From NCBI GenBank assembly GCA_944323035.1, contig CALUQY010000004.1, positions 49,720-113,719 on the forward strand: 64,000 bases of DNA, given 5' to 3'. Below are positions 1 to 64,000 of the stretch, piece after piece. The DNA comes from Candidatus Gastranaerophilales bacterium. Its GTDB lineage: Bacteria; Cyanobacteriota; Vampirovibrionia; Gastranaerophilales; Gastranaerophilaceae. Each line of letters starts with the position of its first letter. Position 1 is the first letter of the stretch. The notes beneath the pieces were generated by a model that was not told the DNA's origin, did no database searches, and saw only the letters and a program-made list of their open reading frames with translations. The position numbers and the translations under genes are program-made.

Positions 1-429
1 GGATATAAAAAACACCAGCAAAAGCGATGATGCAATAAGAATTAAAATTAAAATCGCAGGGTAGACGCTGGCTTTTATCAAGTTGTAAAGCATTGTTCTA
101 TGTCTTTTTAAAGAGGAGTGTATTTCCTGTAAAATTCGCGGCAGTTCGCCTGACTGAGCGCCTATTGACATCAGATTGCAGTATACGTTTCCGATAGAAT
201 GTTTGAATTTTAAAATTGAATTGGCAAAGTTTTCGCCTTTATCCAAATCCTCCAGTAGTTTTTTTGCTATTAATTTAATTTTTTTGCTGTTTGAGTATTG
301 TTGAATATTCGTCAGGGCTGTTGTTATCGGAATAGAAGAGCTGAGGTATGAGTGGAGTTGAGAGAAAAAATCCACTTTTTCATTCAGCGAAAGCCCTGAT
401 ATGTTGTACTGGAGAATGTCGTTACTCAT
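1..429 (-). CDS. Type II secretion / type IV pilus inner-membrane protein, GspF/PilC family (partial)
   Basis: The reading frame runs off the left window edge, so only the N-terminal 143 residues are present, starting MSNDILQYNISGLSLNEK. It reads into the cytoplasmic GspF helical domain (LSLNEKVDFFSQLHSYLSSS, then a segment with IGAQSGELP) and ends in the first hydrophobic segment (ASVYPAILILILIASSLLL). GspF/PilC proteins form the inner-membrane platform on which pilin subunits are polymerised, so this is a plausible assembly partner for the four pilin-like proteins in the window; that link is inference. The start is the only ATG near the frame opening, and no strong ribosome binding site is seen. 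Confidence 0.8.
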   Translation of the reverse strand, partial: MSNDILQYNISGLSLNEKVDFFSQLHSYLSSSIPITTALTNIQQYSNSKKIKLIAKKLLEDLDKGENFANSILKFKHSIGNVYCNLMSIGAQSGELPRILQEIHSSLKRHRTMLYNLIKASVYPAILILILIASSLLLVFFIS

Positions 430-765
430 GCGCTAATTATAGCGCGTGCAGCAGCTTTTCGCAATTTGTAATGAATTATTTCATCTTTTAAGTGTAGGAT
501 GTACAAAAAATTTACAAAATTTTACATAAATTTCGGGTGTCCAAACTATAGAAAATGGATATGCTGTTTTATTGCCCGTGTGAATGTTTAGTTAAAAATA
601 ATGAAAATAATTAAAATTTTTTATTTTTAAAAAAATATTTTCAATCAAGCCTTTACATTTACTTAATATTTGCACATTTGCTAGCAACTTTTTTCATGCA
701 CAGCTTTTATTTAGGTATGCTCTTGGTAAAATAATTATATAGTATTTGTGTAGTAGAAGTTTTTT
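430..765. other. Intergenic region between gspF-like and first membrane-protein gene
   Basis: About 336 AT-rich bases separate divergent genes. No ORF of convincing length is present. It holds the HLR1-like direct repeat at 511-528, preceded by a related half site at 500-507. No clear -35/-10 pair could be fixed near the start at 766. Confidence 0.5.
511..528 (+). promoter_or_regulatory. HLR1-like direct repeat (candidate RpaB/WalR-type site)
   Basis: The sequence TTTACAAA-AT-TTTACATA is two TTACA half sites with 10-bp period. It matches the published cyanobacterial HLR1 consensus bound by RpaB. A third, imperfect half site (TGTACAAA) lies just upstream. It sits 238 bp before the start at 766 and about 80 bp before the divergent gene. 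Confidence 0.4.
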
Positions 766-2520
766 ATGTTACAAAAAATCCAATCAAGTGAAGTAAAAAG
801 TAGAAATAGTGTAAAAAGTACCCGTGAAATGAACGGTACTTCTTCTGCTAACGCTAAAAATCAAAATTTTAGCGGATTGGGTGATTTTGTGCTTCAAGGG
901 GTTCAATTATGTGAACGCCATCCTATGATTAACGTTTCCGTACTGGATTTATCTACTGCTATTATTCCAAGAACAATTATCGAAACTTATTCAGGCGATG
1001 CCGCTGTTAATGAAAAAGGTGAAAAAAAACGCAAGGCTAATGTCTTTGCCGGCATGGAAGCATTCAGACGTGAAGCTTCAGGCTTGATTATTAACTGTTT
1101 AATTCCGGGCTTTATTGTTGCAGGCGTGGCTAAACTTATTCAAAGACCTATTATGAAAGGGTTTGGCAAAACTAACCTCTCTAACGTTTGGGCAAACTCA
1201 GATTCTTTGGACAAAATTTCCAAATACTATCTCGGTGCTAAGGGCGCAACTGAGGATGAAAAAGTCTTTAATACCTTCAAATCAATGCTCCACGATCTGG
1301 AAGGCGCGGACGGTGATGTCCCGAAAAAAGGACTTGTTAAATTCAGTTCTTTTGCAAACCTCGATACAAACGCTAGAGAACTTACTGATTGCGTAATGTC
1401 TGACAAACCTTTCAAAGCTGCATATAAAAATTTAATCGACAAAACTCATATCGGTGAACATATTCAATTTAAAGAAGATAAAGCTTATTTCTCTTCTACG
1501 CTGGAATCTTTAATGGAAAATACCGTCAAAGTTATTAAAGAATTCCACAAAGAAAACATTACTGATGAAAAAGGTGTTGCCGATTATATTAAAAAAGCGA
1601 AAAAACTGGTTAAAACCAAGAGTCTTGCAGGTCTTGCCGTAATTATTCCGCTGGCAGTTTCCGCTCAGCCTATCAACAGATGGCTTACACGTAAAGCTTC
1701 CGGCAGAAAAGGCGCGCCTATTTACGATGAATTCAAGGATAAAAATTCTAAAACCGAAGTAAATCTTTCTGATAAAGATAAAGCAGCACTATTTAAACAA
1801 AAAATCATATCCGTGTCATCAATGGTCGGTGTGGCATTGCTTTCTATGATGAAACTGCCTAGCATGAAGATGTTGGAATTTAACGGAATATTCCCGTCAA
1901 TGGATATGGCACGTATAGTTTCAACAGCAACATTCGCAAGCCGTATGGCCGCATCTGAAGATAAAAATGAACTTCAATTATCAACTGTTCGAGATATCAC
2001 GACATTCGCAAGCATGTACTTCTTAGGCGACTATGCTGCAAAAGGCGTTGCAACCGCAATGGAAAAGGCAAATCCGGAATTGAAACTTCTTAACAGATTT
2101 AAAGATGTTCCGCAAGATGCAAATGTGTTTAAAAAATTCTGGAACTGGGTTAAAAATACCAGCCTTAAATCTTCAGATGAATTAGTAACAAAACGTGCAA
2201 AAAATATGCGCACCTGGTGTCAGGTTGCAAATATCGGGTTCTCCCTTGCTCTGCTGGGCTTGCTTGTACCGCTTTTGACAGTTGATACAGCTCAAAAAGG
2301 CAGAAAGAAAGACCTTGAAGCTCAACAAAAAAATAATACACTAGCAAATTCGAACGAAACAGATTCGTCGTCGACCGGCGCCTCAACACAGGCGGCTGCC
2401 GGCACGGCTGCGGAAAAATCTGCAGCAGCAACCGTAAACGGCAATACTGATGCCGCCGAAAATCCGGATACGTCCTTCCATAAATATTCGTTCGATAGTT
2501 TTAACAGAAAAGTAGGTTAG
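766..2520 (+). CDS. Lineage-specific multi-pass membrane protein, paralogue of the next gene
   Basis: Unrecognised family, 584 aa. Hydrophobic segments are visible around residues 105-127 (GLIINCLIPGFIVAGVAKLI), about 285-303, about 345-365 and about 490-512. The C-terminal 70 residues are Ala/Thr/Ser/Asn-rich low complexity. It aligns by eye with the next gene: (I/L)PRTI(I/V), QPINR(W/Y)(L/I)T(R/K), G(I/M)(F/I)PS and SRMAA/SRFMAA occur in the same order, so the pair is a tandem duplication. The genes are 3 bp apart and surely cotranscribed. The start has only a weak upstream GTAGAAG. The coding region is real (long, codon use like neighbours), but the function is unknown. Confidence 0.85.
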   Translation: MLQKIQSSEVKSRNSVKSTREMNGTSSANAKNQNFSGLGDFVLQGVQLCERHPMINVSVLDLSTAIIPRTIIETYSGDAAVNEKGEKKRKANVFAGMEAFRREASGLIINCLIPGFIVAGVAKLIQRPIMKGFGKTNLSNVWANSDSLDKISKYYLGAKGATEDEKVFNTFKSMLHDLEGADGDVPKKGLVKFSSFANLDTNARELTDCVMSDKPFKAAYKNLIDKTHIGEHIQFKEDKAYFSSTLESLMENTVKVIKEFHKENITDEKGVADYIKKAKKLVKTKSLAGLAVIIPLAVSAQPINRWLTRKASGRKGAPIYDEFKDKNSKTEVNLSDKDKAALFKQKIISVSSMVGVALLSMMKLPSMKMLEFNGIFPSMDMARIVSTATFASRMAASEDKNELQLSTVRDITTFASMYFLGDYAAKGVATAMEKANPELKLLNRFKDVPQDANVFKKFWNWVKNTSLKSSDELVTKRAKNMRTWCQVANIGFSLALLGLLVPLLTVDTAQKGRKKDLEAQQKNNTLANSNETDSSSTGASTQAAAGTAAEKSAAATVNGNTDAAENPDTSFHKYSFDSFNRKVG

Positions 2521-2523
2521 CAA

Positions 2524-4200
2524 ATGCAAGTTAGTCAATTAAATTACCGGAACAATTACCCTCAGCAAAGACAAAATAGCAAAGAACAATTAAATAATCA
2601 TCAGCAAAAATTCGGCGGTGCTTTTGACTGTGTGTCACTGGCTTTAAGATTTTTGGATACAAATCAGGCGTGGGGCGCAACAGCGGTCGATGTGGGTTCT
2701 ATGGTTCTGCCAAGAACAATTGTTGACTTCCAGCGCGGAGTTAACGCAGGGGTAGAAACAGCCACCCGTGAATCTTCAAGTTCCGCAAACCATGCATTAG
2801 TCGGTGTTTATGGTACTCTGGCAGGGTTAATGCTTGCAAGCACCTTTAACTCTAAATTCGGCATTAAATTTAATAAGATTTTTGCCGGTGACAAAATTCT
2901 GGATAACCTCGGTGAAAGCTGGCATGAAGAGGTTCAGTCAGGTAATAAAAATCCTCTGAGAAAACACCTTGAAAAAGTCGTAGGTTCTATTGAAGGCTTT
3001 AACCCGTCCGGCTCAAAAGAAGGCTGGGTCGGAATCCCTAAAGATACACAAAAACTTATCGTTGACAGATTGGAAAATGATATAACCTCTTCAAATAAGG
3101 CAAAAATCAGCAAGGAAACAGAAAGATATATCCACTCACTAATCACATCTTCAACCGGGGCGGAAGCTAAAATGCGCCTGCTGAAAAAAGGTAAGGAACA
3201 TGTTTCCGGTCTTGATTTGAAAACAATGCTGGAAAATATTTATTCCGTTACAAAAACATTTACCAGTGAAAAAGTCGGTAACGTATTTGAAACAACAAAA
3301 GACTTCTCAGCTAATGATTTCATAAAATCAATGAAGAAATTCAACAAAATGCGTTCATTGATGGGTATCGGCATTGCCGGTGCGATTGGTATGTCTATCC
3401 AGCCGATTAACAGATATATCACAAAACGCAGAACCGGTGAGGATAAATTCGTAGGCGGCGGCGAAAAAGATAATTCTTTCGGATTTAAAATAAGAAAAGC
3501 GCTTGCGGCCGTTGTCTTTGGTACCGGTGCTTTTGCCTGCATAAGCACTAACCCTAAAGAAATTATTCCTCGTTTGCAGTTTAAAGGTATGATTCCGTCT
3601 TTGAACCAGTTTAAAGCTATTTACGGCTTAACGATTATGTCAAGATTTATGGCTGCAAGAAACGACAACGAATTAATTGAATCCAGCGTAAAAGATATTT
3701 TCGGATTCGTTAACTGGTTGATTTTAGGCAGTGTCGTAAGCAAAGGTGTTGCTAATTCTTTAGATAAAGATTTGATTAATATTAAAGACGGCGACGGAAA
3801 AGGCTTCTTTAAATGGCTTAAAAATTCAAGTATTAAAACCAGGGACGAAGTTCTTCTCTCAAGCCTTAAAAATGCCGGTGTTGACGTAGTAAAAGACGGC
3901 AAAGCTCTGACGTACTCTGAAATGTTGAAGAAAATTCCAGCAAACGACAAATTGACCAAAGTTAAATTGAGAAAATTGAATATTGCGCAGGTAGCCGGTT
4001 ACTTGTATTCAGGTTTAGTCTTAGGTATAGGTATTCCGAAACTTAATGCATATATGACAAACAAACGTATTGCGAAACAGGCCGCAGCGCAAGAATCAGC
4101 AAAAGCACAGTCAGCAGCAATACCTGAAAACGATCAGACGGCAGTTTTCTTTAAAGAACAATTAAAAATGAAAACATTTTTGTCCGGGAAAGTTTCGTGA
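2524..4200 (+). CDS. Lineage-specific multi-pass membrane protein, tandem paralogue
   Basis: 558 aa, unrecognised. It shares PRTI-D, QPINRYIT, PRLQFKG-IPSLNQ, SRFMAA and SKGVANS landmarks with the preceding protein, giving the same architecture of N-terminal soluble part, several hydrophobic segments and a C-terminal hydrophobic segment (VAGYLYSGLVLGIGIPKL) followed by an Ala/Gln-rich tail. The start ATG is 3 bp after the previous stop. The last residues and stop (LSGKVS*) are encoded by the first bases of the dispersed repeat beginning at 4180, so the repeat appears to have replaced the original gene end. Confidence 0.85.
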   Translation: MQVSQLNYRNNYPQQRQNSKEQLNNHQQKFGGAFDCVSLALRFLDTNQAWGATAVDVGSMVLPRTIVDFQRGVNAGVETATRESSSSANHALVGVYGTLAGLMLASTFNSKFGIKFNKIFAGDKILDNLGESWHEEVQSGNKNPLRKHLEKVVGSIEGFNPSGSKEGWVGIPKDTQKLIVDRLENDITSSNKAKISKETERYIHSLITSSTGAEAKMRLLKKGKEHVSGLDLKTMLENIYSVTKTFTSEKVGNVFETTKDFSANDFIKSMKKFNKMRSLMGIGIAGAIGMSIQPINRYITKRRTGEDKFVGGGEKDNSFGFKIRKALAAVVFGTGAFACISTNPKEIIPRLQFKGMIPSLNQFKAIYGLTIMSRFMAARNDNELIESSVKDIFGFVNWLILGSVVSKGVANSLDKDLINIKDGDGKGFFKWLKNSSIKTRDEVLLSSLKNAGVDVVKDGKALTYSEMLKKIPANDKLTKVKLRKLNIAQVAGYLYSGLVLGIGIPKLNAYMTNKRIAKQAAAQESAKAQSAAIPENDQTAVFFKEQLKMKTFLSGKVS

Positions 4201-4592
4201 TAAGGAACGTGGCGTGAATGAGTTGCAGAGCAACTCCCGCTCACGCAAGCGAGTCTTTTGAGTGGCACTCTGCCGAGCGAAACAATCCAGTGAGCTGTTT
4301 CGCGAGAGGTAGACAGCACTCTGCCGAGAAAAACAGTCCAGTGAACTGTTTTTCGAGAGGGAAGCGCACGGCTCGCGGTTTCTTCCGCCTGTCAAATCAA
4401 AGATTTGAAACTGCGGTGATATTATGTTCGCCTGCTCGTCACACTCCCGTGTGCCGACACTGCGAACATCGGCTGACGGATTCAGCGCGAGCAAGCTGAG
4501 GCATTCCAAGGCAAAACCGCGCTTTTGCCTGAATGCCGTTAAGCGCGAGTCGTGCAAGAAGCGAGGCGCAGCGGCGGAGAACTGCTTTATTT
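4180..4592 (+). repeat. Hairpin-rich dispersed repeat, copy 1
   Basis: It begins TTGTCCGGGAAAG and ends GGAGAACTGCTTTATTT, the same ends as the copies at 13569 and 22406. Inside are two modules flanked by ACTCTGCCGA and GAGAGG. The second module has a perfect 10-bp stem (GAAAAACAGT / ACTGTTTTTC, 4328-4354) with loop CCAGTGA. This copy has about 110 extra bases relative to the copy at 22406. Both flanking convergent genes end inside it. No protein is supported here. Confidence 0.8.
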
Positions 4593-5636
4593 AATAAGCT
4601 CAGCGTTTGCAAGGAAGTCTATTATATTCATAACTTTAATATTGCTCCAGAAAAGTGCTGTTTTTAGTCCTATAACGCAGGCAGGACAGGAAGTTAAAAC
4701 GATTTTGGCACCGGATTTTTTTATTTCCTGAGCCCTCTTTTTTATCAACATGCCGGCAATTTCCGGCTTTTTTAAAAGAAATTCGCCGGCAAGCCCGCAG
4801 CAGCTTTCCGGAATCTCTACATATTCAATATTCTCGCAATTTTCAAGTATTTTTTCTAAAAAGTCCGTGTTTTCAAGGTGGCAGGGACGGTGGAAGGTTA
4901 TTTTCTGTGTTTTCTTAAACTTGAATTTCAATCCTAATTCCGCAATGAGGGTTTCGGCGTTGACGAATTTTTTATTTATTGTCCTGTAGCCTTTAAGCGT
5001 GCTTTCGCAGCTTGCGCAGTCGGTGAGGATAAATTCGGATGTTGAAGCGTTTATAAGTTCTGTATTGCGGGCTTTGACCTCTTCAAATTTTTCAAGATCT
5101 CCGCTTGTGAAAAACGGCAGTCCGCAACAGGAAAAACAGGCATCTAGGAGTTGAACTCCGGCTTTATTGAGCACTTTTTTTAGTGAATTTTCAGTGCGCG
5201 GGTAAATTTTGTTGGCGCAGCCTTTGAAATAAAGGATTGCGCGCTTACTTTGTAATGATTTTACGCGGAAAGGTTCGCTTATTCGGTTTGCAAGATTTAT
5301 AAATTTTTCCAGTGCACAATGGAACAGTTTTATAATTTTGAAAAATTTTTTGTTGCTAATATATTCATACTTGGCAGTTTGCAGGATTTCGCACACATTA
5401 ATTCCGGCAGGGCAGAATTTTGAGCATTTGTCGCAGTTCAGGCACAGGTCAAGATAGGAGTTGATTTTATCCGAAAGCTTTAAATCCCCTTTCAAAACAC
5501 CTGAAAGCATTATGAATTTACCCTTGGAAACCGCGCACTCGTTGCCGGTTGCATGGTAAACAGGGCAGGAACTCTGGCAGAGTCCGCATTTTGAACATTT
5601 ATTTATCTCTTTTTCAAAATCTTTCAGTTTCTTCAT
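4587..5636 (-). CDS. (Fe-S)-binding oxidoreductase subunit, GlcF/LutA-like
   Basis: 349 aa. Two ferredoxin-type clusters are evident: C14-x2-C17-x2-C20-x3-CP and C65-x2-C68-x2-C71-x3-CP. They are followed by two cysteine-rich CCG domains (ACFSCCGLPFF and ESCCGLAGEF, with SCPAC further on). This is the layout of GlcF, the iron-sulfur subunit of glycolate oxidase, and of related lactate or heterodisulfide reductase subunits. No FAD-linked partner (GlcD) is adjacent, so the substrate is unknown. It is divergent from the ABC permease with only 38 bp between start codons. The final residues and stop lie in the repeat ending at 4592. Confidence 0.85.
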   Translation of the reverse strand: MKKLKDFEKEINKCSKCGLCQSSCPVYHATGNECAVSKGKFIMLSGVLKGDLKLSDKINSYLDLCLNCDKCSKFCPAGINVCEILQTAKYEYISNKKFFKIIKLFHCALEKFINLANRISEPFRVKSLQSKRAILYFKGCANKIYPRTENSLKKVLNKAGVQLLDACFSCCGLPFFTSGDLEKFEEVKARNTELINASTSEFILTDCASCESTLKGYRTINKKFVNAETLIAELGLKFKFKKTQKITFHRPCHLENTDFLEKILENCENIEYVEIPESCCGLAGEFLLKKPEIAGMLIKKRAQEIKKSGAKIVLTSCPACVIGLKTALFWSNIKVMNIIDFLANAELIK

Positions 5637-5662
5637 ATTTTTATTATTGCATAAATTTGTTA

Positions 5663-5668
5663 TATAAT
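5663..5668 (+). promoter_or_regulatory. -10 box placed for a leaderless transcript
   Basis: TATAAT lies 6 bp before the ATG at 5675, so transcription would be expected to start at or next to the start codon. No Shine-Dalgarno sequence is present. The -35 region (TTTATT) is weak. Confidence 0.4.
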
Positions 5669-5674
5669 CATCTT

Positions 5675-6499
5675 ATGAAAAATTTCAGGTTGTTTGCTGG
5701 ATATTTTTTGCTTTGTGTAACGGCATTTAGTATGCTGTATCCCTTTTTTGCCATGTTGAACCTGTCTTTTGCAGACAATGCTGACTTTTTCTCTAATCCG
5801 GGGCAGATTGTGCATCTTGATTTAACGCTGGAAAATTACAGGCGATTGTTTGCAGATATTCCGATTGTACAGTATTTCTTAAACAGCCTGATAGTAGCGA
5901 TTGCCGCCACCGCAGGTCAGGTTGTGTTCTCGGCGCTTGCCGGTTACGCGTTTGCAAGGTTTAACTTTCGTGCACGCAATATCATTTTTTTGATAATTCT
6001 TATAACCATGATGATTCCGCCGCAGGTGAATATTATCCCGCTTTTCTTTATGATGCGGGAATTGCACCTGATTAATACATATTCTGCTCTGATTTTGCCT
6101 GCAATGTTCGGCGGGCTGGGCATTTTTATGATGCGGCAGTATTTCCTTGCGTTCCCGAAGGATTTGGAGGAAGCTGCAAGGATTGACGGGTGTAATTATT
6201 TCCAAACCTTCCTGCGCGTTGTTTTGCCGCTTGCACTTCCGGTACTTGCAACGCTTGCGATTTTTACATTTGTGACAACGTGGAATAGCTTTATGTGGCC
6301 GTTGATTTCTACAAACACCGAGGCTTTAAGAACTCTGCCGGTCGGGCTTGCAATTTATAAAGGAAGTTTCCGCGAACTCACGCAATGGGGTGAATTGCTG
6401 GCATGTTCGGCGATTTGTACAATACCTGTAGTTATGGTGTTTATTGTTGGTAAAAAATATTTTATTAATGACATTTTGCTTGGCGGTGTTAAAGAATAA
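5675..6499 (+). CDS. Carbohydrate ABC transporter permease, MalG/UgpE type
   Basis: 274 aa with about six membrane segments. It carries the binding-protein-dependent permease signature EAARIDGCNYFQTFLRVVLPLALP (the EAA loop that docks on the ATPase), typical of sugar importers. The in-frame ORF extends further upstream, but ATG 5675 (MKNFRLFAGYFLL) matches the family start. A MalF/UgpA-type partner is encoded far away at 33622-34506. No ATPase or substrate-binding protein lies nearby, so the sugar is unknown. Confidence 0.88.
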   Translation: MKNFRLFAGYFLLCVTAFSMLYPFFAMLNLSFADNADFFSNPGQIVHLDLTLENYRRLFADIPIVQYFLNSLIVAIAATAGQVVFSALAGYAFARFNFRARNIIFLIILITMMIPPQVNIIPLFFMMRELHLINTYSALILPAMFGGLGIFMMRQYFLAFPKDLEEAARIDGCNYFQTFLRVVLPLALPVLATLAIFTFVTTWNSFMWPLISTNTEALRTLPVGLAIYKGSFRELTQWGELLACSAICTIPVVMVFIVGKKYFINDILLGGVKE

Positions 6500-6528
6500 T
6501 TGACAAAGTGTAGAAGATAGTACATAAT
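6500..6528 (+). promoter_or_regulatory. Promoter of pilin-like locus 1
   Basis: TTGACA, a 17-bp spacer ending in AGTA, then CATAAT. It starts immediately after the previous stop codon. Loci 2, 3 and 4 carry the same architecture. Confidence 0.75.
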
Positions 6529-6590
6529 AAAATTGTACTATTTAATAAGAAAGGATGGAAAAGTTATGAAGAACCGAATTGTAATTACGT

Positions 6591-7814
6591 ATGCAGGGGG
6601 GGGGGGGGCCGGCTGAGCCGGTTCTATCTAAGCAATCCGTGCTTGCGGACGCCGTGAAAAGTAACGTGAAGGACGGAGCGCCGGCGCCGGTTCGCGTGAG
6701 CGAAACGGGCAGGGCGCGAAACTGGACGATGCCGCCGTTGCGACTGGAGCGTGAGTGTAAGGAGCACTCTGCCGAACAAAACGATTTATTATCGTTTTGT
6801 GAGAGGCGAAATTCTGCAACGATTGATAATCGTTGCGTAGAATTTGACAGGCGGGAGAACCAACGTTGCGCATTTACGATGGCAGAGATATTGCTGTCAT
6901 TAACAATAATCGGTGTGGTGGCGGCGATTACCTTGCCAAGCCTTACGGGCAATATTAATGAACGCACATGGAACACCCAGCGCAAAGCCCTTTATGCACG
7001 TTTTAGTCAGGCAATTGCCCTGATGCCGTCACTCAATGGCTACGGCACGCTTGTTGAAGTTACGGATTCCAGCGGCTCAAATGTTTTGACAGAAGATAAT
7101 GTGGCTGAAACTTTTATTACTGGAGCATTATCAAAAGTTCTCAAGATTAATAATGTTTGTGATAATCAACATCTTGAAGATTGCGGCATCCCTTCCAAAA
7201 TTACTACTCTTGATGCAGAAAATAAATTGATGCCTAAAACAATGGCGGAATTAAATAGTAGAATAACTTCTCTGCCGGCGACTTCCATTTATCCGGCTCA
7301 ATCCGGCTACAATACGAAAAGTGCTGCGTTTGAAACCCAGAATGGTGAAAGTATTAATCTGTTTTATAATCCAAATTGCGTTTCTAATATGAATGAAACA
7401 AGTAATTACAGGACGCAGCCTAAAGTGTGTTTAAATATGATTTTTGATCTTAATGGTACGAAAGGGCCGAATACTGTCGGGAAAGATATTGGTTTTATGA
7501 CAGTATTATACCCGACAGATAGCGTTGTCGTTGCACCGGTACCGCATTTACATGATGCTACTTCTGGCGTCGAACAGTCGAAAGCTACTGCCACATGTAC
7601 ACATCAAAATAGTGAATACCGAATGCCAAATCGTGAGGAATATATTTCGTTGTTTGTTAATCAAGAGCTTATTGGCATTGATTCCGGACTGTATTGGACA
7701 TCTACTCTTGATGCTGCAAATGTAAATATGGCGTGGATAATGAGTTTTACAACCGGAGGGGTTGGACTTTACTCGCGTACTAATGAGTATCCGGTGCGGT
7801 GTGTAAAACGCTAA
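6591..7814 (+). CDS. Pilin-like surface protein, locus 1 (leader out of frame)
   Basis: 407 aa in the frame as sequenced, starting at ATG 6591 which has no ribosome binding site. The ATG with a good site is 6566, now out of frame through the 13-G tract. After a roughly 85-residue insert rich in inverted repeats comes A|FTMAEILLSLTIIGVVAAITLPS, a prepilin-type segment with Glu at mature position 5 and Ala instead of Gly before the cleavage site. The middle has DLNGTKGPNTVGKDIGF, conserved in all four loci. The C-terminus (EYRMPNREEYISLFVN, YWTST, PVRCVKR) resembles DUF1566/Lcl-type C-terminal domains. The likely role is a minor pilin or surface adhesin exported by a type II/IV pilus machine. 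Expression is probably phase variable. Confidence 0.8.
   Translation: MQGGGGPAEPVLSKQSVLADAVKSNVKDGAPAPVRVSETGRARNWTMPPLRLERECKEHSAEQNDLLSFCERRNSATIDNRCVEFDRRENQRCAFTMAEILLSLTIIGVVAAITLPSLTGNINERTWNTQRKALYARFSQAIALMPSLNGYGTLVEVTDSSGSNVLTEDNVAETFITGALSKVLKINNVCDNQHLEDCGIPSKITTLDAENKLMPKTMAELNSRITSLPATSIYPAQSGYNTKSAAFETQNGESINLFYNPNCVSNMNETSNYRTQPKVCLNMIFDLNGTKGPNTVGKDIGFMTVLYPTDSVVVAPVPHLHDATSGVEQSKATATCTHQNSEYRMPNREEYISLFVNQELIGIDSGLYWTSTLDAANVNMAWIMSFTTGGVGLYSRTNEYPVRCVKR
6596..6608 (+). repeat. Poly-G tract (13 G), locus 1, phase-OFF length
   Basis: Thirteen consecutive G follow the leader MKNRIVITYA, which starts at ATG 6566 behind an AAGGATGG ribosome binding site. Read from that ATG, 13 G lead to a TGA three codons later. 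Twelve or fifteen G would join the leader to the pilin-like frame. Confidence 0.8.
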
Positions 7815-7842
7815 AAAAGGAGCCGGATGGCTCCTTTTTTAG
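7811..7842 (+). terminator. Rho-independent terminator after locus 1
   Basis: AAAAAAGGAGCC-GGAT-GGCTCCTTTTTT. The A-tract and T-tract make it usable from both sides, so it also ends the convergent ACT gene. Confidence 0.85.
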
Positions 7843-8124
7843 CTATGCAATATTGTGCATGCTGTCAAAAATTTCTTTTCTCTGTACCCAGATTTCCATT
7901 CCCATTTCTTTGCCCAGCTTCGTCAGGCCTTCTTTTATTTCTGCAAATGAAAATTTAGATTTCTCAATGTTTCCCAGCAAGAACATTACAAAATGCCCCT
8001 GCATTAAAGTTTGTTTGATATCTTCAATGTTGACTTCAAATTTTGCCAGTTCTGTTGTCACTCCGGCAACAATTCCCACCTTGTCAACACCGGAAACTGT
8101 TACTATTATTTGCTTATCGGACAT
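7843..8124 (-). CDS. ACT-domain regulatory protein
   Basis: 93 aa, essentially one ACT domain (IIVTVSGVDKVGIVAGVTTELAKFEVNIEDIKQTLMQGHFVMFLL), the small-ligand, usually amino-acid, binding fold. Length and sequence fit the UPF0237 group of free-standing ACT proteins. The start overlaps the end of the upstream symporter gene by 19 bp, implying translational coupling and a shared operon. A role in sensing an amino acid handled by the symporter is inference. Confidence 0.85.
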   Translation of the reverse strand: MSDKQIIVTVSGVDKVGIVAGVTTELAKFEVNIEDIKQTLMQGHFVMFLLGNIEKSKFSFAEIKEGLTKLGKEMGMEIWVQRKEIFDSMHNIA

Positions 8125-9704
8125 ATTGTTTCCTCTTTCTCAACCTCTACTGCGACCGGAACAGGTTCCATTTTCGCAAGTTTATCTCTGTAAATTAATG
8201 TTCCAACGTTGAATCTCTTACAATAATCCAGTAAATCGTGTTTGATTTCCGGCGCCAGAATATACAATGCAATTATATTCGGGATAGACATTGCAATCAT
8301 CATCGCGTCAGTGATATCAATAATTGACTTAACGTTCATTGCAGAACCTGCGATAATAAATAAGCAGTAGATGATATTAAATGTTATGTTACGTTTTTTC
8401 CCTTCACCGAGCAGGAAGTTCCACGCTTTTTGTCCGTAATATGCCCACGAAATCAAGGTTGACAGCGCAAACAGAATTACAACCACTGACAGAATGATAG
8501 GGAAGAACGGAATTACGGATTCAAATGCGCTTGACGCCATTTCAATGCCGGAAATCCCTTCGTGCGGTTCAAGGTATGAGCCTGAAAATACAATTGAAAA
8601 TGAAGTCAACAGGCACAGAATACCGGTCAAGAATGTTTCCAAAATTGAAACAAACCCTTGTGATACAGGTTCTTTTGTTTTAACTGCAGCATACGCAATT
8701 GCAGCTGCGCCGGTTCCGGCTTCGTTTGTTTGTACGGAGCGTCTTAAACCGATGATTATTGTTCCGAAAACACCGCCTGCAACAGCTTCAGGGGCAAACG
8801 CCTGTTTTACGATAACCCATATCGCGTGCGGAATATGGACAAAATTCGCAAATATTACAACTAAGCTTGCACCTATATATAAAAAGCACATAGAAGGAAC
8901 GAGAATACTTGTAACTTTTGCAATGCTTTTAATTCCGCCGAACACTGATGCCCCGACCAGTACTGCAACAACAAGTCCTATCGCCCATGTGCATCCGTGT
9001 AAAAAGCTTTGTTCTCCGCCGGTAATCAATACAAGCTGGTGTGCAGACTGGTTAATTTGTATCATATTGCCGCCTGTGATTGCTCCGCCGACACATAAAG
9101 TCGCAAATATAACGGAGAGTGTCTGTCCGAGCGGTCTTAATTTTTTTCGGGTTAAACCGTGTGCGATATAGTGCATCGGCCCGCCTGAAACACTTCCGTC
9201 AAGGTTAAATCTTCTGTATTTAACCGCAGCGGTTGCTTCGACAAATTTTATAGCCATACCGAGAAGCGCGCCTGCAAAAATCCAAAATGCTGCTCCCGGC
9301 CCGCCGATTGAAATCGAAATTGCAACGCCCGCAATACTTCCGATACCTATAGTTCCGGATAGTGCTGTTGCTAAAGCCTGTAAAGATGATACTTCTCCGG
9401 TATTACCTTCTTTGTGACCGTGGTTATCTTCGTGATCCTTATCGTGGCTTATAACCGTATCTATTGCGTGTTTAAAGCCCCAGATGGAAAGCCCGCGGAA
9501 ATATATCGTAAAGAAAAACCCCGCAAAGAGTATCCAAAATATTATCACTGGTATATCCGTGCCAGGCAATGGACAAAATATAATATTCGCTATTGCATTG
9601 GTAATTGGTGAAAGTTTTTCATCAATAAGAGCGTCAACATTTACAGCCTTAGCCTGCTGCATAGATAAAATCAGTGTGAATAGTACAATTAAAATTTTTG
9701 GCAT
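8106..9704 (-). CDS. Sodium:alanine/glycine symporter, AGCS family
   Basis: About 532 aa. The start MPKILIVLFTLILSMQQAKA is chosen because GAAAGGAAGAG lies just upstream; a further in-frame ATG nine codons upstream (9731) lies before that site. The first 20 residues look like a signal peptide. Family features are TALSGTIGIGSIAGVAISISIGGPGAAFW, GSVSGGPMHYI, and RRSVQTNEAGTGAAAIAYAA, with about ten membrane segments. A His/Asp-rich cytoplasmic loop (SHDKDHEDNHGHKEG) precedes the core and is unusual. It would import an amino acid with Na+. It is cotranscribed with the downstream ACT protein. Confidence 0.9.
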   Translation of the reverse strand: MPKILIVLFTLILSMQQAKAVNVDALIDEKLSPITNAIANIIFCPLPGTDIPVIIFWILFAGFFFTIYFRGLSIWGFKHAIDTVISHDKDHEDNHGHKEGNTGEVSSLQALATALSGTIGIGSIAGVAISISIGGPGAAFWIFAGALLGMAIKFVEATAAVKYRRFNLDGSVSGGPMHYIAHGLTRKKLRPLGQTLSVIFATLCVGGAITGGNMIQINQSAHQLVLITGGEQSFLHGCTWAIGLVVAVLVGASVFGGIKSIAKVTSILVPSMCFLYIGASLVVIFANFVHIPHAIWVIVKQAFAPEAVAGGVFGTIIIGLRRSVQTNEAGTGAAAIAYAAVKTKEPVSQGFVSILETFLTGILCLLTSFSIVFSGSYLEPHEGISGIEMASSAFESVIPFFPIILSVVVILFALSTLISWAYYGQKAWNFLLGEGKKRNITFNIIYCLFIIAGSAMNVKSIIDITDAMMIAMSIPNIIALYILAPEIKHDLLDYCKRFNVGTLIYRDKLAKMEPVPVAVEVEKEETICPISK

Positions 9705-9871
9705 CAAAACTCTTCCTTTCGGCTTAACCATAAAAATTTATATAAAATCATTATATAAATTCTACTACAAACACAGCAAAAAACATAGAACTTTATATTT
9801 TATTTACAAAAATTAAATAAAAGTCAATAGTCTATGCGGCTTAATTATATTATTTACAATAGATTTAGGTA

Positions 9872-10279
9872 TTATTTTCGCGGACAGAAAACATCTTTAC
9901 AAGGCTGGCCTGAAAGTCTGGACGTACTCCCGGCAGGCGGCATTCCCATTGGCGGCGGCCCGTACATTCCACCCGGCGGCGGAACCAGTCCGTAGGTTCC
10001 GATTGTACTGCCATAGTAACCTCCCGGCATCCCCGGCATACGTCCCGGCGGCATAGGCGGCATTCCGTACATCCCCATCATTCCGTTCATAGCGTATGGC
10101 GGAACTCCGGTTGGCATTGGCAGGGGCCTTGCCTTTTGTATATCTCTGTAGTAACTATCCAGATCATCTCTGTCAAGCTTTGCCTGCAAACTGTCGAGCT
10201 TTTGTTCCAAACGGTATAAATCATCACTTGTATAATTACTTTTGAAATTCGTAGTATTGCTAATACTTCTGATTTCCAT
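9872..10279 (-). CDS. Small Pro/Gly/Met-rich protein
   Basis: 135 aa from the ATG (MEIRSISNTTNF) that follows CAGGAG; an in-frame ORF extends 16 codons further but lacks a site. Residues 15-50 form a charged predicted helix or coiled coil (DDLYRLEQKLDSLQAKLDRDDLDSYY). The second half is built of Met-Pro-Gly-rich tracts (YGMPPMPPGRMPGMPGGYYG) and ends in CKDVFCPRK. No signal peptide and no known family were recognised. Confidence 0.7.
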   Translation of the reverse strand: MEIRSISNTTNFKSNYTSDDLYRLEQKLDSLQAKLDRDDLDSYYRDIQKARPLPMPTGVPPYAMNGMMGMYGMPPMPPGRMPGMPGGYYGSTIGTYGLVPPPGGMYGPPPMGMPPAGSTSRLSGQPCKDVFCPRK

Positions 10280-10406
10280 GTGCACAAACTCCTGTCTTAC
10301 CAGAACATAAAAGATGCTGAATCTCAAGATTTGCTATTATAAATATTATATTTAACAAAATTTAATAAAGCAATACTATAATTCGGGCAGGAAGTGTGTG
10401 GTATTT

Positions 10407-11591
10407 TTATTTACATTTTAGCTTATTCCCGAAGTGCATAAAGCTGCCGTATTCTTCTAATACTTCCAGCGGAGCTTCAATCAGAACTTCTGTATGATGA
10501 GGGTTGCTTAGTATTGCGAGTTGTTGTTCTGCATTATAATCCTGCAAGCTGTAAGCGTGCGGCGCAAATAAATCGTAATCAGGATTGACTATTCCTTCCC
10601 GAAACTTCATATCTCTTGGCAAATCACAGGAATACGCTACCAGATAAGGCTTATCTTTTTCCGCCCAGCGTCGTAATTCTTCAGTTGTTCTTCTCTGACT
10701 GCGTCTTGTTGTAAGCTGGTATCTTAACGTGTTGACAAATTCATCTTTAAAGAATTCTTTCCAGCCTGCCCAGTCTAGTCTGTCATGTCCGTAGACGGCA
10801 TCGGAAAATTCAGCCTGCAAGCCGTTATGGAGTTTCCAGATTAATTTCGGGTTTTCTTCTAATCGCGCTATGACATCAGTTTCTGCTGCGTGTTTTGTAT
10901 AGGCTTTAGCACGGTGGAAAATAAAAGATTGTTCAAGCATTCGAATTCCTTTTGCTCCGCTGCATAAGCGTCCTCCGTCGTCAAAAGGTTCTCCGTTTAT
11001 AAATCTAAGTTCGTTTTTACCGTTTGGATATTTTATCAAAATATCGTTGCCGTCCTGACGAAAAAGTTTGTATAGCTCAACTCTTTGTGTCGGGTTACTC
11101 ATAAAATTGTCAATACTTGACACAAGCCAGCAGTCGCCGACTTCCCCTTGAGCGGTTTTAAATCGTTCCATAAAAGGAAAAAGTGCTTCAAATTTTTCTT
11201 TACTTAATTGAAGTTCTACAGCTTTGCCGTTTTGAATTGCATATAATTTTCCGTTTAAGAAGCCGGCTTCCCCTTCATCAATTAAGTACCGGAGGTTTTC
11301 AAGCCTTGTTCCTTCCGGAACTTCCAGAACCAGAGGTTTGCCGCGGTAAACTCTGTTTATATCACTTAAAAAGTTTTCGGTAAAATACAGGTTATCGTCA
11401 ATATTCCGGAACACATCTTCGGAGAGTTCTCCCTTTTTCATAAGGTCAAACATTCCGCTTTCTGTCATTTGCTCATATCTTTGCGGATTTTTGTTAAATA
11501 TTCCTGTAATTTTTCGGGCTGTCCATGGTTTTGATGTACTTAAAACATCATCAAGAAGGCCGATTGTCTTTTTTAAATCTCCTATACGCAT
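10407..11591 (-). CDS. Calpain-like cysteine protease (peptidase family C2-like)
   Basis: 394 aa, no signal peptide. The calpain core is visible: Q148-GEVGD-C154-WLVSSI (oxyanion Gln and nucleophile Cys), H345-AYSLQDYN (catalytic His) and N363 in ILSNPHH (catalytic Asn), with spacing typical of the C2 domain. Residues 1-130 form an N-terminal region without recognised domain. Canonical calpains have NPWG at the Asn site; here it is NPHH. Calpain-like proteases are uncommon in bacteria. The protein could be cytosolic or a secreted effector by a signal-less route; nothing in the sequence decides. The start follows GGGGAAA. Confidence 0.8.
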   Translation of the reverse strand: MRIGDLKKTIGLLDDVLSTSKPWTARKITGIFNKNPQRYEQMTESGMFDLMKKGELSEDVFRNIDDNLYFTENFLSDINRVYRGKPLVLEVPEGTRLENLRYLIDEGEAGFLNGKLYAIQNGKAVELQLSKEKFEALFPFMERFKTAQGEVGDCWLVSSIDNFMSNPTQRVELYKLFRQDGNDILIKYPNGKNELRFINGEPFDDGGRLCSGAKGIRMLEQSFIFHRAKAYTKHAAETDVIARLEENPKLIWKLHNGLQAEFSDAVYGHDRLDWAGWKEFFKDEFVNTLRYQLTTRRSQRRTTEELRRWAEKDKPYLVAYSCDLPRDMKFREGIVNPDYDLFAPHAYSLQDYNAEQQLAILSNPHHTEVLIEAPLEVLEEYGSFMHFGNKLKCK

Positions 11592-11652
11592 TCAAAAAAT
11601 TTCCCCTAAATAATCCTTATATTTATAAAGTATTCAGGAAGGTAAAAATTGC

Positions 11653-12015
11653 CTATTCTATTATAATTATTGCGCTATCGCCGAGAATTTTTTGTGCATC
11701 GGTTTCGAAAATGCTGTTTTTATCAAGAATAATACCGTCGGCTTCAGTTAGGAATGCAATATCCGCTCTGTCGTAAACTAAAAATGTTGCGTCAAATTCT
11801 CCTGCCAGAAGTTTTGCTTTCCTGGCAGCTTCAAGTGAAATTCCGCTTGGTGCGCTAGTTTTGAAAACAATTAAATCCGCCCCGTTGCTTAATTCATTTG
11901 CCAGTTCATCCAGAAAAGCGGCGGTATCGGTTTTATCAGTAAAATTCGCAACAAAGCGTTTGACTCTGTTGCGAATTTTGTAATTTATAAGATGTTTTTG
12001 TAATTTTTCATCCAT
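11653..12015 (-). CDS. Truncated thiamine-phosphate synthase-like protein
   Basis: 120 aa. The segment ISLEAARKAKLLAGEFDATFLVYDRADIAFLTEADGIILDKN matches the middle of ThiE/TenI (substrate-binding strand with D-R-AD-A-ADG). The protein stops where ThiE would continue into the phosphate-binding strands, and an N-terminal basic stretch (KIRNRVKRF) is atypical. It probably has lost enzymatic activity or has another role. Its ATG overlaps the gatA stop (TAATG), so the two are translationally coupled. Confidence 0.65.
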   Translation of the reverse strand: MDEKLQKHLINYKIRNRVKRFVANFTDKTDTAAFLDELANELSNGADLIVFKTSAPSGISLEAARKAKLLAGEFDATFLVYDRADIAFLTEADGIILDKNSIFETDAQKILGDSAIIIIE

Positions 12016-13478
12016 TATATGTTAGCTAATTTTTTGTAGTAATCGTTTGCCTGTTCAAATTTGTACGCAAAGTTGAGTAATTTCGCGTCCTGCATTTGCG
12101 GCGCAAGGATTTGCAGACCGATAGGCATTCCGTCTTTATCAAATCCGGCCGGAACGCTCAAGCCTGGAATTCCTGCAAGGTTTGCCGATATCGTTGCAAT
12201 ATCGGTTAAATACATAGCAAGAGGGTCGCTGGTTTTTGCACCCATATCAAATGCCGTATTAGGGCAGGTTGGGGAAATTAAAACATCAACCTTTTCAAAG
12301 GCTTTTGCAAATTCCTGTGTTACAAGCGCTCTCATTTGCTGCGCTTTTTTGTAGTACGCATCGTAATAGCCGGAGCTTAGTGCGTAAGTTCCGAGCATTA
12401 TACGACGTTTAACTTCCGGACCGAAGCCTTCTGCTCTTGTTTTTGTGTACATTTCCATAAGGTTTTTCGCATCCGGTGTTCTGTAGCCGTATCTTACACC
12501 GTCAAAACGCGCTAAGTTTGAACTGCATTCTGCTGTTGCAAGAATGTAGTAAATCCCGATTGAATATTTAAGGCTCGGAAGTGAAATCTCAACGACTTCG
12601 CAGCCCATGGCTTTGTAGTCGTTAATCGCTTTTTGCAAAGCTTTTGAAACATCTTCCGATAAACCTTCCGCCATAAGTTCTTTAATAACGCCGATTTTTT
12701 TGCCTTTGATATCGTTGTTTAAAGTTGCCGAATAATGCTCGACCGGAATGTCTAAAGATGTAGAATCTTTAGGGTCGTGGCCGGAAATAACTTCCAGAAG
12801 ATTAGCCGCATCTTCAACCGTTCTTGCGAACGGGCCGATTTGATCCAGAGAAGATGCAAACGCAATTAACCCGTATCTTGAAACTCTTCCGTAAGTAGGT
12901 TTCATCCCCACAATACCGCAGAAAGATGCCGGAAGTCTGATAGAGCCGCCGGTGTCTGAACCGAGCGACAGTGTAACTTCGCATGCCGCAACGCTTGCTG
13001 CAGAACCGCCCGAAGAACCGCCCGGAACTTTATTCAAATTCCACGGGTTGTGAACCTTTTTGAATGCGGAGTTTTCGTTAGAACTTCCCATTGCAAACTC
13101 GTCAAGGTTAGCTTTACCTAAAATCGGCACGCAGTTATCTAAAAGTTTTTGCGTAATTGTTGCATTGAAAGGTGACACAAAATTCTCCAGAATTTTGCTT
13201 GACGCTGTTGTTTTTGAACCAACGAGGTTCATATTGTCTTTGAGTGCAAGCGGAACACCGGCAAGAAGCGGTAATTCTTCACCTCTAGCGACCATTTCGT
13301 CAACTTTTTTAGCTGTTGCAAGAGCTGTATCCTCTGTCAGAGAATTAAAACTTCCCAATTTTTCATCAATCTGATTAATTCTGTCCAGCGCAGCCTTTGT
13401 CAGTTCAACAGCCGAAATCTCTTTATTTTTAATGGCTTTACTTTGTTCTGTAGCCGACTTTTTTAAAAGCTCATTCAT
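12015..13478 (-). CDS. gatA: Asp-tRNA(Asn)/Glu-tRNA(Gln) amidotransferase subunit A
   Basis: 487 aa from the ATG preceded by AAGGAGAATATA; a longer frame exists but lacks a site. The amidase signature is complete: Lys80 (PLALKDN), Ser155 (GGSSGGSAAS) and Ser179 (GSDTGGSIRLP), equivalent to the Lys-cisSer-Ser triad. GatA hydrolyses glutamine and passes ammonia to GatB, which converts misacylated Glu-tRNA(Gln) or Asp-tRNA(Asn). gatB and gatC are not adjacent. Confidence 0.95.
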   Translation of the reverse strand: MNELLKKSATEQSKAIKNKEISAVELTKAALDRINQIDEKLGSFNSLTEDTALATAKKVDEMVARGEELPLLAGVPLALKDNMNLVGSKTTASSKILENFVSPFNATITQKLLDNCVPILGKANLDEFAMGSSNENSAFKKVHNPWNLNKVPGGSSGGSAASVAACEVTLSLGSDTGGSIRLPASFCGIVGMKPTYGRVSRYGLIAFASSLDQIGPFARTVEDAANLLEVISGHDPKDSTSLDIPVEHYSATLNNDIKGKKIGVIKELMAEGLSEDVSKALQKAINDYKAMGCEVVEISLPSLKYSIGIYYILATAECSSNLARFDGVRYGYRTPDAKNLMEMYTKTRAEGFGPEVKRRIMLGTYALSSGYYDAYYKKAQQMRALVTQEFAKAFEKVDVLISPTCPNTAFDMGAKTSDPLAMYLTDIATISANLAGIPGLSVPAGFDKDGMPIGLQILAPQMQDAKLLNFAYKFEQANDYYKKLANI

Positions 13479-13535
13479 TATATTCTCCTTAGCAATCTTT
13501 TCCATGTATATATTATTATAAAAAGAGAATAATGC

Positions 13536-13563
13536 AAGGGCGGAGCCGGACGGCTCCGCCCTT
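13536..13563. terminator. Perfect GC-rich inverted repeat upstream of gatA
   Basis: A 12-bp arm AAGGGCGGAGCC, loop GGAC and matching arm. It looks like an intrinsic terminator but lies between divergent genes, so it may be a relic or part of the adjoining repeat. T-richness follows only weakly on either side. Confidence 0.45.
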
Positions 13564-13568
13564 ATTTA

Positions 13569-13690
13569 TTGTCCGAGAAAGTTTCGCGATAAGGAACGTG
13601 AGCGAAACTTTTGAGTGACGTATTAGACAGCGAAGTCGCGGGTTGACCTGCGCGAGCAGGGCAAGCAGGCGACGGAGAACTGCTTTATTT
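13569..13690 (+). repeat. Hairpin-rich dispersed repeat, copy 2 (short form)
   Basis: Begins TTGTCCGAGAAAG, ends GGAGAACTGCTTTATTT. The first stem AAGTTTCGC / GCGAAACTT encloses GATAAGGAACGTGA. A second stem CCTGC-GCGA-GCAGG has a GNRA-type tetraloop. It lacks the ACTCTGCCGA modules of copies 1 and 3. Confidence 0.75.
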
Positions 13691-13922
13691 TTTTGAGGCG
13701 ATTGTTGAGATTAACCCTTATGGACTAATACTTTTTAACTAAATTATTAAGAAAGTTAAAGCGTTAAAACCCTTGAACTGTCAAAGTTTGACTTATATTA
13801 GTTCAAAGGCTAAGATGTTATTGTTTGACAGAAGTTTTTTTGTGGTATCATTACGAAAGGCTAATGAATTGAATATCATTGCTTAAGCGTAAAACAGACT
13901 TTTATAAGAGGAAGGGTTAAAT
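13691..13922 (+). promoter_or_regulatory. Leader region of the glucan phosphorylase gene with candidate promoter
   Basis: TTGACA at 13825-13830 and TATCAT at 13846-13851 (15-bp spacer, short) are the best promoter pair. The remaining about 230 bases hold no ORF. The ribosome binding site is GAGGAAGGG before ATG 13923. Confidence 0.4.
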
Positions 13923-15620
13923 ATGTCATTACCTAATGTAGCTTATTTTTCAATGGAGATAGCAATTGACCAGTCTTTGAAAACCTATTCGGGCGGTCTG
14001 GGCTTTTTAGCAGGCTCACACATGTTATCTGCAGGTTATTTACAAATGCCGATGGTAGGTGTCACAATGTTATGGTCATTCGGTTATTATGATCAACGAA
14101 TCGGCAGTGATGGTCAGGTTGAAGTCGCCTACATCAGAAAGTATTATGATTACTTAATTGATACCGGCGTCAGCACTACAGTTGATGTTTTCGGTGAAAA
14201 AGTTAAGGTTAAAGCGTTTATGGTTGCTCCGGAACTTTTCGGAACCTGCCCTGTTTATCTTTTAACTACCGATATTGACGGTAACAGCGATTGGGCAAAA
14301 AGTATTTCTCATAAACTTTATGACGGAAACGAAAAAATCAGAATTGCTCAGGAAACTGTTCTCGGTGTCGCAGGTGTTAGAATTCTTCAGGCTCTTCAAT
14401 ATAACTTCCAGGTTATTCACCTGAATGAAGGGCACGCATTGCCTGCTGCATTTGAATTGTTACGTCAGTACAACGGCGATTTGAATGCTGTTAAGAAAAT
14501 GACGGTATTTACAACTCACACACCTGTTGCTGCAGGTAATGAAGTTCACTGGGTGGATACATTGCTGGAAGGCGGTTTCTTTGCCGGAAATTCCAGAGAA
14601 ACAGCAGTTCAACTGGGCGGTGAAAACTTCTCACTGACAGTTGCTGCTCTTAGAATGTCAAGACTGGCTAATGCAGTTTCACAACTTCACGGTCTTGTTT
14701 CTAATAAAATGTGGGAATGGGTTGAAGGCAGATGCCCTATCAGAGCTATCACTAACGCAGTAAATCTTAACTACTGGCAGGATAAGAGAATTAAAGATGC
14801 AGAAGCTTCTAATGATCCGGAAAGACTTCTTGCTGTTAAACGCGAAATGAAAGCTGAGCTTTTCCAATACGTTGCAAACGTTGCAGGCAAGAGATTTGAT
14901 CCAAATGTCCTGACTATAACCTGGGCTAGAAGATTTGCGGATTACAAACGCGCCTGGTTAATCCTTATGGATAACGAAAGAATTACAAAACTGTTAGATG
15001 CTAACAAAGTTCAAATTATTTTTGCAGGTAAATTCCACCCTGATGACGTTATGGGTAAAGAAATGTTCAACAAATTGCTCAATCGTTCGCATACTTTGAA
15101 AAATGTTGTTGTTCTTCCTGGTTACGAACTTGAACTTTCAGGCATGCTCAAACGCGGTTCTGATATCTGGTTGAATACTCCGTTAAGACCGTTTGAAGCT
15201 TCAGGTACTTCCGGTATGTCAGCTAACATGAACGGTGCTTTACACCTGTCAATCTATGACGGCTGGACTGTTGAAGGTACGTTTGACGGTATTAACGGCT
15301 ATACTGTTGAATATCCGGGTCTTGATGATGAAATGCCGTGGGAAGAACGCCACTGGAAAGATCATAAGTGCTTAATGGATATTATTGAAAACAGAATCCT
15401 GCCTACTTACTATGAAAATAAACAAGAATGGGCAAGATTGATGCGGCAGGCTATCAGAACTTCTGAAGCTTACTTCAACTCTGACAGAATGGTTATTGAA
15501 TACTACAACAGACTTTATAAACCAATCGCTCATGATGATGTCGGAAGCGAAGATAAGAAAGAAATGAAGATTATGGAAGCTCCGACTTTCGATGCCTGGA
15601 CTTTCTCAAACATTAAGTAA
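13923..15620 (+). CDS. Alpha-glucan phosphorylase homologue (GT35-like) lacking the PLP lysine
   Basis: 565 aa. It begins VAYFSMEIAIDQSLKTYSGGLGFLAG, the hallmark of the short alpha-glucan phosphorylase group, and contains IHLNEGHALPAAFELL, TTHTPVAAGNE, and RPFEASGTSGMSANMNGALHLSIYDGW. In active phosphorylases the motif reads EASGTSGMK and the Lys binds pyridoxal phosphate; here codon 433 is TCA, Ser. The protein may therefore not be a PLP-dependent phosphorylase but a retaining glycosyltransferase-fold enzyme of another kind, or inactive. It probably works in glycogen metabolism with the GH57 branching enzyme at 22985. It is monocistronic, ending in a terminator. Confidence 0.8.
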   Translation: MSLPNVAYFSMEIAIDQSLKTYSGGLGFLAGSHMLSAGYLQMPMVGVTMLWSFGYYDQRIGSDGQVEVAYIRKYYDYLIDTGVSTTVDVFGEKVKVKAFMVAPELFGTCPVYLLTTDIDGNSDWAKSISHKLYDGNEKIRIAQETVLGVAGVRILQALQYNFQVIHLNEGHALPAAFELLRQYNGDLNAVKKMTVFTTHTPVAAGNEVHWVDTLLEGGFFAGNSRETAVQLGGENFSLTVAALRMSRLANAVSQLHGLVSNKMWEWVEGRCPIRAITNAVNLNYWQDKRIKDAEASNDPERLLAVKREMKAELFQYVANVAGKRFDPNVLTITWARRFADYKRAWLILMDNERITKLLDANKVQIIFAGKFHPDDVMGKEMFNKLLNRSHTLKNVVVLPGYELELSGMLKRGSDIWLNTPLRPFEASGTSGMSANMNGALHLSIYDGWTVEGTFDGINGYTVEYPGLDDEMPWEERHWKDHKCLMDIIENRILPTYYENKQEWARLMRQAIRTSEAYFNSDRMVIEYYNRLYKPIAHDDVGSEDKKEMKIMEAPTFDAWTFSNIK

Positions 15621-15639
15621 GTTGATGTATTTCGTAGAT

Positions 15640-15670
15640 AAAAAGGACACATTCCGGTGTGTCCTTTTTT
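15640..15670 (+). terminator. Rho-independent terminator
   Basis: AAAAAGGACACA-TTCCGG-TGTGTCCTTTTTT, directly after the phosphorylase homologue. Confidence 0.9.
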
Positions 15671-15719
15671 AGTGCTTTCCGGTGATGTTCTTGTATAAAA
15701 CCTTTTGTATATTAGTAAT

Positions 15720-16118
15720 ATGTTTCCTGATGAATTTTATGATAATTTGAAAAAGCCCCAAATAACCCCGTCAAAAGCTGTTTTTCGCGGGGCATGGAAG
15801 GTTTTGTATTTCTTAATGGCGGTGTCCTTTGTTTTGCTGCTGCTTTCGCCAAATTCTTTTAATAAGCTTATGGCAATTTTTCTTTTCCTGTTGCAGCTTT
15901 TATTGAATTTCAACTGGGGCTGCGTATTTTTCCTGTACAGACAAATAAAAAAGGCATTTTTTATATGCCTTTCTTTATTAATTATTGTACTTATTATGAC
16001 GGTGTTATTTTTTAAACAATCAATATTAGCAGGAGTTTTGCTGATACCGTACTGCGTGTGGTTAATACTTGCCACATATCTTAACTATTATATTATGGTA
16101 GAAAACCCGTCGGTTTAA
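15720..16118 (+). CDS. TspO/MBR family membrane protein
   Basis: 132 aa with five hydrophobic segments. The family pattern is clear: KPQITPSKAVFRGAWKVLYFLM at the N-terminus, LNFNWGCVFFLYRQIKKAFF in the middle and LLIPYCVWLILATYLNYYIMVEN at the end, corresponding to the LN-WS-LFF and PY-W--FA--LN-------N signatures. TspO proteins bind tetrapyrroles and affect their breakdown or export. The ATG is used; a TTG five codons upstream is in frame. It overlaps the convergent nitroreductase remnant by 4 bp. Confidence 0.85.
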   Translation: MFPDEFYDNLKKPQITPSKAVFRGAWKVLYFLMAVSFVLLLLSPNSFNKLMAIFLFLLQLLLNFNWGCVFFLYRQIKKAFFICLSLLIIVLIMTVLFFKQSILAGVLLIPYCVWLILATYLNYYIMVENPSV

Positions 16119-16756
16119 GATAATCTTTCATAGAAAATAACTTCTGCCGGTTCTTTTCTGATTTTGTTGGTTTCTTTCGGTGTTTTTTCGTAACCGAGCG
16201 TGAGAAGTGTTAACAGGATTTGTTTATCGTTGAGGTTAAGTCGTTCTTTAAGCTCTTTGATAATATTTTCATCACCTTTTGTCATTTCGTTTGCGAGCGC
16301 ACCGATAATGCAGCAGCCGACACCGGATTTTTCTGCCTGAAGTGACATATAAGCGACAGCGTAGGTAAGCTATTCGATTGTTCTAGTGAGCATTTCGACA
16401 TTTCCGAGCAGTGACGGGTTGAGGGTCGGGCTGTTTAGAATGTAGTCCTGAACCATCTGGTTCTTGCCGGATTTTTCAAGAACTGCGCCGAAGTTTTTCT
16501 TTTCCCACGCTTCCATATCTGCAACGCAGGCAATAATTACGTTTGCGCCTAAAACTTGTTTTTGTTCTCCGGAGGCTTTGAATAGCAATTCTTTTGTTTT
16601 TTCATCTCTGATTACGATAAACTTCCACGGCTGAACGTTAACCCAAGAAGGAGCAAGGCGTCCTGCTTCAAGAATTTCGTTTAGAGTTTTGTCAGAAATT
16701 TTTTCTTCGCTGTAGCTTCTTACGCTTTTTCTTTTTTTAATCTCTTCTAATAGCAT
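16115..16756 (-). pseudogene. Nitroreductase interrupted by one in-frame TAG
   Basis: The first 128 codons encode an FMN nitroreductase start (KKRKSVRSYSEEKISDKTLNEILEAGRLAPSWVNVQPWKFIVI). They end at TAG (16370-16372) after TRTIE. The same frame continues directly with LTYAVAYMSLQAEKSGVGCCIIGALANEM to 16115. Homologues typically have Gln (CAG) before this LTYA segment, so a single C-to-T change explains the break. TAG is used as a normal stop elsewhere here (2518, 24701), so recoding is unlikely. The start has AAGGAG. It is 11 bp downstream of the LCP gene, probably its operon partner. Confidence 0.8.
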
Positions 16757-16767
16757 ATTTTAACTCC

Positions 16768-18117
16768 TTATTCATCTGCCAGAATTATTGTAAAATCAGT
16801 AGCCGCGCAGTAAAGGTTAATCGGGTCGTAGACAAACTGAATTTTATCAATATTCTGGACTTTTTCATTTAGAATATTAAAGTAATCGTTTGTAATTCTG
16901 TTTGAGTGGGCAATAAATTGCGAGTGTGAACGGTTGATTTCATCTGTGCATTTGACATCAATTCCTTGAGTTTTGAGTTCATCAATAAGAGCGGAAGCTT
17001 TTGGCTTTTGGGCTCTTGCGTACATGATATTTGCGACAATCGGCTTATCAGCTTCTATGTTTCTTACTTTATCCCTGTATATAAGTCTATCTATAACTTC
17101 CTGTGTTTTTTCAGGATCTAAAATCCAGTAGCTTATGTATCCGCTCTGGTTTGGCTGACCCGGAAGTGTCGCAATTTCGGTTTTGGATAAATCTATGTGG
17201 CGTAAAAATTCAATAAGCTGCGCCATTTCACCGGTACTGATGTCGGTTTTAATGTATTTTTTGGCAGTTGCAATCAGATCAGGTATTTTGGCGATAGTCT
17301 GCGGGTTTTGCAGAGTTTTGACCAACCCTCTGATAAACCACTGCTGGCGTTGGGTTCTGCCGATATCCCCGAGCGCATCATGGCGGAAACGCAGGTATTC
17401 AATTGCTTTTTGTCCGTCAAGTTTTTGAAGCCCTTTGTCAAAATTGATATTTAAATGCGCGGTTCTATCACGGTAATGCATTGGTTTTTCAATATAGATT
17501 TCAACGCCGCCAAGAACATCAACGAGTTCTTTGACAATATCTTCGTGAACAAGTAAATATCTATGAATTTTAACCCCGAGAGTTTTTTCAATAGTTTCTT
17601 TTGTCATTTCCACTCCGCCTATGGCATGGGCTGAATTTATCTTATTAATTCCGTTGTTGCGGGCTAAAAATACTTTACTGTCGCGCGGGATAGAAATTGC
17701 GTTTATTGATTTGGATTTAGGGTCAATATTAGCAAGAATAATTGTGTCAGTTCTGGTTCCTGCCCACATATCTTTTTTTGCTTCCGGATTATCATCCACC
17801 CCGAGAAGCAAAATATTCTGTCGTTTCATACCAAAAGGTGTCGGGAAATTAGCATGCTGCTTTTTCTCATTAGAAAATGCACGGCTTACGGGGGATTCCT
17901 CTCCGAAAATTTTTGATGAAATTTCTTCCGGGTCGACGAAAATAACTATTCCTAACAAAATAACCAGAAATATTAATACAGAAATAACGACAGTACGTTT
18001 TATTTTATATGTACTGTTTTCTTCCTCTTCTCTGTTATAAATTTCCTGATTTAAAAATGTTCTGCTATAATCGACTTTGTAAACTTTATTAGAATTATCT
18101 GTGCTATTGTTATTCAT
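16768..18117 (-). CDS. LytR-CpsA-Psr (LCP) family cell-envelope glycopolymer transferase
   Basis: 449 aa. A short cytoplasmic N-terminus and a single membrane segment (about residues 45-65, VVISVLIFLVILLGIVIFV) precede the LCP domain: NILLLGVDDN, GTRTDTIILANIDPKSKSINAISIPRDSKV, GGVEIYIEKPMHYRD, GLQKLDGQKAIEYLRFRHDALGDIGRTQRQQ. These supply the conserved Asp and Arg residues that bind the pyrophosphate lipid. The C-terminal 85 residues resemble the LytR C-terminal domain. LCP enzymes ligate undecaprenyl-linked polymers to peptidoglycan or proteins at the outer face of the inner membrane. Confidence 0.9.
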   Translation of the reverse strand: MNNNSTDNSNKVYKVDYSRTFLNQEIYNREEEENSTYKIKRTVVISVLIFLVILLGIVIFVDPEEISSKIFGEESPVSRAFSNEKKQHANFPTPFGMKRQNILLLGVDDNPEAKKDMWAGTRTDTIILANIDPKSKSINAISIPRDSKVFLARNNGINKINSAHAIGGVEMTKETIEKTLGVKIHRYLLVHEDIVKELVDVLGGVEIYIEKPMHYRDRTAHLNINFDKGLQKLDGQKAIEYLRFRHDALGDIGRTQRQQWFIRGLVKTLQNPQTIAKIPDLIATAKKYIKTDISTGEMAQLIEFLRHIDLSKTEIATLPGQPNQSGYISYWILDPEKTQEVIDRLIYRDKVRNIEADKPIVANIMYARAQKPKASALIDELKTQGIDVKCTDEINRSHSQFIAHSNRITNDYFNILNEKVQNIDKIQFVYDPINLYCAATDFTIILADE

Positions 18118-18147
18118 TTAATATAAAACCCTGCTTATTATTTAATT

Positions 18148-19515
18148 TTAAGAACTGTGTGAAATTAGGAAGGCTGAAACCAGTCCGAAATAGATAGCCA
18201 GCCCTATGACGTCAATGGTTGTTGCGATTATCGGGCCTGACGCGATTGCGGGATCGACATTCATAGATTTTAGCGCAAACGGCGTAAACGTACCGATTAC
18301 AGTTGCCATTGTCATGTTTATAATCATTGCGATACCAACTATAATACCAAGTTCAATATTATGCTGCCATCCCCAGGTGGTCAGGGTTACGAGAACTCCG
18401 AATATTGTACCAATCATAAGTCCGATACCCATTTCCCTGAAAATATGGAATAGGGCAGAATTAAGCGTAACCTGTCCGGTTGAAAGCCCGCGAACCATAA
18501 GGGTAATACTTTGTGTGCCGATATTTCCGCCCAGACCAGCCAGAAGCGGCATGAATATTGCAATAATCGGCAGCGCCGTTAATGTCGCATTGAAATGGTT
18601 GGCAACGTTAACCGCAAGAAATTCCCCGATAAGAGTGATGAATAACCATGGAAGTCTTGCAATAATAGCGTTCAAAACATTGCCGGATAAAATTTGATCT
18701 TCGTCAACAATTTCTGTTGAAATACCCGATGACTGGTAGATTTCTTCTGTTGTTTCTTCTTCAAATAAATCGTGGACATCATCCCATGTAACCATACCTT
18801 TTAACCTGTTATACAAATCCACGACCGGAAGTGCGTTGTATTGATATTTCAGAAACTCATCAACGATAAAATCGCTATAGTCATCAACGTGAAGTTTAAC
18901 AATATCACGTATCATAATTTCTTTTACCGGCTGGTTTGCAGGTGATGTGAGAAGTTTTCTTAAGGATATAACTCCTAAAAGGTGATTTTGTTTATCAACA
19001 ACATATATATAATATAGTTCAAAATTATCTTTTTCCGCTTTGCTTCTGATGGTGTTAAGTACGTCCTGAACTGTCATGTCAACAGTTACCGTCAGGACAA
19101 CGGGGTTCATAATCCCGCCTGCGGTATCTTCGTTGTAGGTTAAAAGTTCTCTGACTTCTTCTGAGAATTTATGCGGAAGTTTATCAAGATATGTTTCACT
19201 CTCGTCCTCTTCCATATCGCCTAAAACGTCAGCAGCAGCATCGTGAGGAAGTTTTGTGATGATTTTTGAGGCAAGTTCTTCGTCCAGTTCTCCAAGGAGT
19301 TCTACTTGAAGCTGCGGGGATAGATATTCCATCAAATCAGCGGCTTTTTCAAGGTTAAGCAGCTTGAAACACTGAAGCCGTTCGTCCGGTCGTAATTGGG
19401 CAAAAATATCAGCCAAATCCGCTTCGTGGTAGCTGTCAAGTTCTTCCTGAAGCCTTTCTGCGGATTCATCAGCCATTATTTCACGTAATCTGTCAATAAT
19501 ATTTGCCGTATTCAT
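18148..19515 (-). CDS. mgtE: Magnesium transporter MgtE
   Basis: 455 aa from ATG 19515. Domain order is standard: N-terminal MgtE superhelix (EADLADIFAQLRPDERLQCFKLL, then LGELDEELASKIITKLPHDAAADVL), two CBS domains (from about residue 130), and five membrane helices containing LPIIAIFMPLLAGLGGNIGTQSITLMVRGL and the PIIATTIDVIGLAIYF exit. The N and CBS domains sense cytosolic Mg2+ and close the pore. TATAAT lies about 10 bp before the ATG with TTGCCT 16 bp further up and no ribosome binding site, so the transcript may be nearly leaderless. Confidence 0.93.
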   Translation of the reverse strand: MNTANIIDRLREIMADESAERLQEELDSYHEADLADIFAQLRPDERLQCFKLLNLEKAADLMEYLSPQLQVELLGELDEELASKIITKLPHDAAADVLGDMEEDESETYLDKLPHKFSEEVRELLTYNEDTAGGIMNPVVLTVTVDMTVQDVLNTIRSKAEKDNFELYYIYVVDKQNHLLGVISLRKLLTSPANQPVKEIMIRDIVKLHVDDYSDFIVDEFLKYQYNALPVVDLYNRLKGMVTWDDVHDLFEEETTEEIYQSSGISTEIVDEDQILSGNVLNAIIARLPWLFITLIGEFLAVNVANHFNATLTALPIIAIFMPLLAGLGGNIGTQSITLMVRGLSTGQVTLNSALFHIFREMGIGLMIGTIFGVLVTLTTWGWQHNIELGIIVGIAMIINMTMATVIGTFTPFALKSMNVDPAIASGPIIATTIDVIGLAIYFGLVSAFLISHSS

Positions 19516-19559
19516 CACAATAAAATTATAAAACAAAAAGGTAATAAGGCAATATTAGG

Positions 19560-20183
19560 CTAAGCTTTAATATCAACAGATTTTGTTTGTGCTGCTTTCT
19601 CGTCAGCCTCTTTTTCAAACCCGAAGAATTTTAAGGCAGGGTGTACAATCAGGTGGCTGACCTGCGGCGCAAAAATGGCTAAACCAAGTACAGAGCCTAC
19701 AATGTTTCCAAATTCTATTGCACCTTTGACTATATTATATTTTTCCGGTTTATCATTATTTTTTAAGTCATTTTGAATTTTTTCAGAAAACATATTTTTA
19801 TATTTATCTTTTCCGAGCGTTGCTGTTCTGTCATTTTTAGACATAGAAGCGAGTTTTCTGTATTTCAGGTAGTGATTTGCGCTGCTGAAGTTTTGGAATG
19901 CTTTTTCATCTTTCAACAAATTATTTTTAGCGAGTTTAAACGCGCCGTTTTTGAAGATAGGGATTACGATTGCCATATAAGTAGCAAGGCATGTTGCCTG
20001 ATAGAGAAATTCTTTCATTGCCGCATAGCGTTTTGTCTGGCGGTCTATGTCGTTATCCACAAGAATAAAGGCAGGTCTGCCAAGAGCTTTCATCCCTGTT
20101 TCAAGTGAAACGGAAGCGGTCGTACTCTGAGAAATTGAAGATAAAGTAGAGCTTGTCAGAAAGTTTGTAATGCCGCTTACCAT
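19560..20183 (-). CDS. Lineage-specific membrane protein
   Basis: 207 aa, no recognised family. It contains ALGRPAFILVDNDIDRQTKRYAAMKEFLYQ, closely parallel to ARPTFTMMDKHEDPETKKYTALREGLTE in the upstream gene, so the two are paralogues. Hydrophobic segments lie near residues 64-80 (ATCLATYMAIVIPIF) and 155-175 (GNIVGSVLGLAIFAPQV). Its ATG overlaps the upstream gene end by 7 bp. The short R-P-x-D-x-TK-Y-RE motif distantly recalls PRTI-D in the proteins at 766 and 2524, suggesting a larger lineage family. Confidence 0.75.
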   Translation of the reverse strand: MVSGITNFLTSSTLSSISQSTTASVSLETGMKALGRPAFILVDNDIDRQTKRYAAMKEFLYQATCLATYMAIVIPIFKNGAFKLAKNNLLKDEKAFQNFSSANHYLKYRKLASMSKNDRTATLGKDKYKNMFSEKIQNDLKNNDKPEKYNIVKGAIEFGNIVGSVLGLAIFAPQVSHLIVHPALKFFGFEKEADEKAAQTKSVDIKA

Positions 20184-20767
20184 GGTGCACCTACTTTCAT
20201 ACCGGTCATTTTCGCAGGCGCATAATTACTCATACTTATCGGATGAAAAGTTTGTGTAAATTCGTGCGGCTGTTGAATAGAAACGGTCTTCACCCTATTG
20301 TCAATTTCATTTTCTTTTATATCAAGTTTATGCTCTTCTTGCGGAGCTTCTTTCTTTTTATTTTTATCGCCCTGAATCATGCCCATAAACGGTTTTATAG
20401 CAAGGGAAGCCAGTGCAGGAATTACAAATAATGCAGCCGCGCAAACCCCGAGAAACATAAAGTTATGACCTGCAAGCGCCTGCTTTTCCGGTGAAACTTT
20501 CATTTGTTTCGCGATTTTTGCAGCAAGCTCTCCGCAGCCCCAGTATGCAGGAATAGCAACAACCTCTGTTAAACCCTCTCTGAGCGCGGTATATTTTTTC
20601 GTTTCGGGATCTTCATGCTTATCCATCATTGTAAACGTCGGACGCGCAATACCTTTTACCGTCGCAATAGCCATGACCGCGTACGTAGGCTTATTGTTCT
20701 CGCCCAGTTTTATGCATATATTTCTAAACTTATTTGCTAATCCCATACTTACTTTAAAACCGAACAT
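20177..20767 (-). CDS. Lineage-specific membrane protein, paralogue of the downstream gene
   Basis: 196 aa. It carries ARPTFTMMDKHEDPETKKYTALRE near residue 40, a hydrophobic segment around 60-80 and another around 105-125 (FMFLGVCAAALFVIPALASLAI), then a charged Lys/Glu-rich cytoplasmic-type tail. The start could instead be the ATG seven codons in (20746); neither has a clear ribosome binding site. It is divergent from the anti-sigma gene with 90 bp between. Function unknown. Confidence 0.75.
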   Translation of the reverse strand: MFGFKVSMGLANKFRNICIKLGENNKPTYAVMAIATVKGIARPTFTMMDKHEDPETKKYTALREGLTEVVAIPAYWGCGELAAKIAKQMKVSPEKQALAGHNFMFLGVCAAALFVIPALASLAIKPFMGMIQGDKNKKKEAPQEEHKLDIKENEIDNRVKTVSIQQPHEFTQTFHPISMSNYAPAKMTGMKVGAPW

Positions 20768-20857
20768 GAAAAAATTTGCTAGTGTTTTTAAATTATGTTA
20801 CAATAAAAATGAACTTTTTCAATTTTCTTTCGTTATATTAGTGAAAGGTCAAAAAAG

Positions 20858-21202
20858 ATGAAAGATAAATGTCAAAAATATGAAGGTTTATTCATTTTTT
20901 CTGATGAAGCAACGCTTGAAGCTCACGTAAAAGAGTGTCCGGACTGCCGCGCTGAACACGAAAAAATGTCTAAAGTTTCAGAACTTTTGCAAGAGGTAAA
21001 ACCGTATTATATTGCACGGCGTAAGAAAAAGGCACAAATGAAGATTGCCTGTGCGATATCATTTATGTTTCTTTCGGGCACTGTTCTGGGTTTAGTTAAC
21101 CTGAATCCGGATATATCCGACACGCTCCGCTATGGTACCGTTCTGGAAGCACAGGATTACGGGTTCCCGGTAGACGATTACGGATTTTTATTGGTTGAAT
21201 GA
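20858..21202 (+). CDS. Anti-sigma factor with zinc-binding N-terminus
   Basis: 114 aa. The N-terminal H-V-K-E-C-P-D-C (H-x3-C-x2-C) fits the zinc-binding anti-sigma (ZAS) fold. A membrane segment follows at about residues 65-85 (IACAISFMFLSGTVLGLVNL), then a short extracytoplasmic tail. It overlaps the ECF sigma gene by ATGA. The anti-sigma-first gene order is the reverse of the commoner arrangement. It would hold the sigma factor at the inner membrane until an envelope signal arrives. The ribosome binding site is GAAAGG. Confidence 0.8.
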   Translation: MKDKCQKYEGLFIFSDEATLEAHVKECPDCRAEHEKMSKVSELLQEVKPYYIARRKKKAQMKIACAISFMFLSGTVLGLVNLNPDISDTLRYGTVLEAQDYGFPVDDYGFLLVE

Positions 21203-21702
21203 TGGATTTTAACAAGTTAGTCAGAGAAAATAAGAAAAATATCCAAAATATTATCCGTCTTGTAACAAAGGAGGATAACGAGGATCTGGAACAGGAAGTT
21301 TATATCCGCGTACTTAAACATGCTGATAAGTACAAGGAGCAGGGAACTTTCAAAAGCTGGATTTCAACTATTGCAAAGAATATTTCCAAAGACTACCTGA
21401 AATCCGCCTCTTACAAGACCCGTGAAAATTCTACCTCTGAGGATGAAGACTGGGTTCAAATAGCAGACAAGAAGGTTACGCCTGAATTGCGATTGATTAA
21501 AAACGAAAGACAACAAATAATAATTGACGCGGTTAATTCATTGAAACCGAAATTTAAAGAGGTTGTCCTTATGTGTGAAATCTACGGTTACTCCTACGAG
21601 GACTGTGCGAAAAAGCTTAACTGTCCGCTCGGAACCGTTAAATCCAGACTTTATAACGCAAAAAAAGAACTTTCAATACTTCTTGCCGACCTGATAGAAT
21701 AA
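21199..21702 (+). CDS. ECF-type RNA polymerase sigma factor
   Basis: 167 aa. Region 2 is visible as DLEQEVYIRVLKHADKYKEQGTFKSWISTIAKNISKDYLK. Region 4 is FKEVVLMCEIYGYSYEDCAKKLNCPLGTVKSRLYNAKKEL with a standard helix-turn-helix. There is no region 1 or 3, which marks group 4 (ECF). It starts inside the stop of the anti-sigma gene (ATGATGG, either ATG possible) and is followed 14 bp later by a Spy-like periplasmic protein. Autoregulation of the trio is likely but no promoter was identified. Confidence 0.9.
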   Translation: MMDFNKLVRENKKNIQNIIRLVTKEDNEDLEQEVYIRVLKHADKYKEQGTFKSWISTIAKNISKDYLKSASYKTRENSTSEDEDWVQIADKKVTPELRLIKNERQQIIIDAVNSLKPKFKEVVLMCEIYGYSYEDCAKKLNCPLGTVKSRLYNAKKELSILLADLIE

Positions 21703-21716
21703 GAAAGGAATGTGAC

Positions 21717-22277
21717 ATGAATAAAAGTTTAAAAATTATGGCTATAGCAGGAGCTTTACTGACATTGACAGCGTTTAATGCAAATGTTTGTCAGGCAGAA
21801 CCGGATTTTAATAAACCAATGCCGGAAGAACAACAAATGGACGGAAAATTTCCGCCGCCTCCGCCGGCAGATTCAACTGTAAAAAAACACAGACCGCCAT
21901 CCCCTGAAGCGTTTGAAAAACGTTTAGGATTAACAGAAGAGCAAAAAGAGTTTGCAAAAGCTCAGAGGGAAGCCAGTATTGAAAAGATTAAACCGATAAT
22001 TGAGCAGATAAAAAATAAAAAAGCCGAGATTGAAATGATTAAGTTGTCAAAAATGGCTCAGCAAGCTATTGATGAGCGGGTCGCACAGCTTGAAAGCGAA
22101 ATTAGAACACTGCGAAAACAGGCACACGAAATCCGCAAAGAAAATATGAAAGCTTTTGAATCAATCCTGACTGATGCTCAGAAAAAAGAATTAAAAAAGA
22201 TGAAAGCGGAAGGCCGCAAGAAATTTGAAAAAATGAAAAAAGAACGCCAAAAGGCACAACAAAGAATTGAAAAATAA
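21717..22277 (+). CDS. Spy/CpxP-like periplasmic protein
   Basis: 186 aa. Signal peptide at 1-27 (MAIAGALLTLTAFNANVCQA). Then comes a proline-rich linker (PPPPPADSTVKKHRPPSPEAF), followed by a long, highly charged helical region containing LGLTEEQKEFAKAQ and ILTDAQKKELKKM, the two LTxxQ motifs of Spy/CpxP/CnrX-type proteins. Such proteins chaperone or sense damage in the periplasm and often feed an ECF sigma system, fitting the two genes upstream. The ribosome binding site is AGAAAGGAA. It ends at a terminator. Confidence 0.82.
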   Translation: MNKSLKIMAIAGALLTLTAFNANVCQAEPDFNKPMPEEQQMDGKFPPPPPADSTVKKHRPPSPEAFEKRLGLTEEQKEFAKAQREASIEKIKPIIEQIKNKKAEIEMIKLSKMAQQAIDERVAQLESEIRTLRKQAHEIRKENMKAFESILTDAQKKELKKMKAEGRKKFEKMKKERQKAQQRIEK

Positions 22278-22281
22278 AATA

Positions 22282-22310
22282 TAAAGCCCTCTTTTTAAAA
22301 GAGGGTTTTA
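22282..22310 (+). terminator. Rho-independent terminator of the sigma operon
   Basis: AAAGCCCTCTTTT paired with AAAAGAGGGTTTT. The following promoter relic begins in its T-tract. Confidence 0.8.
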
Positions 22311-22405
22311 CAATTAATAAAAAATAGTACATAATGAAGAAGGCAATAAGGCAATATGGCAATGAGTCGTTATTGTCGAATGGACGATAAAAGTTAATAG
22401 GTTAA
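22307..22405 (+). repeat. Orphan copy of the pilin promoter and leader repeat
   Basis: TTTACA at 22307, 17-bp spacer ending in AGTA, CATAAT at 22330-22335, then GAAGA and AAGGCAATA-rich leader like that of loci 3 and 4 (with GAGTCGT). No poly-G leader or pilin core follows; the hairpin repeat starts instead. It looks like a duplicated or stranded expression cassette. Confidence 0.65.
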
Positions 22406-22682
22406 TTGTCCGAGAAAGGCTCGCGATAAGGAACGTGAGCGAGTCTTTTGAGTGGCACTCTGCCGAGCGAAACAATCCAGTGAATTGTTTCGCGAGAGGT
22501 AGACAGCACTCTGCCGAGAAAAACAGTCCAGTGAACTGTTTTTCGAGAGGGAAGCTAACGGCTCGCGGTTCAGCGCGAGCGTGCTGAGGCATTCCAAGGC
22601 AAAACCGCGCTTTTGCCTGAATGCCGTTAAGCGCGAGTCGAGCAAGAAGCGAGGCGGTGGCGGCGGAGAACTGCTTTATTTT
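22406..22682 (+). repeat. Hairpin-rich dispersed repeat, copy 3
   Basis: Same ends as copies 1 and 2. It holds two modules: GCGAAACAAT-CCAGTGA-ATTGTTTCGC (22467-22493) and GAAAAACAGT-CCAGTGA-ACTGTTTTTC, both perfect 10-bp stems with the same 7-nt loop but different stem sequence. The frames open across it are repeat-derived and not supported as genes. Confidence 0.8.
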
Positions 22683-22984
22683 ATAACTCATTAACAAGAA
22701 AAAAGGCAATTGGGCTTGCCAGCCCAACGGAACACTGCTTTATTTCCTTATATGCACATTTTAGTCGGTTTCAGACATGGAACTTTCAGCATTCTGCTAT
22801 AAATTTTGTAAGGGGCGGAGATTTTTGCTCCTTACTATTGCGCAGTCAACTTTGTAAATTTTTGTAACAAATACACCCCCGAATTAATCCTTAAGGATTA
22901 TTTTTTCTACCCGTTTGTGCTATATTAAAACATGTAAGAATGTGGATTAATATACCATAGTTAGAATAAGAAATGGAGGCTAAA
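22683..22984. other. Upstream region of the branching enzyme gene
   Basis: About 300 bases without a gene. It includes CCAGCCCAACGGAACA (also found before locus 4), a short inverted repeat AAGGGGCGGAG and the HLR1-like site at 22851-22868. No certain promoter could be fixed. Confidence 0.5.
22851..22868 (-). promoter_or_regulatory. HLR1-like direct repeat
   Basis: Read on the minus strand: GTTACAAA-AA-TTTACAAA, a full match to the cyanobacterial RpaB box. It lies 116 bp before the GH57 gene, oriented opposite to it. Confidence 0.4.
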
Positions 22985-24703
22985 ATGACAGTTGGACAAT
23001 TCGTGTTTATGTTGCACAGTCATCTCCCGTACTACAGAAAAGCGGGAATGTGGCCGTTTGGGGAAGAAAACCTGTACGAATGTATGGCAGAAACATACGT
23101 GCCTTTGCTGAATGCAATATCCGAATTATATGATGAAGGTATTAAAGCAAAACTTACCGTCGGAATTACACCTATTCTGGCAGAACAGCTTAATGACCAG
23201 CATCTTAAAGAAGGTTTTGTTAAGTATTTAGATTCTAGAATTGCTCAAGTGTCTAAGGATTTGGACAGATATCCGGATCCGAAAGTTCCTCACTCACAGC
23301 ACTTAAAATACCTCGCAAAATATTATTTTGATTGGTTTAATCATATCCGGGATTCTTTCGTAAATAAATACGGCATGGATTTGATTGCTCAATTCAAAAA
23401 GTATCAGGATTTAGGCTGTATTGAAATTACAACTTCCGGCGCAACTCACGGATTCTCTCCGCTGCTGGCAACTGACAGCAACCTGAATGCACAATTTAAA
23501 GTCGGCTCTGATACGACTGAAAGACTTTTCGGCAAACGTGCTAAAGGCTGCTGGCTTCCTGAATGTGCTTACAGGCAAGGTTACGAGTTCGTGGGTAAGG
23601 ACGGTAAGAAAAAATGGCGTCCGGCTATTGAAGTTACTCTTCAAAATAACGGTATTGAATACTTCTTTACTGAATCTCACGTTATTGAAGGGGGAAATTC
23701 TATCGGGAACCGCCGTGTAATAGGTATTTACGGTAATATTGAATATATTCCGCTTCCGGATCGTCCTGCAACGGGTTATGATACTTATTCTGCTTACTGG
23801 CTGCCGGATGCGCAGGTAGCTGTTATGGGCAGAAATGACAGAGCTGGCTATCAGGTTTGGTCAGCTGCTGACGGCTATCCGGGTGACGGATGTTTCAGAG
23901 AATTCCACAAAAAAGACGACAAGTCAGGTATGCACTATTGGAGAATTACTTCTCCAAAAACGGATTTAGGCGACAAAATGCTTTATGATCCGGTGCTTGC
24001 CCTGAATAAAATCAGCGAAAACTCTGATCACTACACAACTTTAATCTACCACTTGATGAATGATTACAAAAAAGCTACCGGCAAAGAAGGGCTGGTAATG
24101 GTATCGTTCGACACAGAACTTTTCGGCCACTGGTGGTTTGAAGGTGTTGAATTCATTAAACAGGTAATTAAAAAATTCAACAACTTTGTTCCGGAAGTTG
24201 AAAGAATGACAGCTGGCGAATACTTAAAAGCTTATCCGCCGAAAGAAGCTATTCAAATCCCTGAAAGCTCCTGGGGACAAGGCGGTCACTTCTATGTATG
24301 GCAAAACCACCTTACTGAATGGATGTGGCCAATTATTCACTCTTGCGAAAAACGAATTAATGCTATTGTGGATAATTACCCTGAAATTCCTGAGGATAAA
24401 CTTCTGCACCGTGCGTTGAACCAGCTTGCAAGAGAAAATCTGCTGCTGCAAAGTTCAGATTGGCCGTTCCTGATTACGACGTGGCAGGCTAAAGACTATG
24501 CAACGGATAGATTCAGAGAGCACGTAGACCGCTTTGAAACTATCGCAGATATGATTGAAAGCGGCAATATAGATGATGCGAAGCTGAAAGAAATCGAAAG
24601 TATTGATAATTGCTTCCCGGTAATAGATTACAGGGTTTATCAATCAATCGAGGAGGGTGTAATTCCTCAGCAATCAGCGAAACTCGCACCACTTTACAAT
24701 TAG
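22985..24703 (+). CDS. GH57 1,4-alpha-glucan branching enzyme
   Basis: 572 aa. The start is ATG 22985, because GGAGG sits 5 bp upstream; the upstream ATG at 22973 overlaps that site. GH57 motifs are HSHLPYYRKAG near the N-terminus, GCWLPE193CAY with the predicted nucleophile Glu193, and VSFD376TELFGHWWFEG with the predicted acid Asp376. A C-terminal helical domain follows (WQNHLTEWMWPIIHSCEKRI, LLLQSSDWPFLITTWQAKDYATDR), as in GH57 branching enzymes. It introduces alpha-1,6 branches into glycogen and presumably works with the phosphorylase homologue at 13923. It ends in a strong terminator. Confidence 0.9.
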   Translation: MTVGQFVFMLHSHLPYYRKAGMWPFGEENLYECMAETYVPLLNAISELYDEGIKAKLTVGITPILAEQLNDQHLKEGFVKYLDSRIAQVSKDLDRYPDPKVPHSQHLKYLAKYYFDWFNHIRDSFVNKYGMDLIAQFKKYQDLGCIEITTSGATHGFSPLLATDSNLNAQFKVGSDTTERLFGKRAKGCWLPECAYRQGYEFVGKDGKKKWRPAIEVTLQNNGIEYFFTESHVIEGGNSIGNRRVIGIYGNIEYIPLPDRPATGYDTYSAYWLPDAQVAVMGRNDRAGYQVWSAADGYPGDGCFREFHKKDDKSGMHYWRITSPKTDLGDKMLYDPVLALNKISENSDHYTTLIYHLMNDYKKATGKEGLVMVSFDTELFGHWWFEGVEFIKQVIKKFNNFVPEVERMTAGEYLKAYPPKEAIQIPESSWGQGGHFYVWQNHLTEWMWPIIHSCEKRINAIVDNYPEIPEDKLLHRALNQLARENLLLQSSDWPFLITTWQAKDYATDRFREHVDRFETIADMIESGNIDDAKLKEIESIDNCFPVIDYRVYQSIEEGVIPQQSAKLAPLYN

Positions 24704-24742
24704 AATAATAAAGCCCCCATTTTAAAAGGGGGCTTTATTATT
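24704..24742 (+). terminator. Rho-independent terminator after GH57 gene
   Basis: AATAATAAAGCCCCC paired with GGGGGCTTTATTATT, loop ATTTTAAAA. Confidence 0.9.
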
Positions 24743-24756
24743 CGGAGCAATCGGTC

Positions 24757-24785
24757 TTGACTAATCAAGAAAAGTAGTACATAAT
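24757..24785 (+). promoter_or_regulatory. Promoter of pilin-like locus 2
   Basis: TTGACT, 17-bp spacer ending AGTAGTA, CATAAT, then GAAGA as at the other loci. Confidence 0.75.
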
Positions 24786-24833
24786 GAAGATGTGTAAAAA
24801 GAAGCGGGTATTAACCCGAGAAAGGATAGAAAG

Positions 24834-25901
24834 ATGAAAAAACAGAGAATTGTAAGTATTAGTACGGGGGGGGGGGGGCCGGCTGAGCCGGTTCTACAAT
24901 TGAACCCGAGCAAGATTTTAGCCTTCACCATGGCGGAGATATTGTTATCCCTGACGATAATAGGCGTAGTAGCGGCGATAACGCTTCCGTCACTTACAGG
25001 AAACATTAACGAGCGCACCTGGAATACGCAAAGAAAAGCCCTATATGCGCGTTTTAGTCAGGCAATAGCTTTAATGCCTGCACTGAACGGTTATGGTACA
25101 TTAAGAGAATCCACTGACAGCGCCGGTTCGACCTCAATAGAGGACACTGCCGCAGAAACTTTTGTCACAAGCGGACTTGCAAAAGTTTTAAAGATTAATA
25201 ATATTTGCGACCATGAACATTTACCGGATTGCGGTATTCCTGATAAGATTGTTACGTTAAAAGGAGATACCCTCGCAAATTTCACAACAAATTATAATAC
25301 TCTGGTTAAATTGAATAATATGTTTAACGGTTCATATAGTTTTACTGATGGCGGCGGATGTATTTCTACGTATTCCCAAGTGGATACGAAGGCGGCAGCT
25401 TTTGAAACCGCAAATGGCGAAAGTATTGTGACCTATTATAACCCGAATTGTACTGCTGATATGGGAGAATATGATTACTATCTTCAACCAAAAGTGTGCG
25501 CTAATTTTGTGTATGACCTGAATGGTAATAAAGGACCAAATACGGTTGGTAAAGATATTGGATTTTTGACAGTAATGTATCCCTCTGATTCGACAGTTGT
25601 AGCGCCTTATCCTGTCGCAGGGGCTTACGGAAGCGGGATTCCTTATACTGAATCAATACAGAAATGCAGAAGTTTTGATGACAGCAGGCTTCCAAATCTA
25701 AATGAAATGGGTTCTATGTTTGTAAACAGAAATTTGCTTTATGGTACCGAACGAACCGGCTCGTTCTGGTCAACAAGCCGCGCTGTCACGAATGGCACAA
25801 CCGGTATTTACTATCTAAACTTTAATACCGGTGTCGTCAGGTTGAATAAATCTCCTGAAACAACTACATCAAATCTTTACTGGTGTGTAACCCGAAACTA
25901 A
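24834..25901 (+). CDS. Pilin-like surface protein, locus 2 (phase ON)
   Basis: 355 aa, read continuously from ATG 24834 behind AAAGGATAGAAAG. The leader MKKQRIVSIST is followed by GGGG from the G tract, then PAEPVLQLNPSKILA|FTMAEILLSLTIIGVVAAITLPS. This is the shortest insert of the four loci and probably closest to the ancestral gene. Glu5 and the hydrophobic stem fit a prepilin peptidase substrate; residue -1 is Ala. DLNGNKGPNTVGKDIGF and SRLPNLNEMGSMFVN mark the shared body and DUF1566-like end, but the final segment (FWSTSRAV, WCVTRN) is the most divergent. It ends in a terminator. Confidence 0.85.
   Translation: MKKQRIVSISTGGGGPAEPVLQLNPSKILAFTMAEILLSLTIIGVVAAITLPSLTGNINERTWNTQRKALYARFSQAIALMPALNGYGTLRESTDSAGSTSIEDTAAETFVTSGLAKVLKINNICDHEHLPDCGIPDKIVTLKGDTLANFTTNYNTLVKLNNMFNGSYSFTDGGGCISTYSQVDTKAAAFETANGESIVTYYNPNCTADMGEYDYYLQPKVCANFVYDLNGNKGPNTVGKDIGFLTVMYPSDSTVVAPYPVAGAYGSGIPYTESIQKCRSFDDSRLPNLNEMGSMFVNRNLLYGTERTGSFWSTSRAVTNGTTGIYYLNFNTGVVRLNKSPETTTSNLYWCVTRN
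24866..24878 (+). repeat. Poly-G tract (13 G), locus 2, phase-ON length
   Basis: The first G completes an ACG codon and the other twelve make four Gly codons, keeping the leader in frame with the pilin core. Confidence 0.85.
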
Positions 25902-25922
25902 TTGAAACTATTGATATAATTG

Positions 25923-25963
25923 ACTTTAAGTGCTTGGCTTCTGCGAAGCACTTAAAGTTTTTT
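25923..25963 (+). terminator. Rho-independent terminator after locus 2
   Basis: Thirteen-bp arms ACTTTAAGTGCTT and AAGCACTTAAAGT with a 10-nt loop, then T-rich sequence. Confidence 0.9.
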
Positions 25964-26055
25964 AACATTACATTTACCCTTTCTTGCAATTCTGTTATTT
26001 TAGTCGTAATATTTTTGAACAAGTGTGTATAAGACAATTAAGATTGGATTATGTT

Positions 26056-26931
26056 ATGGCGCTTAATTTTCAAGAACTAGTTTTTAATCTACAAAAGTTT
26101 TGGTCTGATCAGGGCTGTATTATTCAGCAGCCATATGATATAGAAAAAGGGGCTTCTACCATGAATCCCGCTACATTTCTGCGTTCTTTAGGGCCTGAAC
26201 CCTGGAACACAGCAATGATTGAACCTTGCAGAAGACCTACTGATGCAAGATATGGCGAAAACCCGAACCGTTTGGGTCATTATTTTCAATTCCAGGTAAT
26301 CCTGAAACCTTCTCCGGACGATGCGCAGGAGCTTTATTTGAAGAGTCTTGAGGCAATGGGAATTGACCTTTCAAAACACGATGTTCGTTTTGTAGAAGAC
26401 AACTGGGAATCACCTACTCTCGGTGCGGCTGGTGTCGGCTGGGAAGTCTGGCTTGATGGAATGGAAGTTACACAATTTACTTACTTCCAGCAGGTCGGCG
26501 GGATTGAAGTGAAACCCGTTGCTTTAGAACTTACCTACGGTTTGGAACGTATCGCTATGTACTTGCAGAATAAGTCTTCTGTTTTTGATATACAGTGGAA
26601 CGACAAGTTGAAATACGGTGAAATCTATTTGCAAAACGAAATTGAACAGTCAAAATACAATTTTGAGGTTTCGGATGCAAAAGCACTGTTCACAATGTTT
26701 GACCTTTATCAAAAAGAGGTTGATAATTGTGTTAATGCAAAGCTTGTTCTGCCGGCTTATGACTATGTGCTGAAATGCTCTCATACTTTTAACCTGCTTG
26801 ATGCAAGAGGGGTTATAAGTAAGGATGAACGTATCAATTTCATTAACCGTGTAAGAACAATGGCTTCTGCAGTTGCACAATTGTATGTAGCACAAAGGGA
26901 AGAACTGGGTTTCCCTCTTTGTAAAGAGTAA
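26056..26931 (+). CDS. glyQ: Glycyl-tRNA synthetase alpha subunit
   Basis: 291 aa, beginning [33 protein letters not shown], the invariant GlyQ start; the frame extends 24 codons further upstream but those residues are not conserved. [42 protein letters not shown] and [35 protein letters not shown] are class II catalytic core motifs of the bacterial alpha2beta2 enzyme. The beta subunit glyS is not next door, which is unusual. Two amino-acid permease genes follow. Confidence 0.96.
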
Positions 26932-26981
26932 ATGAAGAGGTCCTTGCTGCTTCTTTGATAGTAAAGTGTAAAGGAAATTAG

Positions 26982-28586
26982 ATGGCTGAAAAATTTAACA
27001 GAGCAACGTTCACCAGGAACTTTTTGAAAAAGATTACAAGAATTAAAGCGCCGGATGAGATGCTGGAACAAGCCTCAGAAGGCAGCTTAGAGAAAACCTT
27101 AGGAGTTTGGGATTTAATAATCCTCGGTATTGGTGCGATTATCGGCTCGGGAATTTTTGCCGTTGTTGGTGTCGCTGCTGCGGGAAGTCCCGACGGCGGT
27201 GTCGGTGCGGGGCCTGCGTTGATTGTTTCTATGATTATCGCAGCAATTGCGTGTGTTTTTTCAGCCCTTTGCTATTGTGAATTCGCGACAATGATTCCGG
27301 TTGCGGGCGGCGCTTATATTTATACGTTTGCAACTCTGGGAGAGTTCGCAGCGTGGATGGTCGGCTGGGTTCTGATGCTGGAATATGCAGTTGGATTTAT
27401 TGCATGCGCTTGCGCGTGGTCAAATCACTTTGTACAATTCCTTTCAGGATTTTCTCATGTACTGCCTTCCTGGCTTGCTAACCCGCCTGTATGGCTGATG
27501 AATAATACAAGTTCTGCCTTGAAAATCTGTAAAGATGCGGGCGTCACTGATGTTACTACCGTTATTCCGCATATTGCAGGTATTCCGATTTGTATAAATG
27601 TTCCGGCTATTTTGATGATAGTTTTAACTGCGGCAATTCTGATTAAGGGAACAAAAGATTCTGCTAAAATGGCAGGGATTATGGTTGCTATTAAACTTGC
27701 AGTTATTGCATTATTTGTATTGGGCGGAGCTTTTTATGTTAAGCCTGAAAACTGGACGCCTTTTGCGCCGAACGGGTTTGAAGGTATTTTCGCCGGTGCG
27801 TTTTTAATCTTCTTTGCCTATATCGGTTTTGACGCTGTTGCAACTGCTGCAGAAGAATGTAAAAATCCTCAAAGAGATTTGCCGATTGGTATTATCGGGT
27901 CATTATTGCTGACAACAGTTGTATACGTGCTTGTAGCATTAGTTTTAACCGGTATGCAGCCGACCAGCGGTGTAACTATTCCGACGGACTTTCTGAAAGC
28001 CCCTATGGCTTATGCAATGGGTGCGGCAGGTAAAAATTTCTTTGCCGGATTAATTTCTGCTGGTTCTCTTGCGGGTTTAACTTCTGTACTGCTGGTTATG
28101 ATGATGGCTGCTATCAGAACATTATACGCAATGAGCCGTGATAACTTTATCTCTAAAAGATTTCAAAAGTTACACCCGGTATTTAAAACTCCGCATATCT
28201 TGACATGGACAGTTTGCGCACTTTCTATTATCGGCGTCTTGCTGCTGGATTTGAATGTCGCTGCTGAACTTTCCAACTTCGGTACATTCGCATCATTTAT
28301 TGTTGTTTGTATCGCGGTATTGATTTTGAGAAAAACAGAACCGGATCGCGAAAGACCGTTCAAGGTTCCGTTCTCTCCGCTGTTCCCTATTCTGGGTATA
28401 CTTTGCTGCGGCGGTTTGATGATTTATAAAATGCAGTTTGCATCAAGTTCAGGCTTGTTATTCCCGCTCTGGCTTGGTATTGGTGCATTGATTTACCTCT
28501 ATTACGGATTTGTTAAAAACCGTAACTATGAAAATGAAGTACACAACGAAAAAGTAGCACTTAAAAAGCAGGAAATAACTAAATAA
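26982..28586 (+). CDS. APC-family amino acid permease (cationic amino acid transporter-like), copy 1
   Basis: 534 aa with about 12 membrane segments. The helix 1 motif is LIILGIGAIIGSGIFAVVGVAA; helix 3 GGAYIYTFATLGEFAAWMVGWVLMLEYAV and FFAYIGFDAVATAAEECKNPQRDLPIGI are APC signatures. The N-terminal 40 residues are cytoplasmic and end in the charged EKTLGVWD. Substrate is probably a neutral or basic amino acid; it cannot be fixed from sequence. It overlaps functionally with the next gene, which is a tandem duplicate with 1 bp between. The ribosome binding site is AAAGGAAA. Confidence 0.9.
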   Translation: MAEKFNRATFTRNFLKKITRIKAPDEMLEQASEGSLEKTLGVWDLIILGIGAIIGSGIFAVVGVAAAGSPDGGVGAGPALIVSMIIAAIACVFSALCYCEFATMIPVAGGAYIYTFATLGEFAAWMVGWVLMLEYAVGFIACACAWSNHFVQFLSGFSHVLPSWLANPPVWLMNNTSSALKICKDAGVTDVTTVIPHIAGIPICINVPAILMIVLTAAILIKGTKDSAKMAGIMVAIKLAVIALFVLGGAFYVKPENWTPFAPNGFEGIFAGAFLIFFAYIGFDAVATAAEECKNPQRDLPIGIIGSLLLTTVVYVLVALVLTGMQPTSGVTIPTDFLKAPMAYAMGAAGKNFFAGLISAGSLAGLTSVLLVMMMAAIRTLYAMSRDNFISKRFQKLHPVFKTPHILTWTVCALSIIGVLLLDLNVAAELSNFGTFASFIVVCIAVLILRKTEPDRERPFKVPFSPLFPILGILCCGGLMIYKMQFASSSGLLFPLWLGIGALIYLYYGFVKNRNYENEVHNEKVALKKQEITK

Positions 28587-28587
28587 A

Positions 28588-30105
28588 ATGGGTTTAATAG
28601 AAAATATTTTAAAAAGGAAAAGCCCTGACGAGTTACTGGCTGTCAGTAAAAAGTCCGAACTTAAAAAGACATTAAATGTATTTGATTTAATGATAATAGG
28701 TATAGGGGCAGTTGTCGGAACCGGTATATTTACGATTATCGGTTCTGCAATCAAGGGCGGTCTGGAAGGCGCAGGCGCAGGCCCTGCTGTTATTATCTCT
28801 ATGATACTGGCAGCGATTGCGTGTGTGTTTTCTGCCCTTTGTTACAGCGAAATCGCTGCAATGATGCCTATTGCCGGAAGCGCTTATACATATACTTACG
28901 CGACAATGGGTGAATTTATGGCGTGGATGGTCGGCTGGATTTTGATGCTGGAGTATGCTATCGGAAATATTACGGTGGCAAGCGCGTGGACGGGATATTT
29001 TGTTCAGTTTCTCAAAGGTTTTAAACATCTTTTACCCGCGTTTGTCGTTAACTTCCCACTCTGGCTCAGAAACGATTACAGAACAATTCTCACTATGTGC
29101 AATCAAAACGGTTTGAATCCGCATGATTATATGCCGTTTTTATTTGATAAAATTCCAGTGGCAATCAATCTCCCTGCAATTTTTATTGTACTTGTTTTGA
29201 CTCTGTTGTTGATAAAAGGTGTTAAAGAGTCAACAAGAGTTGCAAGTATTATGGTTGCCGTGAATATGTTTATGATTTTGTCATTTATTGTGGTCGGTGC
29301 GTTTTACGTTAAGCCTGAAAACTGGACGCCTTTTGCTCCTAACGGGTTTGAGGGAATTTTTATGGGCGCGTTTTTGATTTTCTTTGCATATATCGGTTTT
29401 GATGCAATTTCAACGTGTGCTGAGGAAACAGAAAACCCGCAGCGGGATTTACCTATCGGTATTTTGGGAACTTTAATTTTCTGTACGGTGTTGTACGTTT
29501 TTGTAGCGCTTGTATTAACGGGAATTGTTCCTTTGCAAACCATTAATACTTCTGCTCCGATTGCGGCGGCAATGAAATTCGTCGGCAAAGACTGGTTCGC
29601 GGGAGTAATTTCCACCGGTGCGCTCTGTGCGTTGACTTCAGTTTTGTTGATTTATCAACTGGGAACAACCAGAATTTTGTATGCAATGAGCCGTGACAGA
29701 TTTTTGCCAAAGGCGGTTAGAGTTATCCACAGAAAATTCAGAACCCCTCATGTTTTGACCTGGATTGCCGGTATTATTGTTATTATCGGTTCGTTGTTTA
29801 TGGATTTGAACATCTCGGCAGAACTTTGTAACTTCGGTACCTTTACATCTTTTATAATAATTTGTATTGCGGTATTGATTTTGAGAAAAACCGAACCAAA
29901 GAGGGAACGTCCGTTCAAAGTTCCGCTCTGTCCGTGGTTCCCGATTTTAGGGATTTTAACGTGCGGCGGATTAATGGTTTATTCAATGAAATTTTTGAAA
30001 ACCTCATCAATATACTTTCCGCTGTGGCTGTTGATGGGTGTGGCGATTTACGCGGCTTACGGATACAAACAAAAACGACTTGAAGATATGGGGAAACGGC
30101 AGTAA
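28588..30105 (+). CDS. APC-family amino acid permease, tandem copy 2
   Basis: 505 aa. It is highly similar to copy 1 (shared GAFYVKPENWTPFAPNGFEGIF, FFAYIGFDA, LYAMSRD, FRTPHVLTW and RPFKVP blocks). The start ATG follows the preceding TAA by one base, so translation is coupled. The helix 1 motif GIGAVVGTGIFTIIGSA has small-residue differences from copy 1 and CAEETENPQRDLPIGI replaces AAEECKN, so substrate preference may differ. Confidence 0.9.
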   Translation: MGLIENILKRKSPDELLAVSKKSELKKTLNVFDLMIIGIGAVVGTGIFTIIGSAIKGGLEGAGAGPAVIISMILAAIACVFSALCYSEIAAMMPIAGSAYTYTYATMGEFMAWMVGWILMLEYAIGNITVASAWTGYFVQFLKGFKHLLPAFVVNFPLWLRNDYRTILTMCNQNGLNPHDYMPFLFDKIPVAINLPAIFIVLVLTLLLIKGVKESTRVASIMVAVNMFMILSFIVVGAFYVKPENWTPFAPNGFEGIFMGAFLIFFAYIGFDAISTCAEETENPQRDLPIGILGTLIFCTVLYVFVALVLTGIVPLQTINTSAPIAAAMKFVGKDWFAGVISTGALCALTSVLLIYQLGTTRILYAMSRDRFLPKAVRVIHRKFRTPHVLTWIAGIIVIIGSLFMDLNISAELCNFGTFTSFIIICIAVLILRKTEPKRERPFKVPLCPWFPILGILTCGGLMVYSMKFLKTSSIYFPLWLLMGVAIYAAYGYKQKRLEDMGKRQ

Positions 30106-30123
30106 TTATTACTGCCGTTTTTA
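30094..30123 (+). terminator. Rho-independent terminator after the permeases
   Basis: AAACGGCAGTAA paired with TTACTGCCGTTT, overlapping the permease end. The locus 3 promoter starts 6 bp later. Confidence 0.88.
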
Positions 30124-30128
30124 AGGTC

Positions 30129-30157
30129 TTGACTAAATTTGAAAAATAGTAAATAAT
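30129..30157 (+). promoter_or_regulatory. Promoter of pilin-like locus 3
   Basis: TTGACT, 17-bp spacer ending AGTA, AATAAT. Confidence 0.72.
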
Positions 30158-30275
30158 AGAAGAGGCAATAAGGCAATAAGAGAATAAGGCAATGAGTCGT
30201 AATGACCGAATGGAAGAAAAAAAATAATAGTCCTATTGCCGTAATGCCCTAATGACCTATTGCCTTATGACAAAG
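30158..30275 (+). repeat. AAGGCAATA-type leader repeat, locus 3
   Basis: Repeated AAGGCAATA words on the left and complementary TATTGCC/TGCCTTAT words on the right form a large imperfect inverted repeat between promoter and ribosome binding site. Related copies lie at 22341, 45231 and 59900. Confidence 0.65.
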
Positions 30276-30319
30276 AAAGGATAGAAGAAATGAAAAAGCG
30301 AATTGTAAGTATTAATGCA

Positions 30320-30332
30320 GGGGGGGGGGGGG
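30320..30332 (+). repeat. Poly-G tract (13 G), locus 3, out-of-frame length
   Basis: It follows the leader MKKRIVSINA from ATG 30290. With 13 G translation stops at TAA shortly after. With 12 G it would run through the insert to 30533. Confidence 0.8.
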
Positions 30333-30426
30333 AGCCGCTCAACCGGTAAATCCCGCACCTTAGACACCAATGTCATGCTGAACCGCGAGCGAGCAGAGGC
30401 ACAAAGCGAAAATGTGAAAAGTATCT

Positions 30427-30511
30427 GTCACCCTGAACTTGATTCAGGATCTGTCCAGCATTGCGTTCTACCGGTAACGCCGGACAGATTCCGAAACAAG
30501 TTCGGAATGAC
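30427..30511 (+). repeat. Palindromic element inside the locus 3 leader
   Basis: The sequence from GTCACCCTGAAC to TTCGGAATGAC. In one frame it reads CHPELDSGSV...PDRFRNKFGMT, a pattern familiar from protein-inserted palindromic elements in other bacteria. A related, longer copy sits at the same place in locus 4 (45534-45700). Confidence 0.65.
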
Positions 30512-30564
30512 ACCGGCTGAGCCGGTTCCATAATGGGCTGGTCGGCTTACGGTCAGCATTTACC

Positions 30565-31506
30565 ATGGCGGAAATCCTTTTATCCCTCACGATAATCGGT
30601 GTGGTTGCAGCGATAACTTTACCAAGTCTTACCGGCAACATAAATGAGCGAACATGGAACACGCAAAGAAAAGCACTTTATGCGCGGTTTAGTCAGGCTA
30701 TAGCCCTGATGCCGGCGCTAAATGGTTACGGAACGTATGAAACCACAAGTTCCGGCGGTTCTGCCTCAATTAATGACACTGCAGCAGAAACTTTTGTCAC
30801 AAGCGGACTTGCAAAAGTCTTAAAAATTAATAATATCTGTGACAGTGAGCATCTGGAAGATTGCGGTATAAATCCGACTTTAGTTCCCCTGAATGGTTCC
30901 ACGATTTATACCCCTAAGACAATGTCTGAATTAAATCCGCACATGACTGATAATACTGTAATTGGCAGCGGGTTTGGGATTCCTTATAAACAGCTTGATA
31001 CAAAGGCTGCCGCGTTTGAAACCCAGAACGGCGAAAGTATTTTGGCTTTTTATAATCCAAACTGTCAGGCTGCTATGTGTGAATCAACTAATTATGCAGT
31101 TCAGCCAAAAATCTGCGCAAATTTTATTTTTGATATGAATGGTAACAAGGGGCCAAATACTGTCGGGAAAGATATCGGCTTTATGTCTGTTCTGTATCCG
31201 ACAGATAGCGTTGTTGTGGCACCGCATGTTCCGGTACAGAGAGCTTCTTCGACAGCAAATCAGCAGGATGCAATGTCGATTTGTAAAGAACAGGATCCGG
31301 AGTTTAGAATTCCGAGTCAGGATGAACTTGCGTCAATGTTTGTTAATCAAAGACTAATAAACGGTGAAATGGTTACCGGCGGCACAAATTACTGGTCTGC
31401 AACATTATATGATTCAACAAGAGCGTGGACTCAAGGGTTCTCCAGCGGCGGCCGGTTAATCCATGCCAGAAGCAGCGCATTTAGGGTTCACTGTGTGAAA
31501 CGCTAA
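30565..31506 (+). CDS. Pilin-like surface protein, locus 3 (leader disconnected)
   Basis: 313 aa from ATG 30565, which is Met3 of the mature-type sequence SA|FTMAEILLSLTIIGVVAA. The in-frame region upstream is open only from the TGA at 30508, and the leader ORF (ATG 30290) ends before the core in all three frames, so changing the G tract alone would not restore the gene. It therefore carries at least one further frameshift, probably around the TAATG at 30531-30535, and may be silent. The core itself is intact: DMNGNKGPNTVGKDIGF, EFRIPSQDELASMFVN, NYWSATL, RVHCVKR. It could be translated without its leader or act as a donor for recombination. Confidence 0.7.
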   Translation: MAEILLSLTIIGVVAAITLPSLTGNINERTWNTQRKALYARFSQAIALMPALNGYGTYETTSSGGSASINDTAAETFVTSGLAKVLKINNICDSEHLEDCGINPTLVPLNGSTIYTPKTMSELNPHMTDNTVIGSGFGIPYKQLDTKAAAFETQNGESILAFYNPNCQAAMCESTNYAVQPKICANFIFDMNGNKGPNTVGKDIGFMSVLYPTDSVVVAPHVPVQRASSTANQQDAMSICKEQDPEFRIPSQDELASMFVNQRLINGEMVTGGTNYWSATLYDSTRAWTQGFSSGGRLIHARSSAFRVHCVKR

Positions 31507-31642
31507 GTATAAGTTCAGTTTCGCTAACATCAATAATAGCCCAGCGAATGACGTTAAAACCCGTGTCGGATAGTTGTTTTTCTATCCAGAGGTTGTCAAA
31601 CTCGTTGGGCTTTTTTAATTTTATAGTTTTTGTTGTAATCAT
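31481..31642 (-). CDS. Small 53-aa protein downstream of glmS
   Basis: Not recognised, but well supported as a gene: ATG is preceded by CTGGAG at a normal distance, it lies 31 bp after glmS on the same strand, and it fills the gap to the pilin gene, which it overlaps by 26 bp tail to tail. The protein starts MITTKTIKLKKPNEFDNLWI, has a balanced composition, and its middle reads TGFNVIRWAIIDVSETELIL, like a small alpha/beta unit. No signal peptide or membrane segment. Confidence 0.6.
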   Translation of the reverse strand: MITTKTIKLKKPNEFDNLWIEKQLSDTGFNVIRWAIIDVSETELILSVSHSEP

Positions 31643-31673
31643 TTGACTCCAGATAAATCACTTGCAATTGTTA

Positions 31674-33518
31674 TTACTCAACGGTAACTGACTTAGCCAA
31701 GTTTCTTGGCTGGTCAACATCTTTACCCAGAAATTCCGCGATGTAATATGCCAGGAGCTGGAGCGGCACAATCGCAATTAGCGGTGAAAGGTATTCCTGA
31801 ACTTCCGGAACTCGGATTACAAAATCAAATAGGTCATTAAGCTTTTCATCTGTTGAGTTTGTCAGGGCAATCATTCTGGCGTTGCGTGCTTTTGATTCTT
31901 CGCTGTTTGAAAGAATTTTGTCGTAAACAAGTCCTTTCATAAGGATTGCAAGAACCGGCATGCTTTCATCAAGCATAGCAATAGGCCCGTGTTTAAGCTC
32001 TCCGGCCGGATAGCCGGTTGCGTTAATATAGCTGATTTCTTTGAGTTTCAGTGCGCCTTCAAGTGCGGTCGGGTAATTTACACCGCGGGCGATAAAGATA
32101 AAATCTTTTGTGTTGGCATAGTGTTTAGCGCATTCCTGAATAGCTTCTTTATGAACAAGAATTTGTTCAAGTTTTTGCGGTAAAACCATAAGTTCGCTTT
32201 TGAGCGTTTTGAGGAGTGTTTCTTCCATAGAGCCTTTAACTTCTGCCATTTTAAGTGCCAGAAGGTAGAAGGAAAGGAGCTGCGCCATATAGGATTTTGT
32301 TGCGGCTACAGAAACTTCTATGCCGGCGTTAACGGAAATCAGGCTGTCAGCTTCTCGAGCCATTGCAGAATCCGGCCGGTTCGTTATGATTAGGATATGC
32401 GAACCTTTTGCTTTTGCCTGTTTAATAGCTGTCAGGGTGTCTGCGGTTTCACCGGATTGTGACACCCCGATTACAAGAGTGTTGGTGTTCGTTACGGTTT
32501 TTCTGTAAATGTATTCGCTTGACGCTTCAACATCGACTGCTATATCGCAGAAGCTTTCAATAATATATTTGCCGACCATTGCCGCGTGAAGCGAGGTTCC
32601 GCAGGCAATAATCTGAATACGGGTGAGATTTTTGAGGGTTTCTTTGTTTAACTTAACCTCATCAAGCTGGATTTCGCTGTCTATTGAGTGAAGTTTTCCG
32701 GCCAGAATATTCCTTACAACGCTGGGCTGTTCGTGGATTTCTTTGAGCATAAAGTGCTTATAGCCCATTTTGCTGAGCGCTACAGGTTCCCACGGAAGAA
32801 CTTCTGTTATGTAATTGATAGGATTGTTATCGGTGTCGATAATCTGCATATCTTCGCGTGTTATTGTTGCGATTTGGTTATCTTTAAGGTATACGGCTTT
32901 TTTAGTGTACTTGATAATGGCCGGAACATCAGATGCAACAAAGTATTCACCTTCTCCAATACCGACAAGTAACGGAGCATTACGTTTGGTTGCAACTATT
33001 TTGTCAGGGTAATTTTTGTGTATTACGCACAGTGCAAACGCGCCTTCAATTTCATTTGCTGCAAGTCTTACGGCTTCTGTAAGGTCTTTGCAGACGGCGT
33101 ATTTTTGACCGATAAGGTGGGCAACTGTTTCAGTGTCGGTTTGTGAGCGGAAAACGCAGCCTTGAGCTTCAAGACGCACTTTTAATTCTTTAAAGTTTTC
33201 AATGATACCGTTATGAACAATTGCAATTCCGCCGCAGTTGCAGGTGTGCGGGTGAGCGTTGACAACAGTTGCTGCCCCGTGGGTTGCCCAGCGGATGTGA
33301 CCGATACCGAGCGTTGATGAAATAATTTTGTCGCGGTTGATAAAAAGTAAATCGTTAAGGTTTTGAAGTTTTCCTTCAGCCTTATAAATATCAATTTTAT
33401 CTTTTTCCATAAGCGCAACGCCGGAGGAGTCATAACCGCGGTATTCAAGCTGTTTTAATCCGTCGATTAAAATATCTGCTGCTGATTTTTCACCAATATA
33501 TCCGACTATCCCACACAT
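31674..33518 (-). CDS. glmS: Glutamine--fructose-6-phosphate aminotransferase (isomerizing)
   Basis: 614 aa. N-terminal glutaminase with catalytic Cys2 (MCGIVGYIG) and GHIRWATHGAA. Two SIS isomerase domains follow: ACGTSLHAAMVGKYIIE, GVSQSGETADTLTAIKQAKAKG and GVNYPTALEGALKLKEISYINATGYPAGELKHGPIAML, ending PRNLAKSVTVE. It makes glucosamine-6-phosphate, the first step to UDP-GlcNAc for peptidoglycan and lipid A, matching lpxA at 59033. A good ribosome binding site (AAGGAGAG) precedes the start. Confidence 0.97.
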   Translation of the reverse strand: MCGIVGYIGEKSAADILIDGLKQLEYRGYDSSGVALMEKDKIDIYKAEGKLQNLNDLLFINRDKIISSTLGIGHIRWATHGAATVVNAHPHTCNCGGIAIVHNGIIENFKELKVRLEAQGCVFRSQTDTETVAHLIGQKYAVCKDLTEAVRLAANEIEGAFALCVIHKNYPDKIVATKRNAPLLVGIGEGEYFVASDVPAIIKYTKKAVYLKDNQIATITREDMQIIDTDNNPINYITEVLPWEPVALSKMGYKHFMLKEIHEQPSVVRNILAGKLHSIDSEIQLDEVKLNKETLKNLTRIQIIACGTSLHAAMVGKYIIESFCDIAVDVEASSEYIYRKTVTNTNTLVIGVSQSGETADTLTAIKQAKAKGSHILIITNRPDSAMAREADSLISVNAGIEVSVAATKSYMAQLLSFYLLALKMAEVKGSMEETLLKTLKSELMVLPQKLEQILVHKEAIQECAKHYANTKDFIFIARGVNYPTALEGALKLKEISYINATGYPAGELKHGPIAMLDESMPVLAILMKGLVYDKILSNSEESKARNARMIALTNSTDEKLNDLFDFVIRVPEVQEYLSPLIAIVPLQLLAYYIAEFLGKDVDQPRNLAKSVTVE

Positions 33519-33621
33519 AAATTTTCTCTCCTTTTTAATCTCTATATTTTAAATTATACCATTCACAAAACGATAACTGAAAATCCTTATAAAATTTTTA
33601 TATACAGGCGGCAGAATTGTT

Positions 33622-34506
33622 TCAGTCGACTTCGTTGTAAACAAGTTTTTTCCTGAAATGCCACTGCGCCAGCGTAAGAATTAAAATTATTACGAACAAA
33701 ACATAGGCCAGTGCGCAGGATTTGCCGACATTGAAATACTCAAACGCGTTTTTATAAATTGCATATACAAGAACATTTGTGCTGTTTTGAGGGCCGCCTT
33801 CCGTCATTAGGTAAATAAGGTCAAAAACCTGAAATGAGCTTATCGCAGTAATTATCACAACAAAAAATATTGTCGGTGAGAGCATTGGAACTGTTACATT
33901 TTTAAAAGTCTGCCACTCGTTTGCACCGTCAATTTTCACGGCCTCAAATATTGACTGCGGAATGGTTCCGAAGGCAGAAAGAAATATTACCATATTGTAG
34001 CCGGTGAGTTTCCATACATTTACAAAAATCAATGCCGGAAGCGCCAGATGCGAGTCATACAGCCAGTTTAAATGCTGATGCAGAACATTATTTAAAAACC
34101 CGATATTCGGGTCAAAAATCCATTCCCATACTACTCCGACAACTATCATCGGGGTTACAAACGGCAGAAAATACGCGACTTTAAAAAATTCTGCGCCGCG
34201 GATTTTTTGCTGCAAAATGTATGCAAGAACCAGCGGAATTATTACCCCGAAAACCGATGTCGCTATTGCAAAAACAAAAGTATTGCCTAAAATTTGATAG
34301 AAAACTTTATCCGTGAAAATTTCTTTGTAATTGGCAAGTCCTGCAAACTTGATTTCGTTCAGCAGATCCCAATCCGCAAAACTTAACCCGAAAGAACAAA
34401 AAACAGGGATTATAATAAATATAATTATTCCCAGCAGCGCAGGCAAGATAAACAGCCACGCCGCGTATCTTTCATTGTTAATAATTTCCGCAAAATTGAT
34501 TTTCAT
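33622..34506 (-). CDS. Carbohydrate ABC transporter permease, MalF/UgpA type
   Basis: 294 aa, six predicted membrane segments. EAVKIDGANEWQTFKNVTVPMLSP is the EAA loop. Such subunits pair with MalG-type permeases; the only one seen here is at 5675, 28 kb away, so the importer genes are scattered. No ribosome binding site is visible and TAAAAT lies 6 bp before the ATG, suggesting a leaderless transcript. Divergent from the phosphohexomutase gene. Confidence 0.88.
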   Translation of the reverse strand: MKINFAEIINNERYAAWLFILPALLGIIIFIIIPVFCSFGLSFADWDLLNEIKFAGLANYKEIFTDKVFYQILGNTFVFAIATSVFGVIIPLVLAYILQQKIRGAEFFKVAYFLPFVTPMIVVGVVWEWIFDPNIGFLNNVLHQHLNWLYDSHLALPALIFVNVWKLTGYNMVIFLSAFGTIPQSIFEAVKIDGANEWQTFKNVTVPMLSPTIFFVVIITAISSFQVFDLIYLMTEGGPQNSTNVLVYAIYKNAFEYFNVGKSCALAYVLFVIILILTLAQWHFRKKLVYNEVD

Positions 34507-34536
34507 GATATTATTTTATCAAAAGAGGTGAGAAAT

Positions 34537-36012
34537 ATGCAAAAGTATGAAGAAAGGTATTCACACGCGTTCGGCAAAAACGATATCAGAGGAATTTACG
34601 GGGATGATATTACGGAAATTCTCTTTCAAAATACGGCAATCGGATTTGTGAACTGGCTGAAGGCAAAAACAGGTAAAAACGCCTCACAGATGCGGGTTAC
34701 TGTTGCTATGGATGCAAGGCTTCATTCACCTTCTTTAAAAGCGGCTTTGATTAACGGATTAACGCATTGCGGTGTCAGCGTTATTGATTTAGGGCTTGTT
34801 CCCAGTCCGCTGGGGTATTATTCCGAGTTCGCACTTGAAAATATTACTTCTGCAATGATTATTACGGCAAGCCACAACCCGTCTGAATATAATGGTTTAA
34901 AAATGACGTTTAACAAAATGACGCTTGATGAAAAGCAGATTGCGGAAGTGAAAGAAGAAACAATGAAGATTTTTTCTGAAACGGAAGTAAAAGGTAATCC
35001 GCAGCTTGTTAGCCGTTATGATATTGTGCCGGATTATATAAAAGATATGGTTTCGCGCTTTGGTAAAATCGGCGAAGGCGTGAAAGTTGTTACTGACTGC
35101 GCAAATGCAACGGGCGGAGTTGTCGCGCCCGAACTTTACCGTGAACTCGGGTGTGATGTCGTAGAACTATATACCGAACCCGACGGGCGTTTCCCTAACC
35201 ACCACCCTAATCCGAGCGTTGAGGCTACATTAAAGGATTTGAAAGTCAAAGTTCTTGAGGTCGGCGCTGATATTGGAATTGCATTTGACGGCGACAGCGA
35301 CAGAATAGGCGTTGTTACGCCGGAAGGTAAAGCTCTGACAGGTGACAAACTCCTTTTAATCTATGCGCAGGATATGATTAAAAAATTAAAGTGTGAAAAT
35401 AATTCTATTGTTCCTTGCGTAGTTTCGGAAGTTAAATGCTCGCAGGTGCTTTTTGATACGATTAATAAACTTGGCGGACGCTCAATTATGTGCAAAACCG
35501 GTCATGGCTACATTAAATCGGAAATGAAGGCCTCCGGTGCGCTTCTGGCAGGAGAGATGAGCGGGCATACTTTCTTTAAAGATTCATATTTCGGCTATGA
35601 TGATGCGGTTTATGCCGGTTGCAGAATTATTGAAATTATCGCGGAACACAAAAAATTAAATCCGCAGTTTAAAATTCAATCTATGCTGACTCCGTTTGAT
35701 GAAGTTTGTACCTCGGATGAAGTCCGCTATCCTTGCCCTAACAATCTTAAAAAATCAGTGCTGGCAGAATTCAAAGAAATCGTCAACAAAAATCCTGAGC
35801 TTTTTGGGGATGAAATCAAAGATATTGTGACACTTGACGGTATGAGAGTAGTTTTTGACGGCGGGTTTGCGCTTATTCGTCAGAGCAATACTGAGCCTGT
35901 TTTCACACTTCGTTTTGAGGGCAAAACCCCTGAACTTTGTGCGCAATACCAGAAAGCAATGATTTCAACCCTTGATGATTGCTTAAAAAGACAAAAGGCG
36001 CTTGAGGTATGA
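34537..36012 (+). CDS. Phosphomannomutase/phosphoglucomutase
   Basis: 491 aa from ATG 34537, which follows AGAGGTGAG; a GTG three codons upstream lies within that site. Alpha-D-phosphohexomutase features: FGKNDIRGIYG, ITASHNPSEYNG with phosphoserine Ser112, AFDGDSDRIGVV metal loop, GEMSGHTFFKD sugar loop, and RQSNTEPVFTLRFEG phosphate loop. The enzyme interconverts hexose-1- and 6-phosphates, feeding glycogen or surface polysaccharide synthesis. It overlaps the regulator gene downstream by 4 bp (ATGA). Confidence 0.92.
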   Translation: MQKYEERYSHAFGKNDIRGIYGDDITEILFQNTAIGFVNWLKAKTGKNASQMRVTVAMDARLHSPSLKAALINGLTHCGVSVIDLGLVPSPLGYYSEFALENITSAMIITASHNPSEYNGLKMTFNKMTLDEKQIAEVKEETMKIFSETEVKGNPQLVSRYDIVPDYIKDMVSRFGKIGEGVKVVTDCANATGGVVAPELYRELGCDVVELYTEPDGRFPNHHPNPSVEATLKDLKVKVLEVGADIGIAFDGDSDRIGVVTPEGKALTGDKLLLIYAQDMIKKLKCENNSIVPCVVSEVKCSQVLFDTINKLGGRSIMCKTGHGYIKSEMKASGALLAGEMSGHTFFKDSYFGYDDAVYAGCRIIEIIAEHKKLNPQFKIQSMLTPFDEVCTSDEVRYPCPNNLKKSVLAEFKEIVNKNPELFGDEIKDIVTLDGMRVVFDGGFALIRQSNTEPVFTLRFEGKTPELCAQYQKAMISTLDDCLKRQKALEV

Positions 36013-36524
36013 TAGAAATTCTTATATTACATTCTCTTATGCAGAAGAGTTACACGATGTATTCAATAAAAAAACACATCGAGGCTGTTTTTGCTGCGTT
36101 TATAACGCCCAGTTTTGGCGCGATAAACCCTGCTCTGCGCAGGCTTGAAGAAAAGGAATGTATAAAATCCGGCAAGATTATGTCTGACGGAGGAAAACTT
36201 TCTATTTATTACAATATTACTAAAAAAGGCAAAGAAGAATTTGCACGGTTGCTCTTAGAGGATATGAGCCAAAATCCGTCGCAGTTTTTTCTTCTGGCAA
36301 GACTTAAACTGATAATGGCGGATTATCTGAATAAGGAAGAGAAAAAACGCCTCTTTTTTATCATAAAATCTCTTGCAATGAAGTTTAAAAATCAGGCATC
36401 TGAACGCCGCGATTCCGGCGGATTTTACTATCAGGTTGTGCTGGATAATATTGCCTGCGAATATTCCAACCTTATTACCGCTGTAGAAGCTCTGGAGAAA
36501 GATAATGCCCGCAATAGTCAGTGA
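36009..36524 (+). CDS. PadR-type transcriptional regulator
   Basis: 171 aa. Residues 1-80 form a PadR-like winged helix: LILHSLMQKSYTMYSIKKHIEAVF, FITPSFGAINPALRRLEEKECIKSGK, KLSIYYNITKKGKEEF. The C-terminal half is helical (KLIMADYLNKEEKKRLFFIIKSLAMKFKNQ), as in the dimerisation arm of PadR proteins. Start overlaps the mutase stop, and its end overlaps the DUF512 gene by 20 bp, so all three are one operon. Confidence 0.8.
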   Translation: MIEILILHSLMQKSYTMYSIKKHIEAVFAAFITPSFGAINPALRRLEEKECIKSGKIMSDGGKLSIYYNITKKGKEEFARLLLEDMSQNPSQFFLLARLKLIMADYLNKEEKKRLFFIIKSLAMKFKNQASERRDSGGFYYQVVLDNIACEYSNLITAVEALEKDNARNSQ

Positions 36525-37794
36525 TGTCATAAAAGGCTCAATCGCCGAAGAACTTGAAATCTCAAAGGGAGATATAATTTTATCAATCGACGAAACCCCT
36601 ATGGCGGATATGATTGATTATAATTTTTTGTGTAAATCGGATTTTCTGACGCTTGAGGTTCAAAAGGCCGGTACAGATGAGGTTGAAGTTATTGAACTTG
36701 AAAAAGATTATGACGAAGAACTTGGAATAATCTTTGAAAGCGCGGTTTTTGACAGGATTAAACCCTGCCTTAATAAATGCATTTTTTGTTTCGTTGACCA
36801 GCAGCCAAAAGGTTTGCGTGACACGCTCTATATTAAAGATGATGATTACAGGCTTTCTTATTTGCAGGGAACGTATATTACGCTGACAAATTTTACGGAA
36901 AAAGACAAAGAACGTATTGCGCGGATGCATCTGGGGCCTTTTTATGTTTCTGTTCACACAACCAATCCCGAACTTCGCGTTAAGATGCTCAGAAACCCTA
37001 ATGCAGGAAAAATTATGGATAATCTTAAATGGTTCCGTAAAAATAAAATCCCGTTCCATGCCCAGATAGTCCTGTGCCCCGGGTGGAATGACGGCGCAGA
37101 ACTTGAACGTACATTAAAAGATTTATCAACGCTAAAAAATACGGTTCTTTCTGTTGCAATAGTTCCTGTCGGCGTGACGCAGTTCCGGCAGGAGAAGCTT
37201 GTTCAGGTTGATGCCCGTGTCGCAAAAGAAACAATCGAAATCGCTTCAAAATATAAAAGAGTTTGCTGCTCCGATGAATTTTTTCTTCTTGCCGGCATGG
37301 AAATTCCGGATAAAAAATATTATGGCGACTTCGGTCAGCTTGATGACGGGGTCGGTTCAATCCGCTATCTGCTAGAAAATTTTAAGGCTTATAAATTACC
37401 GGATAAAATCTCAAACCCTCTCAAGATTGCGTTTGCAACTTCATACGCCGCAAAAGATGCATTTCAGGAAATCTCGGCAGAGTTGAACAAAGTTGAAAAC
37501 CTCAGCGTTACGGTAAACCCTGTTAAATCAAATTACTGGGGTGAAAATATTACCGTAGCCGGCTTGATTACTTCTGATGATTTAATCGCCGCCGTCAAAG
37601 ATATTGATGCCGATTATATTGTCATCCCCGGAATTATGCTAAAACCCTACAGTGAAGATTTCCTTGACGGGAATAATCTTGATTATGTCAGAGCAAAAAC
37701 AAACAAAAATTTTATAATTAACAAACAAAAATATAGTATTGAAGAAATTCTTAATCAGCTTACCGGTTTTTCAGACGAAACAACTATTTGCTAA
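36505..37794 (+). CDS. DUF512 protein: PDZ-like domain plus Fe-S (radical SAM-like) domain
   Basis: 429 aa. Residues 1-80 are a PDZ-like domain (VIKGSIAEELEISKGDIILSIDETP). Then C88-x3-C92-x2-C95-F (CLNKCIFCFVDQ), a cluster motif with radical SAM spacing, followed by YLQGTYITLTNFTEKDKERI, LGPFYVSVHTTNPELRVKMLRN and HAQIVLCPGWNDG. The C-terminal DUF512 portion ends with DYIVIPGIMLKP. The protein is known as a conserved cyanobacterial-type oxidoreductase of unresolved function, supporting the cyanobacterial affiliation. It overlaps the PadR gene. Confidence 0.87.
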   Translation: MPAIVSDVIKGSIAEELEISKGDIILSIDETPMADMIDYNFLCKSDFLTLEVQKAGTDEVEVIELEKDYDEELGIIFESAVFDRIKPCLNKCIFCFVDQQPKGLRDTLYIKDDDYRLSYLQGTYITLTNFTEKDKERIARMHLGPFYVSVHTTNPELRVKMLRNPNAGKIMDNLKWFRKNKIPFHAQIVLCPGWNDGAELERTLKDLSTLKNTVLSVAIVPVGVTQFRQEKLVQVDARVAKETIEIASKYKRVCCSDEFFLLAGMEIPDKKYYGDFGQLDDGVGSIRYLLENFKAYKLPDKISNPLKIAFATSYAAKDAFQEISAELNKVENLSVTVNPVKSNYWGENITVAGLITSDDLIAAVKDIDADYIVIPGIMLKPYSEDFLDGNNLDYVRAKTNKNFIINKQKYSIEEILNQLTGFSDETTIC

Positions 37795-38122
37795 ACCAGC
37801 CCTTAATTGTAGTTCCGAGTGAGTGTGCGCTTTTTCCGATTTTGTGCACATAGGATTTTGTATGTTCGGCGAGAGTGTCCGGATTTTTAATTTCAGAAAG
37901 CGTTCCTTTAGCATGTAATTTCCCTAAAAGTGCAAAAAGTCCGGTTGCAATGGCGATACCGCCAAGAGTCATAAATAATGCGGTGTGCTCTTTCTCCTTT
38001 TTTATCTCATCCGGAGTTAAAGGCTCCAGAGCATGGTATTCATACGCCTGATGCTGTCGTGAAAAGAGCGTCGTGTGCGCATTGTGACGCCCGAACGAAT
38101 AAGCAGAAACCTGTTCAATCAT
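37784..38122 (-). CDS. Small single-pass membrane protein
   Basis: 112 aa from ATG 38122 (MIEQVSAYSFGRHNA), chosen for the perfect GGAGG upstream; the frame stays open 13 codons further. One hydrophobic helix near residues 55-72 (ALFMTLGGIAIATGLFALL), then a basic helical tail. No known family. Tail-to-tail overlap of 11 bp with the DUF512 gene. Confidence 0.7.
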   Translation of the reverse strand: MIEQVSAYSFGRHNAHTTLFSRQHQAYEYHALEPLTPDEIKKEKEHTALFMTLGGIAIATGLFALLGKLHAKGTLSEIKNPDTLAEHTKSYVHKIGKSAHSLGTTIKGWFSK

Positions 38123-38156
38123 ACTAACCTCCGAGTACACCTCATTAAAGCCGTGC

Positions 38157-38252
38157 TCCATCGCCTGCCTGTCCTGCTTTCGCAGACCAACCCGCGACTG
38201 TGCTGTCTAATCTGCCGCTCGAAAGACTCACAAGCGAGTCTTCCTCGGGTAT
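38157..38252 (-). repeat. Hairpin-rich dispersed repeat, copy 4 (divergent)
   Basis: On the minus strand it reads CCCGAGGAAGACTCGC..., then ATTAGACAGC, AGTCGCGGGTTG and a stem CTGC-GAAA-GCAG. The copy at 13569 has the same order with CCTGC-GCGA-GCAGG, so both loops are GNRA type with stem changes. It would be transcribed into the 5' leader of the gene at 37784. Confidence 0.6.
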
Positions 38253-38317
38253 TATACCATAATAAAACCCTTAAAGGAAATTTTTGCTAGTGTGCCCGAA
38301 TTTTCTATATAAAAATT

Positions 38318-38356
38318 GTTACAAAACTTTACAAATTTTTTGGAATATTTTATAAT
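38318..38356 (+). promoter_or_regulatory. HLR1-like box overlapping a promoter
   Basis: GTTACAAA-AC-TTTACAAA at 38318-38335. The second half site TTTACA (38328-38333) is exactly 17 bp from TATAAT (38351-38356), so it doubles as the -35 element. This is the clearest box-promoter arrangement in the window. Confidence 0.55.
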
Positions 38357-38396
38357 AATATTCCGTCTAAGGTTTTAGAGGAGAGGATTGATAAAA

Positions 38397-41300
38397 ATGG
38401 AAAATTTATTAATTAATGACAATCAGGATATTACATTAACCGAAAAAGAAGTTTTGGAGCAAGCACGGAACTCCATAAGAACAATAGCAGACAATTTGCT
38501 TAAAACAAAGGCTTATTATAATGCACTTGCCGCTAATGCTGTTATGCAATATTTGAAAGACAAAGGTTTGCTGCGCGGTGAAATCGTTAATATGCATTCA
38601 AGCTCCAAAATGCTTGTTGACTTCGAGATCGCGGATATTCAGCTCCCTAATCTTTATATTGATGTTAGAGCTGTTTTTAATGAAAATGAAATATTTATTC
38701 CTAAAAAACATTTTGAAAATAAACTTATTCCTGACATTTACCTTATAATGAAGCTCGATGACGATTTGACAAACGGTACTCTCCTCGGATTTGTCGAACC
38801 TGCAAAAATTAATAAGCAAAATCAAAATGATGAATACTATTTTGTTAATAAATCAATCCTTACGCCTCCTTCAAAATTAGCGGAATTAATTAATTCGCTT
38901 GCTATGAAGCAGCAGTATGTAATCACCGAAAGTGCCGATCTGGCTATTGAAAAGCTTATTATGCTTTATATGGATCACGATATTGATGATACAAAGCTTG
39001 AAAAGCTCATTGATTATCTTAAAAACAGCGTCATTGCCAGAGAAAAGCTTGTCGAATTTGAAAACTTTGAGAGGCTGTCTTACATGGCGCTTCAGGAGTT
39101 CAAAAATTTAGATGTTGAAAATAATGATTTTTCTAAATATCTTAGAACTCTGGTTGCTACCGATGAATTTGCACAGTTTGATGATAAAAGTGACGACTTG
39201 ACGGAACTCTTTGGGGCTGAAACCACGCAGCCTAAGGGCTTATTCATTGATGATGCAGTGCCGGAAGAAGCTGTTGAAGACGTATCTGCAGAAGAGAAAA
39301 CTGTTGTTGATGAGGAAGATTTACCGCTCACAAAAGCTGTACATGATGAAATTGTACATGATGAAATTGTACATGATGAAATTGTACATGATGAAATCCC
39401 GGAAGCTGAACCGGCTGAAGAAGAAATCGAAGCAGAGGTCTTTGATGATATTGAAGAACTGGCAGTGCCGGAGGAAAATTCTGCGCAAGAAGTAATAGAA
39501 GAGCACAGTGAAGAAGCCGTTTCAGAAGAGGACAATACAAGCGTCCTTGATGAATTTGACGCTTTTGATGCCGGTGATGAATTTGATATTCCGGATGAGC
39601 TTTTATCAGACGATGAGCCGGAAACAGTTGAACCCGCTGAAAAAACGACCGGAGTAACCGCAGAGCCGGAAAACGTTCAAAATATTGAAGAAATTTCGCC
39701 TGTGGTTGAAGAAACCGAATCCCCGGTGGTAGAAGAAGCTCAAGAAGAGATTGTTGTTTCTGAAAATATTGCTGAAAACAATGAGCCTTCGGTTGAACCC
39801 CTCGACCTGGACGCACTTACTGTTGAGCCGGTTATTGATGAAGAGAATATTGAACTTCCTGCTGTTGATACCGCACCTGAGGTCAATGCCGGGCCGGAAG
39901 TCGTTGAAGAACACGATGAAACGACCATAACTGATGAGGATATTAATCAGAATTCTGAAAATTTAACAGAAACACTGAGTAGTGAGGATTTGGAATTACA
40001 GCTTGAAGAGCCGGCGGGTGAAAATCTCGAAACAGAAAATATTGAATTGGAACCTATTGAAGAGATTACTCTTGAAACTCCGGAAAATGTCACGGAAGAT
40101 ATTATTACAGATTCCGCACAAGAAAAAGAGGAGCCGAAAGAATTTGATGTAGCGCAGGCGCTGGATTTGGATACTGTAAATCTGGATAGCGATACCGTAA
40201 TCGGTTTATCAGAAGGCATTATGGATGTGAAAGATGTTGAAGATGTTCAAACAACGGAAGAACCGGCTTCGGAAGAAACACTTTCTGCTGATGAACTGGA
40301 TAATATTATATTTGATACCGGAGATGAACCGCAAACTTCTGAACCGGTTGTAGAAGATGTTTCATCTCCGCAGGAGTTTGAACCGGTGGAAACTGTTACG
40401 GATGAGGATGTCGAGAATGCTATTGCTCAAAGTGCAGCTGCTGAAGATAACAAGACAGGTGAGGAGGATAAAGGACATTCTTCCGATATTGACCTTTTGA
40501 TGGGAATGGATAACTCTTCCGATGCTGATAATTTGAGTCTGGAAGAACTCCTCTCAATGGAAAATGATTTGAGCGCTTCAGAAGAACCTCAAGGGGCATT
40601 CCATTTTGCAGACTCTGACGATGAGGATGAGCATGCTCAAAAAGAAACGAAAAAAACAACTGCCGCTTCTGCCGAAGAATTGGAGATGCTCGCAGCAGAC
40701 TTAGATGAAGATCCGGAGGCCGTTATTGAGGATACTACTCCGACAATTGAAGATATTGAAGGTGATGAGGATCTTTCCAATTTTGCGTTTGCAGTCGATT
40801 CCAAATCTCAGGGAAATTCTAAAAAGATCCTGATTCCGGTTGCGGCATTAGTGACGGTTCTAGGACTTGCCGGCGCCGGTGCATGGTATTTCTTATCTCA
40901 CGGTAAATCAGCCGGCACAACAGTTGATGTTGATAAAATCGGTACTGGCAGCTCTGATATTGATTTGAATACGACATCACCTGCCCCTGTCAAAGATACT
41001 TTGACTGCTGATATTCCTGTTAAAGGGAATGTAACTCCAGCTGCAGCACCGGTTAAAAAAGCAGAAGATAAAACAAAAGCGCCTGCAGCAAAAACTCCGG
41101 CTGCCGCCGTAAAAACTGCCGGTGCACAGACCCCGGCTCAACCGGCTGAAGCTGCGGCTCCTGAGCCTTTGACTATACAAAAAATTAAAAAGGATTTCTC
41201 ACAGCCTAATACTTACCTCTCTGTAAGTAAAATTGTATGGGATGTACCGGAGTATTTGACATATAATGATGATTTTAACACTTATTTGCAAACACTCGGC

Positions 41301-41555
41301 AGTACGTTAAAACTAAATCTCTCCAGCGATTTACTTTTGATTAGCGAAAACACTGTGTTTGATAAAGTAAAAGTTATGATTGAGTTAAAAGACAGCGGTA
41401 AAAAATACAGCGCAGAAATTGCAGAAGGCTGTGGAACGCAGGTCGTAGATGATTTAGTGTTACAATCTGTTAAGAATACACTTAATCTTCTGAAACCCCC
41501 TGTAAATAGCCTTGAAACGGCTGACGAACAACTATTTATAACTATATATTTATAA
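38397..41555 (+). CDS. Large acidic single-pass membrane protein with TonB-like C-terminus
   Basis: 1052 aa from ATG 38397 (a TTG three codons upstream is in frame). Residues 1-270 are a folded-looking N-terminal domain. Residues 270-800 are very rich in Glu/Asp/Val/Pro and of low complexity, including a VHDEI tandem repeat. A transmembrane helix follows KK at about 800 (ILIPVAALVTVLGLAGAGAWYFL). Then comes an Ala/Pro/Lys linker and a C-terminal domain with KVKVMIELKDSGKKYSAEIAEGCGTQVVDDLVLQSVKNTL, reminiscent of the TonB C-terminal fold. The long acidic part is thus cytoplasmic. First gene of an apparent operon with the next two. Function unknown. Confidence 0.8.
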   Translation: MENLLINDNQDITLTEKEVLEQARNSIRTIADNLLKTKAYYNALAANAVMQYLKDKGLLRGEIVNMHSSSKMLVDFEIADIQLPNLYIDVRAVFNENEIFIPKKHFENKLIPDIYLIMKLDDDLTNGTLLGFVEPAKINKQNQNDEYYFVNKSILTPPSKLAELINSLAMKQQYVITESADLAIEKLIMLYMDHDIDDTKLEKLIDYLKNSVIAREKLVEFENFERLSYMALQEFKNLDVENNDFSKYLRTLVATDEFAQFDDKSDDLTELFGAETTQPKGLFIDDAVPEEAVEDVSAEEKTVVDEEDLPLTKAVHDEIVHDEIVHDEIVHDEIPEAEPAEEEIEAEVFDDIEELAVPEENSAQEVIEEHSEEAVSEEDNTSVLDEFDAFDAGDEFDIPDELLSDDEPETVEPAEKTTGVTAEPENVQNIEEISPVVEETESPVVEEAQEEIVVSENIAENNEPSVEPLDLDALTVEPVIDEENIELPAVDTAPEVNAGPEVVEEHDETTITDEDINQNSENLTETLSSEDLELQLEEPAGENLETENIELEPIEEITLETPENVTEDIITDSAQEKEEPKEFDVAQALDLDTVNLDSDTVIGLSEGIMDVKDVEDVQTTEEPASEETLSADELDNIIFDTGDEPQTSEPVVEDVSSPQEFEPVETVTDEDVENAIAQSAAAEDNKTGEEDKGHSSDIDLLMGMDNSSDADNLSLEELLSMENDLSASEEPQGAFHFADSDDEDEHAQKETKKTTAASAEELEMLAADLDEDPEAVIEDTTPTIEDIEGDEDLSNFAFAVDSKSQGNSKKILIPVAALVTVLGLAGAGAWYFLSHGKSAGTTVDVDKIGTGSSDIDLNTTSPAPVKDTLTADIPVKGNVTPAAAPVKKAEDKTKAPAAKTPAAAVKTAGAQTPAQPAEAAAPEPLTIQKIKKDFSQPNTYLSVSKIVWDVPEYLTYNDDFNTYLQTLGSTLKLNLSSDLLLISENTVFDKVKVMIELKDSGKKYSAEIAEGCGTQVVDDLVLQSVKNTLNLLKPPVNSLETADEQLFITIYL
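39339..39398 (+). repeat. Four in-frame 15-bp tandem repeats
   Basis: GTACATGATGAAATT repeated four times, the last with a final C, encoding VHDEI x4. The unit is a multiple of three, so changes in copy number keep the frame. Confidence 0.95.
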
Positions 41556-41621
41556 TTTTTTAATCTTGTGCTATAATAAACGCAGTAGACAGCAGATTAA
41601 TGCTTTTAGAGGGAGCTAAGC

Positions 41622-42200
41622 GTGGAAACTTTAACACCGGAAAAAAAATTATTAATTGAAAAGTGCATAAAAAATAATAGAAAATTTCAAAATAATGAAG
41701 ATTTATATGATGATTTTTTTAATGAAACATATAAAAATGCATTGTCATTATTGAGTGCTGTTTCTTCTGACTCTACCATAGAGCTTTATTTGAAAAGGAT
41801 TGTAACGAGTTCTATGATTAATGTTTTAAAGGACTCAGGACGGTTAAGACGTACCTCTCAAGGATATCAGGCAACACCTTCAGTGTCTATTGATTCCATC
41901 CTTGATACGTATAATCCGGAGTATTTAAATACCAGAATTATTTTCAAAAATGTTCAACTGGAAGATAATCCGGAAGATGCTTTTATTAAAAGAGAAATCT
42001 TAAAAAATATTACACGTATTTTAAATGAAATAGAAAAGAAAGAACCGGACAAACAATACTTAACTCTTTTCAAACTGCGTTATGAAGACGGGCTGACCCA
42101 GAATGAAATTGCTCTTAAACTTGGTATTTCCCAATCTGAAGTTTCAAAAAAATTGTTTAAATTAATGGCTAAAGTGAAGGAAAATCTTAATTTAGGATAA
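41622..42200 (+). CDS. Sigma-70 region 4-containing regulator
   Basis: 192 aa from GTG 41622, placed by GGGAG upstream. The C-terminal 55 residues (YLTLFKLRYEDGLTQNEIALKLGISQSEVSKKLFKLMAKVKENL) are a sigma region 4 type helix-turn-helix. The N-terminal part (NEDLYDDFFNETYKNALSLLSAV, IELYLKRIVTSSMINVLKDSGRLRR) could be a degenerate region 2. It is the middle gene of a likely operon, ending 3 bp before the zinc-ribbon protein. Whether it binds RNA polymerase core is unproven. Confidence 0.75.
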   Translation: METLTPEKKLLIEKCIKNNRKFQNNEDLYDDFFNETYKNALSLLSAVSSDSTIELYLKRIVTSSMINVLKDSGRLRRTSQGYQATPSVSIDSILDTYNPEYLNTRIIFKNVQLEDNPEDAFIKREILKNITRILNEIEKKEPDKQYLTLFKLRYEDGLTQNEIALKLGISQSEVSKKLFKLMAKVKENLNLG

Positions 42201-42203
42201 AGC

Positions 42204-45197
42204 ATGAAGTGTCCAGTTTGTAAAAAAGAAGTTCCTGATGAATCAATTATCTGTCCCGAGTGTAAAGCAAGAATAGGTTTGGTTTGTTATAAGTGTAAGA
42301 CAGTCAACCCGGTTAATACTCTTCGTTGTAAGAAATGTAATACAGAAATTCTCCGGCTTTGCCCTCAGTGCCGTACAGTTAATTTACCTACGGCAAGCGT
42401 TTGCAGAAAATGCCATGCCTCACTTGTTCAGGATAAAGAAGTTTTAAAAGAACCGGTTAAACAAATTAAAGAGCCTGCCGGAGAAACACAGCCGTCAAAA
42501 TTTGCAAAGATTAAACCTACACAGCATGAGATAGCAGGGCTGATATATAATGCTATTGTTGAAAACGAAAAATCTATTATCTCACTTCACGCTCCAAAGG
42601 GCATGGGAAAAGATTTTGTACTGAATAAAGTTATTGACAGGCTTGGCGGTACAACTTATACTGTCTTGAAGGGAACCTGTTCACCGCTTTCACAATTGAC
42701 GCCGGGCGGATTAATTCAGGAAATTTTGATTTCGCTTTTCGGACTGCCGAATTTTTGTATTAATAATGTTCAGTTTCAAAAAGACGCATTTAAGTTCTTT
42801 AAAAATGAATTTGCAGAATTCGCTAATGACGAAATCGTAATGCTTATAAACCTGTTATATCCGTATTTGACTGGGAATTTTGAAGATATTCTTACAAATA
42901 AATCGCGAACTTTTAATCTGGTGACAAAAGTTTTTGCGCATATTTTTAGAGCGCATAAGGTTCTGTTTGTTATTAATAATTTTGATTTTATTGACGCACT
43001 TTCTTACGAATATTTTAATAATTTTATAAAGATTGATGGTATTTTTGAACACACCAAAATTCTTATGACATATTCTGAGCCGCGTCCGGCGCAGGCGTAT
43101 TTTTTCCTTGAAGAAGAAAAGTACGGAGATATTTATTTTAACCTTGAGTTATCTCCGCTTACACCTGTTGAAGCTGTCAGTATTTTTAAAATGACACCCG
43201 GAATTAATAAAATTCTGCCGGATGTTGAGAAAAAAGAACTTTACAAAAAATCAAAAGGCAGTCCTGCATTTATTGAACAGGGAATTGCATATAAGCAGGA
43301 TTGTATTCAGTATGAACTGGATTTCAAACTTCCTGATAATATCACGGACTTGATTAAAAAAAGGTTGGAAATCTTAAAAATCAGAACTCCGCTTGCGTTT
43401 AATATTTTGATATGCGCATCAATTCTCGGTAAAAAAATTAATACTAATCTTATAAAAGAAGTTTTTGAACTAAATGATGATACCTTCAATAATACCGCAA
43501 AATTCTTGATTGGTAAGGGGTTTATCTCGGAAATTAATGAGTTTTTCTGTGAATTTAAAAATTCGCTTCTATGGGAAGTAGTTTTGCATGTCGCGAAAAA
43601 TGAACCTAATTTTGTTGAGATTAACAAAAAATTATATTCAATTTTGAAAATTTTTACGCTGAGTTCTAACACTACTCTTGCGATAATTCTGCAAAATCTT
43701 CAGAATAAAAAAGAAGCACTGAATGTTTGGACACATAATGTTAATCTCTGTAGTTATATCGGGGATGTTAATTTGTATATTATTTCTCAAAAGCAGTGTC
43801 TTGCGCTGATCAATGAGTTTGATGACAGAGAAACATTGAAAGTCCGTTTTAATATTGCAGAGCGGCTCGGAAAACTCTTAACCCAGTATAAACCGGATGA
43901 TGCAATAGAATTTCTGCCTGATGCGATTTCAAACGCTCAGGGAATAGGTAACAGTATTAAAGAAATTGAACTTCTTGGTTATTTAACATGTTCGTGCCAG
44001 AGAGCAGGTAATTATTACGGGGTTGTTGAGAGCGTTGACAGAGTTCTTGAAAAAATTAATCCTGCAAAAGAACTTGAAATTGCTATGGTCAAAGCGTCTA
44101 AACTTGATGCGCTTTTAAATATAGGTGACTGCGCGGAAGTTGTTAATCTTATTCAAAATGATATAATGCCGGTGTTTAATAAATACCTTAACGGTGTCTA
44201 CCGCAGAAAAGATATTTCTTACGATCTGCTTTATAACACCTGGCTCAGAACTTATTTAATTCTTGCTAACGCTTATATTTTTCAAGGTAATAGCAAAGCC
44301 TTTGAAATTACGACATTATTATTTAATATAATTGAGCGCGGGCAGGTTAAAGATACAAACTTTATTATTAAATGTCATCTGGCCTTTGCATTTGCAAGTA
44401 CTATCTCCGGCGATTACGCGGCGTCGAACAAACATTTGCAGGAAATCATGGAGGCATGTACAGAATTTTCAATGAGTAATGAAAATATTCTGCGTTGGAA
44501 TTTTATTAATATGATAAACCGCTTTCTGAACCACGAATATGAGCATATCCAGGAGGATCTCTTTGAAATCGTTGCGTTTGCAAATAACAATTTTGACACC
44601 TTTACAAAAAATATTATGAAAACTCTTCTTGGTAAGGTGCTTGTTGATAACGACCAGACGCCGAAGGGGCTGGAGATTTATAATGAGCAGCTTGAACACT
44701 TTTCCAACGAAAAAATTGCACTCGGGGCGCTCCTCTGCTGGTATTTAATTTCAGATGCGGTTATGAATATTGAGGGGCCGGATAAAGCTGTAGAGATTGC
44801 TTCTAAAGCCCTTGAAGTCGCACAAAACCCTAAAATTCAAAATTATTTCTTCAATATCTGTCTGAAAATGGTGCTTACAAAAGCTTATATAATTAAAGAG
44901 GATTTTGAAACTGCACGGATTTATCTTGATAATGCCCTGCAAATCTCGCAACAATATGAACTGCACGATATGACAGCGCGGCTTTACCTGCTGTACGGTA
45001 AATTGTATCAGGATGCAGGTTTGAAAAAATCGCCTAAACAACGAGAATTTTTAAAAATGGCGGCTGTAATGTATGAAAGATGTATTAAATCAATACGTAA
45101 AACCCAGAATAACCATTTATTCCGTGAACACTCAAGAGCGGAAAAGGTTTTGACTTCATTTTGCGATATGAATAATATCAATCTCAAGAATAAATAG
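42204..45197 (+). CDS. Zinc-ribbon, P-loop ATPase and helical-repeat (STAND-like) protein
   Basis: 997 aa. Three to four CxxC zinc-ribbon pairs occupy residues 1-75 (CPVCKK, CPECKA, CYKCKT, CKKCNT, CPQCRT, CRKCHA). A P-loop ATPase domain follows, with Walker A HAPKGMGKD and Walker B-like KVLFVINNFDFID, then a helical region and a long C-terminal array with TPR character (ALEVAQNPKIQNYFFNICLKMVLTKAYIIKEDFETARIYLDNALQIS). The order resembles STAND regulators or the ATPase part of large signalling proteins. Walker A has Asp in place of Ser/Thr. It may work with the sigma-like protein encoded 3 bp upstream. Substrate unknown. Confidence 0.75.
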   Translation: MKCPVCKKEVPDESIICPECKARIGLVCYKCKTVNPVNTLRCKKCNTEILRLCPQCRTVNLPTASVCRKCHASLVQDKEVLKEPVKQIKEPAGETQPSKFAKIKPTQHEIAGLIYNAIVENEKSIISLHAPKGMGKDFVLNKVIDRLGGTTYTVLKGTCSPLSQLTPGGLIQEILISLFGLPNFCINNVQFQKDAFKFFKNEFAEFANDEIVMLINLLYPYLTGNFEDILTNKSRTFNLVTKVFAHIFRAHKVLFVINNFDFIDALSYEYFNNFIKIDGIFEHTKILMTYSEPRPAQAYFFLEEEKYGDIYFNLELSPLTPVEAVSIFKMTPGINKILPDVEKKELYKKSKGSPAFIEQGIAYKQDCIQYELDFKLPDNITDLIKKRLEILKIRTPLAFNILICASILGKKINTNLIKEVFELNDDTFNNTAKFLIGKGFISEINEFFCEFKNSLLWEVVLHVAKNEPNFVEINKKLYSILKIFTLSSNTTLAIILQNLQNKKEALNVWTHNVNLCSYIGDVNLYIISQKQCLALINEFDDRETLKVRFNIAERLGKLLTQYKPDDAIEFLPDAISNAQGIGNSIKEIELLGYLTCSCQRAGNYYGVVESVDRVLEKINPAKELEIAMVKASKLDALLNIGDCAEVVNLIQNDIMPVFNKYLNGVYRRKDISYDLLYNTWLRTYLILANAYIFQGNSKAFEITTLLFNIIERGQVKDTNFIIKCHLAFAFASTISGDYAASNKHLQEIMEACTEFSMSNENILRWNFINMINRFLNHEYEHIQEDLFEIVAFANNNFDTFTKNIMKTLLGKVLVDNDQTPKGLEIYNEQLEHFSNEKIALGALLCWYLISDAVMNIEGPDKAVEIASKALEVAQNPKIQNYFFNICLKMVLTKAYIIKEDFETARIYLDNALQISQQYELHDMTARLYLLYGKLYQDAGLKKSPKQREFLKMAAVMYERCIKSIRKTQNNHLFREHSRAEKVLTSFCDMNNINLKNK

Positions 45198-45198
45198 C

Positions 45199-45227
45199 TT
45201 GACGAAAGTCGTAAAATCGTACATAAT
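45199..45227 (+). promoter_or_regulatory. Promoter of pilin-like locus 4
   Basis: TTGACG, 17-bp spacer ending GTA, CATAAT, then GAA, one base after the previous stop codon. Confidence 0.75.
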
Positions 45228-45230
45228 GAA

Positions 45231-45414
45231 TAAGGCAATAAGTAAATAAGGCAATAGGGCAATAAGTCGTAATGACCGAAAGGACGAGAAAAGTTAAAAA
45301 GTTAATAGGTTAAAGAGTTAATAAGGAATATGACCGAATTGGAAGAAAATAATATAAAGGTCATATTGCCTTAATGCCTTAATGACCTATTGCCTTATTC
45401 CAGTAGTTTGTGCT
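45231..45414 (+). repeat. AAGGCAATA-type leader repeat, locus 4
   Basis: The longest copy: AAGGCAATA words, GTTAATAGGTTAA words and a complementary right arm of TATTGCCTTA words. It separates the promoter from the ribosome binding site by about 200 bp, so the mRNA would have a long folded leader. Confidence 0.65.
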
Positions 45415-45449
45415 TTCCAGCCCAACGGAACAAAAGAAAGGATGGAAAA

Positions 45450-46664
45450 ATGAAAAACCGCAGAAATGTATTAACAAATGCAGGGGGGGGGGGGAGCCGC
45501 TCAACCGGTAAATCCCGTGTCTTAGACCCCAATGTCATCCTGAACAGCGAGCGAAGCGAGCGTGATTCAGGATCTATCAAACGTTGCATTATACCGGTAA
45601 CGCCGGACAGATTCCGAAACGGTCTTGCTCGACTCGCGGAAAACGTGCCTACGTGCTATCAGCACTCCGCACTCCGCTCGCTCGCGCAGTTCGGAATGAC
45701 ACCTACTGAGTCGAGAGCCATAAAGGGTTTACGGGCTCACGGACGACGAATAGCGTTCACAATGGCGGAGATATTATTATCCCTTACGATAATCGGTGTG
45801 GTCGCGGCGATAACCTTACCAAGCCTTACCGGCAACATCAACGAGCGAACATGGAATACGCAGCGGAAAGCTTTATATGCAAGAATGTCACAGGCAATTC
45901 CGCTTATGGGGAGTGTTAACGGCTATGCTACAGCTGAAACCTTTGTCACTGCAGGTCTGTCTAAAGTTTTAAAAATTAATAATATCTGTGATCACGATCA
46001 CCTTGAGGATTGCGGTATTGCTTCTAAATTCGTAAAACTCAACGGCAGCACCGCTTCAATTCCGACTAAAATGTCTGAACTTAATTCAAGAATTGTCAAT
46101 ATGTCGGCAATCGGTGAAGGCGGAGAATCTTATTCATACTCACAGGAGGATTCGGATGCCGCTGCGTTTGAAACTGTAAACGGAGAAAGTATTCTTATAT
46201 TCTATAATGGCAAATGTGTTCCGGCTCTTGATGAAACTCGTGTAACATATTTCCAGACTAAACTTTGTGCAAATCTGGTTTATGACCTAAATGGTTCAAA
46301 AGGCCCGAATACTATAGGTAAAGATATGGGATACCTTTCTATATTTTATCCGACGGATTCCGTGATTGTGTCGCCGTATCCGATGATGAGAAGTCTTTCT
46401 GCTCAGTATCCGCAGGATGAGGCCGGTGCTGCCTGTACAAATATGGATTCTGAATACAGGCTCCCGAATAAAGAGGAAATGGCTTCTATATTTGTAAATA
46501 CTTTTCTAATAGGTGACGGCTCTGAAACGGTTCTCGATGCACTTTACTGGACATCAAGTGTAATCTCATCAACTAAGGCGTGGTATTTCTGGCTTGAATC
46601 AGGATATGCCAATAGTGACCGCGCACGGACTCAAAATATGAGTGTCCGATGCATCAAACGCTAA
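45450..46664 (+). CDS. Pilin-like surface protein, locus 4 (phase ON)
   Basis: 404 aa from ATG 45450 behind AAAGGATGG; an upstream in-frame start at 45390 has no site. The leader MKNRRNVLTNA-GGGG is followed by an insert of about 95 residues, including the palindromic element, then RRIA|FTMAEILLSLTIIGVVAAITLPS. The insert keeps the frame open. The body carries DLNGSKGPNTIGKDMGY, EYRLPNKEEMASIFVN, YWTSS and SVRCIKR. Compared with locus 2 it has a shorter segment after the stem helix (lacks the Ser-rich stretch). Exported pilin-like protein; prepilin peptidase would have to remove a leader of about 110 residues, far longer than usual. Confidence 0.85.
   Translation: MKNRRNVLTNAGGGGSRSTGKSRVLDPNVILNSERSERDSGSIKRCIIPVTPDRFRNGLARLAENVPTCYQHSALRSLAQFGMTPTESRAIKGLRAHGRRIAFTMAEILLSLTIIGVVAAITLPSLTGNINERTWNTQRKALYARMSQAIPLMGSVNGYATAETFVTAGLSKVLKINNICDHDHLEDCGIASKFVKLNGSTASIPTKMSELNSRIVNMSAIGEGGESYSYSQEDSDAAAFETVNGESILIFYNGKCVPALDETRVTYFQTKLCANLVYDLNGSKGPNTIGKDMGYLSIFYPTDSVIVSPYPMMRSLSAQYPQDEAGAACTNMDSEYRLPNKEEMASIFVNTFLIGDGSETVLDALYWTSSVISSTKAWYFWLESGYANSDRARTQNMSVRCIKR
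45483..45494 (+). repeat. Poly-G tract (12 G), locus 4, phase-ON length
   Basis: Twelve G follow the GCA codon and give four Gly in frame with the core. Confidence 0.85.
45534..45700 (+). repeat. Palindromic element inside the locus 4 leader
   Basis: From GTCATCCTGAAC to TTCGGAATGAC; related to 30427-30511 but with extra internal hairpins (GAGCGAAGCGAGC, CTCCGCTCGCTCGCG). The frame stays open through it, reading PDRFRN and FGMT. Confidence 0.65.
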
Positions 46665-46669
46665 AAATA

Positions 46670-46698
46670 AAAAGCTCTGCCGTAAAAGCAGAGCTTTT
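46670..46698. terminator. Bidirectional terminator
   Basis: AAAAGCTCTGC / GCAGAGCTTTT, between locus 4 and the convergent gene whose stop it includes. Confidence 0.85.
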
Positions 46699-47290
46699 AT
46701 TTATTCATTTTCTTTAAAATCTGTGAGTGAATTTTGTTTGCTTTATATAAATATGAAGTTAATTTTTGATAGTTTTCAAGATTTTCACCGTACGGAATTT
46801 TCATCTCTATAAGTTCATCAACGCTTCTGTTAATACCGGAAAGCATTTCTAAAGAGTCGCTAAGCATCATTATTGAATTGAATTTCTTTGAGAGTTTCGC
46901 CAGAATTTTTCTTGAAATAAATCGTTGAATTGCGCGGATTACAGGCATGTCGGTGCGCTTTTTCAATTTATGTTTGAGCGCAGGTTTGGAAAGAGATTTT
47001 TTCTGCGCGAAAATCGTTTTTAATTCTGAAATTTCGCGCTCAAGCTCTTTTTCTTTAATTTTTAAATTTATTACTTCCGGAAGTTTCCCTAATCTCTCGG
47101 TAGCGGCAATTTTTGTGCGAAGTTCTTCAATTGCGTTTTCGCGTTTGTTAATCTCAACCCCGAGTTTTACCACGTCATCGTCTGCCGGCTCTGCGATTTC
47201 GTTTATCATGTTCACATCGTAGCCGTTCAGGCGGGCGCCAAATCTATAATCTGCTGAAAAGATATTTTTGTCTTTTTCTGTTTCGTTCAT
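46697..47290 (-). CDS. Coiled-coil protein of unknown function
   Basis: 197 aa. Residues 45-95 are a strongly predicted coiled coil (INKRENAIEELRTKIAATERL, KIKEKELEREISELKTIF), followed by a basic stretch (KPALKHKLKKRTD) and further helices. No signal peptide or membrane segment. It starts one base after the permease stop, so it is translationally coupled to the LptF/G-like gene; a role with the envelope is possible but only by context. Confidence 0.7.
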   Translation of the reverse strand: MNETEKDKNIFSADYRFGARLNGYDVNMINEIAEPADDDVVKLGVEINKRENAIEELRTKIAATERLGKLPEVINLKIKEKELEREISELKTIFAQKKSLSKPALKHKLKKRTDMPVIRAIQRFISRKILAKLSKKFNSIMMLSDSLEMLSGINRSVDELIEMKIPYGENLENYQKLTSYLYKANKIHSQILKKMNK

Positions 47291-47291
47291 A

Positions 47292-48440
47292 TTAGTTTAT
47301 CGTATAAACTTTCTTGTAGTACATAATCGAGCCTAAAATCATCAGGATAATATTTGGCATCCACGCTGCCAGAAACGGTGAAAGTACGCCGCTTTTCCCG
47401 AATGATATGGATAGTGCACGAATTAGGTAGTACGTGAAAATAATAAGGATGCTGAATAAAAATCCGCGGTTATATCTTACCCTTGGCGGTGTAATAGAGA
47501 GCGGTACTCCAATCAAAACCAGCGCAACCGTTGTCAACGGAAGGGCAATTTTATCATACAATTCAATATAAAGTGAATTTTTCATCTTTTTGTTATCGCC
47601 AAAATCCTGTTTGGCTATGTATTTGATGAGTTCGCCAAAGTTCATTTCCCTTGCAACGTTTTTATTTAACTCTTTGGAAAGGTTCACTGCAAATTTGATA
47701 TTAAATTTGTCAAAAAGTGAGGTGTTAAGAATTTTGCCGTCATTTGATACGGTATAAATTGCGCCTTTAAAGAAGTTCCAGCCTTCGGCGCTTGTGTTGC
47801 CTTCAACTGCCTGAAGAATTTGGATTGTTCCTTCTTTAGACGAGTCAAGAACCGTTACATCGTGAAGAACTTTGTGTTTACAATTCCCTACATAAAAAAG
47901 TCTTTTCAGTCCGTTATTATCGTTTAATTCTTTGAAAACGAAATTTTCCTTGCCTTCCGGAATGTTTTTCTGGCTGAATGACCATAAAGCAAGGTCTTTT
48001 GCCTGTTTTGACATAACAGGAACAATGCTTTCATTGACGACAAAACAGCATACCGACATCGCAATTGCAAAAATAAAAATTGGTTTAGCGATTCTGTTCA
48101 GTCCTATGCCGCAGGAGCGCAAGACCGTAATTTCCGAGGATAAACTCAATTTATTGAGGGTCATAACCGTTGCCATTAAAACTCCCAGCGGTATCGTCAT
48201 TACAATAATTGAAGGCAAATTCAGAATGACTATTCTGAATGCAACGGAAAACGGAATCCCGAATTCGGCAATCTGTTTGATAAGCGTTATAAACGTGTCA
48301 GAAGCAAAAATTATTGATGTGAAAATACACACACCCATAATAAAGACTTCCAAAACTTGCGAAAGAATAAATCTGTCCAGCAATTTTATGTCTTTTAACC
48401 GGTTTGAAGCGGTTTGTAACTTTTCCAAAACTACACGCAT
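47292..48440 (-). CDS. LptF/LptG (YjgP/YjgQ) family permease
   Basis: 382 aa from ATG 48440. Three N-terminal membrane helices contain the family block FIIVILNLPSIIVMTIPLGVLMATVMTLNKLSLSSEITVLRSCGIGL (here FRIVILNLPSI). A periplasmic beta-jellyroll-like region of about 150 residues follows, then three C-terminal helices (LPLTTVALVLIGVPLSI). LptF/G with LptB extract LPS from the inner membrane. Only one such gene is present here; the other subunits are elsewhere. It supports an LPS-bearing diderm envelope with lpxA. Confidence 0.88.
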   Translation of the reverse strand: MRVVLEKLQTASNRLKDIKLLDRFILSQVLEVFIMGVCIFTSIIFASDTFITLIKQIAEFGIPFSVAFRIVILNLPSIIVMTIPLGVLMATVMTLNKLSLSSEITVLRSCGIGLNRIAKPIFIFAIAMSVCCFVVNESIVPVMSKQAKDLALWSFSQKNIPEGKENFVFKELNDNNGLKRLFYVGNCKHKVLHDVTVLDSSKEGTIQILQAVEGNTSAEGWNFFKGAIYTVSNDGKILNTSLFDKFNIKFAVNLSKELNKNVAREMNFGELIKYIAKQDFGDNKKMKNSLYIELYDKIALPLTTVALVLIGVPLSITPPRVRYNRGFLFSILIIFTYYLIRALSISFGKSGVLSPFLAAWMPNIILMILGSIMYYKKVYTIN

Positions 48441-48540
48441 GATAACAATATGATAATAAAAAAACACTTATATTGCAAATTATTCGACCGTAAGAGTAAT
48501 GTTCCTGAAACGTGAATTTTACCACCTTTTATTGATTTGC

Positions 48541-48558
48541 GTTACAAAAGTTTACAAT
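48541..48558 (+). promoter_or_regulatory. HLR1-like direct repeat
   Basis: GTTACAAA-AG-TTTACAAT, 81 bp before the start at 48640. No matching -10 box at 17 bp was found. Confidence 0.42.
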
Positions 48559-48639
48559 TTTAAAATAATAACGCAATTTCTGTTACGCAAAAAACTTTAT
48601 ATAAGTAAGGTAGGTTAAAATCAATTTGGAGGTTAGGTT

Positions 48640-49482
48640 ATGTGTCCAGAATCTTATGGCCCTAGTCGTATAAGTCAGCCATATTACGCAACCGCAAGTT
48701 ATTGCGCATCAACTGCACCTAATTTGCCGTTAAGTTCTTCTGTGGGTTATGATCCGATGAGTATGAACGGAAGTCTTTACTATGGAAGTGATATAGATTT
48801 GACCTCTGATTATTCTGTCGGCGGCGGATACGGACTGGCCGGCGGGGCTTATGCATATAATCCGGAAATGTTTTATCAACAAATGGATAGATGGACAGAT
48901 TATATGTATGACAGAAATGTTAAATATACAGAAAAAGGACGTTCAAATGATTTGAGGCTGAATGCTCCGCTTGAAAGAGCGCAAAATGCTGCGGATGCAT
49001 TAAGAGAAAAAGTCGTTATGGATGAACAATCACAAATCCCTGAATTCTTTGAAGCATATAAAAAAGCAATAAAGAACCTGTATCCGCAATATGCAGGATT
49101 AACAGATAAAGAATTAACCGCAAGGGCAATGGAACATTACAAGCAAAGAACCGGTGTCGGGCTGAAAGATGAAATACGTTCTAACAGTAGAAATATGTTT
49201 TTACAAAAATATATTCACTATATGACATTCGGGGCATTTGCAAAAGGCAGTGCGGAAGAAACAATTGAAGAAATTACAGGCAATCAGATGAGCCGCTCTG
49301 ACAATATTCAATGCAAAGCTGCTCTGGGCGCGGCAGTCTTAACAGGTGCAACGGCAGCACGTTACATAGTTCCTAATACAGGCAAAATCCTTAAAGCCGC
49401 AGCTAAGAATCCTATAACAACACTTGCGGTCGGGCTTTCAATCGCGGCAGCATGGCTCTTCGGTGATGCAACAAATAAATAG
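48640..49482 (+). CDS. Lineage-specific protein with Tyr/Gly/Ser-rich N-terminus
   Basis: 280 aa, no family recognised. Residues 1-85 are Tyr/Ser/Gly-rich and disordered-looking. Residues 90-170 are helical and charged. The C-terminal 65 residues hold two hydrophobic stretches (AALGAAVLTGATAARYIV and PITTLAVGLSIAAAWLFGDA), possibly a hairpin membrane anchor. Excellent ribosome binding site (TTGGAGGTTAGGTT). Monocistronic and preceded by an HLR1-like box. Confidence 0.8.
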   Translation: MCPESYGPSRISQPYYATASYCASTAPNLPLSSSVGYDPMSMNGSLYYGSDIDLTSDYSVGGGYGLAGGAYAYNPEMFYQQMDRWTDYMYDRNVKYTEKGRSNDLRLNAPLERAQNAADALREKVVMDEQSQIPEFFEAYKKAIKNLYPQYAGLTDKELTARAMEHYKQRTGVGLKDEIRSNSRNMFLQKYIHYMTFGAFAKGSAEETIEEITGNQMSRSDNIQCKAALGAAVLTGATAARYIVPNTGKILKAAAKNPITTLAVGLSIAAAWLFGDATNK

Positions 49483-49524
49483 AGTTGTAAAAAATAATTC
49501 CTAACAATAGTGTTTAGTGTGATG

Positions 49525-49548
49525 TGGAGGTTGTAAAAACCTCCTTTT
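49525..49548. terminator. Terminator between convergent genes
   Basis: GGAGGTT-GTAA-AACCTCC followed by TTTTCTTT. Confidence 0.8.
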
Positions 49549-49564
49549 CTTTGTTGTTGTTTTA

Positions 49565-51763
49565 TTATGCTCTGGACATAAACCCTTGTTTAGCTTCCTG
49601 CTTTTTGATTTCTGCCAGTGCAACTCTCTGGGTTGAATCGCTAAGGGCAATTCTTTCAATTTCTTTTTTGATTAACTCTTTATGATTTTTATTTTTTGCC
49701 ATTTTGTAGATAGTTTCACCGCCAAAAGCGTCGATTAATTGTCCGATAGCGATTTTGCCGTATGAACAAATCAATCCGACCAGATCTTTTTGAACGCTCA
49801 ACGTGCTGCCTTTGAAAACGTCTGTAAGCTTAGCACCTGATTTAAGTTCACTTATTGCGGTGTTGATTGAATCAATCTTTTGAACTTCAGATTTGACTGC
49901 GTTTGTGTCAGGAGTTTTTCCTAAGATTATTTCAAGGGTTTCTCTTGCACCGTTGAGTGCGGTCATGAAGAAATTTTGCGGTTGCGCGGAGCTGTTAAGA
50001 ATTTCTGTTAATTCCTGCTCGGTATAATTTGTATTAGTAACATTTTCTTCTGCTTTATCCGCTGCTTTTTCTGTTTTTGCTCTTTCAGCTTTAGGTGGAA
50101 CAGAGTTGTAGTCGACATTATTTTTATTTGCAATGCTTTCAAAGAATTCTTGCATATCTTTGTTATCGCCGAACATATCAATTGTATCTCTTGCCATAAT
50201 CGCTTTTTGATCCGCAGAGATATTTTCGGATGTCATTGCGTATTCATAAGCTTCTTTTGCCGCAGATTCGTCTAATTTGGAATAAGTTTCCGGTAAAACA
50301 TCATATACAGCTTGCAGACCGGTGTCGGTCATAGTGTTTGTAGAAGGCGCCTGAGCTTCAACTTCATAGTCCGGAATGATGTTTTTAGTATATCCGGCAG
50401 CTTGTTTATCAGAAAATTCACCATTTTCAGCAGTAGCTTGCTTTGCTACATACTTTGCGTAAGCAATTTGATTTTTTGTGCCGGCTTTTGTGGAATGTAA
50501 TACAGCCATGTGTGCGGTCTGACCGCATTGATGATTTGCATTCAAATGAATGTCAGCATCAATTATGCCGTCTTTTTCCAGTCCGGCTAAAATGCCGTGA
50601 ATTAAATCTGATTCAAAATCTGTTCTGGTTGAATTTAAGATTTTCGCAATAACGGCAGTTTTTTCTTCCGGAGTTTTGCATTCACTTAAATCTTTAATAA
50701 TTTGATTTTTTACGACTGCAATATCTTCAGTTGTAAGGTTGAGAATATCAACTTCTTTATCTTTAAATATTTGATGTAGATAACTGTCTTCAATACTGCC
50801 GGTACCGTGGTTTTTAACCTTACTCAAATCCCCGCCGAGTTTTTGGCTTTGCATTCTCAATACACGGTAGATTTTTTCTTCAAATTCGGTACGATTTTCT
50901 TTTTTACTTAAATAGTCAAAGACCATTTGAGTTCTGTTTTCACTTTTGATGAACTCCTCTAGTTCCATTCCATAGCTTTTAGCAATCTCACGGTTCATTT
51001 CGCCGATTTGATATGTTAAACTTATGCTTCTGTCGTTTGGTTTATTGCTGTTAAGGATTTCTTTATTATCTTCAACTCTTTTTGAAGCATATTCAAATTC
51101 AAGCTCTTCCAGTTTTACGGGGTCCTGGAAAAGTTGTGTTATTTCTTCTTGAGAGTTAATATTAAGTTTATTATTTTGATAAGCGTAAATAATTGATTGC
51201 AGCTTAAATTCATTCCGTGCGAGAGCTTTTTCTTGTGCTCTGCCGGAGAGTTCCCCAATGGTCTTTTTATATGGGGTGACAAGCCCATTGTCAGCGGCTT
51301 TTTGATTTTGAGCTTTTTGCATTTTATCAAGCAGATTAATTGCAAGCTTATCTCTCAACTCGTCTTTTTCGGCTTCACTTTTATTCTCATAGCCGTCATA
51401 CTTTTGTGCAAGATAAAGATCAAGCAAGTAATTTTTAGCTTCTTGCGGGTTTAGAGTTTTTAACTTTTCATTGACTGCCGTAATCTGTTCTTTTAATTTC
51501 TCAGCTTCCTTTTGCAATGAACCGTCATAGAATTTTGCAATGAAGTTTTGTTTTTCGACACTGCTCAATTCGTCCCAGTTAACTTTCGGATAAAGTGCTG
51601 CAACCAAGAATTTAATTTTTTCTTCTGTCTTTTTATCCGGTTGCGGGATTTCCTGATTTTTATTCAAGGTGATTTCTATTTCAGAGCTTGCGACGGCACC
51701 CGTTGCCGGCGTAGAAGCATTCTGTTTTAGAATTCCTTCTGTTTTGTTTATCTCCAAGCTCAT
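49565..51763 (-). CDS. Large helical protein of unknown function
   Basis: 732 aa from the ATG (MSLEINKTEGILKQ) preceded by GAGAGGTATAACT. No signal peptide or membrane helix. Mostly charged helices with Lys/Glu/Asn/Gln, including IKFLVAALYPKVNWDELSSVEKQNFIAKFY. A short segment LNANHQCGQTAHMAVLHSTKAG near residue 415 contains His and Cys. The Thr/Ala/Glu-rich linker (ERAKTEKAADKAEENVTN) near residue 590 separates a final helical domain. No motif was recognised; the cytoplasmic or secreted location is open. Confidence 0.75.
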   Translation of the reverse strand: MSLEINKTEGILKQNASTPATGAVASSEIEITLNKNQEIPQPDKKTEEKIKFLVAALYPKVNWDELSSVEKQNFIAKFYDGSLQKEAEKLKEQITAVNEKLKTLNPQEAKNYLLDLYLAQKYDGYENKSEAEKDELRDKLAINLLDKMQKAQNQKAADNGLVTPYKKTIGELSGRAQEKALARNEFKLQSIIYAYQNNKLNINSQEEITQLFQDPVKLEELEFEYASKRVEDNKEILNSNKPNDRSISLTYQIGEMNREIAKSYGMELEEFIKSENRTQMVFDYLSKKENRTEFEEKIYRVLRMQSQKLGGDLSKVKNHGTGSIEDSYLHQIFKDKEVDILNLTTEDIAVVKNQIIKDLSECKTPEEKTAVIAKILNSTRTDFESDLIHGILAGLEKDGIIDADIHLNANHQCGQTAHMAVLHSTKAGTKNQIAYAKYVAKQATAENGEFSDKQAAGYTKNIIPDYEVEAQAPSTNTMTDTGLQAVYDVLPETYSKLDESAAKEAYEYAMTSENISADQKAIMARDTIDMFGDNKDMQEFFESIANKNNVDYNSVPPKAERAKTEKAADKAEENVTNTNYTEQELTEILNSSAQPQNFFMTALNGARETLEIILGKTPDTNAVKSEVQKIDSINTAISELKSGAKLTDVFKGSTLSVQKDLVGLICSYGKIAIGQLIDAFGGETIYKMAKNKNHKELIKKEIERIALSDSTQRVALAEIKKQEAKQGFMSRA

Positions 51764-51942
51764 AGTTATACCTCTCAATAATTATTATATATATAAAGTA
51801 TATAAGGCTTAAATAATTGCTGGCATGGAAATCTTTGTTAATAAAAATTTACAATTGCGTTAAGTTCTTAAAGTTCTTACAAAATCTTTCCGACATAAAA
51901 GATTGAGCACAAAGTTACTATGTAAAATCTAAGGAAATCAGT

Positions 51943-53700
51943 ATGGGATTAGCAGCATCACAGGCAAGACTACTTACCATAACGTCAAGAAAATCTCGGG
52001 CGCAGTTTGAATCAATGAGAATGTCTCACCAAAAACTGGCGCTTTCAAGAAGTTTGACGGAAATTTCTAATGAATATCAAAATTCCTTAGATCAAACCAA
52101 GTTGTATTATGATTTTTACGGCGTAAATTCTACGGATACTCCGTTGACTTATAATTTATTGATGTCGCCGAGTTCGTTAAACGATTATACGCCTACTTTG
52201 TTGACTAATAATCAGGGTCAGGTAATATTATCTACACCTTATGCAGAAGCTGCACGTGCGGCAGGTATCCCTCAAGAAGGTTTAGGTTGTACACCATCTT
52301 CAATTATGCGTGATGCTTTTATTATGGGCTTAGCAGAACAGGGGGTTATTACGCTCGGAACTGCTGAAGCTATATGCGGTGTCACTTATAATCAGGGTGC
52401 AGGTTTAGGCAGCAGCAATCTTGTTGATACTATTCAAACAGAATGTTCTTATGAAGACTTGCTTAAAAAGCTGGATGCAGAATGCCAGTTGAACACTATT
52501 ACATATAATGGTATTAATCGTCCTTCTAAAGGCGGCGATGAAAACCCGGACAAACTTGTTATGAGTAATGGCGATAAACAAGTTGTATATGGTGGTACTA
52601 GCTTATGGGCAAACGGTGATGTCACTCCGGGATATAGCGGCGGTGATATGACTACTGCCACTGAAAGTGTTGATGAGGTATCATTTAAAGACCTTTTGGA
52701 GGGTAATTATTATCTGTCAGCTGAATTTAGCACATCTGATAAATGGATAGAGTGGGACGGAAACATTGATCAACTTATTGATGCTATATCAAAAATTACA
52801 GCTCAATTTAGTGCAACATTATCAGGAATGATAGTTGGTGCAGGTGATGCGGCAGCTTATGCGGATTCTCAAATGGCTGAGTTGGCGTATGCTGAGACCT
52901 CTGACGGCAGATATACCTGCGGTGAAACTTATCAATGTTATGATAGCAGCGGTAATAAATGTGATACCAAAGATTTAGGCCGTAGAGAAAATTCACAGCC
53001 GGATTACTATTATTCTTCTATGTTCGCTACGGATAATTTCCTTGGTCTTGGTATATCCCGTTACGGTCGTGCCGGTAACGCAAAAAAGAACCGTGCTGAA
53101 GCTGTTGCAAGTATTAATATTTCAGACTTTTTAAGAGCATGGTTTACGTACTTTATGCAATATATGTACGGTTTAGGTACGGCTAAAGCTAATACGTTAA
53201 ATATTGAATGGGATCAGGACAAAGATAAATCTACATTTGCAAATGCTGATAACATTGGCGACTACAAATTTGTCGTTGAAGAAACAACTGTATCAGACAG
53301 CGATGCATTGATTGCGAACTTCTACGACACATTATTCAATCAGATTTGTATTAACGGCTGGTCTGAAAACAGTCAGGTCGCAACCGACAGCAACTATTTA
53401 AAAGAAATGCTGCAAAGCGGTATGATGTATGTTACAAGTATGTCTGATGATTACTATTATTATCAGAATAATTATTCGACAAACAATTTTATCAAAGAAG
53501 TTTCTGATGATGCAGCTATTGCGGCAGCCGAATCAAAATACACAACTCAAAAAGCCCGGATTAATGCAAAAGAACAGGAACTTGATTTAAAAATGAAAAA
53601 TTTGGATACAGAAATTTCTTCACTTGAAACCGAATATGAAGCGGTTAAAAAAGTAATTGAAGATAATGTATCGAAATCATTCACAAGATATGATTCCTAG
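51943..53700 (+). CDS. Lineage-specific repeat-family protein, inverted paralogue A
   Basis: 585 aa. The N-terminus MGLAASQARLLTITSRKSRA and about the first 115 residues are nearly identical to the protein encoded at 56435-58156. So are the last about 150 residues (SDSDALI.NFYDTLFNQICINGW; coiled-coil tail INAKEQELDLKMKNLDTEISSLETEYEA.KKVIEDNVSKSFTRYDS). The centre (about 150-350) differs greatly. No signal peptide is seen. The helical ends and variable middle recall axial flagellar or secreted filament proteins, but that is only a comparison of layout. Good ribosome binding site TAAGGAAA. Confidence 0.8.
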   Translation: MGLAASQARLLTITSRKSRAQFESMRMSHQKLALSRSLTEISNEYQNSLDQTKLYYDFYGVNSTDTPLTYNLLMSPSSLNDYTPTLLTNNQGQVILSTPYAEAARAAGIPQEGLGCTPSSIMRDAFIMGLAEQGVITLGTAEAICGVTYNQGAGLGSSNLVDTIQTECSYEDLLKKLDAECQLNTITYNGINRPSKGGDENPDKLVMSNGDKQVVYGGTSLWANGDVTPGYSGGDMTTATESVDEVSFKDLLEGNYYLSAEFSTSDKWIEWDGNIDQLIDAISKITAQFSATLSGMIVGAGDAAAYADSQMAELAYAETSDGRYTCGETYQCYDSSGNKCDTKDLGRRENSQPDYYYSSMFATDNFLGLGISRYGRAGNAKKNRAEAVASINISDFLRAWFTYFMQYMYGLGTAKANTLNIEWDQDKDKSTFANADNIGDYKFVVEETTVSDSDALIANFYDTLFNQICINGWSENSQVATDSNYLKEMLQSGMMYVTSMSDDYYYYQNNYSTNNFIKEVSDDAAIAAAESKYTTQKARINAKEQELDLKMKNLDTEISSLETEYEAVKKVIEDNVSKSFTRYDS

Positions 53701-53743
53701 GTGGAAATAAGGATTTGAAATAAGAGAGAGAGTAGAGAATAAA

Positions 53744-53770
53744 AAATGCCGGAGTTTAACTCCGGCATTT
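53744..53770. terminator. Bidirectional terminator
   Basis: ATGCCGGAGT-TTA-ACTCCGGCAT flanked by A and T runs, between paralogue A and rpsT. Confidence 0.9.
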
Positions 53771-53793
53771 CTTTTTAGCAAATTTGTTAAATT

Positions 53794-54066
53794 CTATTTT
53801 TCAGCTGCGATTTTATTAATAGCTTTTGTCAATCTGGATTTTTTTCTTGCAGCAGTGTTTTTGTGTAAAATACCTTTTGAAACTGCTTTATCGCACAATT
53901 GATAAGCTTTAGAAAGAGCTGTTTTCAATTCTTCTTGTTGGCCTGCGTTAGCAAGTTCAAGAACTTTTCTTACCGCAGTCTTGATAGAAGATTTGAATGC
54001 TACGTTTCTAAGTCTGTTTTTTTCAGCTACTAATATTCTTTTTTTTGCAGATTTAATGTTTGCCAT
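53794..54066 (-). CDS. rpsT: 30S ribosomal protein S20
   Basis: 90 aa. MANIKSAKKRILVAEKNRLRN, then KGILHKNTAARKKSRLTKAINK, the standard bacterial S20 ends. S20 binds 16S rRNA early in small-subunit assembly. It is the only gene transcribed leftward between the two inverted paralogues. Ribosome binding site AGAAGGAA. Confidence 0.96.
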   Translation of the reverse strand: MANIKSAKKRILVAEKNRLRNVAFKSSIKTAVRKVLELANAGQQEELKTALSKAYQLCDKAVSKGILHKNTAARKKSRLTKAINKIAAEK

Positions 54067-54244
54067 TTTATTTTTCCTTCTTTCAAATTTTGTACGGATA
54101 ATGACGCCGTACGTACTTGAGGATGTGAGTAATTTTATAATACATGTAAAAATAATAATTGCAAGTGGATGTTTATTTTTTGTTTGTGTTATTATAGAAA
54201 TGTAAACTAGAAGTGTATAACTAAAAACTCAGGAAAGGAAGAAT

Positions 54245-56386
54245 ATGATACCTGAAACTAAGAAATTTGAATTGGAAATCGGCGGTAAAACAGTTACCGT
54301 TGAAACCGGGAAGTATGCACAAAGCACTAATGGTTCTGTAACAGTAAGATGCGGTGATACAATGCTTTTTGTTCACTGCGTTGTTTCAAAAGAGCCGAGA
54401 GTCGGCATAGACTTTTTCCCGTTGTTAATTGATTATGAAGAAAGAATGTCTGCAATCGGCAGAATTCCTGGCGGATATAATCGTTCAGAAGGTAAAGCAA
54501 GCGATAAAGCTATCCTTATATCACGTTTAATCGACAGACCTATAAGACCTTTATTCCCTAAAGGTTATAGAAATGATATACAAATTGTAGCCCAACTATT
54601 CAGTTATGATCAGCAAAACCAGCCTGATACGCTGGCAATGCTCGGTGCATCCTGCGCGTTGATGCTTTCAGGTGCTCCGTTTGAAGGCCCTATCGGTGCA
54701 GTTCGTGTTTCAAAAGATGAAAACGGCAATATGATTGCTAACCCTACTCACCAGCAGGCTGATAAATCAGACCTCGACATTGTTGTAGCAGGTACTCACG
54801 ACAGTGTTATTATGGTTGAAGCTGGCTGCAAATTCGTTACAGAAGACGATATTATGAACGCGGTTGAATTCGCCCAGGTTGAAATCAGAAAACAATGTGA
54901 AGCTCAGGAAGCATTTGTTAAAGAATGCGGCGTTGTTAAAGAAGAATTCGTTAACCCTTACGATACAACCGAATTAAAACAAATTATTCACGATACAGCT
55001 TATGATATGATTTTTGATGCATATCATAATTTTGACAGAACATACAGACAAAATAAACTTGATGAAGCCAAAAAGCTTGTTAAAGAAAAAATTGATGCTC
55101 TGCCTGATGAACACTATATTAAGAAAATTATTGAAGAAACAGGCATTGACTTTGTAGCGGAAGAATTCAAAAACGCAGAAAAGAAAGTTATGAGAACAAT
55201 GATTCTTGATGAAGGCGTCCGTGCAGACGGCAGAAAACCGCACGATGTGCGTCCTATCTGGTGTGAAGTGGGTGTCCTCCCGAGAGCACACGGTTCTGCG
55301 GTATTCACAAGAGGACAAACGCAGGTTCTTTCAGTCGCAACTCTTGCCGGCCCTGGTATGAAACAGGAACTGGACGGTGTTGATCCGGAAACTGAAAAAA
55401 CTTATATGCACAAATATATTTTCCCTGGCTTCTCTGTCGGTGAAGTTAAAGCTCTAAGAGGCCCTGGCAGACGTGAAGTAGGCCATGGAAACCTTGCAGA
55501 ACGTGCAAATGTTCCGGCGCTTCCTTCTCAGGAAGAATTCGGCTATACAATCCGAGTAACGTCTGACGTTTTGGAATCAAACGGTTCAACTTCAATGGCT
55601 TCAACCTGCGGTTCATCAATGGCTCTGATGAACGCCGGTGTTCCTGTAAAATGTATGATCGGCGGCGTTGCAATGGGTATGATTACCGAAGAAGGCAAAG
55701 AACCGGTTGTGCTGACAGATATTCAGGGTATTGAAGATTTCCTCGGTGATATGGACTTTAAAGTTACCGGTAATGACGACGGCATTACAGCGCTTCAAAT
55801 GGATATGAAAGCTAAAGGTATTGCAAATGATACTTTAAGACGCGCTCTGGCTCAGGCAAAAGAAGGGCGTCTGCACATTCTCGGTGAAATGAGAAAAGTT
55901 ATTACAGCACCTGCTGATCATCTTTCACCGTTTGCACCAAGCATTACAACGATGACTATCCCGACAGAAGATATCGGAACAGTTATCGGGCCTGGCGGTA
56001 AACAAATCCGTGCAATTATTGATGCATCAGGCGCTGAAATTGATATTCAGGATAGCGGCGTTGTAACGATTACCTCTAACGATCAGGAAGGGGCTGCAAT
56101 CGCAAAAAGAATGATTGAAGAACTTACTTTCAAACCTCAGGAAGGTATGATTAGAAAAGGTAAAGTTGTAAGAATTATTCCAATCGGCGCGTTTGTAGAA
56201 CTTGCTCCGGGCAAAGACGGAATGGTTCACATCTCTCAAGTTTGCAAAGAGAGAATTGACACCATTGAACCGCACCTGAATGTCGGTGATGAAGTAATCG
56301 TTAAGGTTATCAAAATTGACGAAAAAGGCAGAGTAAACCTTACGATTAAAGGTGTTACCGAAGAGGAAAAAGCAAGCGTTCAATAG
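54245..56386 (+). CDS. pnp: Polynucleotide phosphorylase
   Basis: 713 aa. Two RNase PH domains (GRIPGGYNRSEGKASDKAILISRLIDRPIRPLFPKG; second with GLAERANVPALPS replaced by GNLAERANVPALP, DVLESNGSTSMASTCGSSMALMNAGVP), then KH (GTVIGPGGKQIRAIIDASGAEIDI) and S1 (GMIRKGKVVRIIPIGAFVELAPGKDGMVHISQV). It degrades RNA phosphorolytically, or adds tails. Divergent from rpsT. Ribosome binding site AGGAAAGGAAG. Confidence 0.97.
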   Translation: MIPETKKFELEIGGKTVTVETGKYAQSTNGSVTVRCGDTMLFVHCVVSKEPRVGIDFFPLLIDYEERMSAIGRIPGGYNRSEGKASDKAILISRLIDRPIRPLFPKGYRNDIQIVAQLFSYDQQNQPDTLAMLGASCALMLSGAPFEGPIGAVRVSKDENGNMIANPTHQQADKSDLDIVVAGTHDSVIMVEAGCKFVTEDDIMNAVEFAQVEIRKQCEAQEAFVKECGVVKEEFVNPYDTTELKQIIHDTAYDMIFDAYHNFDRTYRQNKLDEAKKLVKEKIDALPDEHYIKKIIEETGIDFVAEEFKNAEKKVMRTMILDEGVRADGRKPHDVRPIWCEVGVLPRAHGSAVFTRGQTQVLSVATLAGPGMKQELDGVDPETEKTYMHKYIFPGFSVGEVKALRGPGRREVGHGNLAERANVPALPSQEEFGYTIRVTSDVLESNGSTSMASTCGSSMALMNAGVPVKCMIGGVAMGMITEEGKEPVVLTDIQGIEDFLGDMDFKVTGNDDGITALQMDMKAKGIANDTLRRALAQAKEGRLHILGEMRKVITAPADHLSPFAPSITTMTIPTEDIGTVIGPGGKQIRAIIDASGAEIDIQDSGVVTITSNDQEGAAIAKRMIEELTFKPQEGMIRKGKVVRIIPIGAFVELAPGKDGMVHISQVCKERIDTIEPHLNVGDEVIVKVIKIDEKGRVNLTIKGVTEEEKASVQ

Positions 56387-56404
56387 TTGAGCTTATAAAA
56401 TATA

Positions 56405-56437
56405 AAAAATGCCGGATTTTTAATCCGGCATTTTTTA
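56405..56437. terminator. Bidirectional terminator
   Basis: AAAAATGCCGGATT-TTT-AATCCGGCATTTTTT, shared by pnp and the convergent paralogue B. Confidence 0.9.
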
Positions 56438-58156
56438 TGAATCATATCTTGTAAAGGATTTAGAAACATTATCTTCAATTACTTTTTTAATCGCTTCGTA
56501 CTCTGTTTCAAGAGAGGAGATTTCTGTATCCAAATTCTTCATTTTTAAATCAAGTTCCTGTTCTTTAGCATTAATCCGTGCTTTTTGAGTTGTGTATTTT
56601 GATTCGGCTGCCGCAATGGCTGCATCATCAGAAACCTCTTTAACAAAATTGTTCGTTGCGTAATTATTCTGATAATAATAGTAATCGTCAGACATACTTG
56701 TGAGATACATTTGTCCGCTTTGCAGCATTTCTTTGAAATAACTGCTGTCGGTTGCCACCTGATTGTTTTCTGTCCATCCATTAATGCAAATCTGGTTGAA
56801 TAATGTATCATAGAAGTTGGAAATCAATGCATCACTGTCAGATACGGTTGTCGTGGTGAATGTAAATTCGTAGTTGCTTAATGTATTTATATCCGCAAAT
56901 GTGGATTCTGTATCGTCTTTACCCCATTCAATATGCAAAGAATTTGAGGCTGCAGAACCTAAGCCCTGCATATATTGCATAAAATAAGTAAACCACGCTC
57001 TTACAAAATCGGTTAAATCTATTGCACCTACCGCCTCGAGGTGATTCCCGATTGCAACAGAAGTTCTGCGGTTATTGACAAATCCCAAGAAATTGTTAGC
57101 AGATCTGTCGCCGTCAGCATGTCCGTGCAGAGCCTGGTTAACAGCATCTTTTGCGACATCCCCGTTGTGCGATTCTTTACCATATCCGGAGTGAAGGTTT
57201 GCTGTGTTCTCACCTGTCACGTCAGATACATAAGTTTGCATTTGAGAATTTGCGTATGCAACAGCATCTCCTGCGCCTTCAATTATACTCATAAGTGTTT
57301 CACCTAATGATGCAGTGACATTGTTGACTACATCAATCATCCCTTTGTACTGGGAATACGGGGTAGCAAATCTGCTTGTATCATCTGATTCACAGATTAA
57401 ATAAACCCTCTTGCTTTCGTCAGTCGGATTTAATAAATCCGCAAATGTAATTTCCGAAAGCGCCTTTGAACCGCCGGAGGCACCGGTTGAACAGCCTTTT
57501 GCTTCGGCTTCATTGAAGTTATACATGTTATTGCCTTCAATATAAACCGCGCCGACTCCTCTTGGCCCGCCGTTAGTCATAATACCTGCATTTAAAGAAT
57601 AGTTGCCGGTATATCCTTCACCATTCAATAATTTAAGTAAATCTTCAAAAGTGCCTGTTGTTGTGATGGTATTAACTAAGTTATCACCTCCTAATCCTGC
57701 GCCCTGATTATAGTCAATAGCGCATACTGACTCGGCTGTACCTTGAGTAATAACACCCTGTTCAGCTAAACTCATAATAAAAGCATTCCGCATTAATGAA
57801 GAAGGCGTACAGCCAAGACCTTCCTGCGGGATACCTGCGGCACGCGCCGCTGCAGCATAGGGACTTGAGAGCACAATTTGTCCCTGATTGTTGGAAATCA
57901 GTGTTGGTGTGTAGTCGTTTAGTGAACTAGGTGACATGAGCAAGTTATATGTAAGCGGTGTATCAGTAGAATTAACACCATAAAAGTCATAGTAAAGTTT
58001 TGTTTGATCTAAGGAATTTTGATATTCATTGGAAATTTCAGTCAAGCTTCTTGAAAGCGCCAGTTTTTGGTGAGACATTCTCATTGATTCAAACTGCGCT
58101 CTGGATTTTCTTGACGTTATGGTAAGTAGTCTGGCTTGAGATGCTGCTAAACCCAT
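56435..58156 (-). CDS. Lineage-specific repeat-family protein, inverted paralogue B
   Basis: 573 aa, opposite in orientation to the gene at 51943. The first about 115 and last about 150 residues match paralogue A almost residue for residue, but many codons differ silently, so the ends are under protein-level constraint rather than freshly copied. An identical block of about 50 bp remains near the 5' end (around the codons for AQFESMRMSHQKLALSR). The variable middle has SGYGKESHNGDVAKDAV and GGPRGVGAVYIEGNN not found in A. Ribosome binding site GAAAGGAAA. Preceded by a palindromic operator-like site. Function unknown. Confidence 0.8.
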   Translation of the reverse strand: MGLAASQARLLTITSRKSRAQFESMRMSHQKLALSRSLTEISNEYQNSLDQTKLYYDFYGVNSTDTPLTYNLLMSPSSLNDYTPTLISNNQGQIVLSSPYAAAARAAGIPQEGLGCTPSSLMRNAFIMSLAEQGVITQGTAESVCAIDYNQGAGLGGDNLVNTITTTGTFEDLLKLLNGEGYTGNYSLNAGIMTNGGPRGVGAVYIEGNNMYNFNEAEAKGCSTGASGGSKALSEITFADLLNPTDESKRVYLICESDDTSRFATPYSQYKGMIDVVNNVTASLGETLMSIIEGAGDAVAYANSQMQTYVSDVTGENTANLHSGYGKESHNGDVAKDAVNQALHGHADGDRSANNFLGFVNNRRTSVAIGNHLEAVGAIDLTDFVRAWFTYFMQYMQGLGSAASNSLHIEWGKDDTESTFADINTLSNYEFTFTTTTVSDSDALISNFYDTLFNQICINGWTENNQVATDSSYFKEMLQSGQMYLTSMSDDYYYYQNNYATNNFVKEVSDDAAIAAAESKYTTQKARINAKEQELDLKMKNLDTEISSLETEYEAIKKVIEDNVSKSFTRYDS

Positions 58157-58172
58157 TGTGAGATTTCCTTTC

Positions 58173-58200
58173 GTACAACATAATATGTATTGTGTTGTAC
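58173..58200. promoter_or_regulatory. Operator-like palindrome upstream of paralogue B
   Basis: Arms GTACAACA and TGTTGTAC around a 12-bp near-symmetric centre; nearly the whole 28 bp is palindromic. It ends 17 bp from the start codon at 58156, where a repressor could block. Confidence 0.5.
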
Positions 58201-58486
58201 AAAGCCTGAAAACGCTTGCAGCAAGCGGATTTAACTTTTATTGCCCGAATTTTTGGCAAGGAACGGATAAAATTTTTCTTTTCCAAAAATTAAAGTTATT
58301 CCTGAATAAATCCGACATGAACAACACAATACATATTGTGGTGTATCTGTGGTAATATTAAGTTTTGTTACAAATATATAAATTTTATACACCTTTTACG
58401 CAATTTTTAAATACAAAAATACTTTATAGAAGTATCAATAGGATTTTAAGAGAAAAACAAAGATTAAGAGAAAAGGAGTATAGGCT
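58201..58486. other. Intergenic region between paralogue B and the gene at 58487
   Basis: About 330 AT-rich bases lie between the two divergent genes. Besides the two palindromes there is TTTTGTTACAAA (an HLR1 half site, 58363-58374) and no supported ORF. Confidence 0.5.
58326..58341. promoter_or_regulatory. Second operator-like palindrome
   Basis: CACAATA-CA-TATTGTG, a perfect 7-bp inverted repeat. Its core matches the inverted complement of the core at 58173-58200, giving two sites about 140 bp apart, as for a looping or double-operator repressor. Confidence 0.45.
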
Positions 58487-58867
58487 ATGACATATGGAAA
58501 TTATGATGCAGGGCAATCCAGACCGGTAAGCAATCCGTATTTTGCTGGCGGAGTGCGTTCTAATGGAATTATCAAAACCGGTTTTGATTTTGGATTTAAA
58601 ACAGATAAAACCGGCAGCAGCAGACCGGCATGGGGTATTGAAAGAACAAGTTCCGTAACACCTGAAGAACGAGTTGCAGCCTCAACAGAAAGAACTTTTG
58701 CGTCCATTACAGCGACAATGGCAGAAACTGCGGATAATGACAGAGCTATTGATGAAATGCTTAGTCCGTATATCACGAATGAAACACGTAACAGAATGGC
58801 AAGTACAAGCTTTAATGCAGCTATGTCATTAGGCGACTTTGAGGAAGCATACAGAAATTTGGCTTAG
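58487..58867 (+). CDS. Small lineage-specific protein
   Basis: 126 aa, no signal peptide or membrane helix. The N-terminal 50 residues are Gly/Ser/Pro-rich, the rest is helical and charged (ERTFASITATMAETADNDRAIDEML). Strong ribosome binding site AAAAGGAG. Its start follows the 58326 palindrome region. Function unknown. Confidence 0.75.
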   Translation: MTYGNYDAGQSRPVSNPYFAGGVRSNGIIKTGFDFGFKTDKTGSSRPAWGIERTSSVTPEERVAASTERTFASITATMAETADNDRAIDEMLSPYITNETRNRMASTSFNAAMSLGDFEEAYRNLA

Positions 58868-59032
58868 TTGAGACTTATAAATAACATTTACTCTCTCTTA
58901 AAAACAAAATACTTCTTTTCTTATGGCGTGCTGCGGCACGCCATTTTTATTAAAATATTATAAAGTTATTTAAAAAGTTTTAATTTTGTACTATTATAAA
59001 GAACAAGGTTAGAGAAGAAAGAGGAGAAATAT

Positions 59033-59842
59033 ATGATAGATAAAACCGCGATAATTCACCCGTCTGCACAAATAGCAGAAGATGCAATAATCGGCCCGTT
59101 TGTCGTTATCGGCGAAAATGTTAAAATTGGCAGCAGAACGAGAGTTATTTCAAATGCGCATATTGAGTTCGCGGAAATCGGCGAGGACTGCACAATCAGC
59201 CCGTTTGCAACGATTGGCTCAGAACCGCAGGATTTGGGCTATAAGGGTGAACCTACAAAGGTTGTTATCGGTGACGGTACTATTATTAAAGAAAATGTTA
59301 CTATCCATAGAGGCGCAAATTGCGGTGACTGTACAACGCGTGTTGGTAAAAAATGTTTAATTATGGTTGGTGCGCATGTCGCACATAACTGTGTACTTGA
59401 AGATCAAGTAATTCTGGCAAATCTTGTAACTCTCGGCGGGCATGTTCACGTTGGTTTCGGCGCGTTTGTCGGCGGAATGAGCGTGTTCCATCAGAATATA
59501 AGAATTGGCGATATGGCGATTATAAGCGGATTTTCAGCTTCACGTCAGGATATCCTGCCTTACTCAAAAGGTGAAGGACGTCCGCCGGTTCCGGACGGTT
59601 TGAACGTTATTGCGATGAAACGCAGAGGCGTTCCGCAAAATATCAGAACAGATGTAAATGCCGCATTCAAATTACTGGTTTCAAAAGATCTTAATACAAC
59701 ACAGGCTATTGAAAGAATTAAGGCAGAAATCCCGATGAATGAATATATTCAAAAGATGATTGATTTTATCCAGACCTCCAAACGAGGGGTTTTATTGAAA
59801 TCCTATAAAACAGGACATCAATCATTAGATAACGAAGAGTAA
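59033..59842 (+). CDS. lpxA: Acyl-ACP--UDP-N-acetylglucosamine O-acyltransferase
   Basis: 269 aa. Left-handed beta-helix hexapeptides (IIHPSAQIAEDAIIGPFVVIGENVKIG), then MVGAHVAH118NCVLED with the catalytic-type His118 (equivalent to the second His of the E. coli AHIAHDC motif), a GLNVIAMKRRGVPQNIR block and a C-terminal helical domain. It adds a 3-hydroxyacyl chain to UDP-GlcNAc, the first step of lipid A, indicating LPS. Ribosome binding site AGAGGAGA. Terminator follows. Confidence 0.95.
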   Translation: MIDKTAIIHPSAQIAEDAIIGPFVVIGENVKIGSRTRVISNAHIEFAEIGEDCTISPFATIGSEPQDLGYKGEPTKVVIGDGTIIKENVTIHRGANCGDCTTRVGKKCLIMVGAHVAHNCVLEDQVILANLVTLGGHVHVGFGAFVGGMSVFHQNIRIGDMAIISGFSASRQDILPYSKGEGRPPVPDGLNVIAMKRRGVPQNIRTDVNAAFKLLVSKDLNTTQAIERIKAEIPMNEYIQKMIDFIQTSKRGVLLKSYKTGHQSLDNEE

Positions 59843-59879
59843 AAAGTAAAGCCCTCATATTTTGAGGGCTTTACTTTTT
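59841..59879 (+). terminator. Rho-independent terminator after lpxA
   Basis: AAAAAGTAAAGCCCTCA and TTGAGGGCTTTACTTTTT around TATT. Confidence 0.92.
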
Positions 59880-59995
59880 GAAAAACAATATATAATGAAG
59901 AAGTTAATAAGGCAATAAGAGAATAAGGCAATGAGTCGTAATAGCCGAATGGACGAGATAAGTTAATAGGTTAATAAGGAATATAATAAAATAGC
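59880..59995 (+). repeat. Second orphan promoter-leader copy
   Basis: TATAAT at 59891 followed by GAAGAAG, AAGGCAATAAG, GAGTCGTAAT and GTTAATAGGTTAA, as in locus 4 and 22307. The -35 (GCTTTA) is degraded. No poly-G or pilin follows. Confidence 0.55.
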
Positions 59996-60098
59996 AGAAA
60001 ATAAACCCGGGTAAAATCCCATAACTATGGTGGCAAATTCCCCCGTCTTTACACTCCCCTTGAATTGTATTACAATATGCAGAAAGAGGAGAGTTATT

Positions 60099-61205
60099 AT
60101 GCAAAACGATGTTTTAAGAAAATATGCACAGGTTTTAGTTGATTATTCAACGGATGTGCAAAAGAGTGATCTGGTTGTTATCCGCACAGATAGTGTGGAA
60201 TCTCAGCCCCTGCTCAAAGAAATTTATAAACGTGTAATTGAGCGCGGCGGAAATCCGATTGTGCGTATCGCGCTTGAGGGCGCGGGCGAAATCTTCCTGA
60301 AAAACGCGTCTGATGAACAATTGGATTACATTGATCCGGTTACCCAACTGGAATATGAAAAAGCTGATAAATTTATCTCAATCGGCGCACCGTTGAATAC
60401 CAAAAATATGAAACGCGCTAATCTTGAAAAACTTGCGCGCCGCGGCAAGGCTACGAAAAAGCTTTCAGAAATGCTTCTGGGGCGTTCTGCCCGCGGTGAG
60501 GCAAAGTGGGTTATTGCGGACTTCCCTACCAATGCACTTGCTCAGGAAGCTAAAATGTCGCTGGCTGAATACACGGAGTTCCTCTACAATTCCTGCTATT
60601 TGAACCTTGAGGATCCCGTTGCAAAGCTTCGAGAACTGGACGAAAAGCAAACAAAATGGGCAAATTACCTGAATAATGTTAAAAAACTCCATATCGTCGG
60701 CGAAAAAACTGATATTACGTTTGGCGTTGAAGGCAGAAAATGGATTAGTTGTTCAGGCTTAAATAACTATCCGGACGGTGAAGTCTTTACTTCTCCTGTC
60801 GAAGATGATGTAAACGGCGAAATTTACTTTGATTTCCCTCAAAATTATCGCGGCAATGAGGCTCACGGCGTTCATTTGACAATTAAAGACGGTAAAGTCG
60901 TCGGGGTTAAGTGTGAAAGCGGGGAGGATTTTGTAAATTCAATGTTTGATATGGACGAAGGCTCCCGCGGAATAGGTGAAATCGCAATCGGTACCAACGA
61001 TGAAATTCAGGAAGTCACAGGAAATATTCTTTTTGATGAAAAAATCGGCGGTTCAATCCACATGGCAATCGGAGCGTCTTACCCCGAAACCGGCGGCAAG
61101 AACATTTCAGGGCTTCACTGGGATATGATTAAAAATATGAAAAACGGCGGGAAAATTTATGCCGATGATATTTTAATATATGAAAACGGAAAGTTTATAA
61201 TATAG
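60099..61205 (+). CDS. Aminopeptidase, M29 family
   Basis: 368 aa from ATG 60099 with AGAGGAGAG before it; the frame is open 24 codons further upstream without a site. M29 residues: NYPDGEVFTSPVEDDVNG (metal-ligand Glu), GIGEIAIGTN, GSIHMAIGASYPE and GLHWDMIK. The family removes N-terminal residues with a broad specificity, cytosolic, using two divalent metals. It could be read from the orphan promoter upstream. Confidence 0.9.
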   Translation: MQNDVLRKYAQVLVDYSTDVQKSDLVVIRTDSVESQPLLKEIYKRVIERGGNPIVRIALEGAGEIFLKNASDEQLDYIDPVTQLEYEKADKFISIGAPLNTKNMKRANLEKLARRGKATKKLSEMLLGRSARGEAKWVIADFPTNALAQEAKMSLAEYTEFLYNSCYLNLEDPVAKLRELDEKQTKWANYLNNVKKLHIVGEKTDITFGVEGRKWISCSGLNNYPDGEVFTSPVEDDVNGEIYFDFPQNYRGNEAHGVHLTIKDGKVVGVKCESGEDFVNSMFDMDEGSRGIGEIAIGTNDEIQEVTGNILFDEKIGGSIHMAIGASYPETGGKNISGLHWDMIKNMKNGGKIYADDILIYENGKFII

Positions 61206-61212
61206 CATACAA

Positions 61213-61237
61213 GGCGCTGAGAAATCAGCGCTTTTTG
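61213..61237 (+). terminator. Rho-independent terminator after the aminopeptidase
   Basis: GCGCTGA-GAAA-TCAGCGC-TTTTT. Confidence 0.85.
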
Positions 61238-61278
61238 CTAATGAAATCCTAACAATCCTGTGCTACATTAGTAACATC

Positions 61279-61959
61279 ATGATACAACCGGTTAATAATA
61301 CCCCGAATATTCACCCGAATGTAGTAAAACCCCGTTTCAGCAGTCATAAGATTACTCTGGCGCCTGATTATAACCGTGTGAAAAGTAAAGAAGCCCCTGC
61401 ATCTGTTAAGGCAGCTTCTGCAATCGGCGCAGCGGCAGGTGCTGCACTGGCAGTTGCTGCTTTTGCAAAAAAACAGAATAAAAGCTTTTTTAATGTGGAA
61501 TATGGACTTAAAGAAATGCTCGGGCTGGGCTTAGGCGCTATCGGCGGCGGCGTTCTGGGCGGTGTGTTGACTTCTAATCGTAAAAAACATGAGCGTAAAG
61601 TTGATGAAGGAATTTTCCAGTATTCAATGGTTGCGCTTCCGGGTTTTGCGGTTTCAGGGGCAACTTATGCGTGTGAAAAAATTAAACCTTTAAATAATGC
61701 GCCGGCAAAAATCGCAGGAACTGTTCTGGCACTTGCAGGCGGAATGGAAGTCGCTGTTGATGTCGCGAATTTTGTTTCAGATATTGATAACAACGAGCCG
61801 GATAGAAAATTAACATTCAAAGATGCAATTGCAAGCGTTGACGATATAATCGGTATTCTTGTTCTTGCTAAAATTAAAGCGGTTAAAACCTTAAAGCTGG
61901 AACGGCTGTTGCCTGCAGTTTACGCTTATTGCGGTTATAAAGCCGGCACTACCAACTAA
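61279..61959 (+). CDS. Lineage-specific membrane protein
   Basis: 226 aa. Segments ASAIGAAAGAALAVAAFA (about 47-64), LGLGLGAIGGGVLGGVL (about 84-101) and AGTVLALAGGMEVAVDVANF look membrane-inserted. The N-terminus resembles the disordered starts of other lineage proteins in the window. No clear ribosome binding site before the ATG. Converges on the WYL pair with a 4-bp overlap. Confidence 0.7.
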   Translation: MIQPVNNTPNIHPNVVKPRFSSHKITLAPDYNRVKSKEAPASVKAASAIGAAAGAALAVAAFAKKQNKSFFNVEYGLKEMLGLGLGAIGGGVLGGVLTSNRKKHERKVDEGIFQYSMVALPGFAVSGATYACEKIKPLNNAPAKIAGTVLALAGGMEVAVDVANFVSDIDNNEPDRKLTFKDAIASVDDIIGILVLAKIKAVKTLKLERLLPAVYAYCGYKAGTTN

Positions 61960-62900
61960 TCATATAACTTTAATGTGTCCTCATAAATTGAGAGAATTTT
62001 CTCTTTGAAACCTGTCGGATTTAGAACTTTGCAATTGGCACCGTATTTTAGAAGCCTTTTTATCAATTCATCTTCGCTTTCATCTTTATTAACAATAACC
62101 AGCCAGCCGTTTTCAATTCCCCGTGAGTATTCCCATGACCTTAATGTATAATTTTTCGCAAGCCTTCCGCGCAGTCCGTAAACCGTAACCCTGTTTGTAT
62201 TCAGTGCCGGCGGAATTTTGTTCGGTAATTGTTTTATGCTGATTATGTTGTCAAGTGAAATCACAGCCGGTTCTCCGGAAGTTAAATCAACTACCTGCAG
62301 CCGGACAGTTCCGCGTCTGTATAAAAGATTTTGCGCTTTTGCCGTAATCTTCTTTTCCTGCTTTTTGCCGGAGCGGGTGATATAATAAATTATTTCAACT
62401 TTGTAATCCTCTTTGCAAAACTTTGAACAAATTTCTATTTTATTTGTAAATTTATCATAGTAGAAACTGAAATCTGCTCTGTTTGCAGATGAAGTTTGCT
62501 TCATTAGCATTTGCGTAGTTTCAGAAAACCTGAGTTCAAACGATTTTATAAATTTTTCAAATTCATCTTTTGAGTTGCCGTCATTGTAAATCCTAGCCGC
62601 ACAATCTTTGATGAGCATAAAAGCCTCTAAGTCTTCCTTGTCTAAATCAATTTTATAAGGAGGGTTGATTAAATGATATTTGCCTTTTTCTTTTTTTACA
62701 TTAAGTCCGAAGAGTTTTAATGTGTTGAGATATTTGTTTAATGTAACGCTGTGGATGCTGTTTGCAGAAGACAGAGAAACCTCTTCATCAGCAGAAATAA
62801 CCTTTACTACCTGACTGAATTTGGCGTTATCCTCTAACAACAATTTCAGTAATGCAAACATTTTTATGCAGCTGTCAACCTGTTTTGTACTAGTTTCCAT
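61956..62900 (-). CDS. WYL-domain-type transcriptional regulator 2
   Basis: 314 aa. N-terminal helices (KMFALLKLLLEDNAKFSQVVKVI, then NSIHSVTLNKYLNTLKLFGLNVKKEKGKYHL) suggest a winged helix. The middle (EIIYYITRSGKKQEKKITAKAQNLLYRRGTVRLQVVD) matches the WYL-domain pattern. The end (KRLLKYGANCKVLNPTGFKEKI) matches the WYL C-terminal WCX. It overlaps the upstream gene by 11 bp. Tandem, partly homologous regulators recall PafB/PafC of actinobacteria. Confidence 0.65.
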   Translation of the reverse strand: METSTKQVDSCIKMFALLKLLLEDNAKFSQVVKVISADEEVSLSSANSIHSVTLNKYLNTLKLFGLNVKKEKGKYHLINPPYKIDLDKEDLEAFMLIKDCAARIYNDGNSKDEFEKFIKSFELRFSETTQMLMKQTSSANRADFSFYYDKFTNKIEICSKFCKEDYKVEIIYYITRSGKKQEKKITAKAQNLLYRRGTVRLQVVDLTSGEPAVISLDNIISIKQLPNKIPPALNTNRVTVYGLRGRLAKNYTLRSWEYSRGIENGWLVIVNKDESEDELIKRLLKYGANCKVLNPTGFKEKILSIYEDTLKLYD

Positions 62901-63840
62901 ATAAGTATACCTCTTTTGCGGCTTTTAGCGCCGAGATAAATTCCTGTTTGAAGTTCGCCGGTTCAAGAATTTTGCAGGAATCAGCCAGCTGCAGAAATCT
63001 TTGTGTCGATAGAATTCTGTTGTTTGTGGTATGTTTTACGGTTCTGGTGTTGCCGGATTGTGAAATAACAGTTTCGTTTTCGGCGAGATTTTCCTCCGGG
63101 TTATAAAGCTCAAAGGTTATAACAAAAGAGTTGTCAGTAGGAGCTTTAACTTCTGCCCCCGGAATAATGTTTGTGATTTTCACGATTCTGCTTAAGAGGA
63201 AAATAGCTTCTTCTTTATATTCCATACCAAAACCTTCTAAATATAATTTGTAGTTTTGGATTTTCATGTTATGCGCAATAATAGAAATTTCTTTAAAACC
63301 AGAACGCGGAGAATTATATAACACCGTCACCATATCGTTTTCTTTGCAGCATTGTGCTAATTCTTTAAGAACATTAATATCAAAATCTTTTAATATAGAA
63401 TGACTGTTGTATAATTCATGGAAAGTTTTGTCTTTAAAGCAGCTGTTAAGTTTTTTAATAAGTATTTCAACTTTCAATAGTTCTTCAAAAGGCATGTTGT
63501 ACATGATTATGTCATAAATGTCGAACAGCATTTGAGCCTGAATTGCTGAGATTACGGGTCGGAACGGGTTATCGGGGATAAAATAGGAGTATTCTCTGCG
63601 TTTTTCTCCGGTGAGTTTCTTTTCAATTTTGCAGCCGGCATTTTTGAACGTATTAATATAAACCCTGAGAGTATCTTTGGAAATATTTGCTTTTATGTAA
63701 GGCAGTTTTGCGAGGAAATCACTGATTTGATCAAGTGTTCTGGGTGACGACAGAAGCAATTCAAACACTATAAGAGCTTTGAAAGCACTATAAAATATAG
63801 CATTATAGCTGACATCTTTAGTATATAAATATTGCCGCAT
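62890..63840 (-). CDS. WYL-domain-type transcriptional regulator 1
   Basis: 316 aa from ATG 63840 (three codons after an in-frame GTG at 63849; AAAGGG lies nearer the GTG, so the start is uncertain). N-terminal helical region includes KALIVFELLLSSPRTLDQISDFLAKL (helix-turn-helix) and DTLRVYINTFKNAGCKIEKKL (wing). The WYL region is VTVLYNSPRSGFKEISIIAHNMKIQNYKLYLEGF. The C-terminus (QLADSCKILEPANFKQEFISALKAAKE) parallels the downstream protein. A pair that may form a heterodimer. Confidence 0.65.
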   Translation of the reverse strand: MRQYLYTKDVSYNAIFYSAFKALIVFELLLSSPRTLDQISDFLAKLPYIKANISKDTLRVYINTFKNAGCKIEKKLTGEKRREYSYFIPDNPFRPVISAIQAQMLFDIYDIIMYNMPFEELLKVEILIKKLNSCFKDKTFHELYNSHSILKDFDINVLKELAQCCKENDMVTVLYNSPRSGFKEISIIAHNMKIQNYKLYLEGFGMEYKEEAIFLLSRIVKITNIIPGAEVKAPTDNSFVITFELYNPEENLAENETVISQSGNTRTVKHTTNNRILSTQRFLQLADSCKILEPANFKQEFISALKAAKEVYLYGN

Positions 63841-63959
63841 AATTAACACATACCCTTTAAAAACATTTTATTATAAAATTAAAAAATTAACAATAAAAAA
63901 TAGGGTTGATTTTTGAGAATGTTTGTGTGAGAATAGAACTTGAGCCAAAAAAGAAACAT
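63841..63959. other. Intergenic region before tRNA-Met
   Basis: AT-rich, no ORF. TTGATT at about 63905 with a G/A-rich downstream stretch might be the tRNA promoter but the -10 is not convincing. Confidence 0.3.
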
Positions 63960-64000
63960 GGCTGGGTAGCTCAGTTGGTGAGAGCGTTCGGCTCATACCC
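63960..64000 (+). tRNA. tRNA-Met(CAT), 5' part only
   Basis: Acceptor strand GGCTGGG, then TA, D stem GCTC/GAGC, and anticodon stem start TTCGG with loop CTCATAC (anticodon CAT). The window ends in the anticodon stem. The acceptor bases cannot be checked for the initiator or elongator form. Confidence 0.85.

Follow-up and report, generated by a model that had tools for sequence, protein, structure and literature searches.

In the 1.94-Mb genome of Candidatus Gastranaerophilales bacterium (the source genome, G000), 63 pilin-type genes contain a run of guanines, usually 12 to 14 G long, that lies between the gene start and the remainder of the gene. We consider it very likely that the gain or loss of a single G by replication slippage switches most of these genes, each one separately, because the tract of an identical gene can be in frame in one public sequence but not in another. 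Slipped-strand phase variation is a known kind of mechanism; a tract system of this scale, in this gene class and in this lineage, was not found in the open-licence full texts that we have searched, among which no paper pairs Gastranaerophilales with phase variation.

According to the mechanism that we propose, a short leader would be joined to the pilin core through the G-run in each of the 63 genes, and slippage at replication would add a single G to the tract or remove one from it; the ON state would yield a full-length prepilin, and the OFF state a short peptide of about 16 to 35 residues. The prepilin peptidase is predicted to cut upstream of the FTMAE motif, removing the leader, the short glycine run and the linker, so that the switch would be located in a part that is absent from the mature pilin, while at least some of the mature pilins would bear a C-type-lectin-like domain outward, on the cell. 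Such switching would presumably be of advantage to the cell.

In a broader reading, which we regard as somewhat probable, this gut family of Cyanobacteriota possesses a combinatorial switchboard of the surface: each genome would have tens of lectin-ended pilins, every one with its own G-tract in a throw-away prepilin leader, the leaders, linkers and cores would reassort by recombination, the linkers would take up selfish palindromes with no damage to the mature protein, and a retroelement would in addition rewrite one pilin. If this is true, the repeat-switched gene set of an uncultured gut lineage ranks among the larger ones that have been proposed for commensals, and its pilins have lectin-like ends in at least some cases; it can then be tested which of them are ON in any particular gut, whether the host or phages select the states, and for what reason the switch is located in the leader.

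The four tract loci of the window

The window, i.e. the whole 64,000-nucleotide stretch of DNA that has been analysed, contains four tract loci, all on the + strand. A preliminary description had placed G-runs at 6596-6608, 24866-24878, 30320-30332 and 45483-45494, and the tracts, of 13, 13, 13 and 12 G respectively, are located at exactly these positions; no other run of 8 or more G or C occurs in the window, and words of 12 G did not occur in 100 dinucleotide shuffles. The MK(N/K) leaders, the core FTMAEILLSLTIIGVVAA and the promoter-like box TTGAC..N17..nATAAT upstream of each locus are likewise present as had been described. The start codon is thus separated from the bulk of the coding sequence by a repeat tract, above chance expectation, the arrangement that characterises slipped-strand phase variation. 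The window has no Rfam match that reaches the gathering score.

Locus 1 has the promoter-like box TTGACA-N17-CATAAT (6500..6528), followed by the leader MKNRIVITYA (6566..6595), the tract, which puts leader and core in different frames (OFF), a palindrome-containing linker of 88 codons that is open in the frame of the core (6609..6872), and the pilin core, which starts with FTMAE, comprises 313 aa and a stop, and ends in a C-terminal Lcl_C domain (6873..7814). Locus 2 is in frame (ON): the leader MKKQRIVSIS plus two bases (24834..24865) is connected through the tract and a linker of 15 codons (24879..24923) with a core of 325 aa and a stop (24924..25901). Locus 4, also ON, has its promoter-like box far upstream (about 45199-45227), and consists of the leader MKNRRNVLTNA (45450..45482), the tract, a linker of 87 codons with palindromes (45495..45755) and a core of 302 aa and a stop (45756..46664).

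Locus 3, with the leader MKKRIVSINA (30290..30319) and an OFF tract, is the exception. The frame states had been described as in frame in loci 2 and 4 and out of frame in loci 1 and 3, which we have found as well, but in locus 3 the insert itself shifts the frame: the linker (30333..30558) contains a second frame break, the frame that follows the tract stops after 66 codons, and the core (30559..31506), which is under purifying selection, lies in the next frame, so that no tract length alone joins this leader to its core. A phase-variable pilin system, as had been suggested, is still the best reading of the four loci, with locus 3 excepted from switching by the tract alone.

The genome-wide set and its pilin cores

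Across the genome, 87 G-runs of at least 9 bases were counted, the four of the window included, and 63 of them are located upstream of a pilin core; no core is in view for the other 24, ten of which have 368 bases of contig or less downstream. The leader can be read in 61 of the 63 tract pilins and is cut off at a contig end in the remaining two. The state is ON in 13 of the 61 and OFF in 48, and 46 of the OFF loci have one G too many, all tract lengths being those of the assembly consensus, in which a single G can be miscalled. A Shine-Dalgarno-like site precedes 59 of the 61 leaders; this is built in and no evidence, since the choice of leaders required AGG or GGA upstream. Our search has not upheld the idea that each copy has a promoter box: in its strict form (frequency in shuffles 0.03%), the box occurs within 160 bases of only 23 of the 76 leaders that have enough upstream sequence.

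The linkers and the cores of the OFF genes indicate that the downstream frame is kept functional. Among the 62 loci with linkers of at least 8 codons, the linker is open in the frame of the core in 59, while none of the 124 other readings is open (4.05 expected from letter shuffles of each linker), and therefore translation appears meant to pass through the tract; all 44 linkers in stretches from four congeners are open as well. The remaining three linkers, locus 3 among them, contain a stop or frame break, and the tract alone therefore cannot switch these genes. In comparison with genome G003, three OFF loci have core dN/dS values of 0.06, 0.06 and 0.07, next to 0.07 for the core of the ON locus 2; the pair C2:90986 with C9:65177 is outside the dS filter (dN/dS 0.11, dS 1.5).

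The cores have the N-terminus of type IV pilins, with a hydrophobic stretch, a prepilin peptidase site and E5, which is found in all 60 cores that were read in an open frame; one A24 prepilin peptidase gene is located in the genome, and locus 1 matches N_methyl above the cut-off. Position -1 of the cleavage site is Ala or Gly in every one of the 60 cores, which like E5 and the peptidase gene speaks for the switch model; Gly, the usual residue there, occurs in only 9 of the 60, the other 51 having Ala, and this counts against it. In three proteins tested against GspG, GspH and ComGE (NCBIfam), the best score was 21.7 bits, with cut-offs of at least 49. At the C-terminal end, locus 1 matches Lcl_C (DUF1566; Pfam 35.9 bits, cut-off 34.9) and a C-type-lectin-like fold (8q4e, E 3.4e-5); Lcl_C is below the Pfam cut-off in loci 3 and 4, and the Pfam search returned no Lcl_C match in locus 2.

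Tract states between genomes and the competing explanations

Public proteins from identical or near-identical genes show that the tract state differs between sequences: locus 1, OFF in the source genome, is ON in P0001, while locus 4, ON in the source genome, is OFF in P0122, and these reciprocal states support the proposal of the preliminary description that the loci switch independently. C12:59690 and C17:23861, both OFF in the source genome, are ON in P0153 and P0022, respectively. In total, the state differs in four of the six comparable public pairs, all from consensus assemblies, and agrees in two, which weighs against the switch model. The matching records are named Gastranaerophilales, Melainabacteria, rumen or other gut bacteria, in line with the host-associated gut lineage that had been supposed.

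Tract pilins recur across the family; in 17 genomes of its other genera, the count of G-runs follows the count of pilins (Spearman 0.90). Against the switch model, the congener G005 (23 N_methyl hits) and G027 of another family (88 hits) have no tracts. In G002, the 17 loci are distributed over all three phases (9, 3 and 5), with 9 of the 17 ON, and a universal off-by-one rule, suggested by 46 of the 61 loci of the source genome, is thus not general; the excess of one G in the source genome may reflect descent and not active switching, a point against the switch model. The states of G004 were left out because its tracts contain N gaps. Loss of mismatch repair as the cause of the many tracts has been rejected on the evidence of MutS: every one of the family's 24 genomes has MutS_I (37 of 39 genomes overall), and the loss of MutS that would mark a mutator genome was not found in the family.

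Translation might begin at an ATG next to or after the tract (e.g. ATG-CAG-GGG) whatever the tract length, the leader being a separate short peptide. ATGCA is located directly upstream of the tract in 22 of 61 loci, an open frame of this type in locus 1 comprises 407 aa, and gene callers use the tract-adjacent ATG, with 61 of 219 relatives starting with MQ; if the switch is real, annotation by gene callers cuts many tract pilins short. We find this explanation very improbable: a Shine-Dalgarno-like site precedes only 4 of the 22 tract-adjacent ATGs, a start preceded by such a site lies within the linker in 9 of 61 loci (one of them ATG), 23 of the 48 OFF loci have neither feature, and it is left unexplained why the linkers are open right up to the tract. 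It is just as improbable that the lengths are truly fixed and that the one-G differences arose as errors of assembly or PCR. All data come from the consensus of metagenome assemblies, N gaps occur in six or more tracts of the G004 stretches, and the G-runs at the end of L224 of G006 are implausibly long, but 48 of 61 genes would then be permanently unreadable from their leader, although the OFF cores that were tested are constrained and the linkers are open; moreover, G002 has all three phases.

Slippage of RNA polymerase or the ribosome on the G-run, by which every locus would yield some full-length pilin, could account for constrained cores and for the shared offset of 46 of 61 loci, a surplus of one G; the spread of phases in G002 and the change in DNA length between public pairs make it quite unlikely, and it is compatible with slippage of the DNA. 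We also judge it unlikely that the OFF copies are mainly a sequence store that recombines into few expressed genes. Combinations of leader, linker and core do differ between the source genome and public sequences (C16:51952 with P0217, C17:19561 with P0083, C8:67834 with P0291), the core of locus 2 pairs with a different G003 pilin than its upstream part, and locus 3 is locked off yet constrained; against this, the OFF copies are complete genes with a leader and a start, a single G away from ON.

Related systems, retroelement and palindromes

In Neisseria pilE/pilS, pilin diversity arises by exchange between copies, and the silent cassettes lack a start and leader; in the source genome, by contrast, the copies are complete, with their own leader and tract, as seen in 61 of the 63 tract pilins, the other two beginning at contig ends. 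The Neisseria opa genes encode outer-membrane proteins and have a five-base repeat in the leader, whereas the source genome has G-runs, pilins and several-fold more copies. In the excerpt of PMC3745409, the opa genes form a single surface family of about 11 complete members at scattered sites, which switch one by one, and in this they resemble the tract pilins. Many repeat-switched genes per genome, 115 of them proposed, are likewise reported for Neisseria (excerpt of PMC5084427), there of many gene kinds, while in the source genome they are mostly of one family. In the gut commensal Bifidobacterium breve (excerpt of PMC9187656), a G-tract also parts the start of a pilin gene from the rest, the annotated internal starts have no Shine-Dalgarno site, and slippage joins the frames; this system comprises two loci, and these have sortase pili and a Sec signal, as against 63 tract genes in the source genome, which are of the type IV pilin kind and carry the tract in the predicted prepilin leader. 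An excerpt of a paper on Gastranaerophilales and pilin gives pilA among the pili genes.

Contig C16 of the source genome carries a diversity-generating retroelement with a reverse transcriptase (RT), Avd, a template repeat and a variable repeat, which differ at 11 positions, 9 of them template adenines. The target is one tract pilin, and it has a G-tract as well; many pilins as targets can be dismissed, as only one variable repeat is present in the window and the fetched loci. No open-licence full text pairs a diversity-generating retroelement with Gastranaerophil. DUF1566 is named the most common target domain of such elements, with mention of pilin structures, in the excerpt of PMC6642488; the C-terminal variable repeat of our target pilin, from a family with DUF1566-type ends, agrees with this, and the G-tract is additional. 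The palindromic repeats have their hot spot in the linkers; by description, they resemble the palindromic elements of Rickettsia, which are located in frame inside protein genes (excerpt of PMC10969869), while those of the source genome cluster in the linkers of a single gene family.

Frame states at the tract-bearing pilin loci

The window holds exactly four runs of at least 8 G, located at 6596-6608 (locus 1), 24866-24878 (locus 2), 30320-30332 (locus 3) and 45483-45494 (locus 4), as the preliminary description had claimed, and no C-runs of at least 8; a 12-G word did not occur in any of 100 shuffles. The order of leader, tract, insert (here called "the linker") and pilin core (FTMAE...) was recovered as described at all four loci, and we refer to a locus as ON when its leader is in frame with the core, and as OFF when it is not. 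The reading from the leader of locus 1, described as out of frame, indeed ends after 16 residues, and that of locus 4, described as in frame, continues to 404 residues. At locus 3, the leader is off frame as proposed, but not through a break at the tract alone, since there is a second frame break in the insert: the frame that follows the tract ends at a stop after 66 codons, and the core lies in the next frame. Between the promoter-like box and the leader of locus 4, in its leader RNA region, short tandem repeats occur at 45229-45266 (AATAAGGC) and 45293-45323 (GTTAAAAAGTTAATAG); a 15-base unit in four perfect copies is located at 39338-39397, inside a gene of 1055 aa that matches DUF1822.

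The genome to which the window belongs (1.94 Mb, 41 contigs) contains 87 G-runs of at least 9, mostly of 12-14 G, with 13 G in 44 of them. A pilin core is in view downstream of 63 tracts, and the leader is readable in 61 of these loci: 13 are ON, 46 are one G over and two are one G short, i.e. C26:12882 (contig:position) and locus 3, whose core frame is shifted; the ON share (13/61) does not differ clearly from one third (p 0.056). The other 24 tracts have no core in view, and 10 of them run to a contig end. At C1:39321, 42191 and 44006 (stretches L040, L041 and L042), 13-14 G lie ahead of open frames, and both genes scanned among these carry AlgX-like acetyltransferase domains; thus, surface-sugar genes may also be switched by G-runs. 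At C12:3612, C17:29111 and C26:20606, runs of 14, 13 and 19 G are followed by ATTGCTTAACAGGCT, after which there is no long open frame.

Linkers, cores and differences in tract length

The core frame is open through the linker in 59 of 62 loci (linkers of at least 8 codons, 6013 codons in total), and the other two frames are open in none of 124 readings, where letter shuffles predict 4.05; the loci counted are not fully independent, because the linkers share repeated elements. All 44 linkers in stretches of four congeners are likewise open. An SD-preceded start occurs within the linker in nine of 61 loci (ATG in one of these), and ATGCA stands directly 5' of the tract in 22 of 61, with an SD-like site in four of the 22; neither kind of start is present in 23 of the 48 OFF loci. 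In comparisons with the congener G003, dN/dS is 0.06 (C6:75862), 0.07 (C12:59690) and 0.06 (locus 3) for OFF cores and 0.07 for the ON core of locus 2. Two closer core pairs have values of 0.26 and 0.31, and one distant pair 0.11. These seven pairs passed a similarity filter, with the first 40 codons excluded, and most OFF loci have no sufficiently close partner; the OFF cores that were compared are under constraint.

The public protein P0001 agrees with the locus 1 reading across all 407 residues, in addition carrying, in frame, the leader and four Gly. P0122 is the locus 4 protein, but starts at MQ ahead of four Gly, and its leader is therefore out of frame; both records give 139,393 bases for the longest contig and are thus probably from one assembly, each in the state opposite to that of its locus in the window. 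Further same-leader pairs in opposite states are C12:59690 with P0153 and C17:23861 with P0022; the state is shared by C6:69109 and P0039 (both ON) and by C23:9374 and P0025 (both OFF, the leader of P0025 being outside the view). Four of six comparable pairs are thus opposite, leaving out P0048, P0108, P0121, P0220 and P0300, for which the longest contig is as long as one of the genome's own contigs, P0137, in which no tract is visible, and P0083, P0217 and P0291, in which the same core follows a different leader or linker; for locus 2, no public record in the discordant state was found. Since the public records are 90% cluster representatives, biased to difference, and a consensus may err by one G, these differences in tract length support switching, short of proof. 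Among 219 listed relatives (the best 120 of 2522 and the best 120 of 2220 matches), 83 have at least 6 residues ahead of a near-start Gly run, with exactly four Gly in 72 of the 83, and 61 of the 219 start at MQ.

Palindromic elements in the linkers fold strongly, with z of -3.2 (locus 1), -3.3 (locus 4) and -4.1 (locus 3), and with 0, 0 and 1 of 200 shuffles, respectively, folding equally well. One such element occurs 45 times in the genome when as many as 3 mismatches are allowed, against 0 for its reversed control; 27 of the copies lie in the interval from tract to core, for which the expectation is 0.44. An extra FTMA copy inside 11 of 60 linkers looks like a target duplication; linkers in the stretches of the congeners G002 and G004 measure only 0 to 30 codons, so that the long linkers were apparently acquired later.

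Protein class, retroelement and known systems

The structure model of mature locus 1 has a mean pLDDT of 85, with its first 26 residues below 50. The best structure match of its C-terminal part is the C-terminal domain of Lcl, solved as 8q4e (E 3.4e-5), followed by C-type lectins with weaker E-values; Pfam Lcl_C scores above its cut-off in locus 1 only, below it in loci 3 and 4, and gives no match in locus 2. In the three proteins scanned, all matches to pseudopilin models are under their cut-offs, and we therefore call the tract-pilin products pilin-like, without a class. One gene for an A24 prepilin peptidase was found.

The one RVT_1 gene found in the genome, on contig C16 (L139), adjoins an Avd gene, and together with a template repeat they constitute a diversity-generating retroelement. 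The 138-base variable copy of the template is the 3' end of the tract pilin C16:12348 (L092 2382-2519), which is OFF with 12 G; template and copy differ at 11 positions, nine of them template adenines.

Judged by their sequences, the tract pilins agree with repeat-mediated phase variation in the features tested. They would work like the G-tract pilus switch of Bifidobacterium breve (PMC9187656), and their dispersed layout resembles that of the opa genes. Within the literature searched, the number, gene class, lineage and placement in the predicted leader appear new, as does the link to palindromes and a retroelement.

Probable reassortment, and occurrence in the family

At the locus 1 site of G004, the pilin is absent and the flanks are about 26 bases apart; at the locus 4 site, G003 has a pilin with a different leader and linker. 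The region of loci 2-3 contains three tract pilins in G003 against two in the window, and the intervening blocks are ordered differently. The best partner of the locus 2 core is the G003 pilin 103051, and the upstream part of locus 2 aligns with the corresponding part of G003 111869 (tract of 14 G). Recombination between copies would be the simplest cause of these patterns.

Five congeners have 95-132 G-runs and a sixth, G005, has none, the count of G004 being inflated by N gaps in tracts and G006 holding very long terminal runs. G005 is 96% complete, with 23 matches to N_methyl (the type IV pilin N-terminal domain) and zero G-runs of at least 9, which reflects either natural loss or an assembly effect. 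G-run and N_methyl numbers correlate positively among the family's 17 genomes from other genera (Spearman 0.90, p 8e-7) and across all 39 genomes (Spearman 0.58); G027, from another family, has 88 N_methyl matches and no tract.

Through a neighbour gene, 78 further loci were fetched, two with an FTMAE core being excluded. They contain 33 G-runs of at least 9, 18 of which are followed, in an open frame, by a pilin core; such a tract precedes 18 of 31 pilin cores, and the sequences of leaders and cores differ from those of the window genome. Records with the locus 2 neighbour gene bear the names Candidatus Gastranaerophilales, Melainabacteria or those of rumen, other gut or uncultured bacteria, and a few carry unrelated genus names.
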